This document shows, in pieces, positions 1-64,000 of a DNA stretch of 64,000 nt. Under the pieces are notes generated by a model. That model was not told the DNA's origin, made no database searches, and was given only the letters and a program-made list of their open reading frames with translations. Source of the DNA: Vanrija pseudolonga (Eukaryota; Basidiomycota; Tremellomycetes; Trichosporonales; Trichosporonaceae); NCBI RefSeq assembly GCF_020906515.1, contig NC_085855.1, positions 1,550,001 to 1,614,000 on the forward strand, in the 5' to 3' direction. Within the stretch, counting starts at the first letter, position 1, and every line of letters begins with the position of its first letter. Position numbers and translations under genes: made by a program.

Positions 1-65
1 TCCACCTGTCACCAAGCCAGACCCATCGCCAAGCCAACACATGCATATGTAGAGCTGCGTACTAC

Positions 66-1901
66 TTACTTCTGAATCACCTCGACGATCTGCTTGGTCG
101 CCCACAGCGTCTCCTCCTCGTACCCGATATACCCCACAGTCTGGAGGCACAGCGGCGCGTCGACGCTGGCAGCGGCGTCGAAAGAGTCGTACACGTCCGC
201 CTCGGCGTCGTTACGCGGCGTGTAAGCCGCCGCCTCGGCATCCTTGGCCGGGTCGACGTGCGCACCCGTGGGGAACACAACCGCAGGGTAGTTCACCAGG
301 TTCCAGAAGCTCGTGTAGTTCCAGTACCGCGCCGTGCCGTGCGCCGGCGCCGGGGTCGGCCCGACGGGCGTGAGGAGGATGTCCATGCCGGTGGCCTGCC
401 AGTGGGCTGCGAAGGCGGCGCGGAAGGCGTCGCGGCGGGCGACGAGCTGGCGCAGGCGTCAACACGGATACTGTCTGGCACTATACGGGCCACTTACGTC
501 CCACAGCTCCTCGCGCGACCGCTCCCTGTCCCCAGCTTGACCAATGATCCACTCCGTAAGCGGCAGCACGCGCTCCCCGCTGCCGGCGATATGGTCGTAC
601 ACGGCCTTGCCGTTATCGGGCCAGTACAGCGCCGAGATGATCTCCCAGTTGTCGGCGGACCGGTACGGGGCGTACTCGACGACGTCGAACGCGCCGCTCT
701 GGCGCAGCTTGGAGACCGCGGTGTCGAGCGCGCGCCGCACGGGCGCGACGGGGCGCACGACCCCGTCGTCGTAGAGCACGCCGACGCGCAGGCGCTTCGG
801 CTGGACCTCGCGCCACGGCTTGACGTCGAGCCTGGTCGTCAGCGCCGCATGCGAGGGCTGGACTTACGTCGGGTCCCGCTTCCACGGCTCCGTGCTCGCC
901 ACGAGCCGCATGTACTTCTCCAAATCGTCCACGCTGCGCCCCATCGGCCCGTGCGTGCCCAGAATCCCCTCCCATCCAGCCGGGCCGACGGGGATGTTGG
1001 CGCCGCCGTAGGGCAGGCGCCGGACGGACGGCTTAAACGAGTAGATGCCGCATGCGGCGGCGGGCTACGAGCGAGCGTCAGCGAGTGGTCTGGCGTGGGG
1101 ATGGGCCCGAGGCGGAGGCTGCAACTCACACTCCGCACACTGCCGCCAATGTCCGTGCCGATGCCCAACGGACTGCCCTTCATCCCGATCAGCGCGCCCT
1201 CGCCGCCGCTGCTCCCGCCGGCCGTGAGGTCCGTGTTCCATGGCGACGCGGTGACGCCGAGGTAACACTCTGTTTCGAGGTGCATCAGGCTCTGGGGGTT
1301 GGTTGTTTCTGCGGGGGCGGGTCAGCCGCCATCCTCCTCCCTCCTTGCGCCTTCCTTGACACCCCGACTCACTGCAGTAGAACACGGCCCCGGCGTTACG
1401 CAGAATCTCGACCATGTACGCGTCCTCGGTCGCGACGTTGCCGATCATGTCCAGGAACCCGCTCGGCGAGTCGTGCCCCTTGACGTCGAGGTGGTCCTTG
1501 ATGCTGACGGGTACGCCGTGGAACGGGCCGACTGGCACGCCGGTCCGCTCGAGCTCGGCGTCGAGCCACGCCGCGCGCTCGAGCGCCTCGGGGGCGAACA
1601 GCTCGACAAGGCAGTTGGTCACCTGCTGTGCGATCGCCGCGGCCTTGACGTACGCAGTGGTCACCTCGACCGCGGTGTACTTGCGCGCCGCGAGCGCCTC
1701 CGCGAGCCGCGTGGCGTCCAGCTCGACGATGGCAAGCTCGGCGGCCGACAGGATGCCGCTGGTCGAGAGGACGCCCGTGACGTTCTTCGCCAGCTTGGTG
1801 TTCTTCGGCAGGCGGTACGCCGCTGGAATGGTGCTGTCGCGCACTGCGATGGCCTCCGCGGCGAGCTCTGCCGCGGGGCGAGGAATCTTGGCTGGGGACA
1901 T
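66..1901 (-). CDS. Acetamidase-type amidase 1 (amidase signature family)
   Basis: Hydrolyses a carboxamide to acid plus ammonia; the substrate cannot be read from sequence. Five exons (1901-1373, 1308-1130, 1064-868, 831-498, 446-66) give 539 residues, the size of fungal AmdS/GmdA enzymes. The Ser-cisSer-Lys triad is visible: Lys135 in PVSIKDH, Ser209 in GGSSGGEGAL and Ser233 in TDIGGSVR, with the 24-residue Ser-Ser spacing of the family. No signal peptide, so probably cytosolic. The start is the first ATG in frame with the MSPxxxPRP beginning shared by two other amidases here. The gene is divergent from an MFS carrier at 3306, sharing a 1.4-kb promoter. It is closest to the amidase at 30824: both have KYTAVEVTTAYVKAAA and an intron before KTTNPQ, which the copy at 46810 lacks. 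Intron 3 is only 36 bp. Confidence 0.9.
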
Positions 1902-2177
1902 GGCGTGGGAGGGGGTGGTTCTTGGTGATGGGCGTGGTAACTTGCTTGCTGCTCAACAACAACAACGACAAGCGATAAGTACTCGCGCGTATGTCGCCTG
2001 GTTACTGCTCGCCGCTATCGGCCAACTGGCTACACGTTAGACGAGAGCGCAGCAGCGTGTCAGCAGTGCTGTTGGGTCGGGTCGGCACGTCGGTCGGCCC
2101 CGCACCGCACGCATGCAGGCAAACGGGTCGCGCGACCGACCAGCTTGGTGGTTACTGGGTCATGAGGCCGGCGCCAT

Positions 2178-2187
2178 CCCGTTAGCC
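2178..2187 (-). promoter_or_regulatory. GGCTAACGGG motif upstream of amidase 1
   Basis: Exact 10-mer read on the minus strand, about 277 bp upstream of the amidase 1 start. The same 10-mer occurs upstream of the regulator at 24810 and the amidase at 48592, and with one change (GGTTAACGGG) upstream of the aminotransferase at 38338. Candidate shared operator; binding protein unknown. Confidence 0.35.
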
Positions 2188-2227
2188 CAGACCCGACCCA
2201 CTCTTTTTCTTCTCCTTCTTCTTCTCG

Positions 2228-2244
2228 CCGGTTGTCGTTTATAG
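2228..2244 (+). repeat. Promoter element copy 1, CCGGTTGTCGTTTATAG
   Basis: A 17-base element in the amidase 1/MFS 1 promoter. It recurs with one change at 2404-2420, with small indels at 3181-3200, and in shortened form at 3017-3026. It could be a repeated binding site or the trace of local duplication. Confidence 0.4.
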
Positions 2245-2403
2245 TCTAGTGTGCTAAGATAGCGGTAGGAGTGGAGTGTATCGGCCACGATGGGCAGGGG
2301 GGCCACGGGGCGCCGGATGCATCGTCATCGTTCGCTGCGGTCGTCGTCGGCGTCGTGGTCGTCGTTGAGGACGGAGAGATTGTGAGGAACGGGATCCCGG
2401 CTA

Positions 2404-2420
2404 CCGGCTGTCGTTTATAG
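2404..2420 (+). repeat. Promoter element copy 2, CCGGCTGTCGTTTATAG
   Basis: Second copy of the 17-base element; it differs from the copy at 2228-2244 at one base. Related forms are CCGGCTATAG at 3017-3026 and a looser CCGGTCGTCCGTTCATAGTC at 3181-3200. Confidence 0.4.
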
Positions 2421-3305
2421 CTCTTTCCGCGCCGCCGCCCTGGTCGCCGGTGCCGGCAGACCAGACTTGTCCATCGACTTTCGCTCCGTCACTTCTTTGA
2501 CCTGGTCGTTTCGTCTTGTCATTCTGCTTCTCCTTCGCTGCCTGCCTGCATACCTACCCTCTGTGCGTGCATGCCTCGTCGCTGGGCACGACCAGGGCAG
2601 AGCAAAAAAGGCCTCGCCGTACCCCATCCCTCCCCTCCCTCTCCCTCTCCTCAGGCATCAGGGCTGATTCCCATTTCAGACAACTTACGAACCGCCTTTA
2701 CTGACGCCGCGGTACGCGCGCCACCGCCAACTGCCCCACAACCCACACCCACCCCAAAGATCCCAAGCCGATGCCGCTGACGCTAACGACCCTCTACCCG
2801 GTCGCTTCCAGAAGTATGGGTCCCGGTCCCTTTACGCGTGCCTTGGCATCATGGTGATTCATCGACAAGTGGTCGCGCGACCACCCTCAACGGCCCCGCC
2901 CCAAGCCACGGATCAGCACCACAGTGTCGCCATCGCTCTTGTCGTCGTCGTACTCGCACTCACCCCCGCCCTGGGCAGCAAGCTCAAGGTCACCTGGCCC
3001 GGCGGCATCTCGCTTACCGGCTATAGTGTAGGGTGCGGCACAACATCGGGTGCCTCACGGCAGACGCGACCAGGAGCGGGGCAGCCGGGGTAATATGTCC
3101 GGTCCGGTCCATCACCACTGCTATCTCGACGACGAGAGCAGAGCGAGTAAGGCGATATCGGCTTGGGTCTTGGCGGTGAGCCGGTCGTCCGTTCATAGTC
3201 TCCGACACGCGTCGATCTCGAGTGAGTTTCTTGGCGACTCGCGACGGACGACTACAAGAAGAGGGTGCGACGCGTGCATGTGCGCCCCAAGCCAATCGAA
3301 CCACG

Positions 3306-5187
3306 ATGGCACACACACGCGAGCTCCCGATCCCCGGCTCGCTTCTGCTGCTCGATGAGCACGCTGCCGGAGCCGAGGGTGAGATCATCCTCCACCCGAC
3401 GCCGTCGCGCGACGTCAACGACCCGCTCAACTGGAGCCCGATGCGCAAGCAGCTCGCGTTTGCGATGCTTGTCGTGTGTGAGTCGCGTCGGCTTTGCTAG
3501 GCGCGTCGGGGCAGGCCTTTTGCTGACGTCACAACCAGATACCGTCTCGGCGGGCTTTGGCGCCTGCTCTCTCTACTCGGTCCTCTCGCCCCTCAGCGAG
3601 GAGAAGGGCATCCCCCTGTCGACGTTGAACGCGGGCACGGGCTACAGTGAGTTAACGACGTGCTTGGCGGTCAACTCACGCCGCAGTGTTCCTCCTCCTC
3701 GGGTGGGGCGGGATCATCACCCAACCCCTGGCACAGACGTTCGGCAAGCGCCCTATGTACCTCGCCTCGCAGCTCGGCCACCTCGGATGCATCATTTGGA
3801 TGGTGTACATCAACACCGAGGGGCAGTGGCTGGCCAACAAGGTTCTCCAGGGGTTATTCACCGCCCCGATCGAGATGCTCATCGAGGTGTCAATTGCCGA
3901 CATGGTGAGTTGAACTCTGTTTGTCGATGATGGCAGGTCACTCACGCCACAGTTCTTCGCCCACGAACGAGGCTTCTACATGGGCCTGTACGCCACTGCA
4001 TTGTACGGAGGCAACTTCTTGGCGCCAGTGTGGGCAGGCGTAGGTCGTGCTGTGGCTGGCTGGTTGGAGTAGGCGACGTACTGACTCAATGGCAGTTTGC
4101 GAACGACGGGCTTGGCTGGAAGTGGGTATTCTGGCTGTCGGCCATTCAGCTTGGCGTAGGCACCATCATCCTCTTCCTCTTCCAGGAAGAGACAAACTAT
4201 AATCGCGGAACGACGGAGTTGGGCGAGCAGCACGGAACTCCGCGCTCGCGCTCCGACTCTGAAGCCGAGGCCGGCGATGACGAAAAGTACGGCCGCGGAG
4301 ACAAGATCGATCGCACCGTGTCTGTCCCCGCCACTCGGCCTCCACTCGAGGGCACGCCATACTCGTTCACCTACAAGCTGAGGCTTTATCGCGAGACGTA
4401 CACTACGCTGTCGACGCTAGTGGCGCAGGCGTACCGCCCTATCTTGCTCTGGCGCTACCCCGTCGCTGTTTGGTAAGTCGCCGCCGCCATCATTGCCGCC
4501 GCAGCCGCACCGAACCCCCGCTCACCACCAACACGCAGGTCGGGCTTCCTGTACGGCTCTTCGCTGGTATGGTACAATGTCTTCAACGCCACGGCCTCTC
4601 TGGTCCTCACGCAAAACTACCACTTCAGTCCCAGCATGGTCGGCCTGTCGTACCTCGGCCCCACGATCGGCGCTTGCGTCGCGGCCGTGTGGTCGGGCTG
4701 GGCGGCCGACAAGTTCCTGCTGTGGGATGCGCGGCGCAAAGGCGGTGTCCGCGAGCCCGAGGACAGGCTGTGGCTGCTTGCTTTGAATGCCATCCTGCTG
4801 CCTGCGGGCTTGATCCTGTGGGGCGTCGGTGCGGCGAACCACATCCACTGGTTCGGCCTCGTGTTTGGCGGAGGCCTCGTCGCCTTCACCTCGGCCTCGG
4901 CGGGCGCCTTTGCGATCAACTACGTGCTCGACAGCTACAAGGACCTCGGCGGCGAAGTCATCCTGTCCATCATCCTTATCCGCAACTCGCTGTCCTTTGC
5001 GATCGGGTACGGCATCACGCCATGGCTCAACATGGGCCTCCAGAACACGTTTATCACCGCCGCCATGGTCGGCATGGTCATCTACGGGTCCTTTGTGGTT
5101 GTCATCAAGTTTGGCAAGACATGGCGCAAGGCCAGCAGGGAGAGCTACTGGCGCTATGTGGAGTCGAGCGTCATGCCAAGCCACTAG
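3306..5187 (+). CDS. MFS carrier 1 (HOL1/SVOP-like fungal family)
   Basis: Membrane transporter of the major facilitator superfamily, probably in the plasma membrane, importing a small organic solute. Six exons (3306-3477, 3539-3646, 3687-3904, 3953-4039, 4096-4472, 4539-5187) give 536 residues. The N-terminus carries the fungal signature PTPSRDVNDPLNW just before TM1. Hydrophobic segments follow on each side of a charged central loop (EETNYNRGTTEL, then an Asp/Glu/Arg-rich stretch), which is the 6+6 TM layout. Yeast HOL1 of this broad group moves polyamines, but the substrate here is not readable. It is a paralogue of the carrier at 28293-30130, with the same start, loop and several intron positions. 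Divergent with amidase 1, which suggests uptake of the amide or a related nitrogen compound. Confidence 0.88.
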
Positions 5188-6633
5188 AGCGAGGTGCGGA
5201 GGTGCGCTGCGGCGCGCGTGGGATGGGGAGCAGCGCGCGGTGGACAAGCAAAATCGGGCATGAAGTTAGTTGTACACACATGCTATCAAAGGGATGCACA
5301 TGCTTCTGGAAATGACGGGATGTCTGATATCGCGCGAGCACACGAGGATATCGCTGCGGTACTCAATGGGCCGCCGCAGTCTAGTGCTCTCGGCTGTCTC
5401 GGCGCGGTGGGCGGACATGCAATGTCCGTACCAGCGCTTGTAATAGCGCGAGGCTATCAGTCGGACCCAGACTTAGCTAGCTGCTGGATGCTCCACAAGA
5501 TCCACAATGCTCCCACATTGTGTCCACCACAACACTGGGACGACTGGATGACGTGACCTCCGGCGCGGTTTTCGGTGTGCACGAGTCGAAGTGATTTGCG
5601 TTGATGGCCATTCATTGGACGGGGGGGACGACGGGGGGACGACGGGGTGGTGTCGACGCCACCGGCTGCGGACGGGGACTAGCTAGGTATACGAGATGGT
5701 GAGGACCACCCACTCTTGTGTGAAGCGGGACGACGTCTCGTGGCCCCCAAGCCCCAGCCGGCCCGGTGCCAAGTGGCAGGTACGGTGCTTGTGTACATGC
5801 AGAATGCAGCATAACCCCCATCAAGAGGCATTAGGCATCAGGCATCAGGCTGATTCCATTGAGTGCGTGCGCGCGTTAATTATGTCAAGAAGGACATAAC
5901 GTCCGACGTGTCAATAGCCCGAGAGTTTAGCGCAGGGAAGTCGAGGGCCTGCGACGGGGAACAAGGCGCCCCCAAGGTTGTACCAGATCTGGATCTAAGC
6001 GGAACGGGGACATCCATGGACGTGGTGCTGGTCGTCCGTCACATACGCGCGGATGCATCATCACGGCATGACAGGCGACCCCCGACGATGACGCCCTTGG
6101 ATCCCTTGTTTGCCCCCTGTCTCCCTTGTCATGCGGCGTCATACTTCAACTGATAACGTGCCTCCCTCCTTTTTCGCCGCGCACGCCGCACGCCGCACGC
6201 CGCACGCACGGCGAGCCCAGGCGAGGCGAGGCGAGGCGAGGCGATGTGAGGCTGGGGGAGGAGGGGGGGATCAGCAGCAGCACACCACGCGTTGTACGAC
6301 GCCACATCCCCCCTCGGGCTCGCTAGAGCGTGGCCCGATGCTCACGGAGCGGAGCAGTGGCTTGGGGGCTTGTGCCCTGACACCGACAGGCGACTTGTCC
6401 TGCTCGTCCTGTGGCACACGCACAAAAGTCTGACCTGTTGCTGATGTTGACATGGCTTTCCCAGTACTTATCGTCCCAGCAAACTCTTTCCGATGACGAC
6501 GGCACCACCAGCGGCCGCGTTCAGCTTTGTCGCCCCGTTCAGCAGCAGCAATAGCTTTGGCCTTGAGCTTAACGCACCCGCGTACCCTCCTCAACGCCGA
6601 CGAAAGACAACAGCAACAACAACAACAACAACA
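5188..6633. other. Gap upstream of regulator 1
   Basis: No gene seen. It contains GACGGGGGG runs (5618-5650) and a simple-sequence block at 6180-6245. A CAA/CAG repeat leader runs straight into the ATG at 6634. A fragment near 5838 (GGCATCAGGCTGATTCCAT) nearly repeats one near 2656, hinting at local duplication. Confidence 0.5.
6180..6245. repeat. Microsatellites (ACGCCGC)n and (GAGGC)n
   Basis: Three to four units of a 7-mer are followed by about five GAGGC units. Low-complexity noncoding DNA in the promoter or leader of regulator 1. Confidence 0.7.
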
Positions 6634-8890
6634 ATGTACAACCCGCACATCTACCTGGCTCCGTCGGCACCACCTCCACCACCTCCGCCGATCCACGTCC
6701 CCCCGCCGCACACGCACGCGCACGCACACGCGCCCCCACCCCAGCCGCCGCCACACGTCATGCACGCGTACGTCGGGGTGACGGGGTGCCACGGCGGGGT
6801 GCCGTACCCCGCGCTGCCGCTGGTGTCGACTGCCCTGGCGGCGCCTCCTCCGCCACCTCCGCCGATGCCACTGATCGTCGACGAGCCCCTGCGCGCCGTG
6901 CACGAGCACGAGGTGATCCACGGACACGAACATCTCAACGCGCACCCGCACCCGCACCCGCACGAGCAGCCGCAGCAGATCCCCGCGATCGTCGACCACG
7001 AGCACCGGCACCCGCATGACCTCGCGCCGCAAGAGCCAATGATGTACGCCGCCCCGGCATCGCCCCCGCGCAAGCGTAAGCGCCACACGCGCACCACGAC
7101 CGGATGCCAGTCGTGCAGAGTCCAGCGGGTCAAGTGCCCCGAAGGCCCCGTGATCGCGCACGGCAAGATCGCGTGCCGCCGCTGTTGGGAGGTCGACCGC
7201 CCGTGCTTCTACCCCGTCGAGGGGACCGTCAAGCGCGGCAAGATGAAGCAAGAGCGGTGGATCCGGGCCGTCGAGGCCGGCCCCGAGTGGAACTATGACA
7301 CGGACGGCGGCGCGACCGACGAGGGCGTGGGCGTGTACGAGTGGACGATGGCCACCGCCGCCACTGCGCCGGGGTCGACGGCGACATCCACCTATGCGCG
7401 CACCCAGTCGCCTCCCGACTCGGAGGGTGGCGGCGCCAGTGCCCCCGCGGCGCTCCCTACACTCCCTGCTCCTGCGGCCCCGGCGATGGTGTCGTCGTCT
7501 GCGAATGCACTCGTGCCGGTCACGGTCAACCCGACGACGCAGTCGACGCCGGTCGGCGTCGCGACGTGGATCTCGAACGAGCTCCTCAACCAGCTGCTCA
7601 ACCCCGCGCCGCCGAGTGTGTTGACGAGCTTCTCGCTCGCCAACCTGTCCAGCTCGGAGACGGACCGCTCCATCGTGTCGTACTTTGAGTCGCAGGGGTG
7701 CAACGAGATCTGCGCCGCGACGAGTTCAAAGTCAAACTGGATCTTTGCGCAGCTGTTCCCCCGCCTGCTCACGATCCTCTTCTCCCCGCCTCCCCCTTCA
7801 GAGGAAGGGCTCGCCCTCACCGTCCGCCAGTGGCTCTTCAACTGCCTCATGCACCTCTGCTACGTGCACCGCGGGAACGTGGAGACGGAGCAGGCCAAGT
7901 CGTGGCACTGGAAAAGCGAGGCGCAGAGCTATCGCCGTAAGGCGAGCTACGCCATCTTGCGCGCCAAGGTGCGCTTCCCCGAGGACGCTTGGAAGACGGA
8001 GGAGTACTTGTGAGTTGCGGCGTGGGCAGGTTTGTGAGTGGCGCGCTGACCCCGCCCACAGAATGGGCTTCTTCGTGCGTTGCATGGCCGACATGCTCGA
8101 CGGCGGCCGAATCTACCTCGATGACGACACGCTGTTCGAGCCCCCAAAAGAGATGCCGTCGCCGTTCTACCAGAGCCTGTGGGACATGATCGCGACGTAC
8201 TCGATCCATCAGTTCGCCTGCTCCCCGCTCGGGTCCGTCCCGACCTCGGCGCCGCAGTTCGAGCTGCTCCCCGACGGGCCGGAATGGGTCGAGACGTTCT
8301 TCGGGTACTCGCGGCGGATCATCAAGCTGGTCGGCAAAGTGAACAGCATGGTATCGCAGCGCGCAGCCCTCATCGGCGCCGGCGCCGAGCTGGACCGGCG
8401 GGGCCTCGAGCTGCGCACGCAGGCGGAAAAACTCCTCGTCGACATTGGCGACATGTGGGCGTGGGACGAGGGCTCGCAGGACATGGGGAAGAGCAACCGC
8501 ATCCAGCGGGGCAGCGAGGTCGTGCGCTCGGCCCTGCGGGTGATGCTGCTCACCGAGGTTCTGAATGTGCCACTTGACGACCCGCGTATCGAGACTGTCC
8601 GCGCGCGCATCATCGAGCTCGTGGCCGACGCTGAGCCAGTCGCGATGGGCGGGTTCCAGTGGCCCCTGACCGTCGTGGCCATCTACACACGGGACGAGGC
8701 GCAGCGCGCCGAAATGCTCCGCCTCGTCCGGCTCGCCCTCACCATGAGCTTTGGCGGAAACTACCGCTCGTCTGAAGAAATCCTCACTCTCTGCTGGGAG
8801 GTGCTGGATAACAGCAAGGACGGGTACGAGAATGGCATTGCGCCGTGGCGCGAGGCCATGAGCGCCATCGGTCGCAACCTTTGGTTCTGA
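6634..8890 (+). CDS. Zn2Cys6 transcription factor, regulator 1 (His-rich N-terminus)
   Basis: Nuclear DNA-binding regulator. Two exons (6634-8009, 8062-8890) encode 734 residues. The binuclear zinc cluster is Cys158, 161, 168, 181, 184, 191 (C-x2-C-x6-C-x12-C-x2-C-x6-C), preceded by the basic KRKRHTRTTTGC. A ligand/dimer region follows with family blocks SYFESQGCNEI, EEYL, GFFVRCMADML and the C-terminal GIAPWREAMSAIGRNLWF. Its long N-terminus is rich in Pro and His (PPPHTHAHAHAPP, HPHPHPHEQP), unlike its five paralogues. The start is the ATG after a CAA-repeat leader; an in-frame ATG at 6493 would add a compositionally different stretch. It keeps only the EEYL intron; the two 3' introns of the paralogues at 9836, 21964, 24810 and 27713 are absent. 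The targets may be the neighbouring amidase/MFS genes (inference). Confidence 0.88.
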
Positions 8891-9835
8891 GTTTTAGAGA
8901 GAGAGACAGAGTTGTAGCAGTAATAGTACTTACATACATACATACACGCTTGTTGTAATAGTCGTCGGCGATGCAGCTTCGGCCGGCATAGTTAACCAAA
9001 CCGAGGTCGCCGAGACGAGGCCGAACGAGACCGAGCCGCATATCGTTTGCCCTGGCGGTGACGAGAAGATTAATGGCGGATACAGCCCGCCGATGACAAC
9101 GCCAAGCGGAGCGGGTGTCCGTCTACTTCCTCATCCGCAGTCTAGGCATGCGTTGGGGGCCACGGCACGCTGCACGCACGCGACATCAGAGTCGGGAGCC
9201 TCGCCCCGAGTGCTCCGGGTGTCCCGATGGCTCATAAAATGGCTGCGCGGCCATGTCCGACGATAAGCTCGCTTGTCGGATTTTGCGCGGCTATTAGCCG
9301 CCAGGCGCCCACGCGGCGAAGCACATCGCCGCTGTCCTCGTCGAGTCGGTTCACTCTGCCTGCATGCCAGATCTGTATGCATCGGATATCTCGTCCACTC
9401 AGTCGCATTCCGCTGTGATCCCGCTGCATGTACAACACGCGCCGCGCGTGGCCTCGGTCGGGTGTTAGGACGACCTTGGGGCCGGGCGGCGTCTGCGATC
9501 CTGACAGCCAGTTTCGTTTCCAATCGCTGCGTGCTTCCGATCGTTGCTTTCCGGCCTGTTGGCACTGCTGCCTTGTCATTGGAAACTGGTACATTGACTC
9601 GCCTGGCTCGCCTTGCCCTCCCAGCCTTTCTCAATGCACGCACACGCGCACGCACGCACGGCGCACATCATCGGCCGCCCTCCTCGGTGAGCAGCGTCGC
9701 TCGTCGCCGACTTTGGCCCGGAGAGATCCGAAGGACCCCCCACGCCGCTCCACAACAAAACCCGCGCATCGCACTCTTTAACCGAGTTTAACGTCTCGCA
9801 TCTCGCCGTCTTTCTCAATCTAACCCGCTACAACG
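8891..9835. other. Gap between regulators 1 and 2
   Basis: No gene supported. Short GA and ACAT repeats lie just after the regulator 1 stop (8895-8947), and a CACG-rich run lies near 9640-9665. Presumably the terminator of regulator 1 and the promoter of regulator 2. Confidence 0.5.
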
Positions 9836-11765
9836 ATGCCGCTAACAGAGATAACGAGCAACGACGACGAAAGCAGCGAGCCCCGCACGGCGCCATACCC
9901 GTCGCTCGCGAAGCGCAAGCGGCACACACGCACGACGACAGGATGCCGCCAGTGCCGCGCCCAGCGAGTCAAGTGCATCGAGGGCGCGACGCTCGATAGC
10001 GGCCAGCGGGTAGCGTGCCGCCGGTGCTGGCAGGCGGAGTCACGCTGCCAGTACCCCGTCCGCGGCGTCGCCACGCGCGGCAAGCTCGACTGCGAGGACA
10101 TCTGGGTCGACGCCGTCGCGGCCGAGGTGTGGCAGGGCCAGCGGGTCATCAAGGAGCGCGAGGCGGTCCTGAGGCGCTGGCAGGGGGATGATAGGGGCAG
10201 TGTGCTCGAGGTGCACACCGAGGGGGTTGAGGCGAGCGCGAGCTCCAAGGGGTCGTCTTCGAGCTTGAGCCCCAGTGGTGGCGGCGGCCCGAGCCGTGCG
10301 GTGGCGCGCCCCGCTGCTGCCTTCTCTGCATCCCAGGCGGCAGAGCACGTCGCGTCCTGGCTGCACACGGGACAGGCGTCCCAGCTCCTCGAACACCTCC
10401 TCCGCCCATCACCAGGCGTCCAGTTCACGACACTGTCGAGCCTGTCGACCTCATCGGCGACGCGCGCGGCGATATCGTACTTTGAAACAAGGGGACACAA
10501 CGAGATTGTGGCTGTCAGCAACTCGCGCTCAAACTGGATCTTCACGCAGCTCTTCCCCCGACTCTCGGGACTACTGCTCACCCCTGCTCTCGAGGCGAAA
10601 GAGACAGCGTGGCTGCGCGACTGGCTCCACTTGGCCCTCCTTCAACTATGCTACGTCCACCGGTCGAACGTCGAGTCCGACCCGGAGCGTGCCGGCTTCT
10701 GGCGGTCCGAGGCGGCAAGGGCGCGGCAGAAGGCAGAGTTCGTGCTCCTCCGCGCGCGGTTTCGGAGTCGGGAGGGGATCAACTCGGAGGAGTATCTGTG
10801 AGTTGACGATTACCGCAATCCCAACTCTAACCCCGCCAGCACCGGCTTCTTCATCCGCTGCATGGCCGACATGCTCGACTCGTGCCCGCTCGACCTAAGC
10901 CCGGAACGCACCCTGTCGAACGTCGCCTCAGTGGCGTCAATCACCAAGTCCTCAGCGCTCATGTACCCGATGCTGCGGTGCCTGATCCACACGTACGCCG
11001 TCGTGCAGTACGCCTGCACGCCGCTCTCGCGGACGTGCGCGGTCCCGGCGCCCAGTTTGCCGGGGTACGTGTCGTCCGAGGACGGGCTCGTGGTCAAGTT
11101 TTACGGGTTCACGCGGCGCGTCATCGGGCAGATGGGCCGCGCGAGCCAGCTCGTCGCGAAGCGCTGGGCGCTGATCAATGCCGGCGTCGACGCGAGTGTC
11201 TTGGGACAGGTGCTGCGCGCGGAGACAGACACGCTCGGCGCAGAACTAGGCGACGTGAGCGAGCAGAACTTTGACGCCGGTGTGTCGGAGCGTATCCAGC
11301 GGGGGACGATCGTGAGTACCCCACCCCTGTAACTTGTGCTGATGCGCTCCCAGGTCCTCCAACTCGCCCTCCGCGTCATGCTCCTCTGCGAAGTGCTCGA
11401 GACGGACCTCGCCGACGAGCGGATAACGCGTCTCCGCGCACAGGCAATCGAGCTCGTGGCGGACTGCGACCCGACCAACCTGTCCGGCTTCCTCTGGCCC
11501 ATGACTGTGAGCCGAGCCGGTACGGTGAAGGGTACAGGCGCTGATATCCCAGGTCCTAGGCATCTACTGCGACGACAAGGCCGACCGCGAGACAATAGCG
11601 CACCTCATGCACCTCAGCCTCGGGACGTCGTACGGCGCAAACTACCGCGGCTCGGACGAGGTGCTCGTGCTGTGCTGGGATGTGCTGGATGCGGGTGGGT
11701 ACCCGCACGGGATTGCGCCGTGGCGCGAGAGCATGGCGGCGCTGGGGCGGAACATCTGGCTGTGA
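9836..11765 (+). CDS. Zn2Cys6 transcription factor, regulator 2
   Basis: Paralogue of regulator 1 in direct tandem. Four exons (9836-10797, 10840-11311, 11354-11506, 11553-11765) give 599 residues. The zinc cluster is Cys37, 40, 47, 61, 64, 71 after KRKRHTRTTTGC; the middle loop is 13 residues. The family landmarks are all present: SYFETRGHNEI, EEYL at the first intron, GFFIRCMADML, RIQRGT at the second intron, ELVADC, NYRGSDEVLVLCWDVLD and the terminal GIAPWRESMAALGRNIWL. No membrane segment or signal peptide. All three introns are at the positions used by regulators 3-5. The effector is unknown. Confidence 0.88.
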
Positions 11766-12184
11766 GGTAACGCAGGTGAGTGAGCAGATGGAGATGGAGT
11801 AGGACTCGGCGCAGCGCTGATCCACCCACGCAGCTCGGCGATCGCCCGCAACTGCGGCGGAGACGGTGGATCCTGTCCGCGGCCAGTCGGACCGACAGAT
11901 CTAGGTTCACCCAGGTATCTATGCAGTCGCCGGCTGGCGTGCGGCGGCGCGTCGATGGGTGGACGCGTATCAATTGCCAGGGGGGGCATGCAGGTCGGGT
12001 GGCGCTGTGGCGGCGGATCCTGCAACTCGCCCTTACCCCCACCGAAACTATCCACCGAGGTCTGGGCGTGGCGAACCCAGCAGGTGTGTATCCTGCGTCT
12101 TCACTAGCAAGTCCGCGCACGACGTGTGCATAACTATAATAATCTGTATCCAATGTCCCAAACCTGCATTTGCTGCCCCGGCGC
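11766..12184. other. Convergent gap between regulator 2 and the CPL1-like gene
   Basis: Two 3' ends face each other here. No gene or clear repeat is seen; both transcripts presumably terminate in this interval. Confidence 0.5.
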
Positions 12185-13172
12185 CTACGCCTCCCAGCAG
12201 CGCCCGTCGATGAGTGTCCAGCCGGGGAGGCACGCAAACGCGACGCACTCGCCACTGATGCAACTGGTCGCGCCCTCCACAGCTCCGGGGGTGACGGTAC
12301 AGTCCTCGCCGACGGCGGTGGCATTTCCGCCGAGAGCACCGTACCTGCACCCACCACACGACTCGAGCTCCGACGTGGTATCGAGGCACTCGAACCCGCC
12401 CGAGCCTTCGTAGACGAGGCATGCCTCCTTCGTCCCGGGGCACAGCGCATTGCGTGACGAACCCCCGAGGCGGCGCTTGTCTGCGCGCCGGACGACCCAG
12501 GACGCGCTCGCGATCCGCTCAAGGTTATAGTTGTACGCCGTTGACGAGTCACACGGCACGACGTCGTAGCTCGTCGACGTGGAGCACTGGCACCACGGGC
12601 CCGTGTTGGGCCCGCCGGGCTTGCCGCCCGCATAAAAGACGGCAAAGACCCAGAACTGCACGTGGCTGTTGTCGTTGCAGTAGTTGAAGCACTGGAGCAC
12701 GTCGGACACGGGCGCGCCGAACGGGTCGTCGTAGTATGTCATGCCGTCGGCCGCGGCGCACCCCTGGAACGTGTACGACGTGAGGAGTTTTTCCACCTGC
12801 GCGTAGTGTTGTCAGCGGAAGCTCCTTCGTTTCTAACAGCACCCACGAGCATCCGGTTGACGCCGCACGCGCCGTCGGTGCTCGGCGCCGGGCGCAGGTC
12901 GGTGCCTGCTGGGCCAATGTCGTGGCAGAAACACACGGGCGACGCGGGGCGGAAGTAGCTGAACTTGGAGCCGGCGCACGCAGTCTTTCCAGTCAGCTAT
13001 GTAGCGGTCCAGAGACACGAGAACGTACAAGACACTGCTCGTGCGTGAGCACGCCGATACGCCGCACCGCGCCTGCCGGCGCCGAGTCGACACAGCCGGC
13101 ATAGACTGGCGCTGTAGCGGCCGAGACTGAGGCCGCGAGCACCGCTGCGAACGCGATGAACTTGACGAGCAT
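12185..13172 (-). CDS. Secreted cysteine-rich PriA/CPL1-like protein
   Basis: Three exons (13172-13029, 12996-12847, 12796-12185) encode about 301 residues. A signal peptide is plain (MLVKFIAFAAVLAASVSA). A first cysteine region starts YAGCVDSAPAG and includes PVCFCHD, somewhat like a WSC/carbohydrate-binding repeat. A C-terminal region has the PriA/CPL1 pattern: LCPGTKEACLVY, then FECLDTTSELESCGGC, then GEDCT and SGECVAFACLPGW. In Cryptococcus, Cpl1 is a secreted cysteine-rich protein tied to capsule and host signalling; the family is common in basidiomycete extracellular proteomes. The acceptor of intron 1 is uncertain: TAG at 12997-12999, or an in-frame AAG 12 bases further on. The function here is unknown beyond being extracellular. 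Confidence 0.75.
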
Positions 13173-13819
13173 TTTCGTGGTGGGGAAACACCGGCCTACA
13201 GTACCGACACTGGCGGCTTATGAAGCCGAGCTGCACCCCACCGCCGGCTGCAAACGCTCGCTCGCGCTGGATCTAGGCGGCGTTGTGTGGCGCGGTGTGC
13301 TTGGCGAACCGCAATTAAATGCACCGCGAGGGGTGTCTCGCATAAACAAACCGACCTGGCGCCACGCTCGGTCATCTCCTGGACTGTATACAGCGAGTCG
13401 GATCAAGACTGTTGCTGGCTTTGGTGGCCGAGTCTCGAAGACAACAGGGCGACAAGGCATTCGCCGAAGCCGAACGCGGCGGAGGCGGCGCCACAGGGCG
13501 GTTTTGGCCAACCGACAGCACGGTCAGGGGGCGGGGCCGCAGGTTTGCTGCATCGTGGTAGGCAGCGGACTGGCATGCTGGACGTCGGGTGTACAGCGAG
13601 GGGTACAGTTGCGGGCAAGACCCGCCCGGGGCGGCAAAGGTGCCGAGAGCGCTGATGGACGGCGATGTGGTGGTCTAGACTCTCGGTGCCCCGAGAACCC
13701 CCTACCGGACGTGGACATCGGTGGCACGTTTACGGAGCATGGCCTGCATGCAGTACTGAATCAAACATCTATACACAGGCGCTCAGCGGCGCTGTGTAAG
13801 CACCACTGCCAGGGTGTGC
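13173..13819. other. Gap upstream of the CPL1-like gene
   Basis: Holds the promoter of the minus-strand CPL1-like gene and the 3' end of the next minus-strand gene. No conserved gene or repeat is apparent. Confidence 0.5.
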
Positions 13820-15365
13820 CTACTCAAAGTCGACGACCCTGGTGATCGCCACCATGTCGTCCCGGCCCTCCAGATCAAACCAACTACAGCGGACACGATG
13901 GTTCCGACAGGACAAGCAGCGCATCCACTCGAGGTCCAGGTGACCGTCCGCGATAGGCACTTTGGCAACTACACAGTCGTCTCCCTGGTCGTTGCAATGC
14001 GTACACGGTACGCGCACGCGGTACATGAACCGCGGGACCTCGATACTGTTCGCTGTGGGACGCTTCCCGTGGAGCAGCGCGACAATGCTCGCCGTGATAA
14101 CCTCCACGCGGTCGAGAACCGCCACCGCCCGCGGGGGCACGAGGAGCTGTGCCATACCCGTCCCCAATTCAAAACTGTAGCCCATCTGCGAGGGGTCTGG
14201 CGCCACGACGTACCCCACCTCGTCGTGCTGCAGCGCCCTGTCGAACCGGTTGCCGAGGCACCGGAAGTCAAACACAAAGTCGTCGTCGTCTTCATCGTTG
14301 GTTGGGGCCGTTTGGGCGGGTGAACCCGGCTCGTCGTCGTCGCCGGGCTCCACTGGCTCGGACTTGACCTGGACGTCGTCGTTGGCCAGCTCGTCTTCTT
14401 CCGCCTCGAGGGGCACGTACACGACCTGCTCGTCGACGAGTTCGTCGTCCTCGTCGTCGCCCAATTGGTTCTCCTCCACCTCCTTCTTCTCCGGCTCTCC
14501 TCCTTCGTTGTCATCCGCCCCCACATCCGGCGGCGGTCCACCCGAGTCGTCACCCTGCCCCGAGGACCCCTCTGCAGCCGACCCATCGTCGCTGTCGGGC
14601 ACATTGCCGCTCGTCGAAGCATGGTGATCCTGCGAGGTGCCCGCTTCCTCCTCGTTGTCCTGGGCGTCCTGGCCCTCTTGAACGCCGTCGGCCTCCTCGC
14701 CGTCCGTGTCGTCTTCGTCTTCCACCTCAGGTCCGATCCACGCATCAGGACAGTCTGGCACAATCTTGTCGATCCAGTCCTTCCGAGTCGACTCGAACGC
14801 CTTGAGCTCAAGTCGAGCAACGCGTCGCTCCTTGGCACGCGACTTCTCGCTCTTCTTCAACAAGTCGTCCACGATCTTCTCGGCCACTTGGTCCTTGGCG
14901 CTCCTGGTGAATCTACACGTCGAGCGTTTTGATTTGGATGAGGTGTCGCAGCCAGTGCAATACTGATGCCCCTCGACGACGCAAGGAAGTGCCTCATCGC
15001 GGCAAGAGACGCACTTGGCCGTCTCGGGAACGACCATGACATTCTCCTTCATAAGGGAGAGGAGCTGCGATTGGGTTTAGTGAAGCGCCATGGGACTGAC
15101 TTACCAGTCGCGCCACGAGCAGCTGATTTTTGAGCTTGAACTGCGATACGAAGAAATCGCCTCCAACTCGCTGCAGCCCAACCTCGTCAACATAGGCATG
15201 AAGCTTGGGCCGAGCTGGAGTAAGTGCCGACGGAGCAGAGCTGGCTCCGGCTGCTTGAGAGGCGTCGTGTGCGTTAGTGGTTGGGACCGATGGCGCCGGC
15301 TGTGCAGGCGGCGCAGGTTGCGCTGATCGGGCCTTCTTCCCCTTGGCCTTCTTCGCGCCCGCCAT
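13820..15365 (-). CDS. Cysteine-module protein A (both modules, acidic linker)
   Basis: Unrecognised family; two exons (15365-15104, 15063-13820) give 501 residues. A Lys/Ala/Pro-rich N-terminus (MAGAKKAKGKKARSAQ) is followed by a helix ending LLVARL, where a phase-0 intron sits. The N-module follows: CVSC, then LPCVV, then CTGC and a final Cys (C-x2-C-x6-C-x7-C-x2-C-x10-C). The centre is very acidic, with runs of Asp/Glu and Ser. Then comes the signature VPRFMYRVRVPC and the C-module (C-x2-C-x6-C-x18-C-x2-C-x6-C-SW). No signal peptide or membrane segment. The modules match Zn2Cys6 spacing but between Cys2 and Cys3 carry RDEALP and NDQGDD rather than basic residues, so DNA binding of the usual kind is unlikely. 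Zinc binding is inferred. Confidence 0.75.
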
Positions 15366-16426
15366 TGTGGTGGCTGGACTAGGTGGAGCTGGGCGAGTTG
15401 TGTGAGGTATGAAACAGGTGTAGGTAGGCGAATCCAGACGCTTTATGTATCCCCACGACGAGGGGGCGAGGCCCTCCGGGGGCGAAGTGACAAGGGCCGG
15501 CGTGGTGCGGACCCCGACGTTAGAAATGTGTTTCAATGATCCGGGGGCAATGGACAGGAGGAGGCGGGGGACCGGCGACGATCAGACTGGTTGGTGCCTA
15601 CCGACGGTCGCGTGTGGTGCGCAGCAACTCATGGCTTCATGGTAGCTCAAACGTGTTTGGTGCACTCACCCCCAGGCCGGGGCAAGGACAATACAGCCGT
15701 GCCGGGGATCTGTGTGGCGATCAGAAGGTACAAAGCGAATGACTCCGGTGCCACGCCATCCAGGGAGGGGCGGTGGATCCTCAGAGTTGATGTGTGCATT
15801 GTTGGCATGGCTTGTGCGCCGTGCGTGGCGTGTGCCGGCCACCCAGCGCCGTGTGTACATTCTACACGCGGCGGTGTCACGAAGCTCGCAAACCCGTGGC
15901 GGATGATCCTCGGCGATGTGCCGTGCCGCCGGTGGTTGAGCGTGGAGTGAGAGATGTAGAGGGGGAAGAAAGTCGAGCGACGTGCGAGGTATGCCTTCTT
16001 ATAAGTAGGTCGCGACAGCAGCATCGCGCGGCTCGATGCTTCGCCGGCCTTGCGCCAGTGCCCCCCGCTGCCCCCCGCTGAACTCTTGGCGTTCCATCCA
16101 GCGAGAGACCCCTCCCAAAGCGTTTGACCCATGCCCGAACAGTGAAAGTTGTGGTGGTGGTGACTGCCACTCAGGTCTGGATGGCCATCCCGCGCCATTG
16201 GATGGGGTGGAGACACCCAAAGGTTTGGCACATTCCCCTGCCAAGAGACGTTCCCACACACCCGAGGTTGGGAACTGTAGCCAAGTCGACGCGACCGCCA
16301 ACCGACAACGGCGCTAGTCTTATTCCTGTAGGTATGCATATGTAGAGTCCTTCTTGTTACATCATTTCTCATGTTCAGTTCAGGAGAAAGGCTATCTCCC
16401 CGGCCCGTCGGTCCCGTCCGCCGCGA
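15366..16426. other. Gap between Cys-module gene A and the carboxylesterase
   Basis: No gene supported. It contains the promoter of gene A (a TTTATGTAT stretch lies near 15442) and the 3' flank of the esterase. Confidence 0.5.
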
Positions 16427-18238
16427 TTAGATGCGGAAGACTTGGCGGTTCTTCTCGAGTGAGTCGGCCGACGCCTGGCGGAAGTCGTCCTTGATGGTGC
16501 CGAAGAATCCGGCGAAGAACTGGATGAGGACCGGGTTGGCTGGGTTCCAGCGAGGCCAGACTTCGCGGACCTTGGAGTTGCCGTTGGTGCCGCCCGAGGC
16601 GTTGTTGGGGTCGAGGTTGTACACAAAGTTTGCAAAGTAGTTGCGGATGTTCTTAGAGGCGTAGTTGGGGAGGATGCCAAACCAGACCTGGACAATGTCC
16701 GAGGCGTGGAACGTGCCGACGACGGGGATGCCAAAGTCGTAGGACGCAAGGTACGACCAGCTTGGGGTGTTGGGCTTGACCGCGCTGGCGGTCTTGAGGT
16801 GGACGCGGCGGGTGATGGTGAAGACCATGTCGCCGAGGATGGCAGCGATACGCTTGTAGCCGAAGTAGACCTCGTTGAAGATCCAGGTCCTGAAGGGTGA
16901 GCCGGCCGTGAGGTCGTTGGGGTACGTGTTGACGTGGCCGCGGATCTGGTCAGGGGTGGCCTGGTCGAAGTAGAGGCTGCTCAGGTAGCCGACGATGCCC
17001 TCGGTCGAGCCAGAGATGGAAGCCTGCTGAAGGGAGAAGATGGTGCCCTCGTCCTCCTGGTCGCCGATGATGAAGGGGATATCGGCATACTTGCCGGCAT
17101 AGAGGAGGTCGTCGGTGGATGCCGTGAGCCACTTGCCATCGGGGCGGGGCAGGTAGGCCAGGGCAACCGAGTTGAAGCCGAGCGACGTGGGGAGCGAGTT
17201 GAAAGTGTCGTAGAGCTTCTGGTAGGGAAGCGCGCGGAGGCAGGCGAACGTGTCAGGGGTGCCGGCGCATCCGCCGCGCGAAACGACCGTGTCGTAGACG
17301 TCCTGAGCCTTCTTCGAGGTCGAGCTCTGGGCGGGGACGATGGAGCCCGAGCTCATGATGCCGCCGCGGAAGAGAGCCTTGCCCTTGTAGATGTTGTTGC
17401 CGTCCAGCAGGGAGGCCTGGTGCCAGACCGAGATGGAACCAGCCGACTCGCCCCAGAGGGTGACCTTGTCCGGGTCGCCGCCAAACGCACCAATGTTGTC
17501 GGCGACCCACTCGAGAGCGGCGCGCTGGTCCTGCAGACCGAGGTTGGTAGCACCGGCAGCAGTGGCCTCCTTGCCGTGAAGGAAGCCCCATCCACCAACA
17601 CGGTAGTTGATGACGACGAGGATGTAGGGCTTTCCGTTTGTTGTCGCCTCGCTGACCAGGGATCCGCCGTCGTACATTGAGTTCCAGCCAAAGGTGAACG
17701 AGCCGCCGTAGATCCAGAAGAGGACCGGCAGCTTCGAATTGGGGTTGGTGCCCTTGGGACGGTAGATGGCGAGGTTGAGGCAGTCCTCCTTCTGGTTGAG
17801 GGCAACCTTGAGGAAGGGGGTGTTGGTGAGAGCGTTGACGATCATGCCGAAGAAGTCACCTCCGGGCTTGGTGGTGCCGATGAACTGGGGGCATGACGCC
17901 GCGTAGACGGTGGCGTCAAAGTTGTTGAACGGCGTCGTGTACTTGACTGGTGGGGCGAGACGGGGGGCCTGCGCGAATGGGATGCCGGTGAACGCTTCGA
18001 TGTCGGGGCGGGAGGCGCCGTTGAACGTGCCGGCCGGCGCGGCGACAGTCACGCCCGGGAAGATGCCGCGCGCAGCCATCTCCTGGTACTGGACGTGCGG
18101 GAGCTCGTTGAACCGCTTGGTGATGTTGGCGACGTGCGCCTCGAGCTCAGCCAGGTCGGGCTCGGGGCCGGGGTTGGGGGTGGGGGCGGCGAGCGCCGAG
18201 GCCGCAAGGCCTAGGAGGAGGGAGGCGATGTACACCAT
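16427..18238 (-). CDS. Secreted type-B carboxylesterase/lipase
   Basis: Single-exon gene of 603 residues in the alpha/beta-hydrolase carboxylesterase B family, like Geotrichum/Candida rugosa lipases. It hydrolyses ester bonds of lipids or other carboxylic esters outside the cell. An N-terminal signal peptide is clear (MVYIASLLLGLAASALAAP). The nucleophile is Ser265 in the elbow GESAGS, the acid is Glu397 in EDEGT and the histidine is His511 in GTFHASDIV, all in the expected order. The oxyanion motif IYGGSF lies near residue 176. Cys116 in AASCPQF and Cys153 in EDCLNL are placed like the conserved first disulphide of the family. It is the only long intronless enzyme gene here, and sits between the two arms of the mirrored cluster. 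Confidence 0.92.
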   Translation of the reverse strand: MVYIASLLLGLAASALAAPTPNPGPEPDLAELEAHVANITKRFNELPHVQYQEMAARGIFPGVTVAAPAGTFNGASRPDIEAFTGIPFAQAPRLAPPVKYTTPFNNFDATVYAASCPQFIGTTKPGGDFFGMIVNALTNTPFLKVALNQKEDCLNLAIYRPKGTNPNSKLPVLFWIYGGSFTFGWNSMYDGGSLVSEATTNGKPYILVVINYRVGGWGFLHGKEATAAGATNLGLQDQRAALEWVADNIGAFGGDPDKVTLWGESAGSISVWHQASLLDGNNIYKGKALFRGGIMSSGSIVPAQSSTSKKAQDVYDTVVSRGGCAGTPDTFACLRALPYQKLYDTFNSLPTSLGFNSVALAYLPRPDGKWLTASTDDLLYAGKYADIPFIIGDQEDEGTIFSLQQASISGSTEGIVGYLSSLYFDQATPDQIRGHVNTYPNDLTAGSPFRTWIFNEVYFGYKRIAAILGDMVFTITRRVHLKTASAVKPNTPSWSYLASYDFGIPVVGTFHASDIVQVWFGILPNYASKNIRNYFANFVYNLDPNNASGGTNGNSKVREVWPRWNPANPVLIQFFAGFFGTIKDDFRQASADSLEKNRQVFRI

Positions 18239-19979
18239 TTTGTTGTTGGTGTCGGCGGGGTGTCGAATGGCGGCGGGCGGGGGGTCGTCACTGATGAGCG
18301 CTCGGCGACTCTGACCTTAAGTGTCTGTTTAAGAACATGACAAAAAGCACCTCATGTCCAGAGATCGGAACCAGTCCCAGTGACCCTCGCCCAAGCCGTC
18401 ACCAAGCCCGAGTTGTTGGACATGTCAGAGGCAAGCAAGGTAAGCAAGTGCGGGGTGTGTGTGCCTGTCCCCCGAAGGCAAGGCACGACGCGTGTTTGCA
18501 TCATAAGTTTTGGATCACGCGCTGGCGCGCCTCTCTAGGCTGTTACACTGGACCGTAGTCTGTTTTCCCTGGGCCCCCTTGGCTCCCCTTGGGGCCTACC
18601 TTAACCGCTTTGAACGGGTTAGTGCTTGCCCTTTTTGCCTCCCAGAATCAGTAATTTAGGTTAGGAGCATTGTCAGGGCTTACGGAATGAGTGAGCAAAG
18701 CAGACGAGGTAGACGAGGTAGTAGGAGGTGGCCAGCCTCGTCTCGTCTAGCTAGTGCCGCGCCGGCGGGTCTTGTTGTTCGGTTCGCTCAGGAGATGATC
18801 TCGAGCCCTCGGTTGAAGTCTAAGTGTCGTCTGTCTGCTGACTGATTCCAACCATCCTTGATGGAGCATCAACGGTGTGCGCCCATGCCCGGATAGCGAG
18901 CAGAGCAACACGTGCATGCTTGTAGCTAACGGAGCAGCGGCGCTGGCGTGGTTGCGGATCGTGACGCCGCCGGCATCTAGAAGAGCTTTGCCTCGGCGTG
19001 GTCGATCATACAACATGTGCTGCGCTCGTTGCCAAGCCCGCGGCGCGGCGGTGACACCGACGCACCTGCAGGTTTCTTCTGTCTGGGGTCTCTGTCTCTG
19101 AACTGGGTGGGCCCCATGTCGCAGGTGACATTGACGCATCGACAAGGTTATGCATCGACATTGACGCCGTGCCCATCCCGCAGCCCGCTGCAGGGTCTAC
19201 AGTTTCAACGTAAGACATCCAGCACCCATCCGACAGACCTGGGCACGCGGCGGCAGTCGTCACATCACATGATTGTTCCGGTGCAGGGAGAGTGGGTCGG
19301 TGCAGTGGGGCCTCTTTTGCCAGAAGACTAGCGCACTCTTTGTTGTTGCTCGGTCGGCCAGTAGCCACACGACCGTCACTGCTGCTGCACATGCTGCCAG
19401 CTCACCGACCGACGCAGCGTCCGAGATCTATGTACCTGCATATACTGAGACAACGCCTACATAGCTGCTCCGACATTTCTCGGTTCGGCGACTCGGCACG
19501 GCTGGGCTGGCAACAGACAGACGTCATCGGCCAAATCAGCCATGGTCGTCAACGACCTTGACGACTCGACTCCAGACCGCGGAAGGCGCCTCCCGGGAAC
19601 CCGGGAACTCGACAGAGCAAGCCCAGAAGTGCTCTTGGCCCCCCGCTCTCGTTATTCCGCGCTTTCTTCACAGAGGTACATGCGGGAGGATCTGGCGGCG
19701 AGGAGGACCATGTGGCCGCGGCCAATCCGCCACCAAGCCATCATTCATCGGAACCTCCCTTCACCACTCACTCCGCCGGCACTGCGTTAATCGGGCAGCA
19801 TGCTCAGCTCTTCGAGGTCAAACCACCCGTGCTAACCACTGATTCCGGGATCGTGGCCCCAACGGAGCTCCATCATCACATGCACATAGAGCCGGAGCGA
19901 TTCCGGAACAACGCAGCGGCATGGTGCCCGAGTTGCTAAGTCCACTTACTGGCCATACAACAAACATGCGTACAGAATG
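18239..19979. other. 1.7-kb gap upstream of the esterase
   Basis: No gene with family resemblance or consistent codon use is seen. A GACGAGGTA repeat lies near 18700-18720 and a GCTAACGGAG site (18925-18934) half-resembles the cluster 10-mer. It includes the esterase promoter and the 3' flank of regulator 3. Confidence 0.45.
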
Positions 19980-21964
19980 CTACAACCACAAGTTCCTCCC
20001 CAAGGCGTTCATCGCCTCCCGCCACGGCGCTATCCCATCCTTGTAGCTCCTCGTCGGGCTCTTGTCCACGATCTCCCAGCAGAGGGCGAGCATCTCGTCC
20101 GTCCCGCGATAGTTTGGCCCAAAGGACATGCACAGCATCACCTTGATTAGCTCGCGGATGCGATCCCGGGTCGCGAGGTCGAGGCAGTAGACTGCCATGA
20201 TCTGGGGCGTCAGCTGTCTGGTAGTGGGGTGGGCAGCTCACTGTCAATGCGATCTGGAAGCCAGGTGTCGACGATGGGTCGCAGTCTGCCACGAGCTCGA
20301 TTGCCTTCTCTCGGCACACTACCAGGCGTACGTCACGGAGATCGACGTTGAGTCCCTCGCATAACAGCATTGTGCGGATGCCCTGTCGCAGAACCTGAAG
20401 AGTCAGCAAGCGGTTCCACTTTCAACAAAGGCAGCGGCGTTCTTCTGAAGCCTTGAACCCAAAGCAGCGGCGTGAACACAGCACTCAGACTCCCGATGAT
20501 CTAAAAGCAGACCTACCTCACTGCCGCGCTGCACGCGACCCGAGCGCCCAAAGTCGACGCTCCCCTCATCCCAGTCCCGCGCATCGCCAAGGGAGTTGAA
20601 CAGCTGCTCGATCTCAGCGCGGAGGATGTGTCCAGCAGGCGCCTTGTCCTCCCCTCGCACGAGGAGGATCTTGCGCCGAGCAATGAGCGTCGCAGCCTGT
20701 GCCCCGATAGTGATGATGCTGTGCGAGGCTCCGATGAACCTCTCGGCCCATTCGGACCCTGCCTCGCGGAACGTGAGCACCGGTCCCGGCACATCGGACG
20801 AGTCGCGGGGTAATGGCGTGCACGAGAACTTGGCGATAGAATAGAATGTGAGCAGGTTGTGAAGTGTAGGGTAGATGGACGACGTCCGTTCTGGCGGTAG
20901 CTCGAACGTGTTTTCCGAGTCGAGCTCGAGCCGGCCCGAGGAGAGCATGTCTGCCATGCAGCGCACAAAGAATCCAATACTGCGTGTCAGCACTGCACAC
21001 GCCAACAAACTCACAGATACTCCTCCGTCTTCCACTCGTCCGCCTCGCAATTGATCTTGGCCTTGAGCAGCGAGTAGCTCGCTAGCTGGCGGTACTTCCC
21101 CGCCTCGGAGCGCCAGTACCACGACTTGGGCTCGTCCATCTCCACGTTGCCGCGGTGGACATACGCGAGGTGGAGGAGCGAGTTGCGCAGCCAGTCGCGG
21201 ATGCCAAGGTCGACCGACCTGGCCGTTGCGCCCGGCACCTCGATGAAGATTCCAAACAATCGCGGGAAGAGCTGCTTGAAGATCCAGTTGTGCTGGTACG
21301 TCGAGACCGCAACAATTTCGTTACACCCCTGTGTCTCGAAGTAGGACATGACCTGCCGGTCTAGCGGGGATGTGTGCAGGGCCGCAAGGGTGAACGTGCT
21401 GAGCGGCTTCGCGGGCGAGGGCGTAAGCACGCTGCGCCAGAGGTCTGTCGAGAGCCAGGGTGAGCGGACCGCGGTCGCGATGTCGCGCGGCGAGCTGGTG
21501 CCGCTGCTGAGGGTGAGGGCTTGGGACCTGACGGCGTCGGGGAGGGGGAGCTCGATGATGCCCTCGGAGACAGAGGAAGTCGGCGTTGGCAAACTTGCAG
21601 CCGCTGATGTCTTTCGTTTCCTCGCGTTCGCGTCGGTAATAGTCGCCAGAGCAGACCCCACCGCGGGCGTCGCGATCCCCTGTGACTCGTCGTCGGCGCC
21701 GACCCACTCATCCACCCCCTCGGCCTCCTCCCACGTCTCGAGCGCGAGCTCGCCCTTGCGCACGCGACCGTTGGTGGGGTAGAAGCACGGCTGATCAAGC
21801 TGCCAGCAGCGCTTGCACGTCGCCCGCCGACCAGAGGGCAGCAGGACGCCCTCCGCGCAGCGAACGTGCTGGCGCCGACACTCGCGGCATCCTGTCGCCT
21901 TGCGCGTGTGCTTGCGGCGTTTGCGGGTGGGCGCTGGCGTGGGCTCGGAGACGACAGTCGACAT
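19980..21964 (-). CDS. Zn2Cys6 transcription factor, regulator 3
   Basis: Third member of the local regulator family. Four exons (21964-21015, 20979-20517, 20394-20242, 20201-19980) give 595 residues. The zinc cluster is Cys26, 29, 36, 50, 53, 60 (x13 middle loop) with basic RKRRKHTRKATGC in front. It carries SYFETQGCNEI, EEYL, GFFVRCMADML, RVQRGSE, ELVADC, MSFGPNYRGTDEMLALCWE and the invariant end GIAPWREAMNALGRNLWL. Exons 2 and 3 are exactly the same length (463 and 153 bp) as in regulator 4, which supports recent tandem duplication. The second intron is enlarged to 122 bp, against about 35-50 bp in the paralogues. Confidence 0.88.
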
Positions 21965-22650
21965 GGGGTGGAGCGGGGTGGTTAAGGCATTGAGTGTTGA
22001 TGACGGGCGTGTTTGTGATGAGGAGAGAGAAGAGATCGAGCTGGTGCTATCTTGAGCTCTGTCAGACGACGATGCGGGGGAGTCTTTGGGGTCGTCGTCG
22101 GCGTCTCCTTATCCCGAGGCTGCGAACAAATGGGATGAATGGGGCTGGCTGACTGACTGCGGTGCGGTGGCGCACGAGTCAGGATCTCTCGAGGAGTCAC
22201 CTCCTGCTCAGTTGTCTGGAGTACCACAATGTTGGATCTGGGCGAGGCTCGATTCGATTCCCAGGCAAGTTCCCGCTGTCAGCCGAACGAGCAGACGACT
22301 CCCCTGAGGTGGGCTTGGCTTTTGGTGGGTAGGGTAGGCGGGCGGCTAAGCAACCTGGTGAGCGGCTGTTATCCGGGCTACAAGCGCGGTTACAGTTAGC
22401 TTGCTCCTCTCCTATTCGCACGATAACGACGTCGACGTCGAGCGTGTGGATATCGCTGCTGCATCATGTGGGCAGGTCAGTCATCCGATGGCCAGACAGT
22501 CAGCAGTGAGTCAGTGGGCAAAGAAAGGATGGACGTTGCGTGTATGATCTGCGGTGACAGACCAGGCTTCATCGCTTTGTGCTAACCGCCGGCCCACTCT
22601 GCACCAAGTCACAAGTATATATACAACCAGCATTACAACTCTACAACTGA
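21965..22650. other. Gap between regulators 3 and 4
   Basis: Promoter of regulator 3 and 3' flank of regulator 4. No gene seen. CGG/CCG triplets occur (for example 22345-22377) and could be zinc-cluster half-sites, but in GC-rich DNA this is weak evidence. Confidence 0.45.
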
Positions 22651-24810
22651 CTAGATCCACAGGTTGCGTCCCAGAGCATTCATCGCCTCGCGCCACGGCG
22701 CAATGCCATTCTCATACTTGCCCTGTGTGTCCAGCACCTCCCAGCACAGCGCGAGGATCTCTTTTGTACCGCGGTAGTTTGGCCCAAAGGAGATGGCGAG
22801 GGTCATCGTCATGAGCGACGCGATGCGTTCGCGCACGTCGGGGTCGCGCGTGTAAATGGCGATTATCTGGGGTCAGCGGGAGCTGGAGAACACTCCGCTC
22901 ACTGTCAAGGCCCATTGGAAGCCTGGCATGTTGGACGGCTCGCAGTCGGCGACAATCTCGATCGCCTTGGCGCAGCCCGACGTGATGCGCGGGTCGGAGA
23001 GATCGACGTTGAGCACCTCGCAGAGGAGCATCGTGCGGAGGGCATACCGCATGACCTGGCGTCAGCTGCGGCTTCGCTGCCCAACTCACCTCGCTGCCCC
23101 GCTGGACGCGGTCGCTCCGCCCGACATCGAGCGTGCTCTCGTCCCAGTCCCAGCTGTCGCCGAGCTCGCCGACGAGCTTTTCCGCCTCAGCGCGGAGGAG
23201 GAGGGCGGGGCCTGACCCCTCGCGGCCCTTGTGGAGCAGGGCGGCGCGCTGCGCGACCATGCCGCTCGCGCGCCCGAGCAGGCGGATCATGGTACGCGAG
23301 CACCCGAAGAACTTCTCCACCCACACCGGCCCGTCGTCACGCAGCTGGAACGGTGGCGCCGCGCTAAACCCCGTACGCGTGTCGAACGCGGTGCATGAGT
23401 ACTGTAGTGTCGAGTAGACCGTGATTAGATCGCGCAGGCTCGGATACATTGGCGAGCTGGTGTCGTCGGGCAGCTCGAACGCGGTCGTACGATCGACCTG
23501 CAGCTGGCCCGAGTCGAGCATGTCGGCCATGCATCGCACGAAGAAGCCCATGCTGGTTGGCGTTAGTGGGCAATAGGCGCTACGCTTGCTTACAGATACT
23601 CCTCGGTCTTCCATTCGCCGTTGGACGACGTCACCTTGGCCCTCAGTAGGGCATAGCTCGCTGCCTGGCGGTACTTGGCGGCCTCTGAGCGCCAGTACCA
23701 GCTCTTCGGGGGGTCCTTTTCGACGTTACCGCGGTGCACGTACGCGAGGTGGAGGAGGCACCCCTGCAGCCAGTCGCGGATGACGCCGGTGATGGGTGGC
23801 GCACTGCGGTCTTCGGGCGCGAAGAGGATGGCGAAGAGGCGCGGAAAGAGCTGGGTGAAGATCCAGTTCTGGCGCGACGACGCGACGGCCACAATGTCGT
23901 TGTGGCCCTGCAGCTCGAAGTACGACACCACGGTGCGGTCGACGGGCGAGGCGGACAGACTGGCCAGCGAGAAGAGGGACAGGGACTTCGTCGGCGCGGG
24001 CGAGATGATGCTGCTCCACACGTCCTTGGGGAGCCAGGCCGTCATGTCCTGGTTGGCGTCGGCGACGGCGTCGATAACGCGTACCGAGGCGCCCTTCTTC
24101 TCCTGGTCGGCGTCGGTGTCGTCGCCGTCCTCCCCGCCGAGGAGGTGAAGGATATTGGATGCGGACACAGACCACGGTGAGAGGCCGTGCAGTGTCAGTG
24201 CGTTGGAGAGCGGCGACTGGGGCACGGCGCCAAGGCCGGAGGGGAGGTTGATCGTGTTGGTTGGAACTTGGAGGGGGATGTTGATTGTCGAGTCGCTCAG
24301 GCCAGACGAGTCGCACGTCGTGCATGAGAGGTAGCTGCTGCCCGTACCCGGATCCCCGTCGACTGGCATGACCGGCAGCGTCATAGGCATGAGAGGGATA
24401 TCGAGGCTGTCCGCCGAGCCGCGGTGCAGCAGCGGCGGCAAGGAGACAGGAGGAAGCGGCGCGACACTACCGTCCATGGGGGTGAGGTCGATGCGCACCC
24501 CCAAAGTCTCGGGGCTCGGCGTTCCCTTGTCCCCCTCCTCGGCGGGAGGGATCCAGGTCTCGACGTCGGCGGCCTGCTCCCAAGTCTCGTCCTTGAGCTC
24601 GCCCTTGCGCACGCGCCCGTTCGCGGGGTAGAAGCAGGCCTGGTCGGTCTGCCAGCACCGCTTGCAGCTTGTCCTCTGGCCGGAGGGGAGCGTCGCGCCC
24701 TCCGCACAGCGGATATGCTGGCGTCTGCACTCGCGGCAGCCCGACGTCTTGCGCGTGTGCCGCTTGCGCTTGCGCGGTGGCGAGGTGTCGAGCGACGAGG
24801 TATCCGCCAT
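22651..24810 (-). CDS. Zn2Cys6 transcription factor, regulator 4
   Basis: Four exons (24810-23594, 23552-23090, 23055-22903, 22866-22651) give 682 residues. The zinc cluster is Cys25, 28, 35, 49, 52, 59 after SPPRKRKRHTRKTSGC. A long Ser/Pro/Thr-rich linker separates it from the effector domain, whose landmarks are SYFELQGHNDI, EEYL, GFFVRCMADML, RVQRGSE, EIVADCEPSNMPGFQWALT, FGPNYRGTKEILALCWEVLD and GIAPWREAMNALGRNLWI. The start at 24810 matches the short leader of regulator 5; ATGs at 24852 and 24924 are in frame but would add sequence absent from the paralogues. An exact GGCTAACGGG lies about 470 bp upstream. Confidence 0.87.
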
Positions 24811-25789
24811 GCGTGCTATGGGCGAGAGGGAGAGGGAGGCGCGTTTGAGCATGATGACGGTGGTGAGGGGCAGGCGGCGTTGAGGCTCGCCTGGTTGACG
24901 TTGAGGTCGTTGTTGTCTTCTCACCTGGCGTCGCTATCACAGGATAAGAACGACAAGATATCGACCCCCTGTATCGCCGGGTATACCTCCCTCTGGAGCG
25001 AGTCCCCATCGCGCGGCAACCGGCGTCTGCTTGTGGTGGCGCGTGGCGTCGGCGCGGTGCGGCGTCCCACCTCTGGCGGCGGCCGCATGGCCGGCAGCGC
25101 TCCGCAAGCAAGCCGACGACACGGAGAATGTTCCACGCACCTCGAATCGATCAAGTTCGCAGCCCCACAGCGGGGTCAAGAAACTCCGAGGTGACCTTGG
25201 CGACGGGGGCGGTCGACAATGGCGGATAGGGCCGGGAGGTCAGGTGACGCCAGCTGGGGTGGGCGGCAGGCTAACGGCTAACGGGATACCGTCGTCTACA
25301 CGTCGGCATCCGCGCGGCGACTGCGACGACGAAGGGCGGCTGTCTTTCGGCATGGAGCGGGACGGCTTACGGCCCGGAACCTGGGAACTGGGAAGCGGTA
25401 GAGGCACAACTAGTGTGGCATGCCATGCGGTAGTCGGCGCTTATCTGCGCAACGCGACGAGCTCTGTGGCGTTATCTCCGCGGTGCCTTTATGCGACCGC
25501 CTGCGGCTGCGGCAACTCGACATCGGCGTCGTAAATGCTCGTCGTTATGCTTGTGAATCGGATGCTGAATGCTGACGCGATGTCGTGCACTCTGTCGTCA
25601 GGCGATCTGTGGGTTGGTGTGTACGTGTAGGCCGGGAGGATCGGCGCGAGTAGCAACGAGGCGGCGGCCTTCAGATGGGATGATGCCGACTCGGCACAGA
25701 TTAAGGACCAGCTCCCAGGCGCCAGTCACCTGCATTGCAAAATGTACAACTCTAACGACAACAACAGCATCACCTCCGCTCCCTCGCCC
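24811..25789. promoter_or_regulatory. Promoter region of regulator 4
   Basis: No gene seen. It contains the doubled cluster motif at 25269-25285 and short GC-rich inverted repeats. The far end is the 3' flank of regulator 5. Confidence 0.45.
25269..25285 (+). promoter_or_regulatory. Overlapping pair of GGCTAACGGs motifs upstream of regulator 4
   Basis: GGCTAACGGC overlaps GGCTAACGGG, so two copies lie 7 bp apart. The exact 10-mer is also upstream of amidases 1 and 3. Confidence 0.35.
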
Positions 25790-27713
25790 TTACATGAACA
25801 AATTCCGCCCCAGCGCGTTCATCGCCTCGCGCCACGGCGCAATGCCGTGCGGGTACCCGTCGCGGTCCAGAACCTCCCAGCACAGGTCGAGGATGTCGTC
25901 TGTGCTGGGGTAATTCGGGCCAAAGCTCATCGTGAGGCACATCTTGTTGAGCGCGCGGAGACGGTCACGCTCGGCGACGTCACGGGTATACACTGCGATG
26001 ATCTGACGTCAGGCGCTGTCTCCCACCAAACAAACACTCACAGTCAAGGCCCATTGCAGCCCCACCATGTTGCTCGGCTCGCAGTCGGCCGCGAGCTCCA
26101 TTGCGCGTGCTCGCGCTGCTGCGAGGCGCGGGTCGGCGAGGTCGGTTTCGAGGACTTCGCACAGGAGCATAGTACGAAGTGCGTGGCGCATTAGCTGGAT
26201 CAAGCGTCAGCGCAACACAAGGATCTCACCCACGCCCGACTCACCGCACTGCCCCGCTGAACACGATCACTCAGCCCCGGCTCGATTGCCGCCTCGCTCC
26301 ACACGCTCACGTCGCCCAGCTCAGCAGCGAGCCGCTCCGCCTCAGCGCGGAGGATGAGGTCGAGCGCGCTGCCCTCCATTCCGGCCCGGAGGATCGCTTG
26401 GCGCTGGTACACTATTCCGCTGACGTCCGCCAACAGCACGAACGTGCGCCGCGAGACGCCGAACCACGGCTCGGTCCACTCCGGCCCCGTGAGGTCGAGG
26501 TCGAAGGCTGGTCGCGGGCGCTCGGCTGGTGGGCGCGGAGCGCCGCCATTACGCGTGCATGCGAACTGGATTATCGAGTAGATGGTGAAGATTTCCCGGA
26601 GGGAGTGGTAGAACGGCGAGGTTAGTGCTGACGAACTCCCGGGCAGCTCGAAGGCCGAGGTGGTGTCCACTGCTGCCCAGGTGTTGGAGAGGATGGAGCC
26701 GCTGCACTTGATGAAGTACCCGATCCTGCCGTCGTCAGCACCGTCTCCACGCAGACGTACAGATACTCCTCGGTCTTCCACTCGTCGTTGCGAGACGCGC
26801 ATTGCGCGCGCAGCAGCGTGGAGTTGGCGCGGTCGAGATATCGCGCCGCCTCGTTCTTCCACGCCCAGTGCCGCACCGTGTCCGTTTCAATGTTCGCGCG
26901 GTGCGTGTGCGCAAGATGGAGGAAGTTAAGCCGGATATACTCGCGCATCATGCCCCCCACGCCTGACGCTGAGCTCGAGAACAAGCTCTGCAGCCGCGGG
27001 AATACCTCGCGGTGCATCCAGTTCGCCTTGAAGCTGTTGACTGCGACGACGTCGTTGCACCCCTGCGCCTCGAAGTAGGACACCACGCTGCGGTCCGCCG
27101 GCGCGAGTGAGTGTGAGGCGAGTGTGAACGTCATCAGCAGCTTGGGCGGGTCAGGGGCCAGCAACGAGCGCAGGACGGAGGAGTGGAGGAGTGGTGCTGG
27201 GGTGGCCGGGACGAGCGTGCTCGTGCTGTTGGTGAGGAAGTCGAGCGGCCACTCAGTGCTCGGTAGGCTTGGCAGCTCGATCACGTCGGCCTCCCACGGC
27301 GTGTCGACCAGGGTCGTCGGGGTGAACATGACGCTGGGGCTCGCATCGGGCTTAGGACAGGGCAGGTTCGTGGACGGTATTGTCGGCAACGATGGCCCCG
27401 ACGTCGTCGATGTCGATATTCTTGCCGGCGCCTCCATCGCCCCCGAGTCCTCCACAGGCGCGAGCCACACCTCGACCTCGACGCCCCGCACCCACTCCTC
27501 CTCCCTCACAGCGCGCCGCTTCATCACCCCACTCATGACAGGGTACCAGCACTCGCTATCGGTCTGCCAGCAGCGCTTGCACACTGCCTTGTCGCCGCCG
27601 GAAAGGACAGCGCCCTCGACGCACGCGACGTGCAGGCGGCGGCACTGGCGGCATCCGGTCGTCTTGCGCGTGTGTCTCCTCCGCTTGCGGGGCGGCGAAG
27701 TCGTGTCGTCCAT
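25790..27713 (-). CDS. Zn2Cys6 transcription factor, regulator 5
   Basis: Four exons (27713-26761, 26725-26245, 26194-26042, 26002-25790) give 599 residues. The zinc cluster is Cys21, 24, 31, 45, 48, 55 after SPPRKRRRHTRKTTGC. The residue just before the third Cys is Ala30, where the other five have Lys or Arg; this position is normally basic and contacts DNA, so target recognition may differ. Effector landmarks are SYFEAQGCNDV, EEYL, IGYFIKCSGSIL (more divergent than in the paralogues), RVQRGS, ELAADCEPSNM, SFGPNYPSTDDILDLCWEVLD and GIAPWREAMNALGRNLFM. The first intron is only 35 bp. The start is the ATG that aligns with regulator 4; longer in-frame starts upstream lack family similarity. 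Confidence 0.86.
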
Positions 27714-28292
27714 GGTTGTTGTGGTGTTAGAGACGGTGCTAAGACTGCCGTGAACCTTATCGCTGTGAGTGCGCGAGTGAGGAGTTAGTGGGCGACGGTG
27801 AGAAGCAGCGTCCCCGCAGTCAGGTTTACCCCACAACACCTGTCCTCGGCAGTCCTTGGGGCTCCTCCCCAGGAGGTCCTGAGTCGTCAGGTATACCAGA
27901 CTGCCAGGATTGTTCTGCAGTCGCCGTTGTGAGGTTGAAAGAAGGGTTGGGGAGAACGACGACAGGGCGGTTCGATGGAATAGCCGCGGTGGGCACTCGC
28001 CAGTCGCCGCCACGCTCGCCAAGACCCCGGGTCAACACGGATCAATGACCTCCTCAAGTCATCCTTATCGACCAATTCAACGTCGCGAAGCTCGGGCTGG
28101 CTATCATTATAGTCGACTGCGACGAGATAGAACGCACAGACGTAAGAGATAAGCTGGGACACACGAGATAGGACACAAGCAGCTCCGCGGTCTCGAGAGT
28201 TCATCCATTCTTTGGCCTACAACTTTACTACAACCCTGAGGCTCACAACTCTATCGCCCGGAGTGTTTCCTTCTGCCCGCTCACCCCCAGCC
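27714..28292. other. Gap between regulator 5 and MFS carrier 2
   Basis: Promoter of regulator 5 and 3' flank of the carrier. No gene or motif of note. Confidence 0.45.
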
Positions 28293-30130
28293 TTAGTGAC
28301 CCGCCATGATACTCGACTCGACGTAGCCCCAGTAACTCTTGGCCGAGGCCTTGCGCCAGCGCTTGCCGATCAGGATGACGGGGTAGAACGTCGCGTACAG
28401 GGCCATGCCAAGCAACGCGGCCATGATGAACGTGTTCTGGTATCCCATCTTGAGCCATGGCGTGATGGCATAGTTCATCGCAAAGGACATGGTGTTCTGG
28501 GTGTCAGCGACGCCCATTGGGGTGAACGTACCCGGACGAGCATGACCGTCAGCATCACCTCGCCGCCGAGGTCCTTGTAGCTGTCGAGCACGTAGTTGAT
28601 GGAGAAGGTGGCCGCCGACGCGCCGGTCGCGGCAACGATACCCCCGCCGATGACCAGCCCGATCCAGTGGATCTGCTTGGCGGCGCCGACGCCCCACAGG
28701 ATCAGGCCGGCGGGAAAGAGCACAGTGATGAAGGCCATGAGCCACAGCCTGTCCTCTGGCTCGCGCATGCCGCCCTTCCTGCGCGCCTGGCGCACGAGCC
28801 ACAAGTCGGCGAGCCACCCCGACAGGAGGCCAGCGATGGTCGCGCCGATCGTCGGGCCGAGGTACGTCAGCCCGACGCCGGACGGCTTGAAGCCGTACAC
28901 CTCTGTGAAGAGGAGGCTCGCGGTCGCATTCAGCACGTTGTACCACATCACGCTGGCGCCGTAGAGGAAGCCCGACCTGGGGCGTGTCAGCCGTGTCGGG
29001 GAGAGCGGGACGTACCACACGACAACGGGGTAGCGGAGGAAGATGATCGGGCGATAGATCTGCGCGTAGAGCGTGCGCGTGTCGGTGTATCGTTGCCTGT
29101 AGAGCGCGAGCTTCTGGACAAAAGTATACGGCGTGCCCTCGAGCGCGCGGCCAGCAGAGACAGTCTGCACGAGGATGTCGTCGCCCTTCGCGTCCGTGTT
29201 CTTCTCGGCGTCGTCGGTCGGCGTCCCGATATCATGCTGCTCCTGCAGCTCGGTCGTCCCACGGACGTAGTTGGTCTCCTCCATGAAGAGCGCCATGGCG
29301 ACCGTGCCCGCCGCGAGCTGGATTGCCGAGATCCAAAAGACCCACTTGTATCCGAACGAATCGTTCGCGAAGCCCGCCCACACCGGCGCGATGTAGTTGC
29401 CTCCTACGAGGAAGATGACATACAGGCCCATGTAGAAGCCGCGCTCGTGCGCAAAGAACTGGGTGGATTAGAATGGTACTCTTCAGGAGCGAGCAACGCC
29501 GCTCACAATATCGGCGATAGAAATCTCCACCAGCATCTCGATCGGGGAGACGAGGATGCCCATGATGATGCGGTTCGCGAACCAGATACCTGACGAGTGG
29601 ATGAACGGCATCCAGCAGACCATGCCCTGCGTGTCAGCGGCCACATGGTGTGGGACTCACGAGGTGCCCGATCTGCGAGATGAGATATATCGGCCGCTTG
29701 CCAAACGTCATCGCGAGGGGCTGGGTGATGAGCCCGCCCCATCCGAGGAGGAGGAACACTGGAGGCGCGTCAGCGCCGAACAACACTAGGGTCCTCAACC
29801 CACTGTATCCGATCCCCGCGACCAGGTCGCCGACGGGCACGCCGCTCTCAGTTGAGAGGGGTAGGAGCACCGAGTTGAACGCCGTGCCGGCAATACCAGC
29901 GGTCAGAGTGTCTATGGGGCGTGAGATAAGACCTTGGGGGGAAGCATACAGGTCATGAGCATCGCAAAGTGTAGCTGCTTGCGCCACTTGCTCCAGTTGA
30001 GCGGGTCGTTGACGTCACGCGACGGCGTGGGGTGCAGGATGATGTCGTTGTGCGCGGACGCGTGCGGGCCGTTGGCGTGCCCGTCTAGGTCGACGAGCAC
30101 GACTGAGCCGGGGATGGGGAGGTTGGACAT
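28293..30130 (-). CDS. MFS carrier 2 (HOL1/SVOP-like)
   Basis: Paralogue of the carrier at 3306: twelve-TM MFS permease, about 530 residues, multi-exon. Exon 1 (30130-29950) ends in the same region of TM1 as in carrier 1, and exon 2 (29911-29804) is 108 bp in both. It shares ILHPTPSRDVNDPLNW, FLLLGWGGLITQPLAMTFGK, a central loop with FMEETNYVRGTTEL, GLTYLGPTIGA and the end YVESSIMAGH. It has an extra intron after QIGHL that carrier 1 lacks. Divergent from amidase 2 at 30824 with a 693-bp shared promoter, mirroring the amidase 1/carrier 1 pair. Function is inferred as uptake of an amide, amine or related nitrogen source; the substrate is unproven. Confidence 0.87.
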
Positions 30131-30823
30131 GGTGAGCTTGGGGTTGGGCGGGACTCTGCCCCCTCAACACCTCGACCACTCGTCTTCATATAGGCTGTGG
30201 ATCGTCGTCTGCTCGTCGTTTGACGTATCGTCTGCAGCAGTCACTGCAACGCCACATCTGGCTGTCGGTCGGTCTCACCCGCTGCCCTGCGCTGCCTGCT
30301 GCGCGCCATATCTCGGGTTAACCAAACCAAACCACTCGCGCAGGTCAGCTGGCCCGTCGCCATGGATACACGGGTGTACCGCCGCAGGCCCCAGTTCCCA
30401 GGAATAGATCTCGCGTATCGGTGGGGATGTGGATAGTGGGCACCACGACGATGTCTTGACGATTTCTAGACGACGGACAGACGACAACGCGACAAGATGG
30501 ATCCAGTGTCCACGTGACTGATCTTTCGGCAACAAGTCGGCAATGAAGCCGAACGACTTGTTGTCGTCTGACCAAGCCGTCTCACAGTTTATGCCCCGCT
30601 TGTACGTCGCGTCGCCGCCGTGTGTTGCCGCGTCGGCGTCGCGTGCGGCCCGCGTGCCGTCTGATTACGAGCACGGCATGCCGGGTACACGGGGCATGCG
30701 GGGCCCTCCATTATCGTCTGTGGCGGCCGTCTTGGCATGTTGTGGCATAAAAGGCGGCGGGCTGGTATCGGCATAGGCACACACTCGCCCACGCATAAGT
30801 CCAAGTCCAAGTCCACAACCACA
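30131..30823. promoter_or_regulatory. Divergent promoter between MFS carrier 2 and amidase 2
   Basis: No gene. Contains a palindrome-like CGGGTTAACC (30314-30323) and a TCGTCGTTTGACG stretch near 30214. A clear copy of the 17-base element from the other divergent promoter is not seen. Confidence 0.45.
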
Positions 30824-32599
30824 ATGTCTCCAGTCCAAGTCCCCCGTCCGTACGCCGAGGCCGAGGCCGACGCCCGCGCCGCGCGCGACGCGACCATCCC
30901 CGCGGCGTACGCGCTCCCGAAGTCGAGCTACCCCCTCCCCAAGAACGTGACTGGCGTGCTCGCTAGCTGCGGGGTGTTGTCCCCCGCCGAGCTCGCCATC
31001 GTCGAGCTCGACGCAACTGCCCTTGCTGGCCACATCGCCGCGCGCAAGTACACCGCTGTCGAGGTCACCACCGCGTACGTCAAGGCCGCGGCTGTCGCAC
31101 AGCAGGTGACCAACTGCGTCGTCGAGCTCTTCGAGGACGAGGCGCTCGAGCGGGCGGCGTGGCTCGACGCCGAACTCGCGCGTACCGGGCGCCCTGTTGG
31201 CGAGCTGCACGGCGTGCCGGTTAGCATCAAGGACCATATCTGCGTCAAGGGCCACGACACGCCCAGCGGCTTCATTGGCTTGGTCGGGAAAATGGTCGCG
31301 GAGGAGGACGCGCACCTCGTCAAGATCCTACGTGATGCCGGGGCCGTCTTCTTCGTCAGTGAGTAGGGTAGCGTTGGGGTTTTACCCGTGCTGACACCGC
31401 GCCGAAACTACCAACCCCCAGAGCCTGATGGCCATCGAGACAGACTCGTACCTCGGCGTGACGACCTCGCCCTGGAACACAGACACGACGTGCGGCGGCT
31501 CGTCGGGCGGCGAAGGCGCCATTCTGGCATGCAAGGCGAGCGCGCTGGGCGTCGGGTCCGACATTGGCGGGAGTGTGCGTGCGCCGGCCGCCTCGACTGG
31601 CATTTACTCCTTCAAGCCGGGCGTGCACCGCCTCCCGCACGTGGGCATGGTCATCCCGATCGGCCCGCAAGGCTACGACGGTATCCACGGCACGCAGGGC
31701 CCGATGGCGCGCAGCATGCGCGACCTCGAGCTGTATATGCGGCTTATGGCCGCGGCTGAGCCGTGGCTCGCCGAGCCGAGCGTCGACTACAGGCCGTGGC
31801 GGGAGGTAGTCGCGCCGAAGAGGCTGCGTATCGGCGTGCTTGAAGACGACGGGGTCATCCGGCCCGTCGCGCCGGTGCGCCGCGCCCTCCTGCACGCTGT
31901 CGAGCGGCTCAAGGCTGCCGGCCACGAGATTGTGCCGTATACCCAGTACGAGTACGCCGAGCACTGGGACATTGTGGTGGGTGTGCGTGCCGCGCCGAGT
32001 TGACCCGCCAGCGTAAGCTCTACTTCATCGACAATGGGGACAGCGTGCACGCTCAGCTCGCGAGAGGCAACGAGCCTATCAAGCCGCTCACGAAGTGGGC
32101 CATGCGAGCGGTGGGCACCGCGCCGATCTCGTCGATCGATTATTTCAAGGCATGTTCCTGTGTCGACACACGCTGACCCCACCTCAGCTGGCCGGCCGGC
32201 GCGATACCTTCCGTTACAAGCTCGCGCAGTACTGGCGCGCGCAGGGCATCGACGTGCTGCTCTCGCCGGCAATGCCAGGCCCCGCCTCGCTCCACGGTAA
32301 CGGGAAGGACTGGGGCGTGAGTGACCTGTTCTCGACCCCGCTGACGCCAGTACACATGTTACTGGAACCTGGCCGACTACCCCGCCGGCGTGTTCCCCAC
32401 CGGGCTGCACGTCGACCCCACGCTGGACGCGGAGGGGGGCTACACCCCGCGTAACGACGACGAGGCGCACGTATATAACACGTATGATGCCGCTAAGCAG
32501 CGCGACGCGCCGATCGCCCTCCAGGTTGTCGGGTATGCTGGGCATGAGGAGGAGACGCTTGCGGCCATGAAGGCCATCGCGGAGGTCGTGCAGGTGTAG
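30824..32599 (+). CDS. Acetamidase-type amidase 2, with two unusual introns
   Basis: Amidase signature enzyme; the triad is Lys136 (PVSIKDH), Ser204 (GGSSGGEGAI) and Ser228 (SDIGGSVR). The exon model 30824-31354, 31422-31976, 32012-32149, 32188-32316, 32351-32599 gives 533 residues. The intron homologous to amidase 1 intron 1 has lost its acceptor: amidase 1 reads GCAG|AAAC where this gene reads GCCG|AAAC (31401-31407). A consistent reading frame needs a shifted donor (GTCAGT at 31355) and acceptor (CAG ending 31421), removing the conserved KTTNPQ segment. Otherwise the gene is damaged at this point. Intron 3 begins with GC (AAG|GCATGT at 32150). Catalytic residues and the C-terminal half are well preserved. 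Most similar to amidase 1; divergent from MFS carrier 2. Confidence 0.8.
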
Positions 32600-32816
32600 G
32601 TTGCTTGTTCTGCGAGCCAGAAGTGTTTGGGTAAGCGAGTGACGGTGCAGTACCGGCAGCCAGATGGCATGAATAGGATTAGCTTCTTTACCAAGTCGAC
32701 TCGAGCAGCGCGTGGTGCCAGTTCACATCGAGGTACACGTTCGTTCTCTCAGAGGTCAAACGACGCCGATGGTGACGGAACTCACCTCGTACAGCCAGTC
32801 ACTATCCCACTTCCCT

Positions 32817-33209
32817 CTAGTCATCGGAGTCATAGTCACCAGAGTCGCCATAGTCACCGTCATCGTCGTCGTAGTCGTCGTAGTCGTCCCCACCGTGATC
32901 GCCGCCATCGTCATCGTAGTCTTCGCCGTGGTCGTCCCCGTAATCGGGGCCATCGTCGGGGCCATCAAACTCGCCATCTTCATAGTCGTCGTCGTCGTCT
33001 TCAGGCCCACCGCCGTCGTCCCCCTCATCCACCTCCTCACGCTCCTCCCCATACGCGCGCAGCGTAGCCTCGGCGTCCTGCGCGTCCTCGTCGTCGTAGG
33101 GCCGATACCCGTGCGCGGCGGTAAACCCCGTCCAACCCCCATGGTCTCTGATCACCTCGCGCTCGGCGTCGTTATGCGTGATGGGTGCGAGGGCGTCGGT
33201 CCTGGGCAT
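32817..33209 (-). CDS. Small very acidic protein 1
   Basis: Single exon, 130 residues, unrecognised. The first 45 residues form a conserved unit (HNDAEREVIRDHGGW, then AHGYRPYDDEDAQDAEA) shared with the neighbour at 33681-34088. The rest is low complexity, almost all Asp, Gly, Tyr, Glu and His in DY/GD patterns, ending DYDSDD. The protein must be intrinsically disordered and strongly anionic. No signal peptide or membrane segment. The N-terminal unit may be a small helical domain. The function is unknown: a histone or RNA-binding-protein chaperone, a metal buffer or a phase-separating protein are possible, without direct support. Confidence 0.65.
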   Translation of the reverse strand: MPRTDALAPITHNDAEREVIRDHGGWTGFTAAHGYRPYDDEDAQDAEATLRAYGEEREEVDEGDDGGGPEDDDDDYEDGEFDGPDDGPDYGDDHGEDYDDDGGDHGGDDYDDYDDDDGDYGDSGDYDSDD

Positions 33210-33680
33210 GGTGGTGTGCTGGGAATGGGTGATGTTGAGGTTGACGAGTGATCAGCTGGACTGGTTGGGAAGATGAGGTGATGGATTGGGAGTGGCCGTG
33301 ACGTCACGACGATCTCGTCGCCGAGCAACCCCGTTCTCCCGCTCACAACTGGCAATGTTGTGCTGCCGCCACGGTGGCGACTACAGCGTTTCAGTGCCGT
33401 GTTGGGTGCAGGGGTGCAGGTAAAGGGTGCATGCCACAGGACTGGCGCAAGTCAGAGTGAGTAGGCGTACCAGGGGCGCGGCACGCGTCCCGGGCATTCG
33501 TCCGTATGTTCGCTTCCACACCATGCTGAGTTGAGCTGTGCGGTGCGTGCATGCCATACCATGGTACACCGTCGAGCCCTCGGAGGTCACACTGTGTGGG
33601 TCGATGATGACTGAATACCCCGACGCCGGTGCTGGAGCAACCCCCACCACCGACGCAGCAATCATCCCGCGGCCCCCTTC
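33210..33680. other. Gap between the two acidic-protein genes
   Basis: Promoter of acidic protein 1 and 3' flank of acidic protein 2. Nothing else is recognised. Confidence 0.45.
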
Positions 33681-34088
33681 CTAGTACTCGCAGCACTCGT
33701 CGTCATATTCGTCCTCTCCGTAGTCACCGCCACCGTCGTAGTCGGGGTAGTCGTCATACTCGTCCTCGCCATAGTCGGCGGCGTGGTCGTAGTCATCGAT
33801 CTCGTACTCGTCCTCTCTATAGTCATCGAAATCGAGGCCGTCGCCCTTGCCGTCGATGTTGTCGTAGTGGAAGTCGCCATCATCATCCTGGCCATCGTCG
33901 TGGAGGGCCTCCTCCTCGGGTTCCGGCACATGATACTCGTCGTCGTGGTCGGCGTCCTCGGCATCCTCGTCGTCCCACGGGCGGTACCCGTGCGCGTTGC
34001 AGAACGCCGTCCAACCGCCATAGCTCTTGATCACGTCGCGCTCGGCATCGTTGTATGTGGGCGGCTGGAGACCGTCGCTGGCGGGCAT
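33681..34088 (-). CDS. Small very acidic protein 2
   Basis: Single exon, 135 residues, tandem paralogue of the gene at 32817. The conserved N-terminal unit reads YNDAERDVIKSYGGW, then AHGYRPWDDEDAEDAD. The tail is Asp/Glu/Tyr/Gly-rich (for example EDEYDDYPDYDGGGDYGED) and ends ECCEY. The tails of the two paralogues do not align residue by residue but keep the same composition, so charge rather than sequence seems selected. The upstream region has a short A-rich leader. Unknown function, probably cytosolic or nuclear. Confidence 0.65.
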   Translation of the reverse strand: MPASDGLQPPTYNDAERDVIKSYGGWTAFCNAHGYRPWDDEDAEDADHDDEYHVPEPEEEALHDDGQDDDGDFHYDNIDGKGDGLDFDDYREDEYEIDDYDHAADYGEDEYDDYPDYDGGGDYGEDEYDDECCEY

Positions 34089-34830
34089 AGTGTGGCCACT
34101 GTTGTAGGAGTGAGAGATGAGGTGGACAGTGTTAGAAGGGAGTGAGTGCTGTTCAAAGGAGGTTTGTCACTCGAGTGACGGCTTATAACTGCAAGTCGAG
34201 GGCGGCTCGAGCACTCACCAACACACAGGGCGCTCGAGCTGGCCATGGTGCGGACGTCGGTCGCAGCGAGAACTCGAGTTCCCATGCAAGTACAAGACAA
34301 TAGAAACCACACAGCATACAGGTACTTTACAATCAGCAGATGCAACAGACAGGTGAGGCGGGGGCGCACCTTCGATGGCATGATGCCCAGGTGTTGGCGA
34401 GTCCGAGTCGGCAACTCGCCTTTGTTATAGACACATGACCGATTGTGAGTCCCTCAGTTTGCCCTCGAGAGAACCTACGTGTGGGGTGCTGACTCTTGCT
34501 TGAGACTCGAACACATAGCAAGTTGGGACATGCACCACGCGACAAGCTCCCTCGAGTCGTGGCTCGACAATCTCGCCAGATAACGTTCCTGCGGGCAAAA
34601 CCACACCCCACAGCCGTTGCCGCAACTCGACCCTGCAACAACCGACACCCGACTCGGCACTTGACATCTGGGGTAAACTCGACCAGCTCGTCTCACTGTA
34701 CTGACAGCAACAGCATTATCCATGGGAACAGAGTCGCTCCGCGTCTGGGGGTGATAGCTGACCTCTGCGGGGTGATAACCCCCAGACAGCTGGCAGCGTC
34801 TCACCCATCGCCCACTTACTTCAACTCACA
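34089..34830. other. Divergent gap between acidic protein 2 and regulator 6
   Basis: Contains both promoters. No gene is seen. Repeated CTCGAG/ACTCGAG words (34173, 34196, 34206, 34227, 34273, 34553) stand out a little. Confidence 0.4.
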
Positions 34831-36722
34831 ATGATCGCACCCAGCACGCCGCCAACACCACCCCCGCGCCCGCGCTTCCCACTGAGCCTGGCTTCGCTCG
34901 CAGCGAGCAGCACTGAGCTGCTCGTGCCCTCCAACCCGCCGGCGAAGCGCAAACGCCTCACGCGTACCCGCACAGGGTGCCGCGAGTGCCGCCGCCTGCA
35001 CGTCAAATGTGCGGAAGGCTCGCTCCTCCCCAGCGGAGGCAAGGGCGCGTGCCGCCGCTGCTGGTCGACGGACCAGACGTGCTGGTACCCCTTCCCGGCG
35101 GGCGGGTATCCCAACTCGCGGAAGCGCCGGACCGGGGAGCGCGCGAAGCGCAACGTCGAGCTCGAGGAGCGCAGCTGGGAGCGCGCGGAGGACGTGGGGG
35201 TGTGGGTTGGGAGCAGCCCCACGTCGTGCGGCTCCGGGTCGGCGGACAGCGTTAGCCCCGACGGGGAGGGGACGGCGTCCGTCTCGCCTACGGCGTGCCC
35301 CAGCGTGGTCGAACTTGAGACGGTCGTCCGGGCCAATGTCGCCGTACCCGACGCGACCGGTGTCGTCGGTACCGCGCCCACGCCGTGGTCAATCGCAAAC
35401 TCAGTCTCGGCGATCACGCAGCACGTCTTCGACTCGGCCCCGTGGTTCAGCTCCCTCCCCACCACCACGACAGCTCCCGATCTCCCAGCAGACCTCCTCG
35501 CCCTCCTCCTCGCCCCATCGGCCCCGCTCCAAAGCTTCACCCTCGCCTCGCTCTCCACCAGCGCGGAAGACCGCGCAGCAGTGTCATACTTCGAGACGAC
35601 AGGCTGTAACGACATCACCGCCGCCCCGCGGCCGGGCGATAACTGGATCCACGCGCAGCTGTTCCCCCACCTCCTGGGACTGCTATCTGCCGACTCCCCG
35701 ATGGGAAGCTACACCCACCTGGCGCTCCTGCAGATCAGCTACACGCACCGCGGTAACATGGAGCCTGACGAGGACCGGGCAGCCGTGTTCCGCGCCAAGG
35801 CTGGCCACGCGCGGGAGAGGGGCACGTGTGCGCTGCTACGGGCCAAGGCAAGATCCAAGGAGTGGAGGACGGAGGAGTACCTGTGAGCTGTTCCGACTCT
35901 GAGACCAACACAGCTCGCTGACACCACAGTATCGGCTTCTTCATCCGGTGCATCGCCGACGTGCTCTCCTCCGGCCGGATCGACGTGCACGACGTGGCGT
36001 ACGACTTGCCAACCTCGCCGCTGTACGACTCGCTACGCGACCTGATCGCGACGTACGGTATCGTGCAATTTGCCTGCTCGCCGTTCGCCACCGCCGCCGC
36101 CGCGCCGCCGTTCGAGCTGCGCGAGGCCCCGGAGCAGGGGCACGACTGGACGGCCACAGCGTTCGGGTGCTCGCGGGGTGCGCTGCGCCTGCTGTCCCGC
36201 GTCAGCTCGATGGTAGCCCGCCGCGTGTCGATCCTGCAGGAAGGCGACGAGGCCGCCGGTGCGCTGCTCGCCGCTGAGGCGTCGGCACTGCTTGCCGAGC
36301 TCGAGATGCCCGAGTGGGACGCGAGCTCGAGCCGCGTACAGCGCGGCACCATGGTGATGCGGTACGCCCTGCGTACCCTCCTGCTGTGCGAGATCCTCGA
36401 CACGGACCTCGACGACGCGCGCATTACGGCCAACAGGGATGCGGCGCACGAGCTCGTGGCGGACTGCGACGCTGCCACCATGACGGGGTTCCAGTGGCAG
36501 CTGGCCGTGCTGGCGATATACACGCGGGACGTGGCCGCGCGCGAGCGCATGGCGAGCCTGCTCAAGCTCGCGCTCGGGATGGGCTTTGGGCCAAACTACC
36601 GCGGCACGCTCGACGTGCTCGAGGTGTGCTGGGACGTGCTGGATACGCAGGGCGGGTATGAACATGGGATCGCGCCGTGGCGCGACGCGATGCACGCGCT
36701 GGGGCGGAATCTGTGGGTCTGA
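34831..36722 (+). CDS. Zn2Cys6 transcription factor, regulator 6
   Basis: Two exons (34831-35882, 35930-36722), 614 residues. The zinc cluster is Cys50, 53, 60, 74, 77, 84 after AKRKRLTRTRTGC. Effector landmarks are SYFETTGCNDI, EEYL at the only intron, GFFIRCIADVL, RVQRGT, ELVADCDAATMTGFQWQL, FGPNYRGTLDVLEVCWDVLD and GIAPWRDAMHALGRNLWV. Like regulator 1 it lacks the two 3' introns found in regulators 2-5 while keeping the first. It lies outside the mirrored arms. It converges on the aminotransferase gene; only 38 bp separate the two stops. Confidence 0.88.
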
Positions 36723-36760
36723 CGACACGTTGTACGAGATGCATTCGACCTTGGTTGTGC

Positions 36761-38338
36761 CTACTTCGCGCCCACCTTTGCCGCCACGTCGCGCACGCAC
36801 TGCCCGAAGATGGCGAGCATCTGGTCAATCTCCTCCTCGCTCACGATCAGCGCCGGGATCATCCGCAGCGTGGAGTAGATGCTCATCGTGAGCGTGAGCA
36901 GGCCCTTGTCGAGGCATGCGTCCTGCACCATCTTGTTAAGACCGGCCGGGAACGCCTCGCTGCCGGCGTCGCGGGGGTCCTTGAACTCGATGGCCATCAT
37001 GAGCTGTGGCACGTCAGCTCATTCCACTACCCCTTGGGCCCACTCACGCCAGTCACGCGGACCTCCTCGATGATGCTGCCCCCCGGACCGTCCGCAATCG
37101 CCATCAGTCCCTTACGTGCCTGCTCGGCGCGCGCGTTGACGTTGCCAGCAATGTCGTGCGTGGCCATGTACTTTGTCGTCGCGACCCCCGCGGCGCAGGC
37201 CACCGCGTTACCCGCGTACGTGCCGCCAAGCGACATGGGGGGCATGACGTCCATGATCTCCTTGCGCGTCACGATGCCCGAGAGCGGCATGCCGTTCGCG
37301 ACGCCCTTGGCGAACACCATGATGTCGGGCCGCACGCCCGTGTGCTGGATCGCGAACGGCGTACCGGTGCGGTAGAAGCCCGCCTGCACTTCGTCCGCGA
37401 TGAGGAGGATGCCGTGCTGGTCGCAGATGCGGCGGAGCGCCTGCATGTATGCTGGCGGCGCTTGGATGTAGCCTCTGCGAGGAGGTCAGCTGGGAAGGAA
37501 GGAAGCAGCACGCACCCCTCGCCGAGCACGGGCTCGATGAAGATCGCCGCCGTGTCCTTGGGTGCCGTCTGCTGCTGGAGCAGGTTCTCGAGGTGCTTGA
37601 CCGCGTGAGAGACGAGCACGTCGCTTGGCGTGTCCTTCGGGAACCCCATCGCATGCCAGTACGGGAACGGCGTGGCGAAGACGGACGTCTGGTATCAGGT
37701 CAGCCGTGTTACCGTTTCACCTCACCAGCAACGGCCCAGTGCCCTCAAAGTAGATCGTCTTTGAGCGCGTCAAGCTCGCAGCGCCCATCGAGCGACCATG
37801 GTAGCTCCCCTGCATGACGATCAAGTTCTGCCGCTTGGAGAAGCACCGCGCGACCTTGATGGCCGCCTCGTTGGCCTCGCCGCCCGAGTTCCAGAAGAAG
37901 AACGTGTCGAGGGAGGCGTCCGGCATCATGGGCAGCAGCTGCTTGATGAGCTGTAGCTGGGGCTGCGAGTTGGCGATCGCGCACTGCACGTGCACGATCT
38001 TGGCCGCCTGCGCGGCGATAGCTGCGGTTACGTCGGGGTGCGCATGGCCGAGGGAGGTGACCCCGATGCCGGAGGAGAAGTCGAGCAGGCGGCGGCCGTC
38101 CTGCGCGCAAGCGTCAGCGAGAGCGTACAGGTGGAGACCTGGAGCCACTCACACTCGTCCACACGTTGATGCCCTTGCCCTCGACGAAGACGTGCTCCCT
38201 CAGCCGGCCGGTCCCCTTGGTCAGGTGGCCGGCCGCGATGGCCTGCAAGTCCTTCGTCTCGGTCGTCTGCGCGGCCGCGGCGGCCTTGAGGGGCTTGATG
38301 TGGGCGAGGTAGTCGGTGGTCACTGGCGCGGGGGACAT
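36761..38338 (-). CDS. Class-III aminotransferase, GABA-transaminase-like
   Basis: PLP enzyme moving an amino group from an omega-amino acid such as 4-aminobutyrate to a keto acid. Five exons (38338-38153, 38100-37726, 37688-37516, 37474-37048, 37003-36761) give 467 residues, typical for the family. Visible motifs are DFSSGIGVTSLGHAHP, FFWNSGGEANEAAIK, GSYHGRS, IFIEPVLGEGG, Asp272 in LLIADEVQAGF and the PLP lysine Lys301 in VFAKGVANGMPL. No clear mitochondrial presequence. In Aspergillus, the GABA transaminase gatA and the acetamidase amdS are both controlled by the Zn2Cys6 protein AmdR; here such genes lie within one locus. A GGTTAACGGG site, one base from the amidase motif, lies about 370 bp upstream. 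Ornithine or beta-alanine aminotransferase are alternatives. Confidence 0.85.
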
Positions 38339-38533
38339 GTTGTTTGTGTTGGCTGGTAGTGAGGCCTAGCCGACCGTTTATGTACCCCCACTCGGTGAGG
38401 TCAGTTGATCACTTGACCTCGTGAGCCGCCGTAGGCAGCTACACGACAAGCGCCGGACCGTGTCGTATCGCGGACCGTGTCATCGCCCACGACCAGCACG
38501 AGCAGGCGCTATCACCCCCGCCGGATGGAATGA

Positions 38534-38598
38534 TTGGGAAACACGAGGCGATTGGGAAACATGGGCGCGGCGTTGGGAAACATGGTCGTTGGGAAACA
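38534..38598 (+). repeat. Four spaced copies of TTGGGAAACA
   Basis: Copies begin at 38534, 38552, 38573 and 38589, with 6-11 bp between them. They lie about 200-260 bp upstream of the aminotransferase start. A decayed minisatellite or a cluster of binding sites. Confidence 0.6.
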
Positions 38599-38709
38599 TT
38601 AATGTGATCTCGTGGATATCATCTCGCAGCCCGTCGTCATCACTTCGGTGGATGTCTCCACCCCGAAGTGAGCGCGCCGGAGTGAGCCGCCTCAGCGGGT
38701 CAATAGCCG

Positions 38710-38719
38710 CCCGTTAACC
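38710..38719 (-). promoter_or_regulatory. GGTTAACGGG motif upstream of the aminotransferase
   Basis: Minus-strand site about 370 bp upstream of the aminotransferase start, one base different from the GGCTAACGGG found upstream of amidases 1 and 3 and regulator 4. Confidence 0.3.
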
Positions 38720-39224
38720 GCCCGGGATGCTATTGCTGGCCTTACTGCTGCGGGGTTGATTTGGAAACGTTGAGAGAGATGTGATTAGAGTAGAATGCAG
38801 TTGAGGGTGGGTGGCTCGTTACGTAGCCGACGGGTAACGACACCGAGATAACACGAGTCGGCCTCATCCGACACACTTGTCAACTCACAACTGGCGCCTC
38901 CGTTGATCTACGCCCTGGCTCAAGGTCGGCATGCCGGCTCAGGTGAAGCTCGGCAGATGTGCCAGGCCACTGGATACATGTGGCGAGGCCTCATCTTGAC
39001 GTGTGCTCGTTCGACGATTGTTGACTGGCAGCCGTGGTGACGTCACGAGCGTGCAGCAGTCGGGTTGTGGATCGACGCGCCGATCTTCTGCCTCTTGTCC
39101 ATTGTTGCTACCATCGTCGACGGTGACCGTTTCGAAAGCGTTTGGGATGAGTTTCACTCAGTTTGTCTCCTCATCTTCCTGTTCGGAACGTCTTATTGTG
39201 CTCCGAGTGATGTTACCTGCGTGA

Positions 39225-40139
39225 ATGGATACTAAAGACGTGGAGAATGGCGCTCGTCTCAATCCCCATCAGCACGCACTTCAATCATCCCGCAGAATGA
39301 CGACCCCAACCCACCCAACGCCCCAGTCACCTGGCTCTCCGAACCAATACGACGACGTCCACATGGCGGAGGCCGAGTCCGATTCCGAGTCCTCGACCGA
39401 AAACTTGCTCGTCGTCAACGATCGCGACTCGAGCGGCTCGACCGATGCCTCCATGGAGACAGCCACCAGTGGCAAGACGGACGCTTCGATGGGGACAGCC
39501 ACCAGCGGCGGAACAGTTGCTTCGTCGGTGACAGTAACTAGCGGCAGCTCGACAGACGCTTCCTTCGTGACAGCCAACAGCGGCTCATTGGTCACCGACC
39601 CGGCCACGACAGTCGTGGCGGCGGACGCTACTGTGACGAAGCTACCCCAGCCCGCCACACAGGCGCCGCGAGCACCACGGACGCGCACCATGATTGAGCT
39701 CGGGGACTCGTCGCAGCCCGATAAGCCATGGTACCTCGTCGACTTGGACCCCAACCGCCAAGTCACCTTCGGCAACCGGCAGCCTCTCACGGCGACTCTC
39801 GTCCCACCCCATGCCGCAGCCCTCCTCGAGCGCATCACCGTCCTCCGCCCTTCCGTCCTCGATCAGGTTGGCGCACTGCAGCAGATGAACGGCGGTCAGG
39901 CGAGCCCCATCAAACTGCCGCCGTATCTTTACTGCGCGCGGCAGGCATGTGTTTGCTGCAACGACGCCGGACGCGAGTGTATCCTCCAGAACGTTGTTGT
40001 TCTCGACACCAAGCAGCTCGCCCACCACGACATGAAATGCGTGGGCTGCCAGCTAACTTGCCAGCCCGTGTGCAAGTGGGAGGAGAATGCTCGCTTCCCC
40101 GGCCGTTTGATGGTGTTTGAGTTCCCTGGTGGTCAGTAG
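39225..40139 (+). CDS. Cysteine-module protein B (C-module only)
   Basis: Single exon, 304 residues, member of the unrecognised cysteine-module family. The N-terminal half is disordered and carries four degenerate 12-13-residue Ser/Thr repeats (DASMETATSGKT, DASMGTATSGGT and two looser ones). Then come the family blocks PWYLVDLDPN, LVPPHAAALLERITVL and the signature LPPYLYCARQAC leading into the C-module (C-x2-C-x6-C-x19-C-x2-C-x7-C-KW), with an additional Cys inside the last loop. There is no N-module. No signal peptide or membrane segment. Probably a zinc-binding intracellular protein; the role is unknown. An ATG at 39297 is an alternative start. Confidence 0.7.
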   Translation: MDTKDVENGARLNPHQHALQSSRRMTTPTHPTPQSPGSPNQYDDVHMAEAESDSESSTENLLVVNDRDSSGSTDASMETATSGKTDASMGTATSGGTVASSVTVTSGSSTDASFVTANSGSLVTDPATTVVAADATVTKLPQPATQAPRAPRTRTMIELGDSSQPDKPWYLVDLDPNRQVTFGNRQPLTATLVPPHAAALLERITVLRPSVLDQVGALQQMNGGQASPIKLPPYLYCARQACVCCNDAGRECILQNVVVLDTKQLAHHDMKCVGCQLTCQPVCKWEENARFPGRLMVFEFPGGQ

Positions 40140-40297
40140 TCTGAGAACGGTGAAGCCGCCGCGTGATGCGAACCTTCAATACATTGTCCATAGATTTCAA
40201 CATGCAGGGCATGTCAGTTTTTTTTCTGTTTAACCGTGTCAACGCAAAAATCGTCCTGGAGAAACGGATCTCCTTCAAGAAGGGTAGGCCGCTGAAC

Positions 40298-41980
40298 TTA
40301 TGCCACGACAACAGTCGCTACCGTGGCCAGAAGGGTGAGGGCAACCGACACGCGATTGGCCGCGGCACCACTGCTCTTGGGCACGGGGGTCGGCTTGGCA
40401 GAGGAGGAGGCAGCAGACGCGCCCGAACCCGAGGCGCCGGCGGCTCCAGAAGCGCCAGGGGCGACAGGAGCACCGGCTTCGGTCTTGAGGTGGCCGAAGC
40501 CGACGGCGTTGGGTGAGAACTGGAAGGCAGTGTAGACGTTGCGGAGGAAGCTGTTGCCGAGGGAGATGCCGGGCGGGGCGCCGGGGACCCAGGCGTTCGG
40601 GTCCACCTCCTGGATCGAGCCGATGACCCACGCGGCAGCCGCGGCGGCCTGCGACGCGCTCGCGCCATAGTTCTTGGTCAGGACGTCCGCAGTGACGACC
40701 TCGATGGCAAGGTCGGCGTCGGCGACGGCGTACGACACGCCGCCGATGGTGAACTGGAGGCCGAGGTTCGCGGTCGACTGGGTCCCCTTCGCGTCGGCGG
40801 CGATGGTGTCCGCGCCGGCGGGGAACACCCACGTGGTCTGGACACCGCCGTTCTTGATCGGGATGGCTCCCTTCACGTGAGAGTAGAACTCCGCGACGAC
40901 ATCATGAGGAGCATAGAGTCCCTCGTGGGAAAAGTCGGGGAAGGCGATGAGGGGGGTGGCCTGCGCGGCTGCGACCTTGGAACCGCCGATGTTGATGCCG
41001 TCGAGGGGCACAGCCCAGATGCCAACAATGCCGGAGAGGTTGAGGGCGGGGGTGTAGTTGATGCTGGCTGTGATCACGGACGCGTCGACACCGCTGAACA
41101 GAGGAGAGAGATGTCAGCGTGCGGCAGTTCCTTCGGGAGGTTCATCAAGCAAGTAAGCGCCCGACTTACCCGAGAGTGAGCGAGCCACCGCCCACGTGCT
41201 GGCTGGAAAACACCGTGTCGTTGACGGTAGCACGAGTACGCTGGAGCTGGATGCCATACACCTTGTTGGTCCACTTCTGGGCCAGGTCGTAAAGTAGCGG
41301 GGTCGGGAACTTGGGGTCGTTGGGCGGGGGGCTGAGGCCGAGGACACCGGACACGGAGACGCCAGGAGGGATCGGGAAGCCGGTATTGAGGGTGTTGATC
41401 AGGCCTGTGCGGGTGCGAGTGCAAGGACAAGGACAAGCGTGAGCGTCTGTGCACTATGCGTGACGTGCGGGCGAGCGGCCTGCTTGAACCACGCACACAA
41501 CGCGCAACTCACCAATTCCAAACTTGGTGCTCTGGTTTACGAGCGCAACCACGTCAGTACCAAGGTCCCCGAACCCAGAGAGAGAGTTGTTGGGGGCCGC
41601 GGTCCAGCTGGTGCTCTTCTTGGAGTCGAACAGGGGGTTTCCGGGTGGGCAGGTGGCGCACGGGGCCTCGAGGAGTCCGATTATGTTGTTGGTCGAGTCA
41701 AGGATGAAGTCAAAGGACTGGGGAGGGGTGCTGTCATCGTCAGTGGGTGAAGTCCCATACCTTACTCACCCGACATCCAGCTTGACGGTGTAGACAACAT
41801 CACCGCCCCAGGCAGTAACCCTATTGTCAGCAGTGCAAGAGACACAACTCACGGGGCAGCAGCAGTACCGTCACGCTTAGCGAGGTGCTGTTGTCCGACT
41901 GCGCGCTGGATCGGGAGCGTGATCGGGTCGGCGGCGACAATGCCAGCCAGCACGGCGAGGACAGCGACAAAGCCCTTCAT
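40298..41980 (-). CDS. Pepsin-like (A1) protein, probably GPI-anchored, degenerate active site
   Basis: Five exons (41980-41853, 41820-41770, 41730-41513, 41404-41170, 41093-40298), 475 residues. Signal peptide MKGFVAVLAVLAGIVAAD; a pro-region ends near LAKRDGT, a likely Kex2-type site. The pepsin fold is recognisable from YTVKLDVGTPPQSFDFILD, the C-x2-C pair CATC, GVLGLSPP and the C-terminal LGNSFLRNVYTAFQF plus NAVGFGHLK. The first catalytic motif is DSTNN instead of DTGSS, and the region of the second (GVQTTWVFP) has no Asp in the DTG position. So it is probably not an active protease. A Ser/Ala-rich stalk and a hydrophobic tail at the end suggest a GPI anchor, placing it at the cell surface. 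Confidence 0.8.
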
Positions 41981-42737
41981 TGTGCGCGCGGCGCTAGACA
42001 AAGTGAAAGAGACAAAAGTGGGAATGTGAGCGCTGCGTGCACTGTGTTAAACGAGAACGGACGAGCTCGCGTCGGCGTGGGTGCGAGCGCTCGAGGCGAC
42101 ACCCGACAGCTTGGCGCACGCCGAGGATGTCAGCCAAGGCGTGTGGCTCGAGCGCGTGACGCGAATCGATCTGCCGTGGGTTTGTGCGCGATCCGCAGGA
42201 ATGCATCATAGCGCGTGCGCCGCGCGCCACCGCCGCGGAGGGCGGCGGCGTCTGTCGCATCCGGCCGAGGTGGCGTCCGTCGTCCGGTTCGGGGGCAAAG
42301 CTTGCAAGTCGGTCATAGCTTGCGGGTCCTTTGATGCACGACACAAGACTAGACAAAGACATGTATCGGACAAGGGCTGCTGCGTATGATGGCTCCCAGT
42401 GATGGAGTGCACGGTGCGAGTCTTCCAGAGGTTGTAGGCGATCAAGCCCTCTTTCTTCTTGGCCTGATCGACTTTTGGGGGTGGTTTGTGCGCGGCAACG
42501 CCACACGCCGCCGCCACACGCCTCGGTGGCCACAATGACGCGCGAACACAAGCGAGTCGCGTGATTGCAACAAGTGTGGCATTGTGGCAGATACCATCAG
42601 TGTTGGCATTGCCATCACTCGACTTGTCCCAGTGAGATTGGCCAAGAGGTTACAGCTGCATATGAGAAGCGGTGAAACAGAGAGAGAGGACTTCTACTAG
42701 ATCAACTCTTACTGTACCACCGAATCCCCGCCTCAAA
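41981..42737. other. Divergent gap between the A1-like gene and Cys-module gene C
   Basis: Two promoters back to back; no gene, repeat or RNA recognised. Confidence 0.45.
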
Positions 42738-43618
42738 ATGCCACTCAAGAAAAGGTCGCCACCCGCCCCAACCACTCCCAAGACGATGTCAACCGACAGC
42801 AACTCTCTCACCGGTCCTTCCTCGGATAAAGAAGAATCATTGGAAACCTCTCCGGCAGACACGTCTCCGGAGGGAGGTCTAGCAAATGCCACAGCACCCA
42901 AAGCCTTCAAGCGTCCACGCGGATCAGGTATGAGCATGTTTGTCGCCTGGGACACACTGTCTCTCGAGCAGCGCGACTACGTAAAGAAATTCAAGATAGA
43001 ATACCAGCCACGCATCAGCCGTGTGGTAAGTCCCAGAGCTACAAGAGGCTCCCCTAACCGCAGGTGCTTGGCCTCGCCAGCGACAGTACTCTAGTCGTGC
43101 GCACAGATGACCGCTGCAAGGAGTGCAGCGTCAGTACGACCGACGTACCGTGTCTGGTGCGTACGTCGCCAGTCGAGGGCGGCCAATTGTTCAAGTGCGT
43201 TGGGTGCACAAATGACGAGGACAACATTAAGTGCACCTTCATGGAGTTTGAACAGCACGAGTGGGAGTACTTTATCGAGGACTTGCAGGACATGTCCCAG
43301 GCAGAAAAGGATAGGAGCCGTGCCACTGCCCAGCAAATGCTTGAGGACTCTCGGCGTTGGCTGGAAAAGGGGAACAGGCCCCGGTGCAAAGCGAGGAACA
43401 ACAAAAAGAAAGCCAAAACGAAGGGGACCAGCGCACCGCCGACCCAACCACCTCCTGGACTGATTGAACGCGAAATTACACATGACTCCAGTTACCAGGT
43501 CAACCCATCCCTCACTCCCACGACGGTCAAGTACTGGGTTGCAAGGGCTGATCCTGCGAGCTCATTGGGTAAGGGAGGGGGCTCAGGTCATGATCACCCG
43601 TCAGGCAGCGGTACTTGA
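42738..43618 (+). CDS. Cysteine-module protein C (N-module only)
   Basis: Two exons (42738-43025, 43064-43618), 280 residues. A Lys/Pro/Ser/Thr-rich disordered start is followed by a helix (LSLEQRDYVKKFKIEYQPRISRV) at whose end a phase-0 intron falls, exactly as in proteins A, D and F. The N-module follows: VRTDDRCKEC, VPCLV, CVGC (C-x2-C-x8-C-x14-C-x2-C-x8-C). Then come a charged helix and a basic stretch near residues 198-215 (KARNNKKKAKTKG), possibly a nuclear localisation signal. The C-module is missing. The remainder is disordered. Unrecognised function; first gene of a same-strand run with D and E. Confidence 0.65.
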
Positions 43619-44038
43619 AGAGTGGAGAAGAACCTGAAGATGCAATGCAAATATTTCGCCACACTTGGGGAGGGTGGGCAACGTGAGCTGGGATATGTAC
43701 TCGAGTGGATGCAGCTGGCGGGACTAGAGCCGCCCCTGGCACCTTCATTGTTAGGCGAACACCACCGCACGGCGTTGGGGAAGGTCCACTCAGAATTCTG
43801 CCTTAGATAGGGGCAGAAGTTTGTTGTTCTCGAGAAGAGGTGGCTTTTGTGCCTGTGCAGGTCGGCACACTTCGCTCATGATACTGCCTCTTTCCCTTGC
43901 CAGTGAGCCATCTACATTCCTCTCATCCAGTCAACAAGTCGATGCTGCGTCGATGCCCGATTGACCACGTTTTAAAAGGCAAGCGACAATATCCCCAACA
44001 CTCATTCTTTCCTCCTCATAACCAGTCTGACCTACTAG
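43619..44038. other. Gap between Cys-module genes C and D
   Basis: 3' flank of C and promoter of D. No coding trace of a C-module was noticed here, so C does not look like a simple truncation by a recent stop. Confidence 0.4.
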
Positions 44039-45413
44039 ATGGGCGGCAGCATGGACGCCTACGTCCCGTACCATCTCCTCTCCGAGGCTGACGCAAGCTT
44101 CGTGAAGGAGTATCAACAAAGCCAGCGCCCACGCATAGGCTACATTGTAAGCTCCCACCAACCACAGCAGCTGACACCAGGTCGTGGCGCTGCGCAAAGC
44201 ACCCGACCATCCAGTGGTCGTAATGCCGGCAGATGACCGGTGCGAGCTGTGCGCAAGTGATCTCGACTTGCCGTGCGTTGTCGACCTGAGCGATGTCCTG
44301 GAAACCGACAAGCCGACCAAGAGCGTGAAGTGCGCGGCGTGCTCCTCGAATGCGGTGTCCAAGTGCCGCGTCGTGTCCCACATGACGCGGGAGGAGCTGC
44401 TTGCCCTCGCCGCAGCGGATAACAGTGCCGATATCGAGGCCGCTTGGGAGAAGATGCGTGACGCCAAGACGAGGCTTGGGATCGGGCAGTTCTACGAGTG
44501 GACCAGGGGCTTAAAGGGCAGAGCCGCGGCTGTCGGGGCAACGAGCAAGGGCAGCCCCGCTCCCCCTGTCCACTCTTCTGATGCGAGCCCAGGCGGCGAG
44601 TTAGCGTATCAGCCGGGAGGAAACGCGGCCAAGGGCTGGGCCACCAAGCCGCCGGAGTCGGGCCCCTCCAATCATGGGCGTTGTAACCCCTACGATGGCT
44701 CCAACGACTATGGCGAGCTTGACGACAAGGAAGACCCCGACCACGAAGACCGCAAGGTTCACTACGACGCGGACGACGAGGACGACTACAGCCCACCAAC
44801 TGCCTTGGCGCAGGCCGACCACCAAGGCTTCTCTGGACCTGTGACCGAAGAGCGCGCCCAAAGCCAGATCCTTCCCCTGACGCAGGTCGCCATCCTCTCC
44901 CTCGGCGAATCGTGCGACGACCCATGGTACCTCGTCGAGACAGCCGCGTCCATTGCACCAGGCTACCAGCTCTCCTTCGCACCGCACCGCGACGACCGTT
45001 TCCTACGCCCGCCGTACACGGTACCGATGTTCGAGCGTTCGACCTTCATCTCTGCCCAACTACTAGACCTGATGGCCAGCGCCCAGCGCGTGCCGAGGGG
45101 AGGAAGGCTCACGCTCCCCCACTACCTGTACCGTGCGCGCCTGCCGTGCTCGCCTTGCCATGCGCTCGACCCGGACACGGAGTGTTACATCCACGATCTG
45201 GTTATGGACCCCGGTAAGGAAGGGGAGGATAGACCCAGGTGTCTCCAGTGCATTGCTGGCGGGAAGCAGTGCGGTTGGGACAGGGTGTGGTGCAACGATG
45301 GGAAGAACGGCGCGGACACGCCGCCGCCTGATCCCATGGGCGTGGTGGTTGTGATGCGCTGGGACGACCGGTCGAATGTCGTGGACAAGAACGTTGGGAG
45401 GAGGATTCTGTAG
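44039..45413 (+). CDS. Cysteine-module protein D (both modules)
   Basis: Two exons (44039-44146, 44181-45413), 446 residues; with A, one of two full-length family members. A short N-terminal helix (FVKEYQQSQRPRIGYI) ends at the conserved phase-0 intron. The N-module reads PADDRCELC, LPCVV, CAAC (C-x2-C-x7-C-x18-C-x2-C-x7-C). A Glu/Asp/Gly-rich linker follows, then PWYLVETAAS, PPYTVPMFERSTF, the signature LPHYLYRARLPC and the C-module (C-x2-C-x8-C-x18-C-x2-C-x6-C-GW). The tail contains a short hydrophobic strand (MGVVVVMRWDD) also hinted at in A and B. No DNA-contact basic motif. Intracellular zinc protein is the best guess; function unknown. Confidence 0.75.
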
Positions 45414-45673
45414 TGCGAGGCGATGTGAGCAGGGGGCGCGGGCTGTAGATAGTCGTTGTTTGAACCTCGGCATGCAGGACATGGCACAACTATACCCTCT
45501 GAGCCGCGCGCTTCCGAATACACCGAGCACACAACGCGGCGCAAGGAAACCTCGCTCATCCCATTTTCATATGTATGACGTGTGTGTAGCGAAGCAGCAC
45601 ACGACAACATTGCCCCTCGCACCACACTGAGCTGGTAGTGCCATTGTCACAAGGCGCAGTCGCACCACAGACA

Positions 45674-46723
45674 ATGCCGCAACCGGTGGCGCATGGGCGA
45701 AAGTGGCAGATCGTCAAGACCGCGGACATTCTCGTCGCACCGGCGCCATCTGCCCCGCTGCAACCCATCAACATGGCAGTACAAAAACCGTCCCACAACA
45801 TCCTTCACAACCCACACACACCAACATGCGCGGTCGACTACCCGAGTCCCATGGGCGCGGGTACCACACCCCCCGAGCGTTCAACCACGACGACGTCGCC
45901 GACCTCGACCCAGCCCACCGCGCCTCCACGTCCCGCCGGAACCCCCTCCCGCCCCTGCCTGACCCCACAGGCGGCCTCACGCGCGGAGAGCACGCGTCCG
46001 CGCGCGAGCAATACCTCGACTCCCTCGGCCCGCTGGACTCGCGCCTGCCGCCCCTCGCGCCCGCGCCCACACATCCCCACGCCGCTGCCGAGCTTCAGTA
46101 GCGTGTTGGAACGTGCCGGCCTCGGACCGGACCGACGAGGAGAACCGGCGCGTAAGCGCGCGCGGCCTCCCTCCGAGGATATGGGCGGACCACTCGACGC
46201 CGTCACGACGTATGCCCCGCCGCATGCGCGCCGGCCGACGGTGATACGTAAGTTCACCACCGGCGGCGGGTGGGACCAGCCGCGGTACCTTTTCGAAGAC
46301 GCGACTGGCCGCCAGCCGCCGTACGCGCCGTTCTTGCACACGACCGTAAGCGACGCCGGGACGCTGCGGCCTCCACGCACGTCGCACCTGTTTGAGAGGG
46401 TTCAGAGCATCCCCTCTGACGTGCTCGTCCTGCTTGCCGAGTCGCAGCACCTCAAAAACCACGAGACGCAGGTCATGCTCCCGCCGTATCTCTACCGCTT
46501 GCGCGTGCCCTGCGATCAGTGCCGCGTCTTCGGCAAGGACGACTGCTTCTTCCACGACGTGCCGACGCAGCAAGGGCGTGTGGTGCGCGTCGGTGGGCAG
46601 TGCTTGCAGTGTATGGCGAGTGGACGGGAGTGTAGCCTGCCTGATGTACTGTGTGATAATGGGCAGGGCGAGTGCCAGCAACGTCCGAGCCCGTACGATG
46701 CGGTCACCGTGAGGCAAACGTGA
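45674..46723 (+). CDS. Cysteine-module protein E (C-module only; 5' end uncertain)
   Basis: Single-frame model of about 349 residues. The conserved part begins near 46249: WDQPRYLFEDATG, PPRTSHLFERVQS, the signature LPPYLYRLRVPC and the C-module (C-x2-C-x7-C-x18-C-x2-C-x6-C). Upstream, a second reading frame from an ATG at 45826 (MRGRLPESHGRGYHTP, running to 46101) has better codon character than the frame used here. The true first part may therefore lie in that frame and join by an intron I could not place, or the gene may have shifted frame. A basic stretch GEPARKRARPP could be a nuclear signal. Same strand as C and D, convergent with amidase 3. Confidence 0.55.
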   Translation: MPQPVAHGRKWQIVKTADILVAPAPSAPLQPINMAVQKPSHNILHNPHTPTCAVDYPSPMGAGTTPPERSTTTTSPTSTQPTAPPRPAGTPSRPCLTPQAASRAESTRPRASNTSTPSARWTRACRPSRPRPHIPTPLPSFSSVLERAGLGPDRRGEPARKRARPPSEDMGGPLDAVTTYAPPHARRPTVIRKFTTGGGWDQPRYLFEDATGRQPPYAPFLHTTVSDAGTLRPPRTSHLFERVQSIPSDVLVLLAESQHLKNHETQVMLPPYLYRLRVPCDQCRVFGKDDCFFHDVPTQQGRVVRVGGQCLQCMASGRECSLPDVLCDNGQGECQQRPSPYDAVTVRQT

Positions 46724-46809
46724 GCCTGGCCCAGATTAAGCTGTTAGTATTGTGAGAATGCAAGGCTTGGTTGCCAACCTCGCCATGTTCAAACTGCTTG
46801 CATGTATTC

Positions 46810-48592
46810 TTACTTCTGAACCACGTCCACGATCGTTCCCATGGCCGACAACGTCTCCTCCTCGAGACCGAGGAACCCAATGACCTGGAGACAGATTGGC
46901 GCGTCGACCGACACCTCGGCGTCATAGTTGTCGTACACGAACGTTTCGGAGTCATTTCGGGGTGCGTACGACCCGTCCTCGGCGTCGAGGGCGGGGTCGA
47001 CGGACAAGCCAGTGGGGAACACGCCAGCAGGGTAATTCGTCAAGTTCCAGTACGACGTGTACTGCCATCAGCAATGCCGTATTCGGCGCACTCACGTTCC
47101 AGTACTTTGCTGTGCCGTGCTCCGGCGCCGGCGTGGGCCCAACGGGCGAGAGCACGACGTCGACCCCCGCCTGGTGCCAGTACACGCCGAAGTCGTACCG
47201 GAAGTAGTCGCGCTGCGCGGCCAGCGCAGTGAGCTCGGCCCACGTGCGTTCCTTGTTGCCTGCCTGCGAGATGATCCACTCGGTGAGGGGGCGCATCGGC
47301 TCGCCAGAGTTGGCGAGGTGCCGGCGCACCATGGCGCCATTCTCGGGCCAGTAGAGCTTGCTCTGGGATATGTCAGCGGGTGTCACGTCGCGGCACTGGT
47401 CACCCACAATGAGGCTCCAGTTCTCGGCCGACTTGAACGGCGTGAACTCGACCACGTCGTGCCCGGCCGCCTTGAGCTTGGCCACCGCGACGTCGAGTGC
47501 GCGTCGCACGGGAGCGACGGGACGCACGACTCCGTCGTCGTACAGAACACCGATGCGCAGCTTGGCTTTGCGCTCGACCTCGCGCCAGGGCTTGACTTCG
47601 ACGCTGGGGGTGTTAGAGTTGTGCCGTACGGTTGGCGCCCGCCAACTCACCCAGGCTCGCGGAGCCACGGCTGCGCCGCGGCAAAGACGCGCATGTACAG
47701 CTCCATGTCGCGCACGCTGCGACCCATGGGCGCGTGCGTGCCCAGGATGCCCTCGTAGCCCTTCGGGCCGATGGGATACACCATGCCCATGTTGGGCAGG
47801 CGGCCGACGCTGGGCTTGAACGAGTAGATCCCGCAGTTGGCTGCTGGCTGGCGCGGGTCAGCTTCGACCACCACCACGACATACCGAGCGCACACTGCCG
47901 CCGATATCCGCGCCGACGCCGAGCGGGCTGGCCCTAAACCCGATAATCGCGCCCTCGCCGCCGCTGCTCCCGCCCGACGAGAGCGCCGTGTTGAACGGGC
48001 AGCTCGTGAGGCCGAGGTAGCTGTCCGTCTCGAGGTGCATCAGGCTCTGGGGGTTGGTCGTCTTGCAGTAGAACACTGCGCCGGCGTCGCGCAGGATACG
48101 GACGAGGTGCGCGTCCTCCTCGGCGACCATCTTGCCGACAAAGCTGAGGAAGCCGGAGGGCGAGTCGTGCCCCTTGACGTCGATATGGTCCTTGATGCTG
48201 ACGGGCACGCCGTGGAACGCGCCGTGGTTGCGCCCCGCAGCGAGCTCAGCGTCGAGGAAGGCCGCGCGCTCGAGTGCCTCAGCCGCGAACAGCTCCACGA
48301 GGCAGTTGGTCGCCTGCTGCGCGAGCGCCGCGGCCTTGATGTACGCGGCGGTGGCCTGCACCGAGGTGACCGTGCCGCTGGCAATCTGGCCCGCGAGCCC
48401 CGTCGCGTCGAGGTTGACGATCGCGAGCTCGCCCGCTGAGAGCAGCCCGGACGACTCGAGGATGCCGCTCGGGTTCTTGGGCAGTTTGAACGACTTGGGC
48501 AGAAGATACTCTGGCGGAATGGTCGCGTCGCGCGCGGCGATGGCGGAGGCGATCGCCTCGGAGGCAGGGCGGGGAACTTGGACTGGCGACAT
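46810..48592 (-). CDS. Acetamidase-type amidase 3
   Basis: Amidase signature enzyme, 539 residues from five exons (48592-47885, 47847-47651, 47603-47408, 47362-47096, 47061-46810). The triad is Lys134 (PVSIKDH), Ser209 (GGSSGGEGAI) and Ser233 (ADIGGSVR). It has no intron at KTTNPQ, unlike amidases 1 and 2, and differs from them at TVTSVQATAAYIKAAA, so it is the outlier of the three. The C-terminal half (PVGPTPAPEHGTAKYWN, YPAGVFPTGL) is well kept. Cytosolic; releases ammonia from an amide. Exact GGCTAACGGG about 370 bp upstream. It sits apart from the mirrored cluster among cysteine-module genes. Confidence 0.9.
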
Positions 48593-49640
48593 TGTTGGTG
48601 GTGGGTGGTAGGGCGCATCATGAGCACCAGATCCATGCTTATGAAGAGGGAGCTCGTCGCGAGGTTACTGGCCCCAAGCTGGTCGGTTGCATGACTGCAG
48701 CTGCGACTGTGGCACGCGCGGTGGCCCACACCTCCTAGTCATCGTGTACCTCGCGGCTATCTCTTGAGGAGATACGGCAACCGAGTCTCCGAGCGGATGC
48801 CGAGCGGGTGAATCGATTCTTCGTCTAGCCCGACAATTGTCTCGATGCGGTGTTGGGCCGCTGGTCTGTGATGCACGCACACATGCGTCCCCCATAGAGT
48901 GGTTAGTCGCCCCCACAGCTTGTGCGTTATCTGGCCAGGTGACGGACGGAGGGAGGGTATCGGCTAACGGGTGTGGGATTGAGTTTGGGCCTTATGCCAC
49001 CTGCACTCGACAGCTCGTGACTCCTGCAGCAGGCAGAGAGTACGACAGACGGGTACCGTACCGGGGAATGCTGTCTGTCAGCTGCTACATATAGACGATC
49101 AATTGACGACGAGGTGCCGCCGGGTGGAGGTGGTCGAGGTTGACGCGAGGGTGGTTGCCCGGATGAACAGTGGGTAAACTCGTCCCGCGAACCACCTCAC
49201 GTGCTCAAGTCGCGCTCTTCTTGCGTTCCCTCCTCCCTCAACTCACTCACCAACAACGACGAGCACTTCTGGGTAAGCCCGCTCGCGTCGCCACCATGGT
49301 CCTCCAAAAGGAAGGCCATGACGTCAGCGACCCCGCTGTCCTCCTCGGCGACAATCGCCATGCACTGATGCACTGATCTGCATCCAGATGTGCACCGATA
49401 CCCAGGAGGTAAGAGGCATGTCGACCGCACCGTGTTGATCTGGTCCCCCTGTAGATCCTCACGCCCTCCGAGCGCTTCAGATGCGTTTTGCACTCCATAC
49501 CCCCTTCACATCCATCATCCTTTGACCTCGACGAGGTGACGGTCACCTCGTGCGATCGATGGTCACCGAGGCCGCGCCGTGCTGGGGTACTTAACAATGC
49601 CACTGACTTGTGCAACCTCACTCAGCAGAGACTGACCACA
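48593..49640. promoter_or_regulatory. Divergent gap between amidase 3 and Cys-module gene F
   Basis: No gene. Contains the cluster 10-mer at 48962-48971. Confidence 0.45.
48962..48971 (+). promoter_or_regulatory. GGCTAACGGG motif upstream of amidase 3
   Basis: Exact copy of the 10-mer seen upstream of amidase 1 and regulator 4, here in the context TATCGGCTAACGGGTG. Confidence 0.35.
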
Positions 49641-50371
49641 ATGACGCCCGTCAGGCTCCCCTACGATGCCGAGGACGGACCCAGCCCGGTGAAGAAGCGG
49701 CGCATCGACCCGGCAAGTCCCAACCCTCCAGCCAGTCCCAACCCTCCAGCGAAGCCGAAGCCTCGTACCCCCGTCCGCAAGCCTAAGCCCAGTACCCCCA
49801 AGACGCCGAGGACGCAGGAGCCTGCTCAGACCCCCGCGCCGCCGTCGGCCGTTGACACGCACGGCTCAAACACTTCCGCCGCCTGGACGCGGCGCCACCA
49901 GAATCGCTCGCTCTCCCTGCTGTACCGCCTCGTGAGTGTTCGCATGTCCAAACTAACCAACGCCACGCGCAGCATCTAGCCACCGCCTTGGACAACCATT
50001 GGGCCGTCGTCGACCCGCCCGCCCTCGGCTGCGTCCGCTGCAAACACCACCTCAGGCTCCCGTGTGTCATCCATATCCGCCAGTTTGACGGCCAGGAGGC
50101 CACATGCGTCGCGTGTGACGAAGAAAACGCCTACTGCTCGATCGCGGCGAGCCCTGCCAGGGACCAGAACACGCTCGAGCACGAACTCCGCCGTGTACCT
50201 GCGAGCGTGTACGAGCGTATCCGTGCGCGTGCGTCCGACGCCATTGATGCGGCGGCCATCCAGTGGTGCTTCGACGAAGGGGTGTTCATCCCGCCCCGGT
50301 TTCCTTGGATGCATATCCACAGTAGGCTCGGCGCTGCTTTGGGTGCCGTCACTTCTGAACCAGGAAACTGA
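49641..50371 (+). CDS. Cysteine-module protein F (N-module only)
   Basis: Two exons (49641-49931, 49973-50371), 229 residues. The N-terminus is a Pro/Lys/Ser-rich disordered tail with duplicated SPNPPA units and a basic patch (VKKRRID). A helix ending SLLYRL meets the conserved phase-0 intron, then the N-module: CVRC, LPCVI, CVAC (C-x2-C-x7-C-x13-C-x2-C-x6-C). A helical region follows to the end; no C-module. The next gene downstream on the same strand, 341 bp away, is a C-module-only member. Together they carry the two halves of proteins A and D. Confidence 0.68.
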
Positions 50372-50712
50372 GCATTAGTGGCAGCTTGAGGTCGTCCACC
50401 TCATCGCTTGGCAAGTCATTGCGATATTGTATAGTCATTGTCTCCATGGATATGCAGGTCATCATCCTCTCTGCCCCGTGACGTCCGTGACTTGCCTTCT
50501 CTCCTCGGTGAGAGCATATGTGTGCGAGAACCTAACCATGGCACCTCGACCAGCCCTTGTTCCCCAGGCATTCACCCCCTTCACCTCCTCGCAACCAATG
50601 TTGCAGATCAGTGTCTTGCTGTGCACCCTCGCCCTCGATCCGACATGCAGCACATCAAGCAAGCACATAAATACACAGGCCCGTCAGAAACCTCCCTCAC
50701 TCACCATCCGCA
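50372..50712. other. Gap between Cys-module genes F and G
   Basis: 341 bp with no coding sign. It ends in a CA/CT-rich leader before the ATG of G (ACCATCCGCAATG), so G appears to have its own promoter. Confidence 0.45.
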
Positions 50713-51381
50713 ATGAACCACCACGACCCTCCCGACACCACGCCATGGCTGCGGCGCCGTAACCCCTCGCCGTCAGCAACCAGACCCTCTCCACCCGGCA
50801 CGCTGAGCCCCGTTCCCAACCCACCGCCAGCCCACTTACCCCTCCGACCACACCCCCCACCGCCACCCGACGCGCACCAGCACGGCTGGGGTCCTCGCGC
50901 GCCCATCCCGCCTCGCCAGCAGCAGCCGATCCCGGAGTACACGCTCTCCGCGCACGCGGACGTCACGGCCTTCCTCCTCGGCATGCCGGGGACCGATGCG
51001 CCATGGTACTTGGTCCAGGCGAGCCGCTACACGCCCAAGGTGCGCTGGAGCACAGCCGACGTGCCACACAGCGTACCGCTGCTGCTTGACCGGGTGACGT
51101 TCGTCACTGCCGAGGTGGTCGAGCTCTTCGCGTGCATCCACGCCCTCCGGCCCGAGCAGTCCGTCGTCACCCTCCCGCCGTATCTGTACCGCTCGCGCTC
51201 CCCGTGCCACGCCTGCGGCGTTACCGGGCGCACTTGCTATGTCCGTTATGCCGCCGGAAGGTTCTCCTGTGTCTGGTGTGAGGGATGCGGGGTGGGGTGT
51301 GACCCCGTACTCTGGGCCGGCTGGGGGCAGTGGGTGCCCGTGGTGTGGACGTGGGCATGCAGGGCATGCTTCGAATTGTGA
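50713..51381 (+). CDS. Cysteine-module protein G (C-module only)
   Basis: Single exon, 222 residues. The first 75 residues are Pro/His-rich and disordered. Then PWYLVQASRY, SVPLLLDRVTF, the signature LPPYLYRSRSPC and a compact C-module (C-x2-C-x6-C-x10-C-x2-C-x6-C, with an extra Cys in the last loop). A Trp-rich tail (WAGWGQWVPVVWTW) and two further Cys close the protein. The middle loop is the shortest of the C-modules. Unknown function; pairs by position with gene F. Confidence 0.68.
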   Translation: MNHHDPPDTTPWLRRRNPSPSATRPSPPGTLSPVPNPPPAHLPLRPHPPPPPDAHQHGWGPRAPIPPRQQQPIPEYTLSAHADVTAFLLGMPGTDAPWYLVQASRYTPKVRWSTADVPHSVPLLLDRVTFVTAEVVELFACIHALRPEQSVVTLPPYLYRSRSPCHACGVTGRTCYVRYAAGRFSCVWCEGCGVGCDPVLWAGWGQWVPVVWTWACRACFEL

Positions 51382-52212
51382 ACAGCTTGTTAGAATCAGA
51401 GGTTTCGGCGCGGCAGATTCATTGTTGGTCGCGGTGCGAGGCCCCTGGGCGTTTGTAAGGCATCCCCGACGCACCGACGCGTCGCAATTCTCGCCAACCA
51501 CGACGCACTCGTCGTCGTTGCCGTCGTCTAGCCGTCCTTTACGAGCGTGACAACCACATGGTATTGTTGCCCGCCTGCTTGACCAAGATCCGATGACTGT
51601 TGCAAGTTTCGGCGGTATGGTGTGAAGGAGAGACAAACAAACAAACAGCAGCATTCAGGTAGGACAAGTGGGCGGAGGGGGGTTACGATCGACACCACAA
51701 CCGCCGCGCCCCCTTTTGAGTCATTCCGCAACACTCCCCTCGACGCGGCTCGACGCGCGCCGCAGTCGTCGACGCGTCCGACATGACGCCGCGACGTGAG
51801 GAGATACCGCGGCCCAGCCAGTGCCCACGTAGCCGCGGCAATCGACGCGCTCCCAACCGACTGCTGCGGGGTGTCGTAACGACCACCGACGCGTCAGTTG
51901 GGATCTGCAGACCGAGCAAATCCCGGTCGCTTCTTTTAGCAGCATCACGTCCAGCGGGCTGCCAGGCCTAACGTCACGCCTTTGCTCCGTGCTATGCATG
52001 TTTGTTACACAACGAGCGGCGCATCTGTTGCGCTCGCTCCGGCGTTCCAGTGCTGGCTCCGAGCTCGGAGCCTGCTCGGCGGTGCCTGCCGCGAAGGTCG
52101 TCGGATGTGACCGACGCCGCTGACTCCGGTCCGACTCGACCTCTGTCCCCACCCCAAACGTCATACGCGACCCTCCGCCCCTTCCACCCACACCCCAACC
52201 GACGTGCACACC
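51382..52212. other. Gap upstream of amidase 4
   Basis: No gene seen; promoter and leader of amidase 4 are presumed at the right end. No copy of the GGyTAACGGG motif was noticed. Confidence 0.45.
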
Positions 52213-54135
52213 ATGTCCGCAGCCGTGCGCCCCGACAGCGTGAGCGCGAACAACCCCGTCACGAGTACGAGCGTGCGCGCGACGCTCGCGCCGCTCGGGC
52301 TGGCGCTGGATCTGTCCGAGGAGGAGGACTACACCGGCTTCCTCGCCGGCGGGTGGGAGGAGTGGAACAAGGTGCTCGCGATGGACGACTATGTACCGCT
52401 CGTCGACGAGGCGCGGTTCCCCCGCACCGACGTGCACCGCCCCAGCGCGGAGGACAACCCGCACAATGCATGGGCTTGGAAGGCGCGCATCGAGGACACC
52501 GAAGCCCGCGGCGGGCTCTTGAAGGGCAAGACGGTCGCGCTCAAGGTGAGTAGGGGCAGGCTGCACATCGCCGATTTGGGGCGGCGCCGTTTGGGGTGCT
52601 GGTGTCGCCGACACGCTCGACCGGAGCGGTTAGCCCATGACAGCAGCAGCTCCGAGACGCCGCAGGTCCGACCGAGCCCGCTGCTGTGCGCGACGACGAC
52701 CTAAACCTAACTCTCTGCGCAGGACAACATCGGCGTCAAGGGCGTCCCGTGTCTCCTAGGGACGGACTACATCCAGGACTGGGTGCCCGGCGTCGACGCG
52801 ACGGTCGTGACGCGTATCCTCGAGGCGGGGGGCACTGTGCTCGGCAAGGCGGTGTGCGAGAACCTGAGTTTGTGGGGCACTTCTGGCTCGTCGGCCACCG
52901 GGCCCATGGACAACGTGTATGCGGCCGGCTACTCGGCGGGTGGTAGCAGCTCCGGCACGGCGGTGCTCGTTGCTCGCGGGGTAGTCGACCTCGGCGTGGG
53001 CGGGGACCAGGGCGGCTCGATCCGAATGCCGGCCGCGAAGAACGGCATCGTCGGCCTCAAGCCCACGTGGGGGCTCGTGCCGTACACCGGCGTCGCGAGC
53101 CTCGAGGCCACGCTCGACAACGCCGGGCCCATGACGAGGGTGCGTGCTGCAGCAGCAGCAGAACAAGCTGACTCTCCCCAGACGGTACTGGACAACGCGC
53201 TGCTTCTCCAGGTGATCGCGGGCGCCGATGGCATTGATGACAGGCAGCAGGCGGGCTGTCCGTTCCCGGCCGACGTGCCCGACTACCCAGCCATCGCGCG
53301 CACCGGCATCAAGGGCCTGCGCGTCGGGCTCCTGGTAGAGGGGTTCAACCACCCCGGAGGGCATGACCCGCGCGTGAGTGCGCTCGTGAAGCGCGCGGCG
53401 GAGCAGCTGCTCTCCCTGGGCGCAGCGAGCGTCGCCGACGTCTCGGTGCCAATGCACCTCGACGCCAACATCCTCTGGGGCACGATCGGCAGGCTGGGGG
53501 GTGCATCCGCGCTCAGGGGACACAATGGCGGCCGGCGCGGCCTCGCGCTCAACGACCTCGCCGACAAGATGGCGCCCGTGCGCCAGGAAGCGTTTGGGCA
53601 CCTCTTCCCGTCGACGAAGAACTCGTTCATCAACGCCCTGTGGGCGGGCGAGCACATGCCCGCCAGCTTGGTTGGCAAGGCGACCAACCTTGTGCGCAAG
53701 CTCAAGGACGAGTACGTCGCCGCGCTGGGCGATGTCGACGTGCTGCTCATGCCGACGATTCCGTTCCTCCCCAAGCCTATGGTCGTCGCGACTTCGACGC
53801 CGGCGCAGCTCATGGCCAACGCGTCGGGCTACACGCGCAACACGAGTGCCTTTGTGAGTTAGGTGGGCTTGGACGCGAACTCGGCCGCCCGCGCGCCGGT
53901 GACACACACCTTGGAAGGAAACGAGGCGAGGCCACCCACTGACTGATGCCCGTCACAGAACCTCACGGGCCTCCCGGCACTCACGATTCCCGTCGGCTTT
54001 GTGCCGTCCGACGACGACGCGCGCATCTCCCTGCCTGTGGGGATGCAGATCGTGGGCAAGCCGTACGATGAAGCGCTGCTCTATCGCGTCGGGTATGCGT
54101 GGGAGCAGGCGTTTGACTGGAAGTCGTTTACATGA
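52213..54135 (+). CDS. Amidase 4, nitrile-pathway type (bacterial-like subfamily)
   Basis: Amidase signature enzyme of a different branch from amidases 1-3. Four exons (52213-52545, 52723-53139, 53182-53853, 53959-54135), 532 residues. The triad is Lys111 (VALKDN), Ser186 (AGGSSSGTAVLV) and Ser210 (GGDQGGSIR), with the 75/24 spacing of Rhodococcus nitrile-pathway amidase. The GGDQGGSIRMPA and KPTWGLVPYTG blocks are typical of that branch, which hydrolyses aliphatic and aromatic amides. No signal peptide; cytosolic. Introns 1 and 4 are longer (177 and 105 bp) than in the other amidases. Its presence suggests broad amide use; physically outside the mirrored cluster. Confidence 0.88.
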
Positions 54136-57100
54136 CGTCGGCCACTCATGTTGCAGCGGCAGTAGTGTGGCCAAGACACGGTAGACACGGTACCGTACTC
54201 GGGAGGCAGGCTCCAATGTCCAGTCCAGACCATGATGCATGCATGCATGCCCACCGACTCCCACTCCCGGCACCACCACTACCACCAACCTTGACCAACC
54301 ATGCATGAAGCACACATGACTCTGATCACCATGCCAAGACATTGTCGCTTGCAGTCGACCTCCCGTCATTACCGCGACTAAACTCTGGTTGCTGCACTCT
54401 CGGAGCGCCATTACCACTCCTCTCCACGCGCGGGTACCGTCATTGCTAACGTAGACGGGACACCCACCACCGACCTTAGACAAATGCTTCCCATATTCTC
54501 TTCCACCCCCCTGCCAAGGTGTTCCGTAAGGCGTGAGTGGATCCCGACGCGCACCACGAGCGAGCGAGCGAGCGGAGCAAGCAACTCGGTCGGTCGGCCC
54601 CGTGATGATGACCATGATCGCTGCACTCCAACTGGTCATGGGGATGTGGGTGGTTGGTTCCACTCGGTCGGTCAGCATTCTGGGGTGCGAGCGAGTTGCC
54701 TGCCGGCCTTCCTTCCTGCCGGCCTTCGTGCTCCACCTTGCGAGTCACAAATGGCTGGACGGTCCTTGAAACGAGGCGAAGCGACGTGGGCGCACATCAC
54801 ATGCATGGTTGGCTGACCGTTGGCTGGCGGGGTGCCTCTACCTGGGAGCGGGACAGCTGAAACGGCGCGCAGCAAGGTCGGTCGGTGCCACCACCAGCCG
54901 GCGGAGTGCGGGCCCGCCTCGCTCGGTGACGTTGTGGTGCCGGCCATATTGGCCGGCGCCGCACATATCCGCTCTAATGCAAGCAAGCAAGCTGAGCAAC
55001 GAAAGGCACTGTGCTGCAGTAGGCACAACGAGCCTTGTCCGTGACATGCTCTTGCCTGGGTCAGCTCCCGGTGCCCAGTGCGAGACTTGGGTGCCGTCCC
55101 GAGGTCTGGGTCCAACTCTCCTTTGTTTGGTTTCCTTGACGACCCCCGCGGGTTGTGTGAGGGATGCCTGTGGGATGCTACGACATGGCGTCGCATTTGG
55201 GATGGCTGGCTGCACTCTCCGGCCTTTTGATTTGGGTTCATTAGGTCACTCCCACTGCTCAGGTTTTGCATGCGAGTCGCCGCATCACCACTTGGGGTAA
55301 AGCCGTGAGACAAGGTGATGCATGCACCTCGAGGCCCGAGGTACCCATGCATCCTCTCCACTGCTAGCTGCAAGAGCAGCGCTGCCTTCCTGCACGGGGA
55401 GAAGCCACTCACCCGACTTGGGCTTGGCATCATTCCCGCCTCTCTCATTTTGTCGGCTCATCTGATTCAAGGAAAGTCGACGTGTACCTGGCCATTACGA
55501 GATCTCTGGCACTTGATGTCAGGTCAGGCCCCCGGCAGCGGCGGCCAGTTTGATGCAGCGGCATTAGCATCGGCTGCTACAGCGAACTCGGCCATGCATG
55601 CAAGGCAGGCAGCAACAGCCCATCCTCGCTGATCCCTTGTTGCGAAGGTGATTCGAATGGGGGTGCGTGACCATGCCCGCATCCACCCACCTCCCTGGAT
55701 GGTCTTTCTCGTCAGTGGGTCTCCCGAAGGGTCGTGGACGGCTGGGGACTCCCGAGGCACAATCATTGCTCAGGCAAGCCTGGCCTGGGTGCATCGAGAT
55801 CAAACAGAACAACTAGCCGCTGTGTCTTGCCCGCGACTTACCCCACCCCTCCCTTCTCCCTTCGGTAGTGGGGAACGCGGATGCCATCCATGCGAGTGAA
55901 TGACGCGGTTCGACGACGGCATCGAGCCGCGTCGCCCGCGTCGCTGCCGAACACTTGTCACGGTGTGTTTTGTTGTCTCTGGCGCACGCAGCAATCACCC
56001 CCCGTCCGCGTGGCGCATACCTGAGCCTCAACTGATATTGAGCAAGAGTAAAGACTGGGCGTGTCATTAACACGGCTGTTGGCGCGGCTAAGTGGCCGTC
56101 CCAGATCCTAAAGGGACCTTGTTAATTGAGTGGGCTGCGGGGTTGGAAAAATCCATTGGGCGAGCGAAACGAAACCAGGTCCTGGGTGCTGACCCCCTGC
56201 TCGGCCCTGGTTTTGTGCCATGGCGACCAGGCGGATGCCATTCGAAACGCTCCAGAGACACGAGACGAGGTGGCTTGTGGGTGCGTGAGAGAGCTAGCGG
56301 GCTATGAATCAAGGATCCGCCGAGCCGCCTTCCTGCGGATAACGTCCCACGTCGGCAATGGAAGGCGGTCGCTGTAGAACATGGGCTGCAGGCCCAGGCA
56401 GCTAGGCAGCACACGCGTGCACCTCGACGACGGGATGCAGCGTACCTTCCCGAATGGCCGAACAAGAGCTATTGTGGAGCACATTTGGAACTGAGCAAAG
56501 TCTTGGCATTCTGCAGTAGCACCACATTGGGGCATGCAACACGGTGGGCACAGAGCGCAGCAGAGTACGGCGATTGTGGTGAGAAAGGCCTCTCGGTGTG
56601 GAGGAGCCGGTCGGTCGACGAGGGAGGGCACACGCGCTCGATCTCGCATCCCAGCACAAGCAAACAGCCCATGTTCCTGGCCATCTGTTGTCTCATGATC
56701 CAAACTTTGGGACCCTTAACGTCAGATCACGCTCCAGCGCGTGTCGAGCTGGGTCAAACAGACTTGGGGTGCCGGCATGCTTAGGGTGCGGCAGGTCGGC
56801 GGAATCGATCTGGGTGGGGGGGAGGAACCCGCCTGAAAACACGTTATCGAGCGGTTCCCGTTATCGGCATTCCGTCGAGCTAGGGTCGGGGTCGGTCGGC
56901 TTGTCACGTAGCGGTGATCCTCGATTCGGTACATGGGATGGGGAGATGAGGTGGGTGTCCGGGCTGGGCCGAGTATGAGTGAGCATGCATGGCTGGGCTG
57001 GGCTGGCTACAGTGTCTACGGTATCAGCCCCAGCCGGGCCATTCCGTCGGGCGATTTTTGCCCACTGGCGTAATGCGCCGCAAAGGCTCCAACTACACCT

Positions 57101-57609
57101 CCCACTCCCGTTTACGACACCGGGGACCGTGGGCGCACTGCGGTACTTGGGCATCCCAGCACCGTGCAAAGCATGCATGCAGCAGCTACCTCGCACCTGC
57201 CCAAACCAGTACCGCAGAGGCACGCGGCCAGAGTGTGGTGCGGCGCGGTTTAGTGTTTCATGCTACGCAATGCCAAGAACTAGCGGTCCAATGTGGCACA
57301 GGCGGTGCCGACTGGTTCGGGTTGTCCGCGTCGTTACCACTGTACGGGGGGGCAACTTTGACAAGACGAGTCTGGCTGATCAGACCCGTCTCTGAAAGAT
57401 ATAAGAAGGGCTCGTCTGGTCGTCTTTTCCTCCTCATCAGCTCGACAGGTTTCTACTCAGTGAGCCTCCTCTCCTCCTCCTCTTCAGCCCTCGGCAGCCT
57501 CGACTAGCCTCGACTAAAGGCTTGGACACTCGTCCTCGCCTTAGTCGACTGGTCACTGCCACTCCCCTCCTCCCCCTTCACCCAAGCCCACCACTAACCC
57601 TCCCCAGCA
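54136..57609. other. 3.5-kb gene-free stretch
   Basis: The longest interval without a supportable gene. Open frames exist but have Arg/Pro/Ser-rich, shadow-like composition and no family match. Short-word repeats stand out: GCATGCATGC (54238), GAGCGAGCGAGC (54560), GTCGGTCGG (54590), a GCCGGCCTTCC repeat (54700-54725) and scattered GCATGCATG words. Near the right end a TATAAG and a pyrimidine-rich leader belong to the next gene. It could be intergenic DNA, a long noncoding RNA or the decayed remains of genes. Confidence 0.5.
57400..57405 (+). promoter_or_regulatory. TATA box of the secreted Cys-rich gene
   Basis: TATAAG within AAAGATATAAGAAGGG, 205 bp upstream of the ATG at 57610, followed by a CT-rich stretch typical of strongly expressed fungal promoters. 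Confidence 0.4.
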
Positions 57610-58203
57610 ATGCTTTTCACCAAGCTCTTCATCGCCGCCACCTCGCTCCTGGCCTTCTCGGTCTCGGCCGCCCCCGCCTCGGGCCCCCTCTTCTCGCAGG
57701 ACAACGCCGAGCTCGCCCAGTGGCTCCAGCTCTCCAAGGACGGCAAGGCCGTCATCGCCAAGGACGGCTCCGGCTGGGCCGACGGCCAGGGCTGGCACCC
57801 GGGACCCTACGCCGAGGCCAACGACGTCCCCTACATCCCCTCGTCGAACGGCTCCATCGCCATCAACGTCATCCAGCAGCGTGACGAGTGGTCCGACGTC
57901 GAGGCCCGCGACGCCCTCGTTGCCGCCGACACCACTGCCGTCGAGGCTCGTGACGGTGAGGAGAAGCGCTTCTTCCTCCTTTCTCTCCTGGCTATCAAGG
58001 TTTCGTTCTGGCACGACCTCCTCTGGTGCGGCAAGACCCGCGTCTACCGCTTCTCCAACTGTGGTTGCCAGGCCGGCCCCGTTCTTCAGTACCACTGGCA
58101 CGTTCGTTACCACCCGTCTCGCGGACGCGGCATCTGCGACTGGCGCGGCTGCTGGTTCCGCGCTGGTTACCAGGTCTGCCCCTACGGCGGCTGCGGCTGG
58201 TAA
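57610..58203 (+). CDS. Secreted cysteine-rich precursor with Kex2-type site
   Basis: Single exon, 197 residues, unrecognised. A signal peptide (MLFTKLFIAATSLLAFSVSA) is followed by an acidic pro-region with two VEARD repeats and a dibasic Lys-Arg (DGEEKR) at about residue 120. Downstream is a mature part of about 77 residues with eight Cys, many Trp and Tyr, and a C-terminal CPYGGCGW. The layout is that of a prohormone or small secreted effector: signal, pro-peptide, Kex2 cleavage, compact disulphide-rich product. A hydrophobic segment (FFLLSLLAIKVSF) directly follows the cleavage site, so membrane association is possible. The TATA box and pyrimidine leader suggest strong expression. Confidence 0.7.
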   Translation: MLFTKLFIAATSLLAFSVSAAPASGPLFSQDNAELAQWLQLSKDGKAVIAKDGSGWADGQGWHPGPYAEANDVPYIPSSNGSIAINVIQQRDEWSDVEARDALVAADTTAVEARDGEEKRFFLLSLLAIKVSFWHDLLWCGKTRVYRFSNCGCQAGPVLQYHWHVRYHPSRGRGICDWRGCWFRAGYQVCPYGGCGW

Positions 58204-59272
58204 GCGATTGAGATCATCTCTCGCTCGCCACTTGCCCGTGCTCCCCCTTGGCGGTCTCACTCAGAGCCGCCTCTGAATAGTCTGCAGTACTGTTCATCAC
58301 GGACTATGGTCTCTTAGGAACATTTCTTCATACAGTTCATCTTCCGTACGGACAATGCAATCATTGCGTACAACAATGGTGGTGGTGCTGTGGTGGTGCT
58401 GGTGCTGGGTGCAAGTTGTGAGGCGGACGGGGCTTGGAGAAACTGAACACAACATCGATCGGAGCATGGTGCCGGATCTCGGTGAGCTCGCCTCGGCGCA
58501 CCGTCCTTGCCGACGATCAACACGGCTGTCGTCGCCAACGATCCTGGTGTTTCCATCTGTGTCGCCCTAGTATGTCTGACCACTGCGCGTCGTCGTCTCC
58601 TAGCAGCTACCCGCGACGCGTCTCTCCCGCAACTAGCGAGCAGTAGCAGCAACACAAAACGGCCACTAAAAAAATCTGAAGGGCGGTGAATAACCGCCAG
58701 CGGCCAAAAGTGGGAAGTTGAAAAAAAATCAAAAGCAGCCGCCTCGCGATGCCGCTAAAAAGTTCGTAATGTCACGCTGCGACACGTCCATCAGTAGAGA
58801 CAGCTGACGGACAATAGCTCGGACCGCAGCTATTCTTGCGCAGCATGCATGCGTCGGAATCCTATGCAAGGCGGCCGGCTGTCTTCGCCGGTCGCCGCCT
58901 TCGGAGACAGACAGCGACGACGCGGCTCAAGACACCACCCCCGAAACCCTCCTCGGCGAGCGCCAAGCCGCGCCACCACTCCCGCCGCGGGAATGCGCCA
59001 GCGGCCAGCCCGGCCTGGAACTGAACGCATACCCCGTGGAGAGTGGGGGTGGCTTTGGCTTAGCCGGGGAAGTCGATGGCGCTAAGAAGTGATACATGCA
59101 GGCGAGTAGGCTGTTGGAATCCGGCCGCGACGCGTGCCCTTCTCCAGCGTGTATGAGGGTCACTGGGTGTTGTTGGGGCATCTCTCTCCCCCAGGACTCT
59201 TCCACTTCTGCATACACGGACACTGCACTCTGTGCACATTCTAACTACTCAACTCAGAGGACACCAGTCCAC
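58204..59272. other. Convergent gap between the secreted gene and Cys-module gene H
   Basis: No gene. It has A-tracts (58664-58730) and a small hairpin GGCGGT-GAATA-ACCGCC (58682-58698). Confidence 0.45.
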
Positions 59273-60436
59273 TCACAGCAAGATAAAGCAGCTCGGGTGG
59301 ATCAAGGGTGGACATACCAGCTGGGCCAGTTCACCTCGTACACCGTCCGCACGGCTTTCCCCCGGCACCCTAGGCTCGTACCAGCCACACGACTCTCCAT
59401 TAGCACGGCACTCAACGCAGCACAGGCTGCTCTTGAGGATATGCCGCCGAGCCCCGTCGAGGCGCACGTCGGTGAGGTAGCAGTCGTGTCCCTTTGCTCG
59501 GCAGCCGCGGCAGGCCTCGTGTGCGCGGTAGACGAACACGCCTTGCGCGGCACAGAGACACGCTTCCGACCGGCTACCGTGCGTCATCTCCCACTGCACA
59601 AGGCGGTGGATGTAGGGGGGCATCAACTGTGGCAATTCCATCAGGTGGGAGGTGAGCGGCGGGCGGAGGATGTTGAGGCAGCTAGGCCATTTGCCGCATA
59701 TCGGCAGAGAAGGGGGGATGGGCCGGAGGGGGAGATCGCGGAAGGCGAGGACGGTGGGGAGGTCGGGATGGGGAGGGGTCTGGGGGTTGTTGTTGTTTGG
59801 AGGGGAGGGGTTGCCGTTGTTTGGAGAGGTGGAGTCGTTGTCGTTTGGAGGGGTGGGGTTGTTCGCGTTTGGAGGGACTGGGTTGTTGCCGCTTGGAGCG
59901 GTGGGCTCCGACTGTAGCGGGAGAGGCACATGCCCCGCTTCGGGCGTAGGACACTGCACTCGAAGTTCAAACGTAGGGTTGTCGCTGGTGGACTTGGAGA
60001 CGAGGTCGGATGCTGACCGGCGTCGGAGGGCGGAGGCGAGGTGGTCAAGTCTTGGACAAGGTGGTTCGCGTGCGACCTCCACCGGAGTGGGGTCGCCGTG
60101 GACGCCGAGCGCCCACAGGCGCGGCGGTGCGGAGAGCGGCACTGGCGAGCTGTCGGCCTTCGGGACAGCAGGGTGGTGAAGTGACGACATCGACTTGGAC
60201 TTCGTAAGCTGACGCCGGGCGGGAGGACGCGCCGCCTCTGGCGCGTGAACGGCACGCTGCGGGGTGTGGACTGACGCCGCGGTCGGCTGCAGCTTGCGCT
60301 TGTGAGAGCCGTTTTTCTGGCCTGCCCTCTTCCCCCGCCTAAGCTCCTGTGTGCGGGGAAGAGAGAGAACCTGGTCCCGGATGGTGGTGTCCTGCATGGC
60401 CGGCGGGGTGGGTGGTGGTGAGACGCGGACAGTCAT
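59273..60436 (-). CDS. Cysteine-module protein H (C-module only, Asn/Pro minisatellite)
   Basis: Single-exon model, 387 residues. The N-terminal half is basic and disordered (LRRGKRAGQKNGSHKRKL could be a nuclear signal). The middle has an Asn/Pro-rich repeat (units such as NNPVPPNA, NNPTPPND) from a 24-bp minisatellite. Then comes a divergent family signature (GVFVYRAHEACRGC) and the C-module (C-x2-C-x6-C-x20-C-x2-C-x6-C-GW). No N-module. The last 30 residues are doubtful: a GTATGT lies within the final codons (near 59311-59316), and another frame there gives a VYEVNWPSW end more like other members, so the 3' end may be wrong. Confidence 0.62.
   Translation of the reverse strand: MTVRVSPPPTPPAMQDTTIRDQVLSLPRTQELRRGKRAGQKNGSHKRKLQPTAASVHTPQRAVHAPEAARPPARRQLTKSKSMSSLHHPAVPKADSSPVPLSAPPRLWALGVHGDPTPVEVAREPPCPRLDHLASALRRRSASDLVSKSTSDNPTFELRVQCPTPEAGHVPLPLQSEPTAPSGNNPVPPNANNPTPPNDNDSTSPNNGNPSPPNNNNPQTPPHPDLPTVLAFRDLPLRPIPPSLPICGKWPSCLNILRPPLTSHLMELPQLMPPYIHRLVQWEMTHGSRSEACLCAAQGVFVYRAHEACRGCRAKGHDCYLTDVRLDGARRHILKSSLCCVECRANGESCGWYEPRVPGESRADGVRGELAQLVCPPLIHPSCFILL
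59787..59912. repeat. Coding minisatellite, about five 24-bp units
   Basis: Degenerate units of about 24 bp built around GTTTGGAGGGGTGGGGTT on the plus strand. On the minus strand they encode the 8-residue Asn/Pro repeats of protein H. The unit length is a multiple of three, so copy number can vary without breaking the frame. Confidence 0.65.
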
Positions 60437-60768
60437 GGTGTGGTCGGTGGTGATTGAGTGGGGTCCACGACGTGTGGTGTGGTTACATTATATACCTGCC
60501 CCGTCGCCCCTCGCACCACGACCTGGATTGAGCAAAGCTGGTGATGGAGAGGTCGAGGACAACGATGATGCGAAACGCATGTAATGCGGTGGTGGGGATA
60601 ATACGGTGCGAAGTGACAATGGATGTTGAAGGAACATGGACAGGGGGTGCGGTGCGAAAACAACCTCGGTGCGTCACCCAATGTCATTTCAAGCTTCCAT
60701 TCTGGCATTGTTCACGACGGCAGACTACTTTCGATTCTTTGACGACACAGACCATGACACACGCCAGC
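60437..60768. other. Gap upstream of Cys-module gene H
   Basis: Promoter of H and 3' flank of the next minus-strand gene. A TATATA-like ACATTATATACC lies at about 60484-60495, roughly 50 bp upstream of the H start. Confidence 0.45.
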
Positions 60769-62163
60769 CTAAGTAGACCCCTTGTAGAAGCCCAGCTCGA
60801 GGTCGAGATGCTTGTAAATATACTAGCGTGTCAGCGCTCGCCAATCAATACAACCCACCTCCAAGTGGCCCCGTTCAGCCTTGTTCTTCGGCGCAGGCTT
60901 GACGCTGATCTTCTTGGCGGCGAACGCTTCGTCCGACCGGGTCTGGAGGGCTGACTTGAGCACGGTGTGGAAGGTCTCTGATGGGGTCAGCGGGGCAGCG
61001 GAAGCCATCAATAACGCACCGTCGTCCGTGAAGAACGTGTAGGCTGGATGTCAGCTATGTACATAAGGGGGCGAAGTAGATGGAGGCAGCACCCACTGGC
61101 CTTGTTGTCCTTGGGCGGGTTAAAGGTGACTGCGCCGTCCTTGAGGTTGATGCTGCCAGTTAGCAAGGCCGCAAGGAGATATGAGCTCTCACCGCAGACG
61201 AACGGGGTCGACCTCCTCGCCTTGGATGGCATACTCGATGATCTCGTCGCCCTTGAACTGTAGAGGGAGGGTTCAGAGCTCGCCGCAAGCACCACAAGCA
61301 CCACTCACGGGCTTGAGGAACTCGGCCTTGCGTTTCGCCGTCTCACCCCAAACCCTGCGCACGCCGTAGTAGATTTCCTGCGGGTCAGCGGCGCCGCGCG
61401 CGATCACTTACGTAGAAGTCGTCCTTGCTGTGCACCAAGGGAAGCGCTGCTGCCTGCGCCTTGATGCCCTTGTCCCCGTCGACCTGGTACGCCGACCACG
61501 TGAGGGCGTCGACCTTCCACTACATTGTCAGCTGGTTCCGCGATACGCACTCACGCCGATAGCGTCCTGGGTCGACCCGCCGAACGCCTCCCACTTGTCG
61601 AGGTTCTGCGCGGCCCACTTGTCGTTGGAGGTGATGAAGGCGACGAGGTCGTCTAGTCGTCAGCACGACGAGCAGCGATCCAACCCACCCTCGTGGCCCA
61701 TGATCCCGGAAACAGCTACTGGTTAGCCGTCGTCTTGGTGGGCGACATACGAAGCCCCTTTGGCGGGGCATCCTTCAACACATACGAAGCCCCTTTGGCG
61801 GGGCATCCTTCAACAGCTCGAACTTGCCCTCGTCGGCCAACACCGTGAACATGGGTTCGTAGTCACCCCGCTCCGAACGCGGGCCAGGCGAGCCGTTGGC
61901 CACCCAGTCGTACGGGATTGCAAAGACGAGGGCGTCAGTAAACTGTTCGGTCAGTGGTATTCTGCTGGTTGGATGTCAAGTGGGCGTACCTCGCGGACCA
62001 CCTCGGTGTTGCGGAAGTGATCCATAGTCTGGAGCTTGTCCACCCAGGCCTGTGGGTCGTCAGTGGGCTCCCCGCTACCATACCGACTTCGAGGGCCTTC
62101 TCGAGCTACGCAGTCAGTATCCATCAAACACGGTCATCCTACCTTCGCGCCAGGCTTAGACAT
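60769..62163 (-). CDS. Unrecognised multi-intron gene I
   Basis: About ten short exons, roughly 290 residues; exon 1 encodes only MSKPGAK. Readable blocks in order are LEKALEVG, AWVDKLQTMDHFRNTEVVRE, FTDALVFAIPYDWVANGSPG, YEPMFTVLADEGKFELLKD, LAVSGIMGHE, DDLVAFITSNDKWAAQNLDK, WKVDALTWSAYQVDGDKGIK, EIYYGVRRVWGETAKRK, INLKDGAVTFNPPKDNKA, YTFFTDDG and the end LGFYKGST. No signal peptide or TM. It is the paralogue of the gene starting at 63180. A 35-bp tandem duplication (61745-61814) straddles the splice donor after KDAPPKGL. Splicing from the upstream GTATGT donor keeps the protein unchanged and lengthens the intron from 32 to 67 bp. Function unknown. Confidence 0.65.
61745..61814. repeat. Perfect 35-bp tandem duplication across an exon-intron boundary
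   Basis: Copies 61745-61779 and 61780-61814 are identical, implying a recent event. Each contains the end of an exon of gene I and the GTATGT donor, so two identical donors lie 35 bp apart. Confidence 0.9.
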
Positions 62164-63179
62164 TGTGTGGTTGGTTGAGTTGTGAAAGACGACGAGTACA
62201 GAGTGGTATGAAGAGCCCTGTCTGCGTGCAGGAAACCTACTTATACATCTTCAGCGCGTGCGAGCATGCATCAAACGTGATTGCCCCACCCCATTGCACA
62301 CACAGCACGGCCGAACTACATGCACGGCTCCGTCACTCCGTCGGTCTTGATGGGGGAGCAGGCTTGGCCGGTCGATAAGGTTAGAGTTGGCATTCACGTC
62401 AAGGGCGATAGGCACTTGGCAGCCCGGTTCGGCCCGGTCTGTGGGTGGCCTCGATACATAGCTACTTACCCATGCCGAAGACGGTGACTTCCCACATCAG
62501 CCACTTCATTGAGAGAGCCCTCCAGCCCTGGCAGGGAATGGCGCAGTTAATGCCCGTGCGAGGTTTCAAACACCGCATGACGCTCGCACCTGTTCAAAGC
62601 AGATTCCAATCGGTCCTGGAGGTCAGGATGGAGCCGATGAGGTGTCACCTCAGAAGCTATGTACTCAGGAAGGTCAATGGTTGGACGTCTGGCTGGTGTG
62701 GTTGTGGTTGCTTATGGCTATCGTCGGCTTGCCCTGTCTGAGCCCCTAATAGAACAACACCACGCCGAGCGCCTCCGTCTTGTATTCGAACTGTTGGTTT
62801 GGTGGTGACATGCACCCGCCCACCTTTGGCTCACACTGCCGCGGACTGTGCATTAAACCTTCTCCTCGTGCAAGGTCCACAAATGCCAGTCACCCGCTGC
62901 GCAGACTCGCCGACACCAATCTGGCGGAGTCGTTCCGCTGGTCAGTTCACGAAGGTGAGGTCCATCATCGCACAGGCGCTGCGGAGGTCCCTGCAGTTTG
63001 GAACCTGATGACGCGTGCTCAGAGAGATGTAACCCTGGTTACAGTGCTGTCCCTCGCCCACGGCGCGATGAACTCTCGAAGCATTCATTCTGGACACTCT
63101 GAAACCAGCCATTGTTCATTGTTGTATACCTTCTGACCATTCAAGATCTCAAACACTGACCGGGCACGGCCTCACAAAA
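62164..63179. other. Gap between genes I and J
   Basis: Promoter of gene I and 3' flank of gene J. No gene or repeat recognised. Confidence 0.45.
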
Positions 63180-64000
63180 CTAAGTGGAGCCCTTGTAGTA
63201 CTCAAACTCCTTGTCAAGGTGCTTGTAGACAAACTGGCGAGCGTCAGCGGTAACCGGACAATCGGGGATACAACGCACCTGCGCCCAGTCGGCGGCGGCC
63301 TTGTCCTTCGGGGCCGGGTGGGCAGTGATCTTCTTGGCCTTGAACTTCTCGTCGGAGACAAGGTTCTTCTTGTTGCTGATGAACACCTCATGGAAGGTTG
63401 CTAACGGATCAGAACCGCCAGTGCTCATTAGTAGCCTGACTTACCGTCATCGGTGAGGAAGGTGAGCGCTGGTATCGTCAGCACTGCGACGGGTCGGCAG
63501 GCGACGGCAACACACTCACTGGCCTTGTCGTCCCTCGGAGGGTTGATGGTGACTGACCAGTCCTTGAGGTTGATGCTTCCCCTCGGTCAGCCCAACTCTG
63601 CGTTCTGCTGCAGCCACCAACCAACTCACCGCAGACGAGAGGGGTCGACATCGGTGCCTTGCACCGCAAAGTCGTAGATGTCATCCGCCTTGAACTGGTG
63701 CACGTGAGCGTCGGCCCATGCGAGTGAATCAAGAAACGCACAGGCGCGAGGAACTCCTTCTTGCCCGCCTCACTGCCGTTCTTGATCTTGCGGATGGCGA
63801 AGTAGATTTGCTATGGGCATAAGCACACGAGGGTTAACTTGCGGTCACCCCTCACATAGAAGTCGTCGAAGCTCTGCTCCAGAGGGAGAGCATCTACCTG
63901 GTCCTTGATCCCCTTGTCCCCGTCGATCTGGTACGTTGCCCAGGCAAGCTCGTCGATGGCCCACTAAGGCGGTTAGCTATTACCCACATGGATATGCAGC
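63180..64000 (-). CDS. Unrecognised gene J, paralogue of gene I (5' part beyond the window)
   Basis: Only the C-terminal exons are in view. Readable blocks are WAIDELAWATYQIDGDKGIK, DDFY, QIYFAIRKIKNGSEAGKKE, FKADDIYDFAVQGTDVDPSR, INLKDWSVTINPPRDDKA, LTFLTDDGK, FHEVFISNKKNLVSDEKFK, and the end KHLDKEFEYYKGST. Exon order and intron positions match gene I, so this is a tandem duplicate. The window edge falls in an intron upstream of WAIDEL. Function unknown; a cytosolic protein is likely since no hydrophobic segments are seen. Confidence 0.62.

Follow-up and report, generated by a model that had tools for sequence, protein, structure and literature searches.

What are the eight cysteine-rich genes that crowd part of contig 7 of the basidiomycete yeast Vanrija pseudolonga (Trichosporonales)? 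An earlier note had described them as an uncharacterised family sharing two cysteine modules, here called the N-module and the C-module, and had taken the number of copies as a sign of active expansion. We examined the window, meaning the whole stretch of 64,000 nucleotides at bases 1,550,001–1,614,000 of contig 7 in the 24.9-Mb genome. All eight genes are present there, at or near the positions first given, and both modules are real, but 'sharing' holds only in the sense of carrying one or both: the N-module occurs in four of the eight genes, the C-module in six, and the two together only in genes 13820 and 44039 (genes are named by their lower window coordinate; Table 1).

Table 1. Family loci, weak candidates and nearby zinc-cluster frames. 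Positions refer to the window unless preceded by a contig number (C).
Feature	Position	Strand	Modules and remarks
Family gene 1 (13820)	13820..15365	-	N-module from 15013, C-module from 14005; exon 1 15365-15105, intron 15104-15065, exon 2 15064-13820
Family gene 2 (39225)	39225..40139	+	C-module only (39948)
Family gene 3 (42738)	42738..43618	+	N-module (43115); exon 1 42738-43025, exon 2 43064-43618
Family gene 4 (44039)	44039..45413	+	N-module (44241), C-module (45147); exon 1 44039-44146, exon 2 44181-45413
Family gene 5 (45674)	45674..46723	+	C-module (46511); C-domain modelled
Family gene 6 (49641)	49641..50371	+	N-module (50030); exon 1 49641-49931, exon 2 49973-50371
Family gene 7 (50713)	50713..51381	+	C-module (51205)
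Family gene 8 (59273)	59273..60436	-	C-module (59512)
Family locus	C7:1615622-1617421		N-module
Family locus	C7:1618510-about 1620100		N-module halves split by in-frame stop; C-module
Family locus	C7:1620707-1623297		N-module and C-module in two overlapping open frames
Family locus	C7:about 1623272-1624519		N-module
Family locus	C7:1625299-1626129		C-module
Family locus	C3:4117937-4119427		N-module and C-module; public protein LOC62_03G005153
Family locus	C3:4124482-4126503		N-module
Weak candidate	C7:1505722		N-like; genome E 0.2; BLASTP 2.2e-4 to P0006, 5.8e-4 to the contig 3 N-protein
Weak candidate	C4:1167536-1169590		N-like, E 0.043; C-like cluster after likely intron (by eye)
Zn2Cys6-type frames (six, window)	6493, 9836, 21011, 23590, 26622, 34831
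Zn2Cys6-type frames (four, flank)	C7:1547706, 1632342, 1636298, 1642009

A short in-frame GT-AG intron is admissible just upstream of the N-module in all four N-type genes, 34–41 nucleotides long in the preferred reading, with other in-frame pairs allowed in three of the four over the stretches scanned: an alternative in-frame donor at 15116 in gene 13820, an alternative donor in 42738 and further splice pairs in 49641. The intron reading of 44039 agrees with a public V. pseudolonga protein, LOC62_07G009498, which is identical to its product and starts at 44051. GC content at third codon positions is 0.66–0.82 in nine family frames, 0.82–0.88 in ten neighbouring known genes and 0.49–0.65 in five antisense or spurious frames. 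Being intermediate in this measure, the family frames look coding, though weakly biased. Gene 42738 is without a C-module, perhaps retaining a truncated start of a C-domain (by eye), and the N-only gene 49641 is followed 341 bases on by the same-strand C-only gene 50713, as if an N+C gene had been split.

The cysteine layout itself is far from random. The pattern C2C(5-8)C(7-25)C2C(5-9)C matches 15 times in the window, nine times in family modules and six times in Zn2Cys6-type factors, and not once across 40 windows simulated with a third-order Markov model; the N-module of 13820 falls outside it with a final gap of 10. Homology among C-domains is evident by BLASTP (44039 with 45674, E=1.6e-19; 13820 with 39225, E=5e-12). 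The N and C profiles also resemble each other beyond their cysteines (score 23.7; the highest of 60 shuffles reached 16.9), which suggests one origin, so that the two clusters are probably of common descent. The sequence motifs first proposed as flanking the C-module stood in part: LPPYLYR precedes it exactly in two of six genes (45674 and 50713), the other four reading LPPYLYC, LPHYLYR, VPRFMYR and GVFVYR, and C-[SGK]-W closes it in four of six but not in the other two.

The family extends beyond the original eight, to 13 loci within 62 kb on contig 7, the five additional ones all lying to the right of the window, and two on contig 3. These counts are lower bounds, as the whole-genome searches used single members and scored the best candidates, supplemented by reading of the flanks. 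A pattern scan found no additional member in C7:1530001–1550000 or C7:1634001–1644000. Two of the added loci carry damaged modules: the in-frame stop between N-module halves lies at about C7:1619826–1619900, marking a possible pseudogene, and at C7:1620928 the sixth cysteine of a C-module is replaced by phenylalanine, suggesting decay or altered metal binding. In the weak candidate on contig 4, the N-like and C-like clusters are both of type CxxCxxxxxPC, a possible ancestor-like form.

The earlier note could match the genes to no named family, and nothing in the family exceeds a Pfam threshold, whether as whole frames or as cut-out domains. The eight whole frames gave only weak matches to unrelated families (E 0.02–0.24). 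What had been missed is that both modules show a loosened Zn2Cys6 binuclear-cluster layout, C2C(6-8)C(7-25)C2C(4-10)C, which fits 19 of 19 modules. The strict spacing C-x2-C-x6-C-x5-16-C-x2-C-x6-8-C, as given in PMC2447501, is fitted by two of nine C-modules and none of ten N-modules. The Zn2Cys6 family model, PF00172, produced sub-threshold matches (E up to 10; cut-off 21 bits) in three of six C-domains and one of four N-domains, other Pfam families scoring similarly in single cut-out domains; a genome scan with 147 candidates scored placed no family module among its 111 PF00172 matches. When N or C profiles were compared with the ten local Zn2Cys6-type factors, scores were no better than those of cysteine-keeping shuffles, and we therefore claim no sequence kinship with PF00172. 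In a PDB sequence search the best matches of the C-profile were ferredoxins (E 0.013), and the N-profile gave one weak splicing-factor match (E 0.77). For comparison, a true factor from the same neighbourhood scores no better than E 1.5 against PUT3, a Zn2Cys6 protein of solved structure. Given the shuffle-level scores, the unmet Pfam cut-off and the ferredoxins heading the PDB results, we do not file the modules under PF00172. A viral library returned no match at E 0.001, and no paper on the family was found in the literature, as far as its available text goes.

Structure prediction points to a probable Zn2Cys6-like fold. In two models the predicted C-module superposes within 2 Å over 33 residues on 1cld, a solved Zn2Cys6 chain, albeit at a low structural Z and with poorer fits in the other comparisons listed. 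In the full-length model of 44039 the elements of the N-module follow much the same order, though with less confidence and with an additional helix, and the N-module was not listed in the structural search. Foldseek matches were weak, the best at E 6.2 and 7.3 (prolidase, Mediator), with Put3 at rank 4 and Gal4 at rank 3. A different metal-binding fold, such as a zinc ribbon, a treble clef or a ferredoxin-like iron–sulphur domain, with a Zn2Cys6 resemblance arising by chance, is favoured by the low structural Z, by the ferredoxins at the top of the PDB results and by the single weak zinc-ribbon Pfam matches of N-domains; we consider it distinctly unlikely. The modules are probably Zn2Cys6-like in both look and fold, as judged from the models.

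In true Zn2Cys6 factors such as Gal4, basic residues between Cys1 and Cys3 contact DNA. Over this segment the mean net charge is +3.30 in ten nearby factors but +0.22 in the family N-modules (n=9) and likewise +0.22 in the C-modules (n=9); a few individual family modules reach +2 or +3. Because the contact segment is near neutral, canonical DNA reading has likely been lost in most members. The family shares with the fungal Zn2Cys6 binuclear cluster (PF00172; 1cld, Gal4 1d66, Put3 1zme, Pho7 6e33) the six cysteines in two C-x2-C-x6-C-like halves, whereas the family C-modules mostly have a longer Cys3–Cys4 loop, and the family clusters are often C-terminal, are two in number in some members and, in the frames scanned, are not accompanied by a fungal transcription-factor domain.

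Could the proteins nonetheless be divergent but working DNA-binding factors, some with a C-terminal cluster in the manner of PacX, Ume6 and Czf1, that make unusual contacts? Their predicted fold is cluster-like, three basic residues between Cys1 and Cys3 are kept in the N-module of 49641, the C-module of 59273 and the C-module at C7:1618743, and clusters at the C-terminus have precedent in PacX, Ume6p and Czf1p, as described in PMC4832277. According to that source, PacX of Aspergillus nidulans has its zinc cluster towards the C-terminus, and protein contacts are proposed in its action; it differs from the present family in conforming to the Zn2Cys6 consensus and in having homologues within Leotiomyceta, and it has a long coiled coil ahead of the cluster (PMC4832277). 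The near-zero mean charge of the contact segment and the lack of any Pfam fungal transcription-factor domain in the eight frames scanned both weigh against DNA binding, which we regard as unlikely.

The age of the family bears on the claim of active expansion. For proteins of relatives, BLASTP identity is 60–62% between P0002 and 44039, 73% between P0003 and 45674 and 59% between P0010 and the contig 3 member; paralogues within V. pseudolonga are about 23–38% identical over BLASTP matches. All three members with an orthologue are therefore nearer to it than to any paralogue, and the duplications separating them (the dating covers 44039, 45674 and the contig 3 member) are older than the ortholog splits, so that an ongoing expansion is not supported. 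P0002 and P0003 each lie on a contig of 31,715 and may be neighbours there as well; the contig that carries P0010 measures 32,249. The proposal that linkers are disordered and evolve fast while modules are kept held up well: pLDDT is under 50 over most of residues 146–263 of the 44039 protein, and across the three ortholog pairs linkers are 33–40% identical versus 64–78% for C-domains, the single N-domain compared being 67% identical. Cysteines of the C-domain are kept at 7/7, 6/6 and 11/12 positions, the one changed lying outside the module's six (by eye). On these comparisons the family is old and module-constrained, with decaying members and no recent burst.

Spread by mobile elements would be another source of such an array. 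The modules would then be transposon-derived cysteine clusters like the CxC proteins of KDZ or Copia elements in mushrooms, which are likewise basidiomycete, multicopy and cysteine-rich. In Pleurotus the CxC5/CxC6 regions are described as occurring in multiple copies, in groups and frequently close to Copia elements (PMC7641404). The present array is clustered as well, with the decaying members noted above. Its copies are old and diverged, unlike recent mobile copies, three of them having gene-specific orthologues, and no CxC family in Pfam matched the eight frames (E up to 1) or the cut-out domains (E up to 10). The Pfam library used presumably contains CxC models. A search for KDZ transposase returned nothing from the genome and nothing from the 14 controls, which makes it uninformative. 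We consider a transposon origin very unlikely.

Homologues were sought by exact words, and among the matches listed, which were drawn from the best 7995–7996 candidates, family members occurred only in V. pseudolonga and on contigs of its relatives, in line with the expectation of orthologues confined to related yeasts; P0003 emerged from a region search rather than from the first alignment search. Because only the best candidates were covered, the absence of more distant relatives reflects a limit of the search and is no proof. Within that scope, the family is lineage-restricted.

Around and among the family genes lies a second local array, of ten Zn2Cys6-type frames with a basic segment, whose motif resembles [RK]HTRxxTGCRxCRxxxVxC and whose loop spans 12–14 residues; in the genome scan, four of the ten score above the Pfam cut-off. 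The frame at 6493 is followed by a Fungal_trans_2 frame, at 8063. Amid the factors and the family stand four amidase frames (window 1065–1901, 30737–31366, 47858–48592 and 52906–53862), and the same stretch holds a carboxylesterase frame and an MFS transporter frame.

With moderate confidence, we read the family as lineage-restricted, Zn2Cys6-like paired-cluster proteins that would most plausibly be nuclear co-regulators, the fold being predicted and zinc, location and function putative. Each protein would comprise one or two Zn2Cys6-like binuclear clusters, each folding about a pair of zinc ions with six cysteines as ligands, with short helices after Cys1 and after Cys4. A short segment, predicted to be helical in 44039, would precede the N-cluster, and a disordered linker would join it to the C-cluster. 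The C-cluster would form the end of a conserved C-domain some 130 residues long; in the model for 45674, its lengthened Cys3–Cys4 loop carries a beta-hairpin. As the DNA-contact basic residues are mostly missing, co-regulation through protein contacts made by the clusters is likelier than canonical DNA reading. Basic runs that could serve as nuclear signals occur in some members, for instance 45674 and its orthologue and P0009, with another seen by eye in the first exon of 49641; the motif test was weak and the runs were not significant overall. No obvious secretion signal was seen by eye in the family proteins. Members would have diversified as genes were duplicated locally and then lost either the N- or the C-module.

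DNA reading is the role usually assigned to zinc clusters in fungi, and PF00172 is the common means of finding them. A possible, if doubtful, course is that a DNA-reading zinc cluster was doubled, shed its contact residues and gained a new C-domain along with an inserted beta-hairpin, yielding fast-evolving protein-recognition modules beside a true Zn2Cys6 array that they might partner or antagonise. The overlap of the two local arrays makes partner and antagonist models testable. If the family does have the fold while mostly lacking the DNA contacts, zinc clusters can also act as interaction modules, and lineage-restricted sets below the PF00172 cut-off are being missed. The family would be of interest mainly for testing if zinc clusters in fungi can become modules that act without reading DNA.
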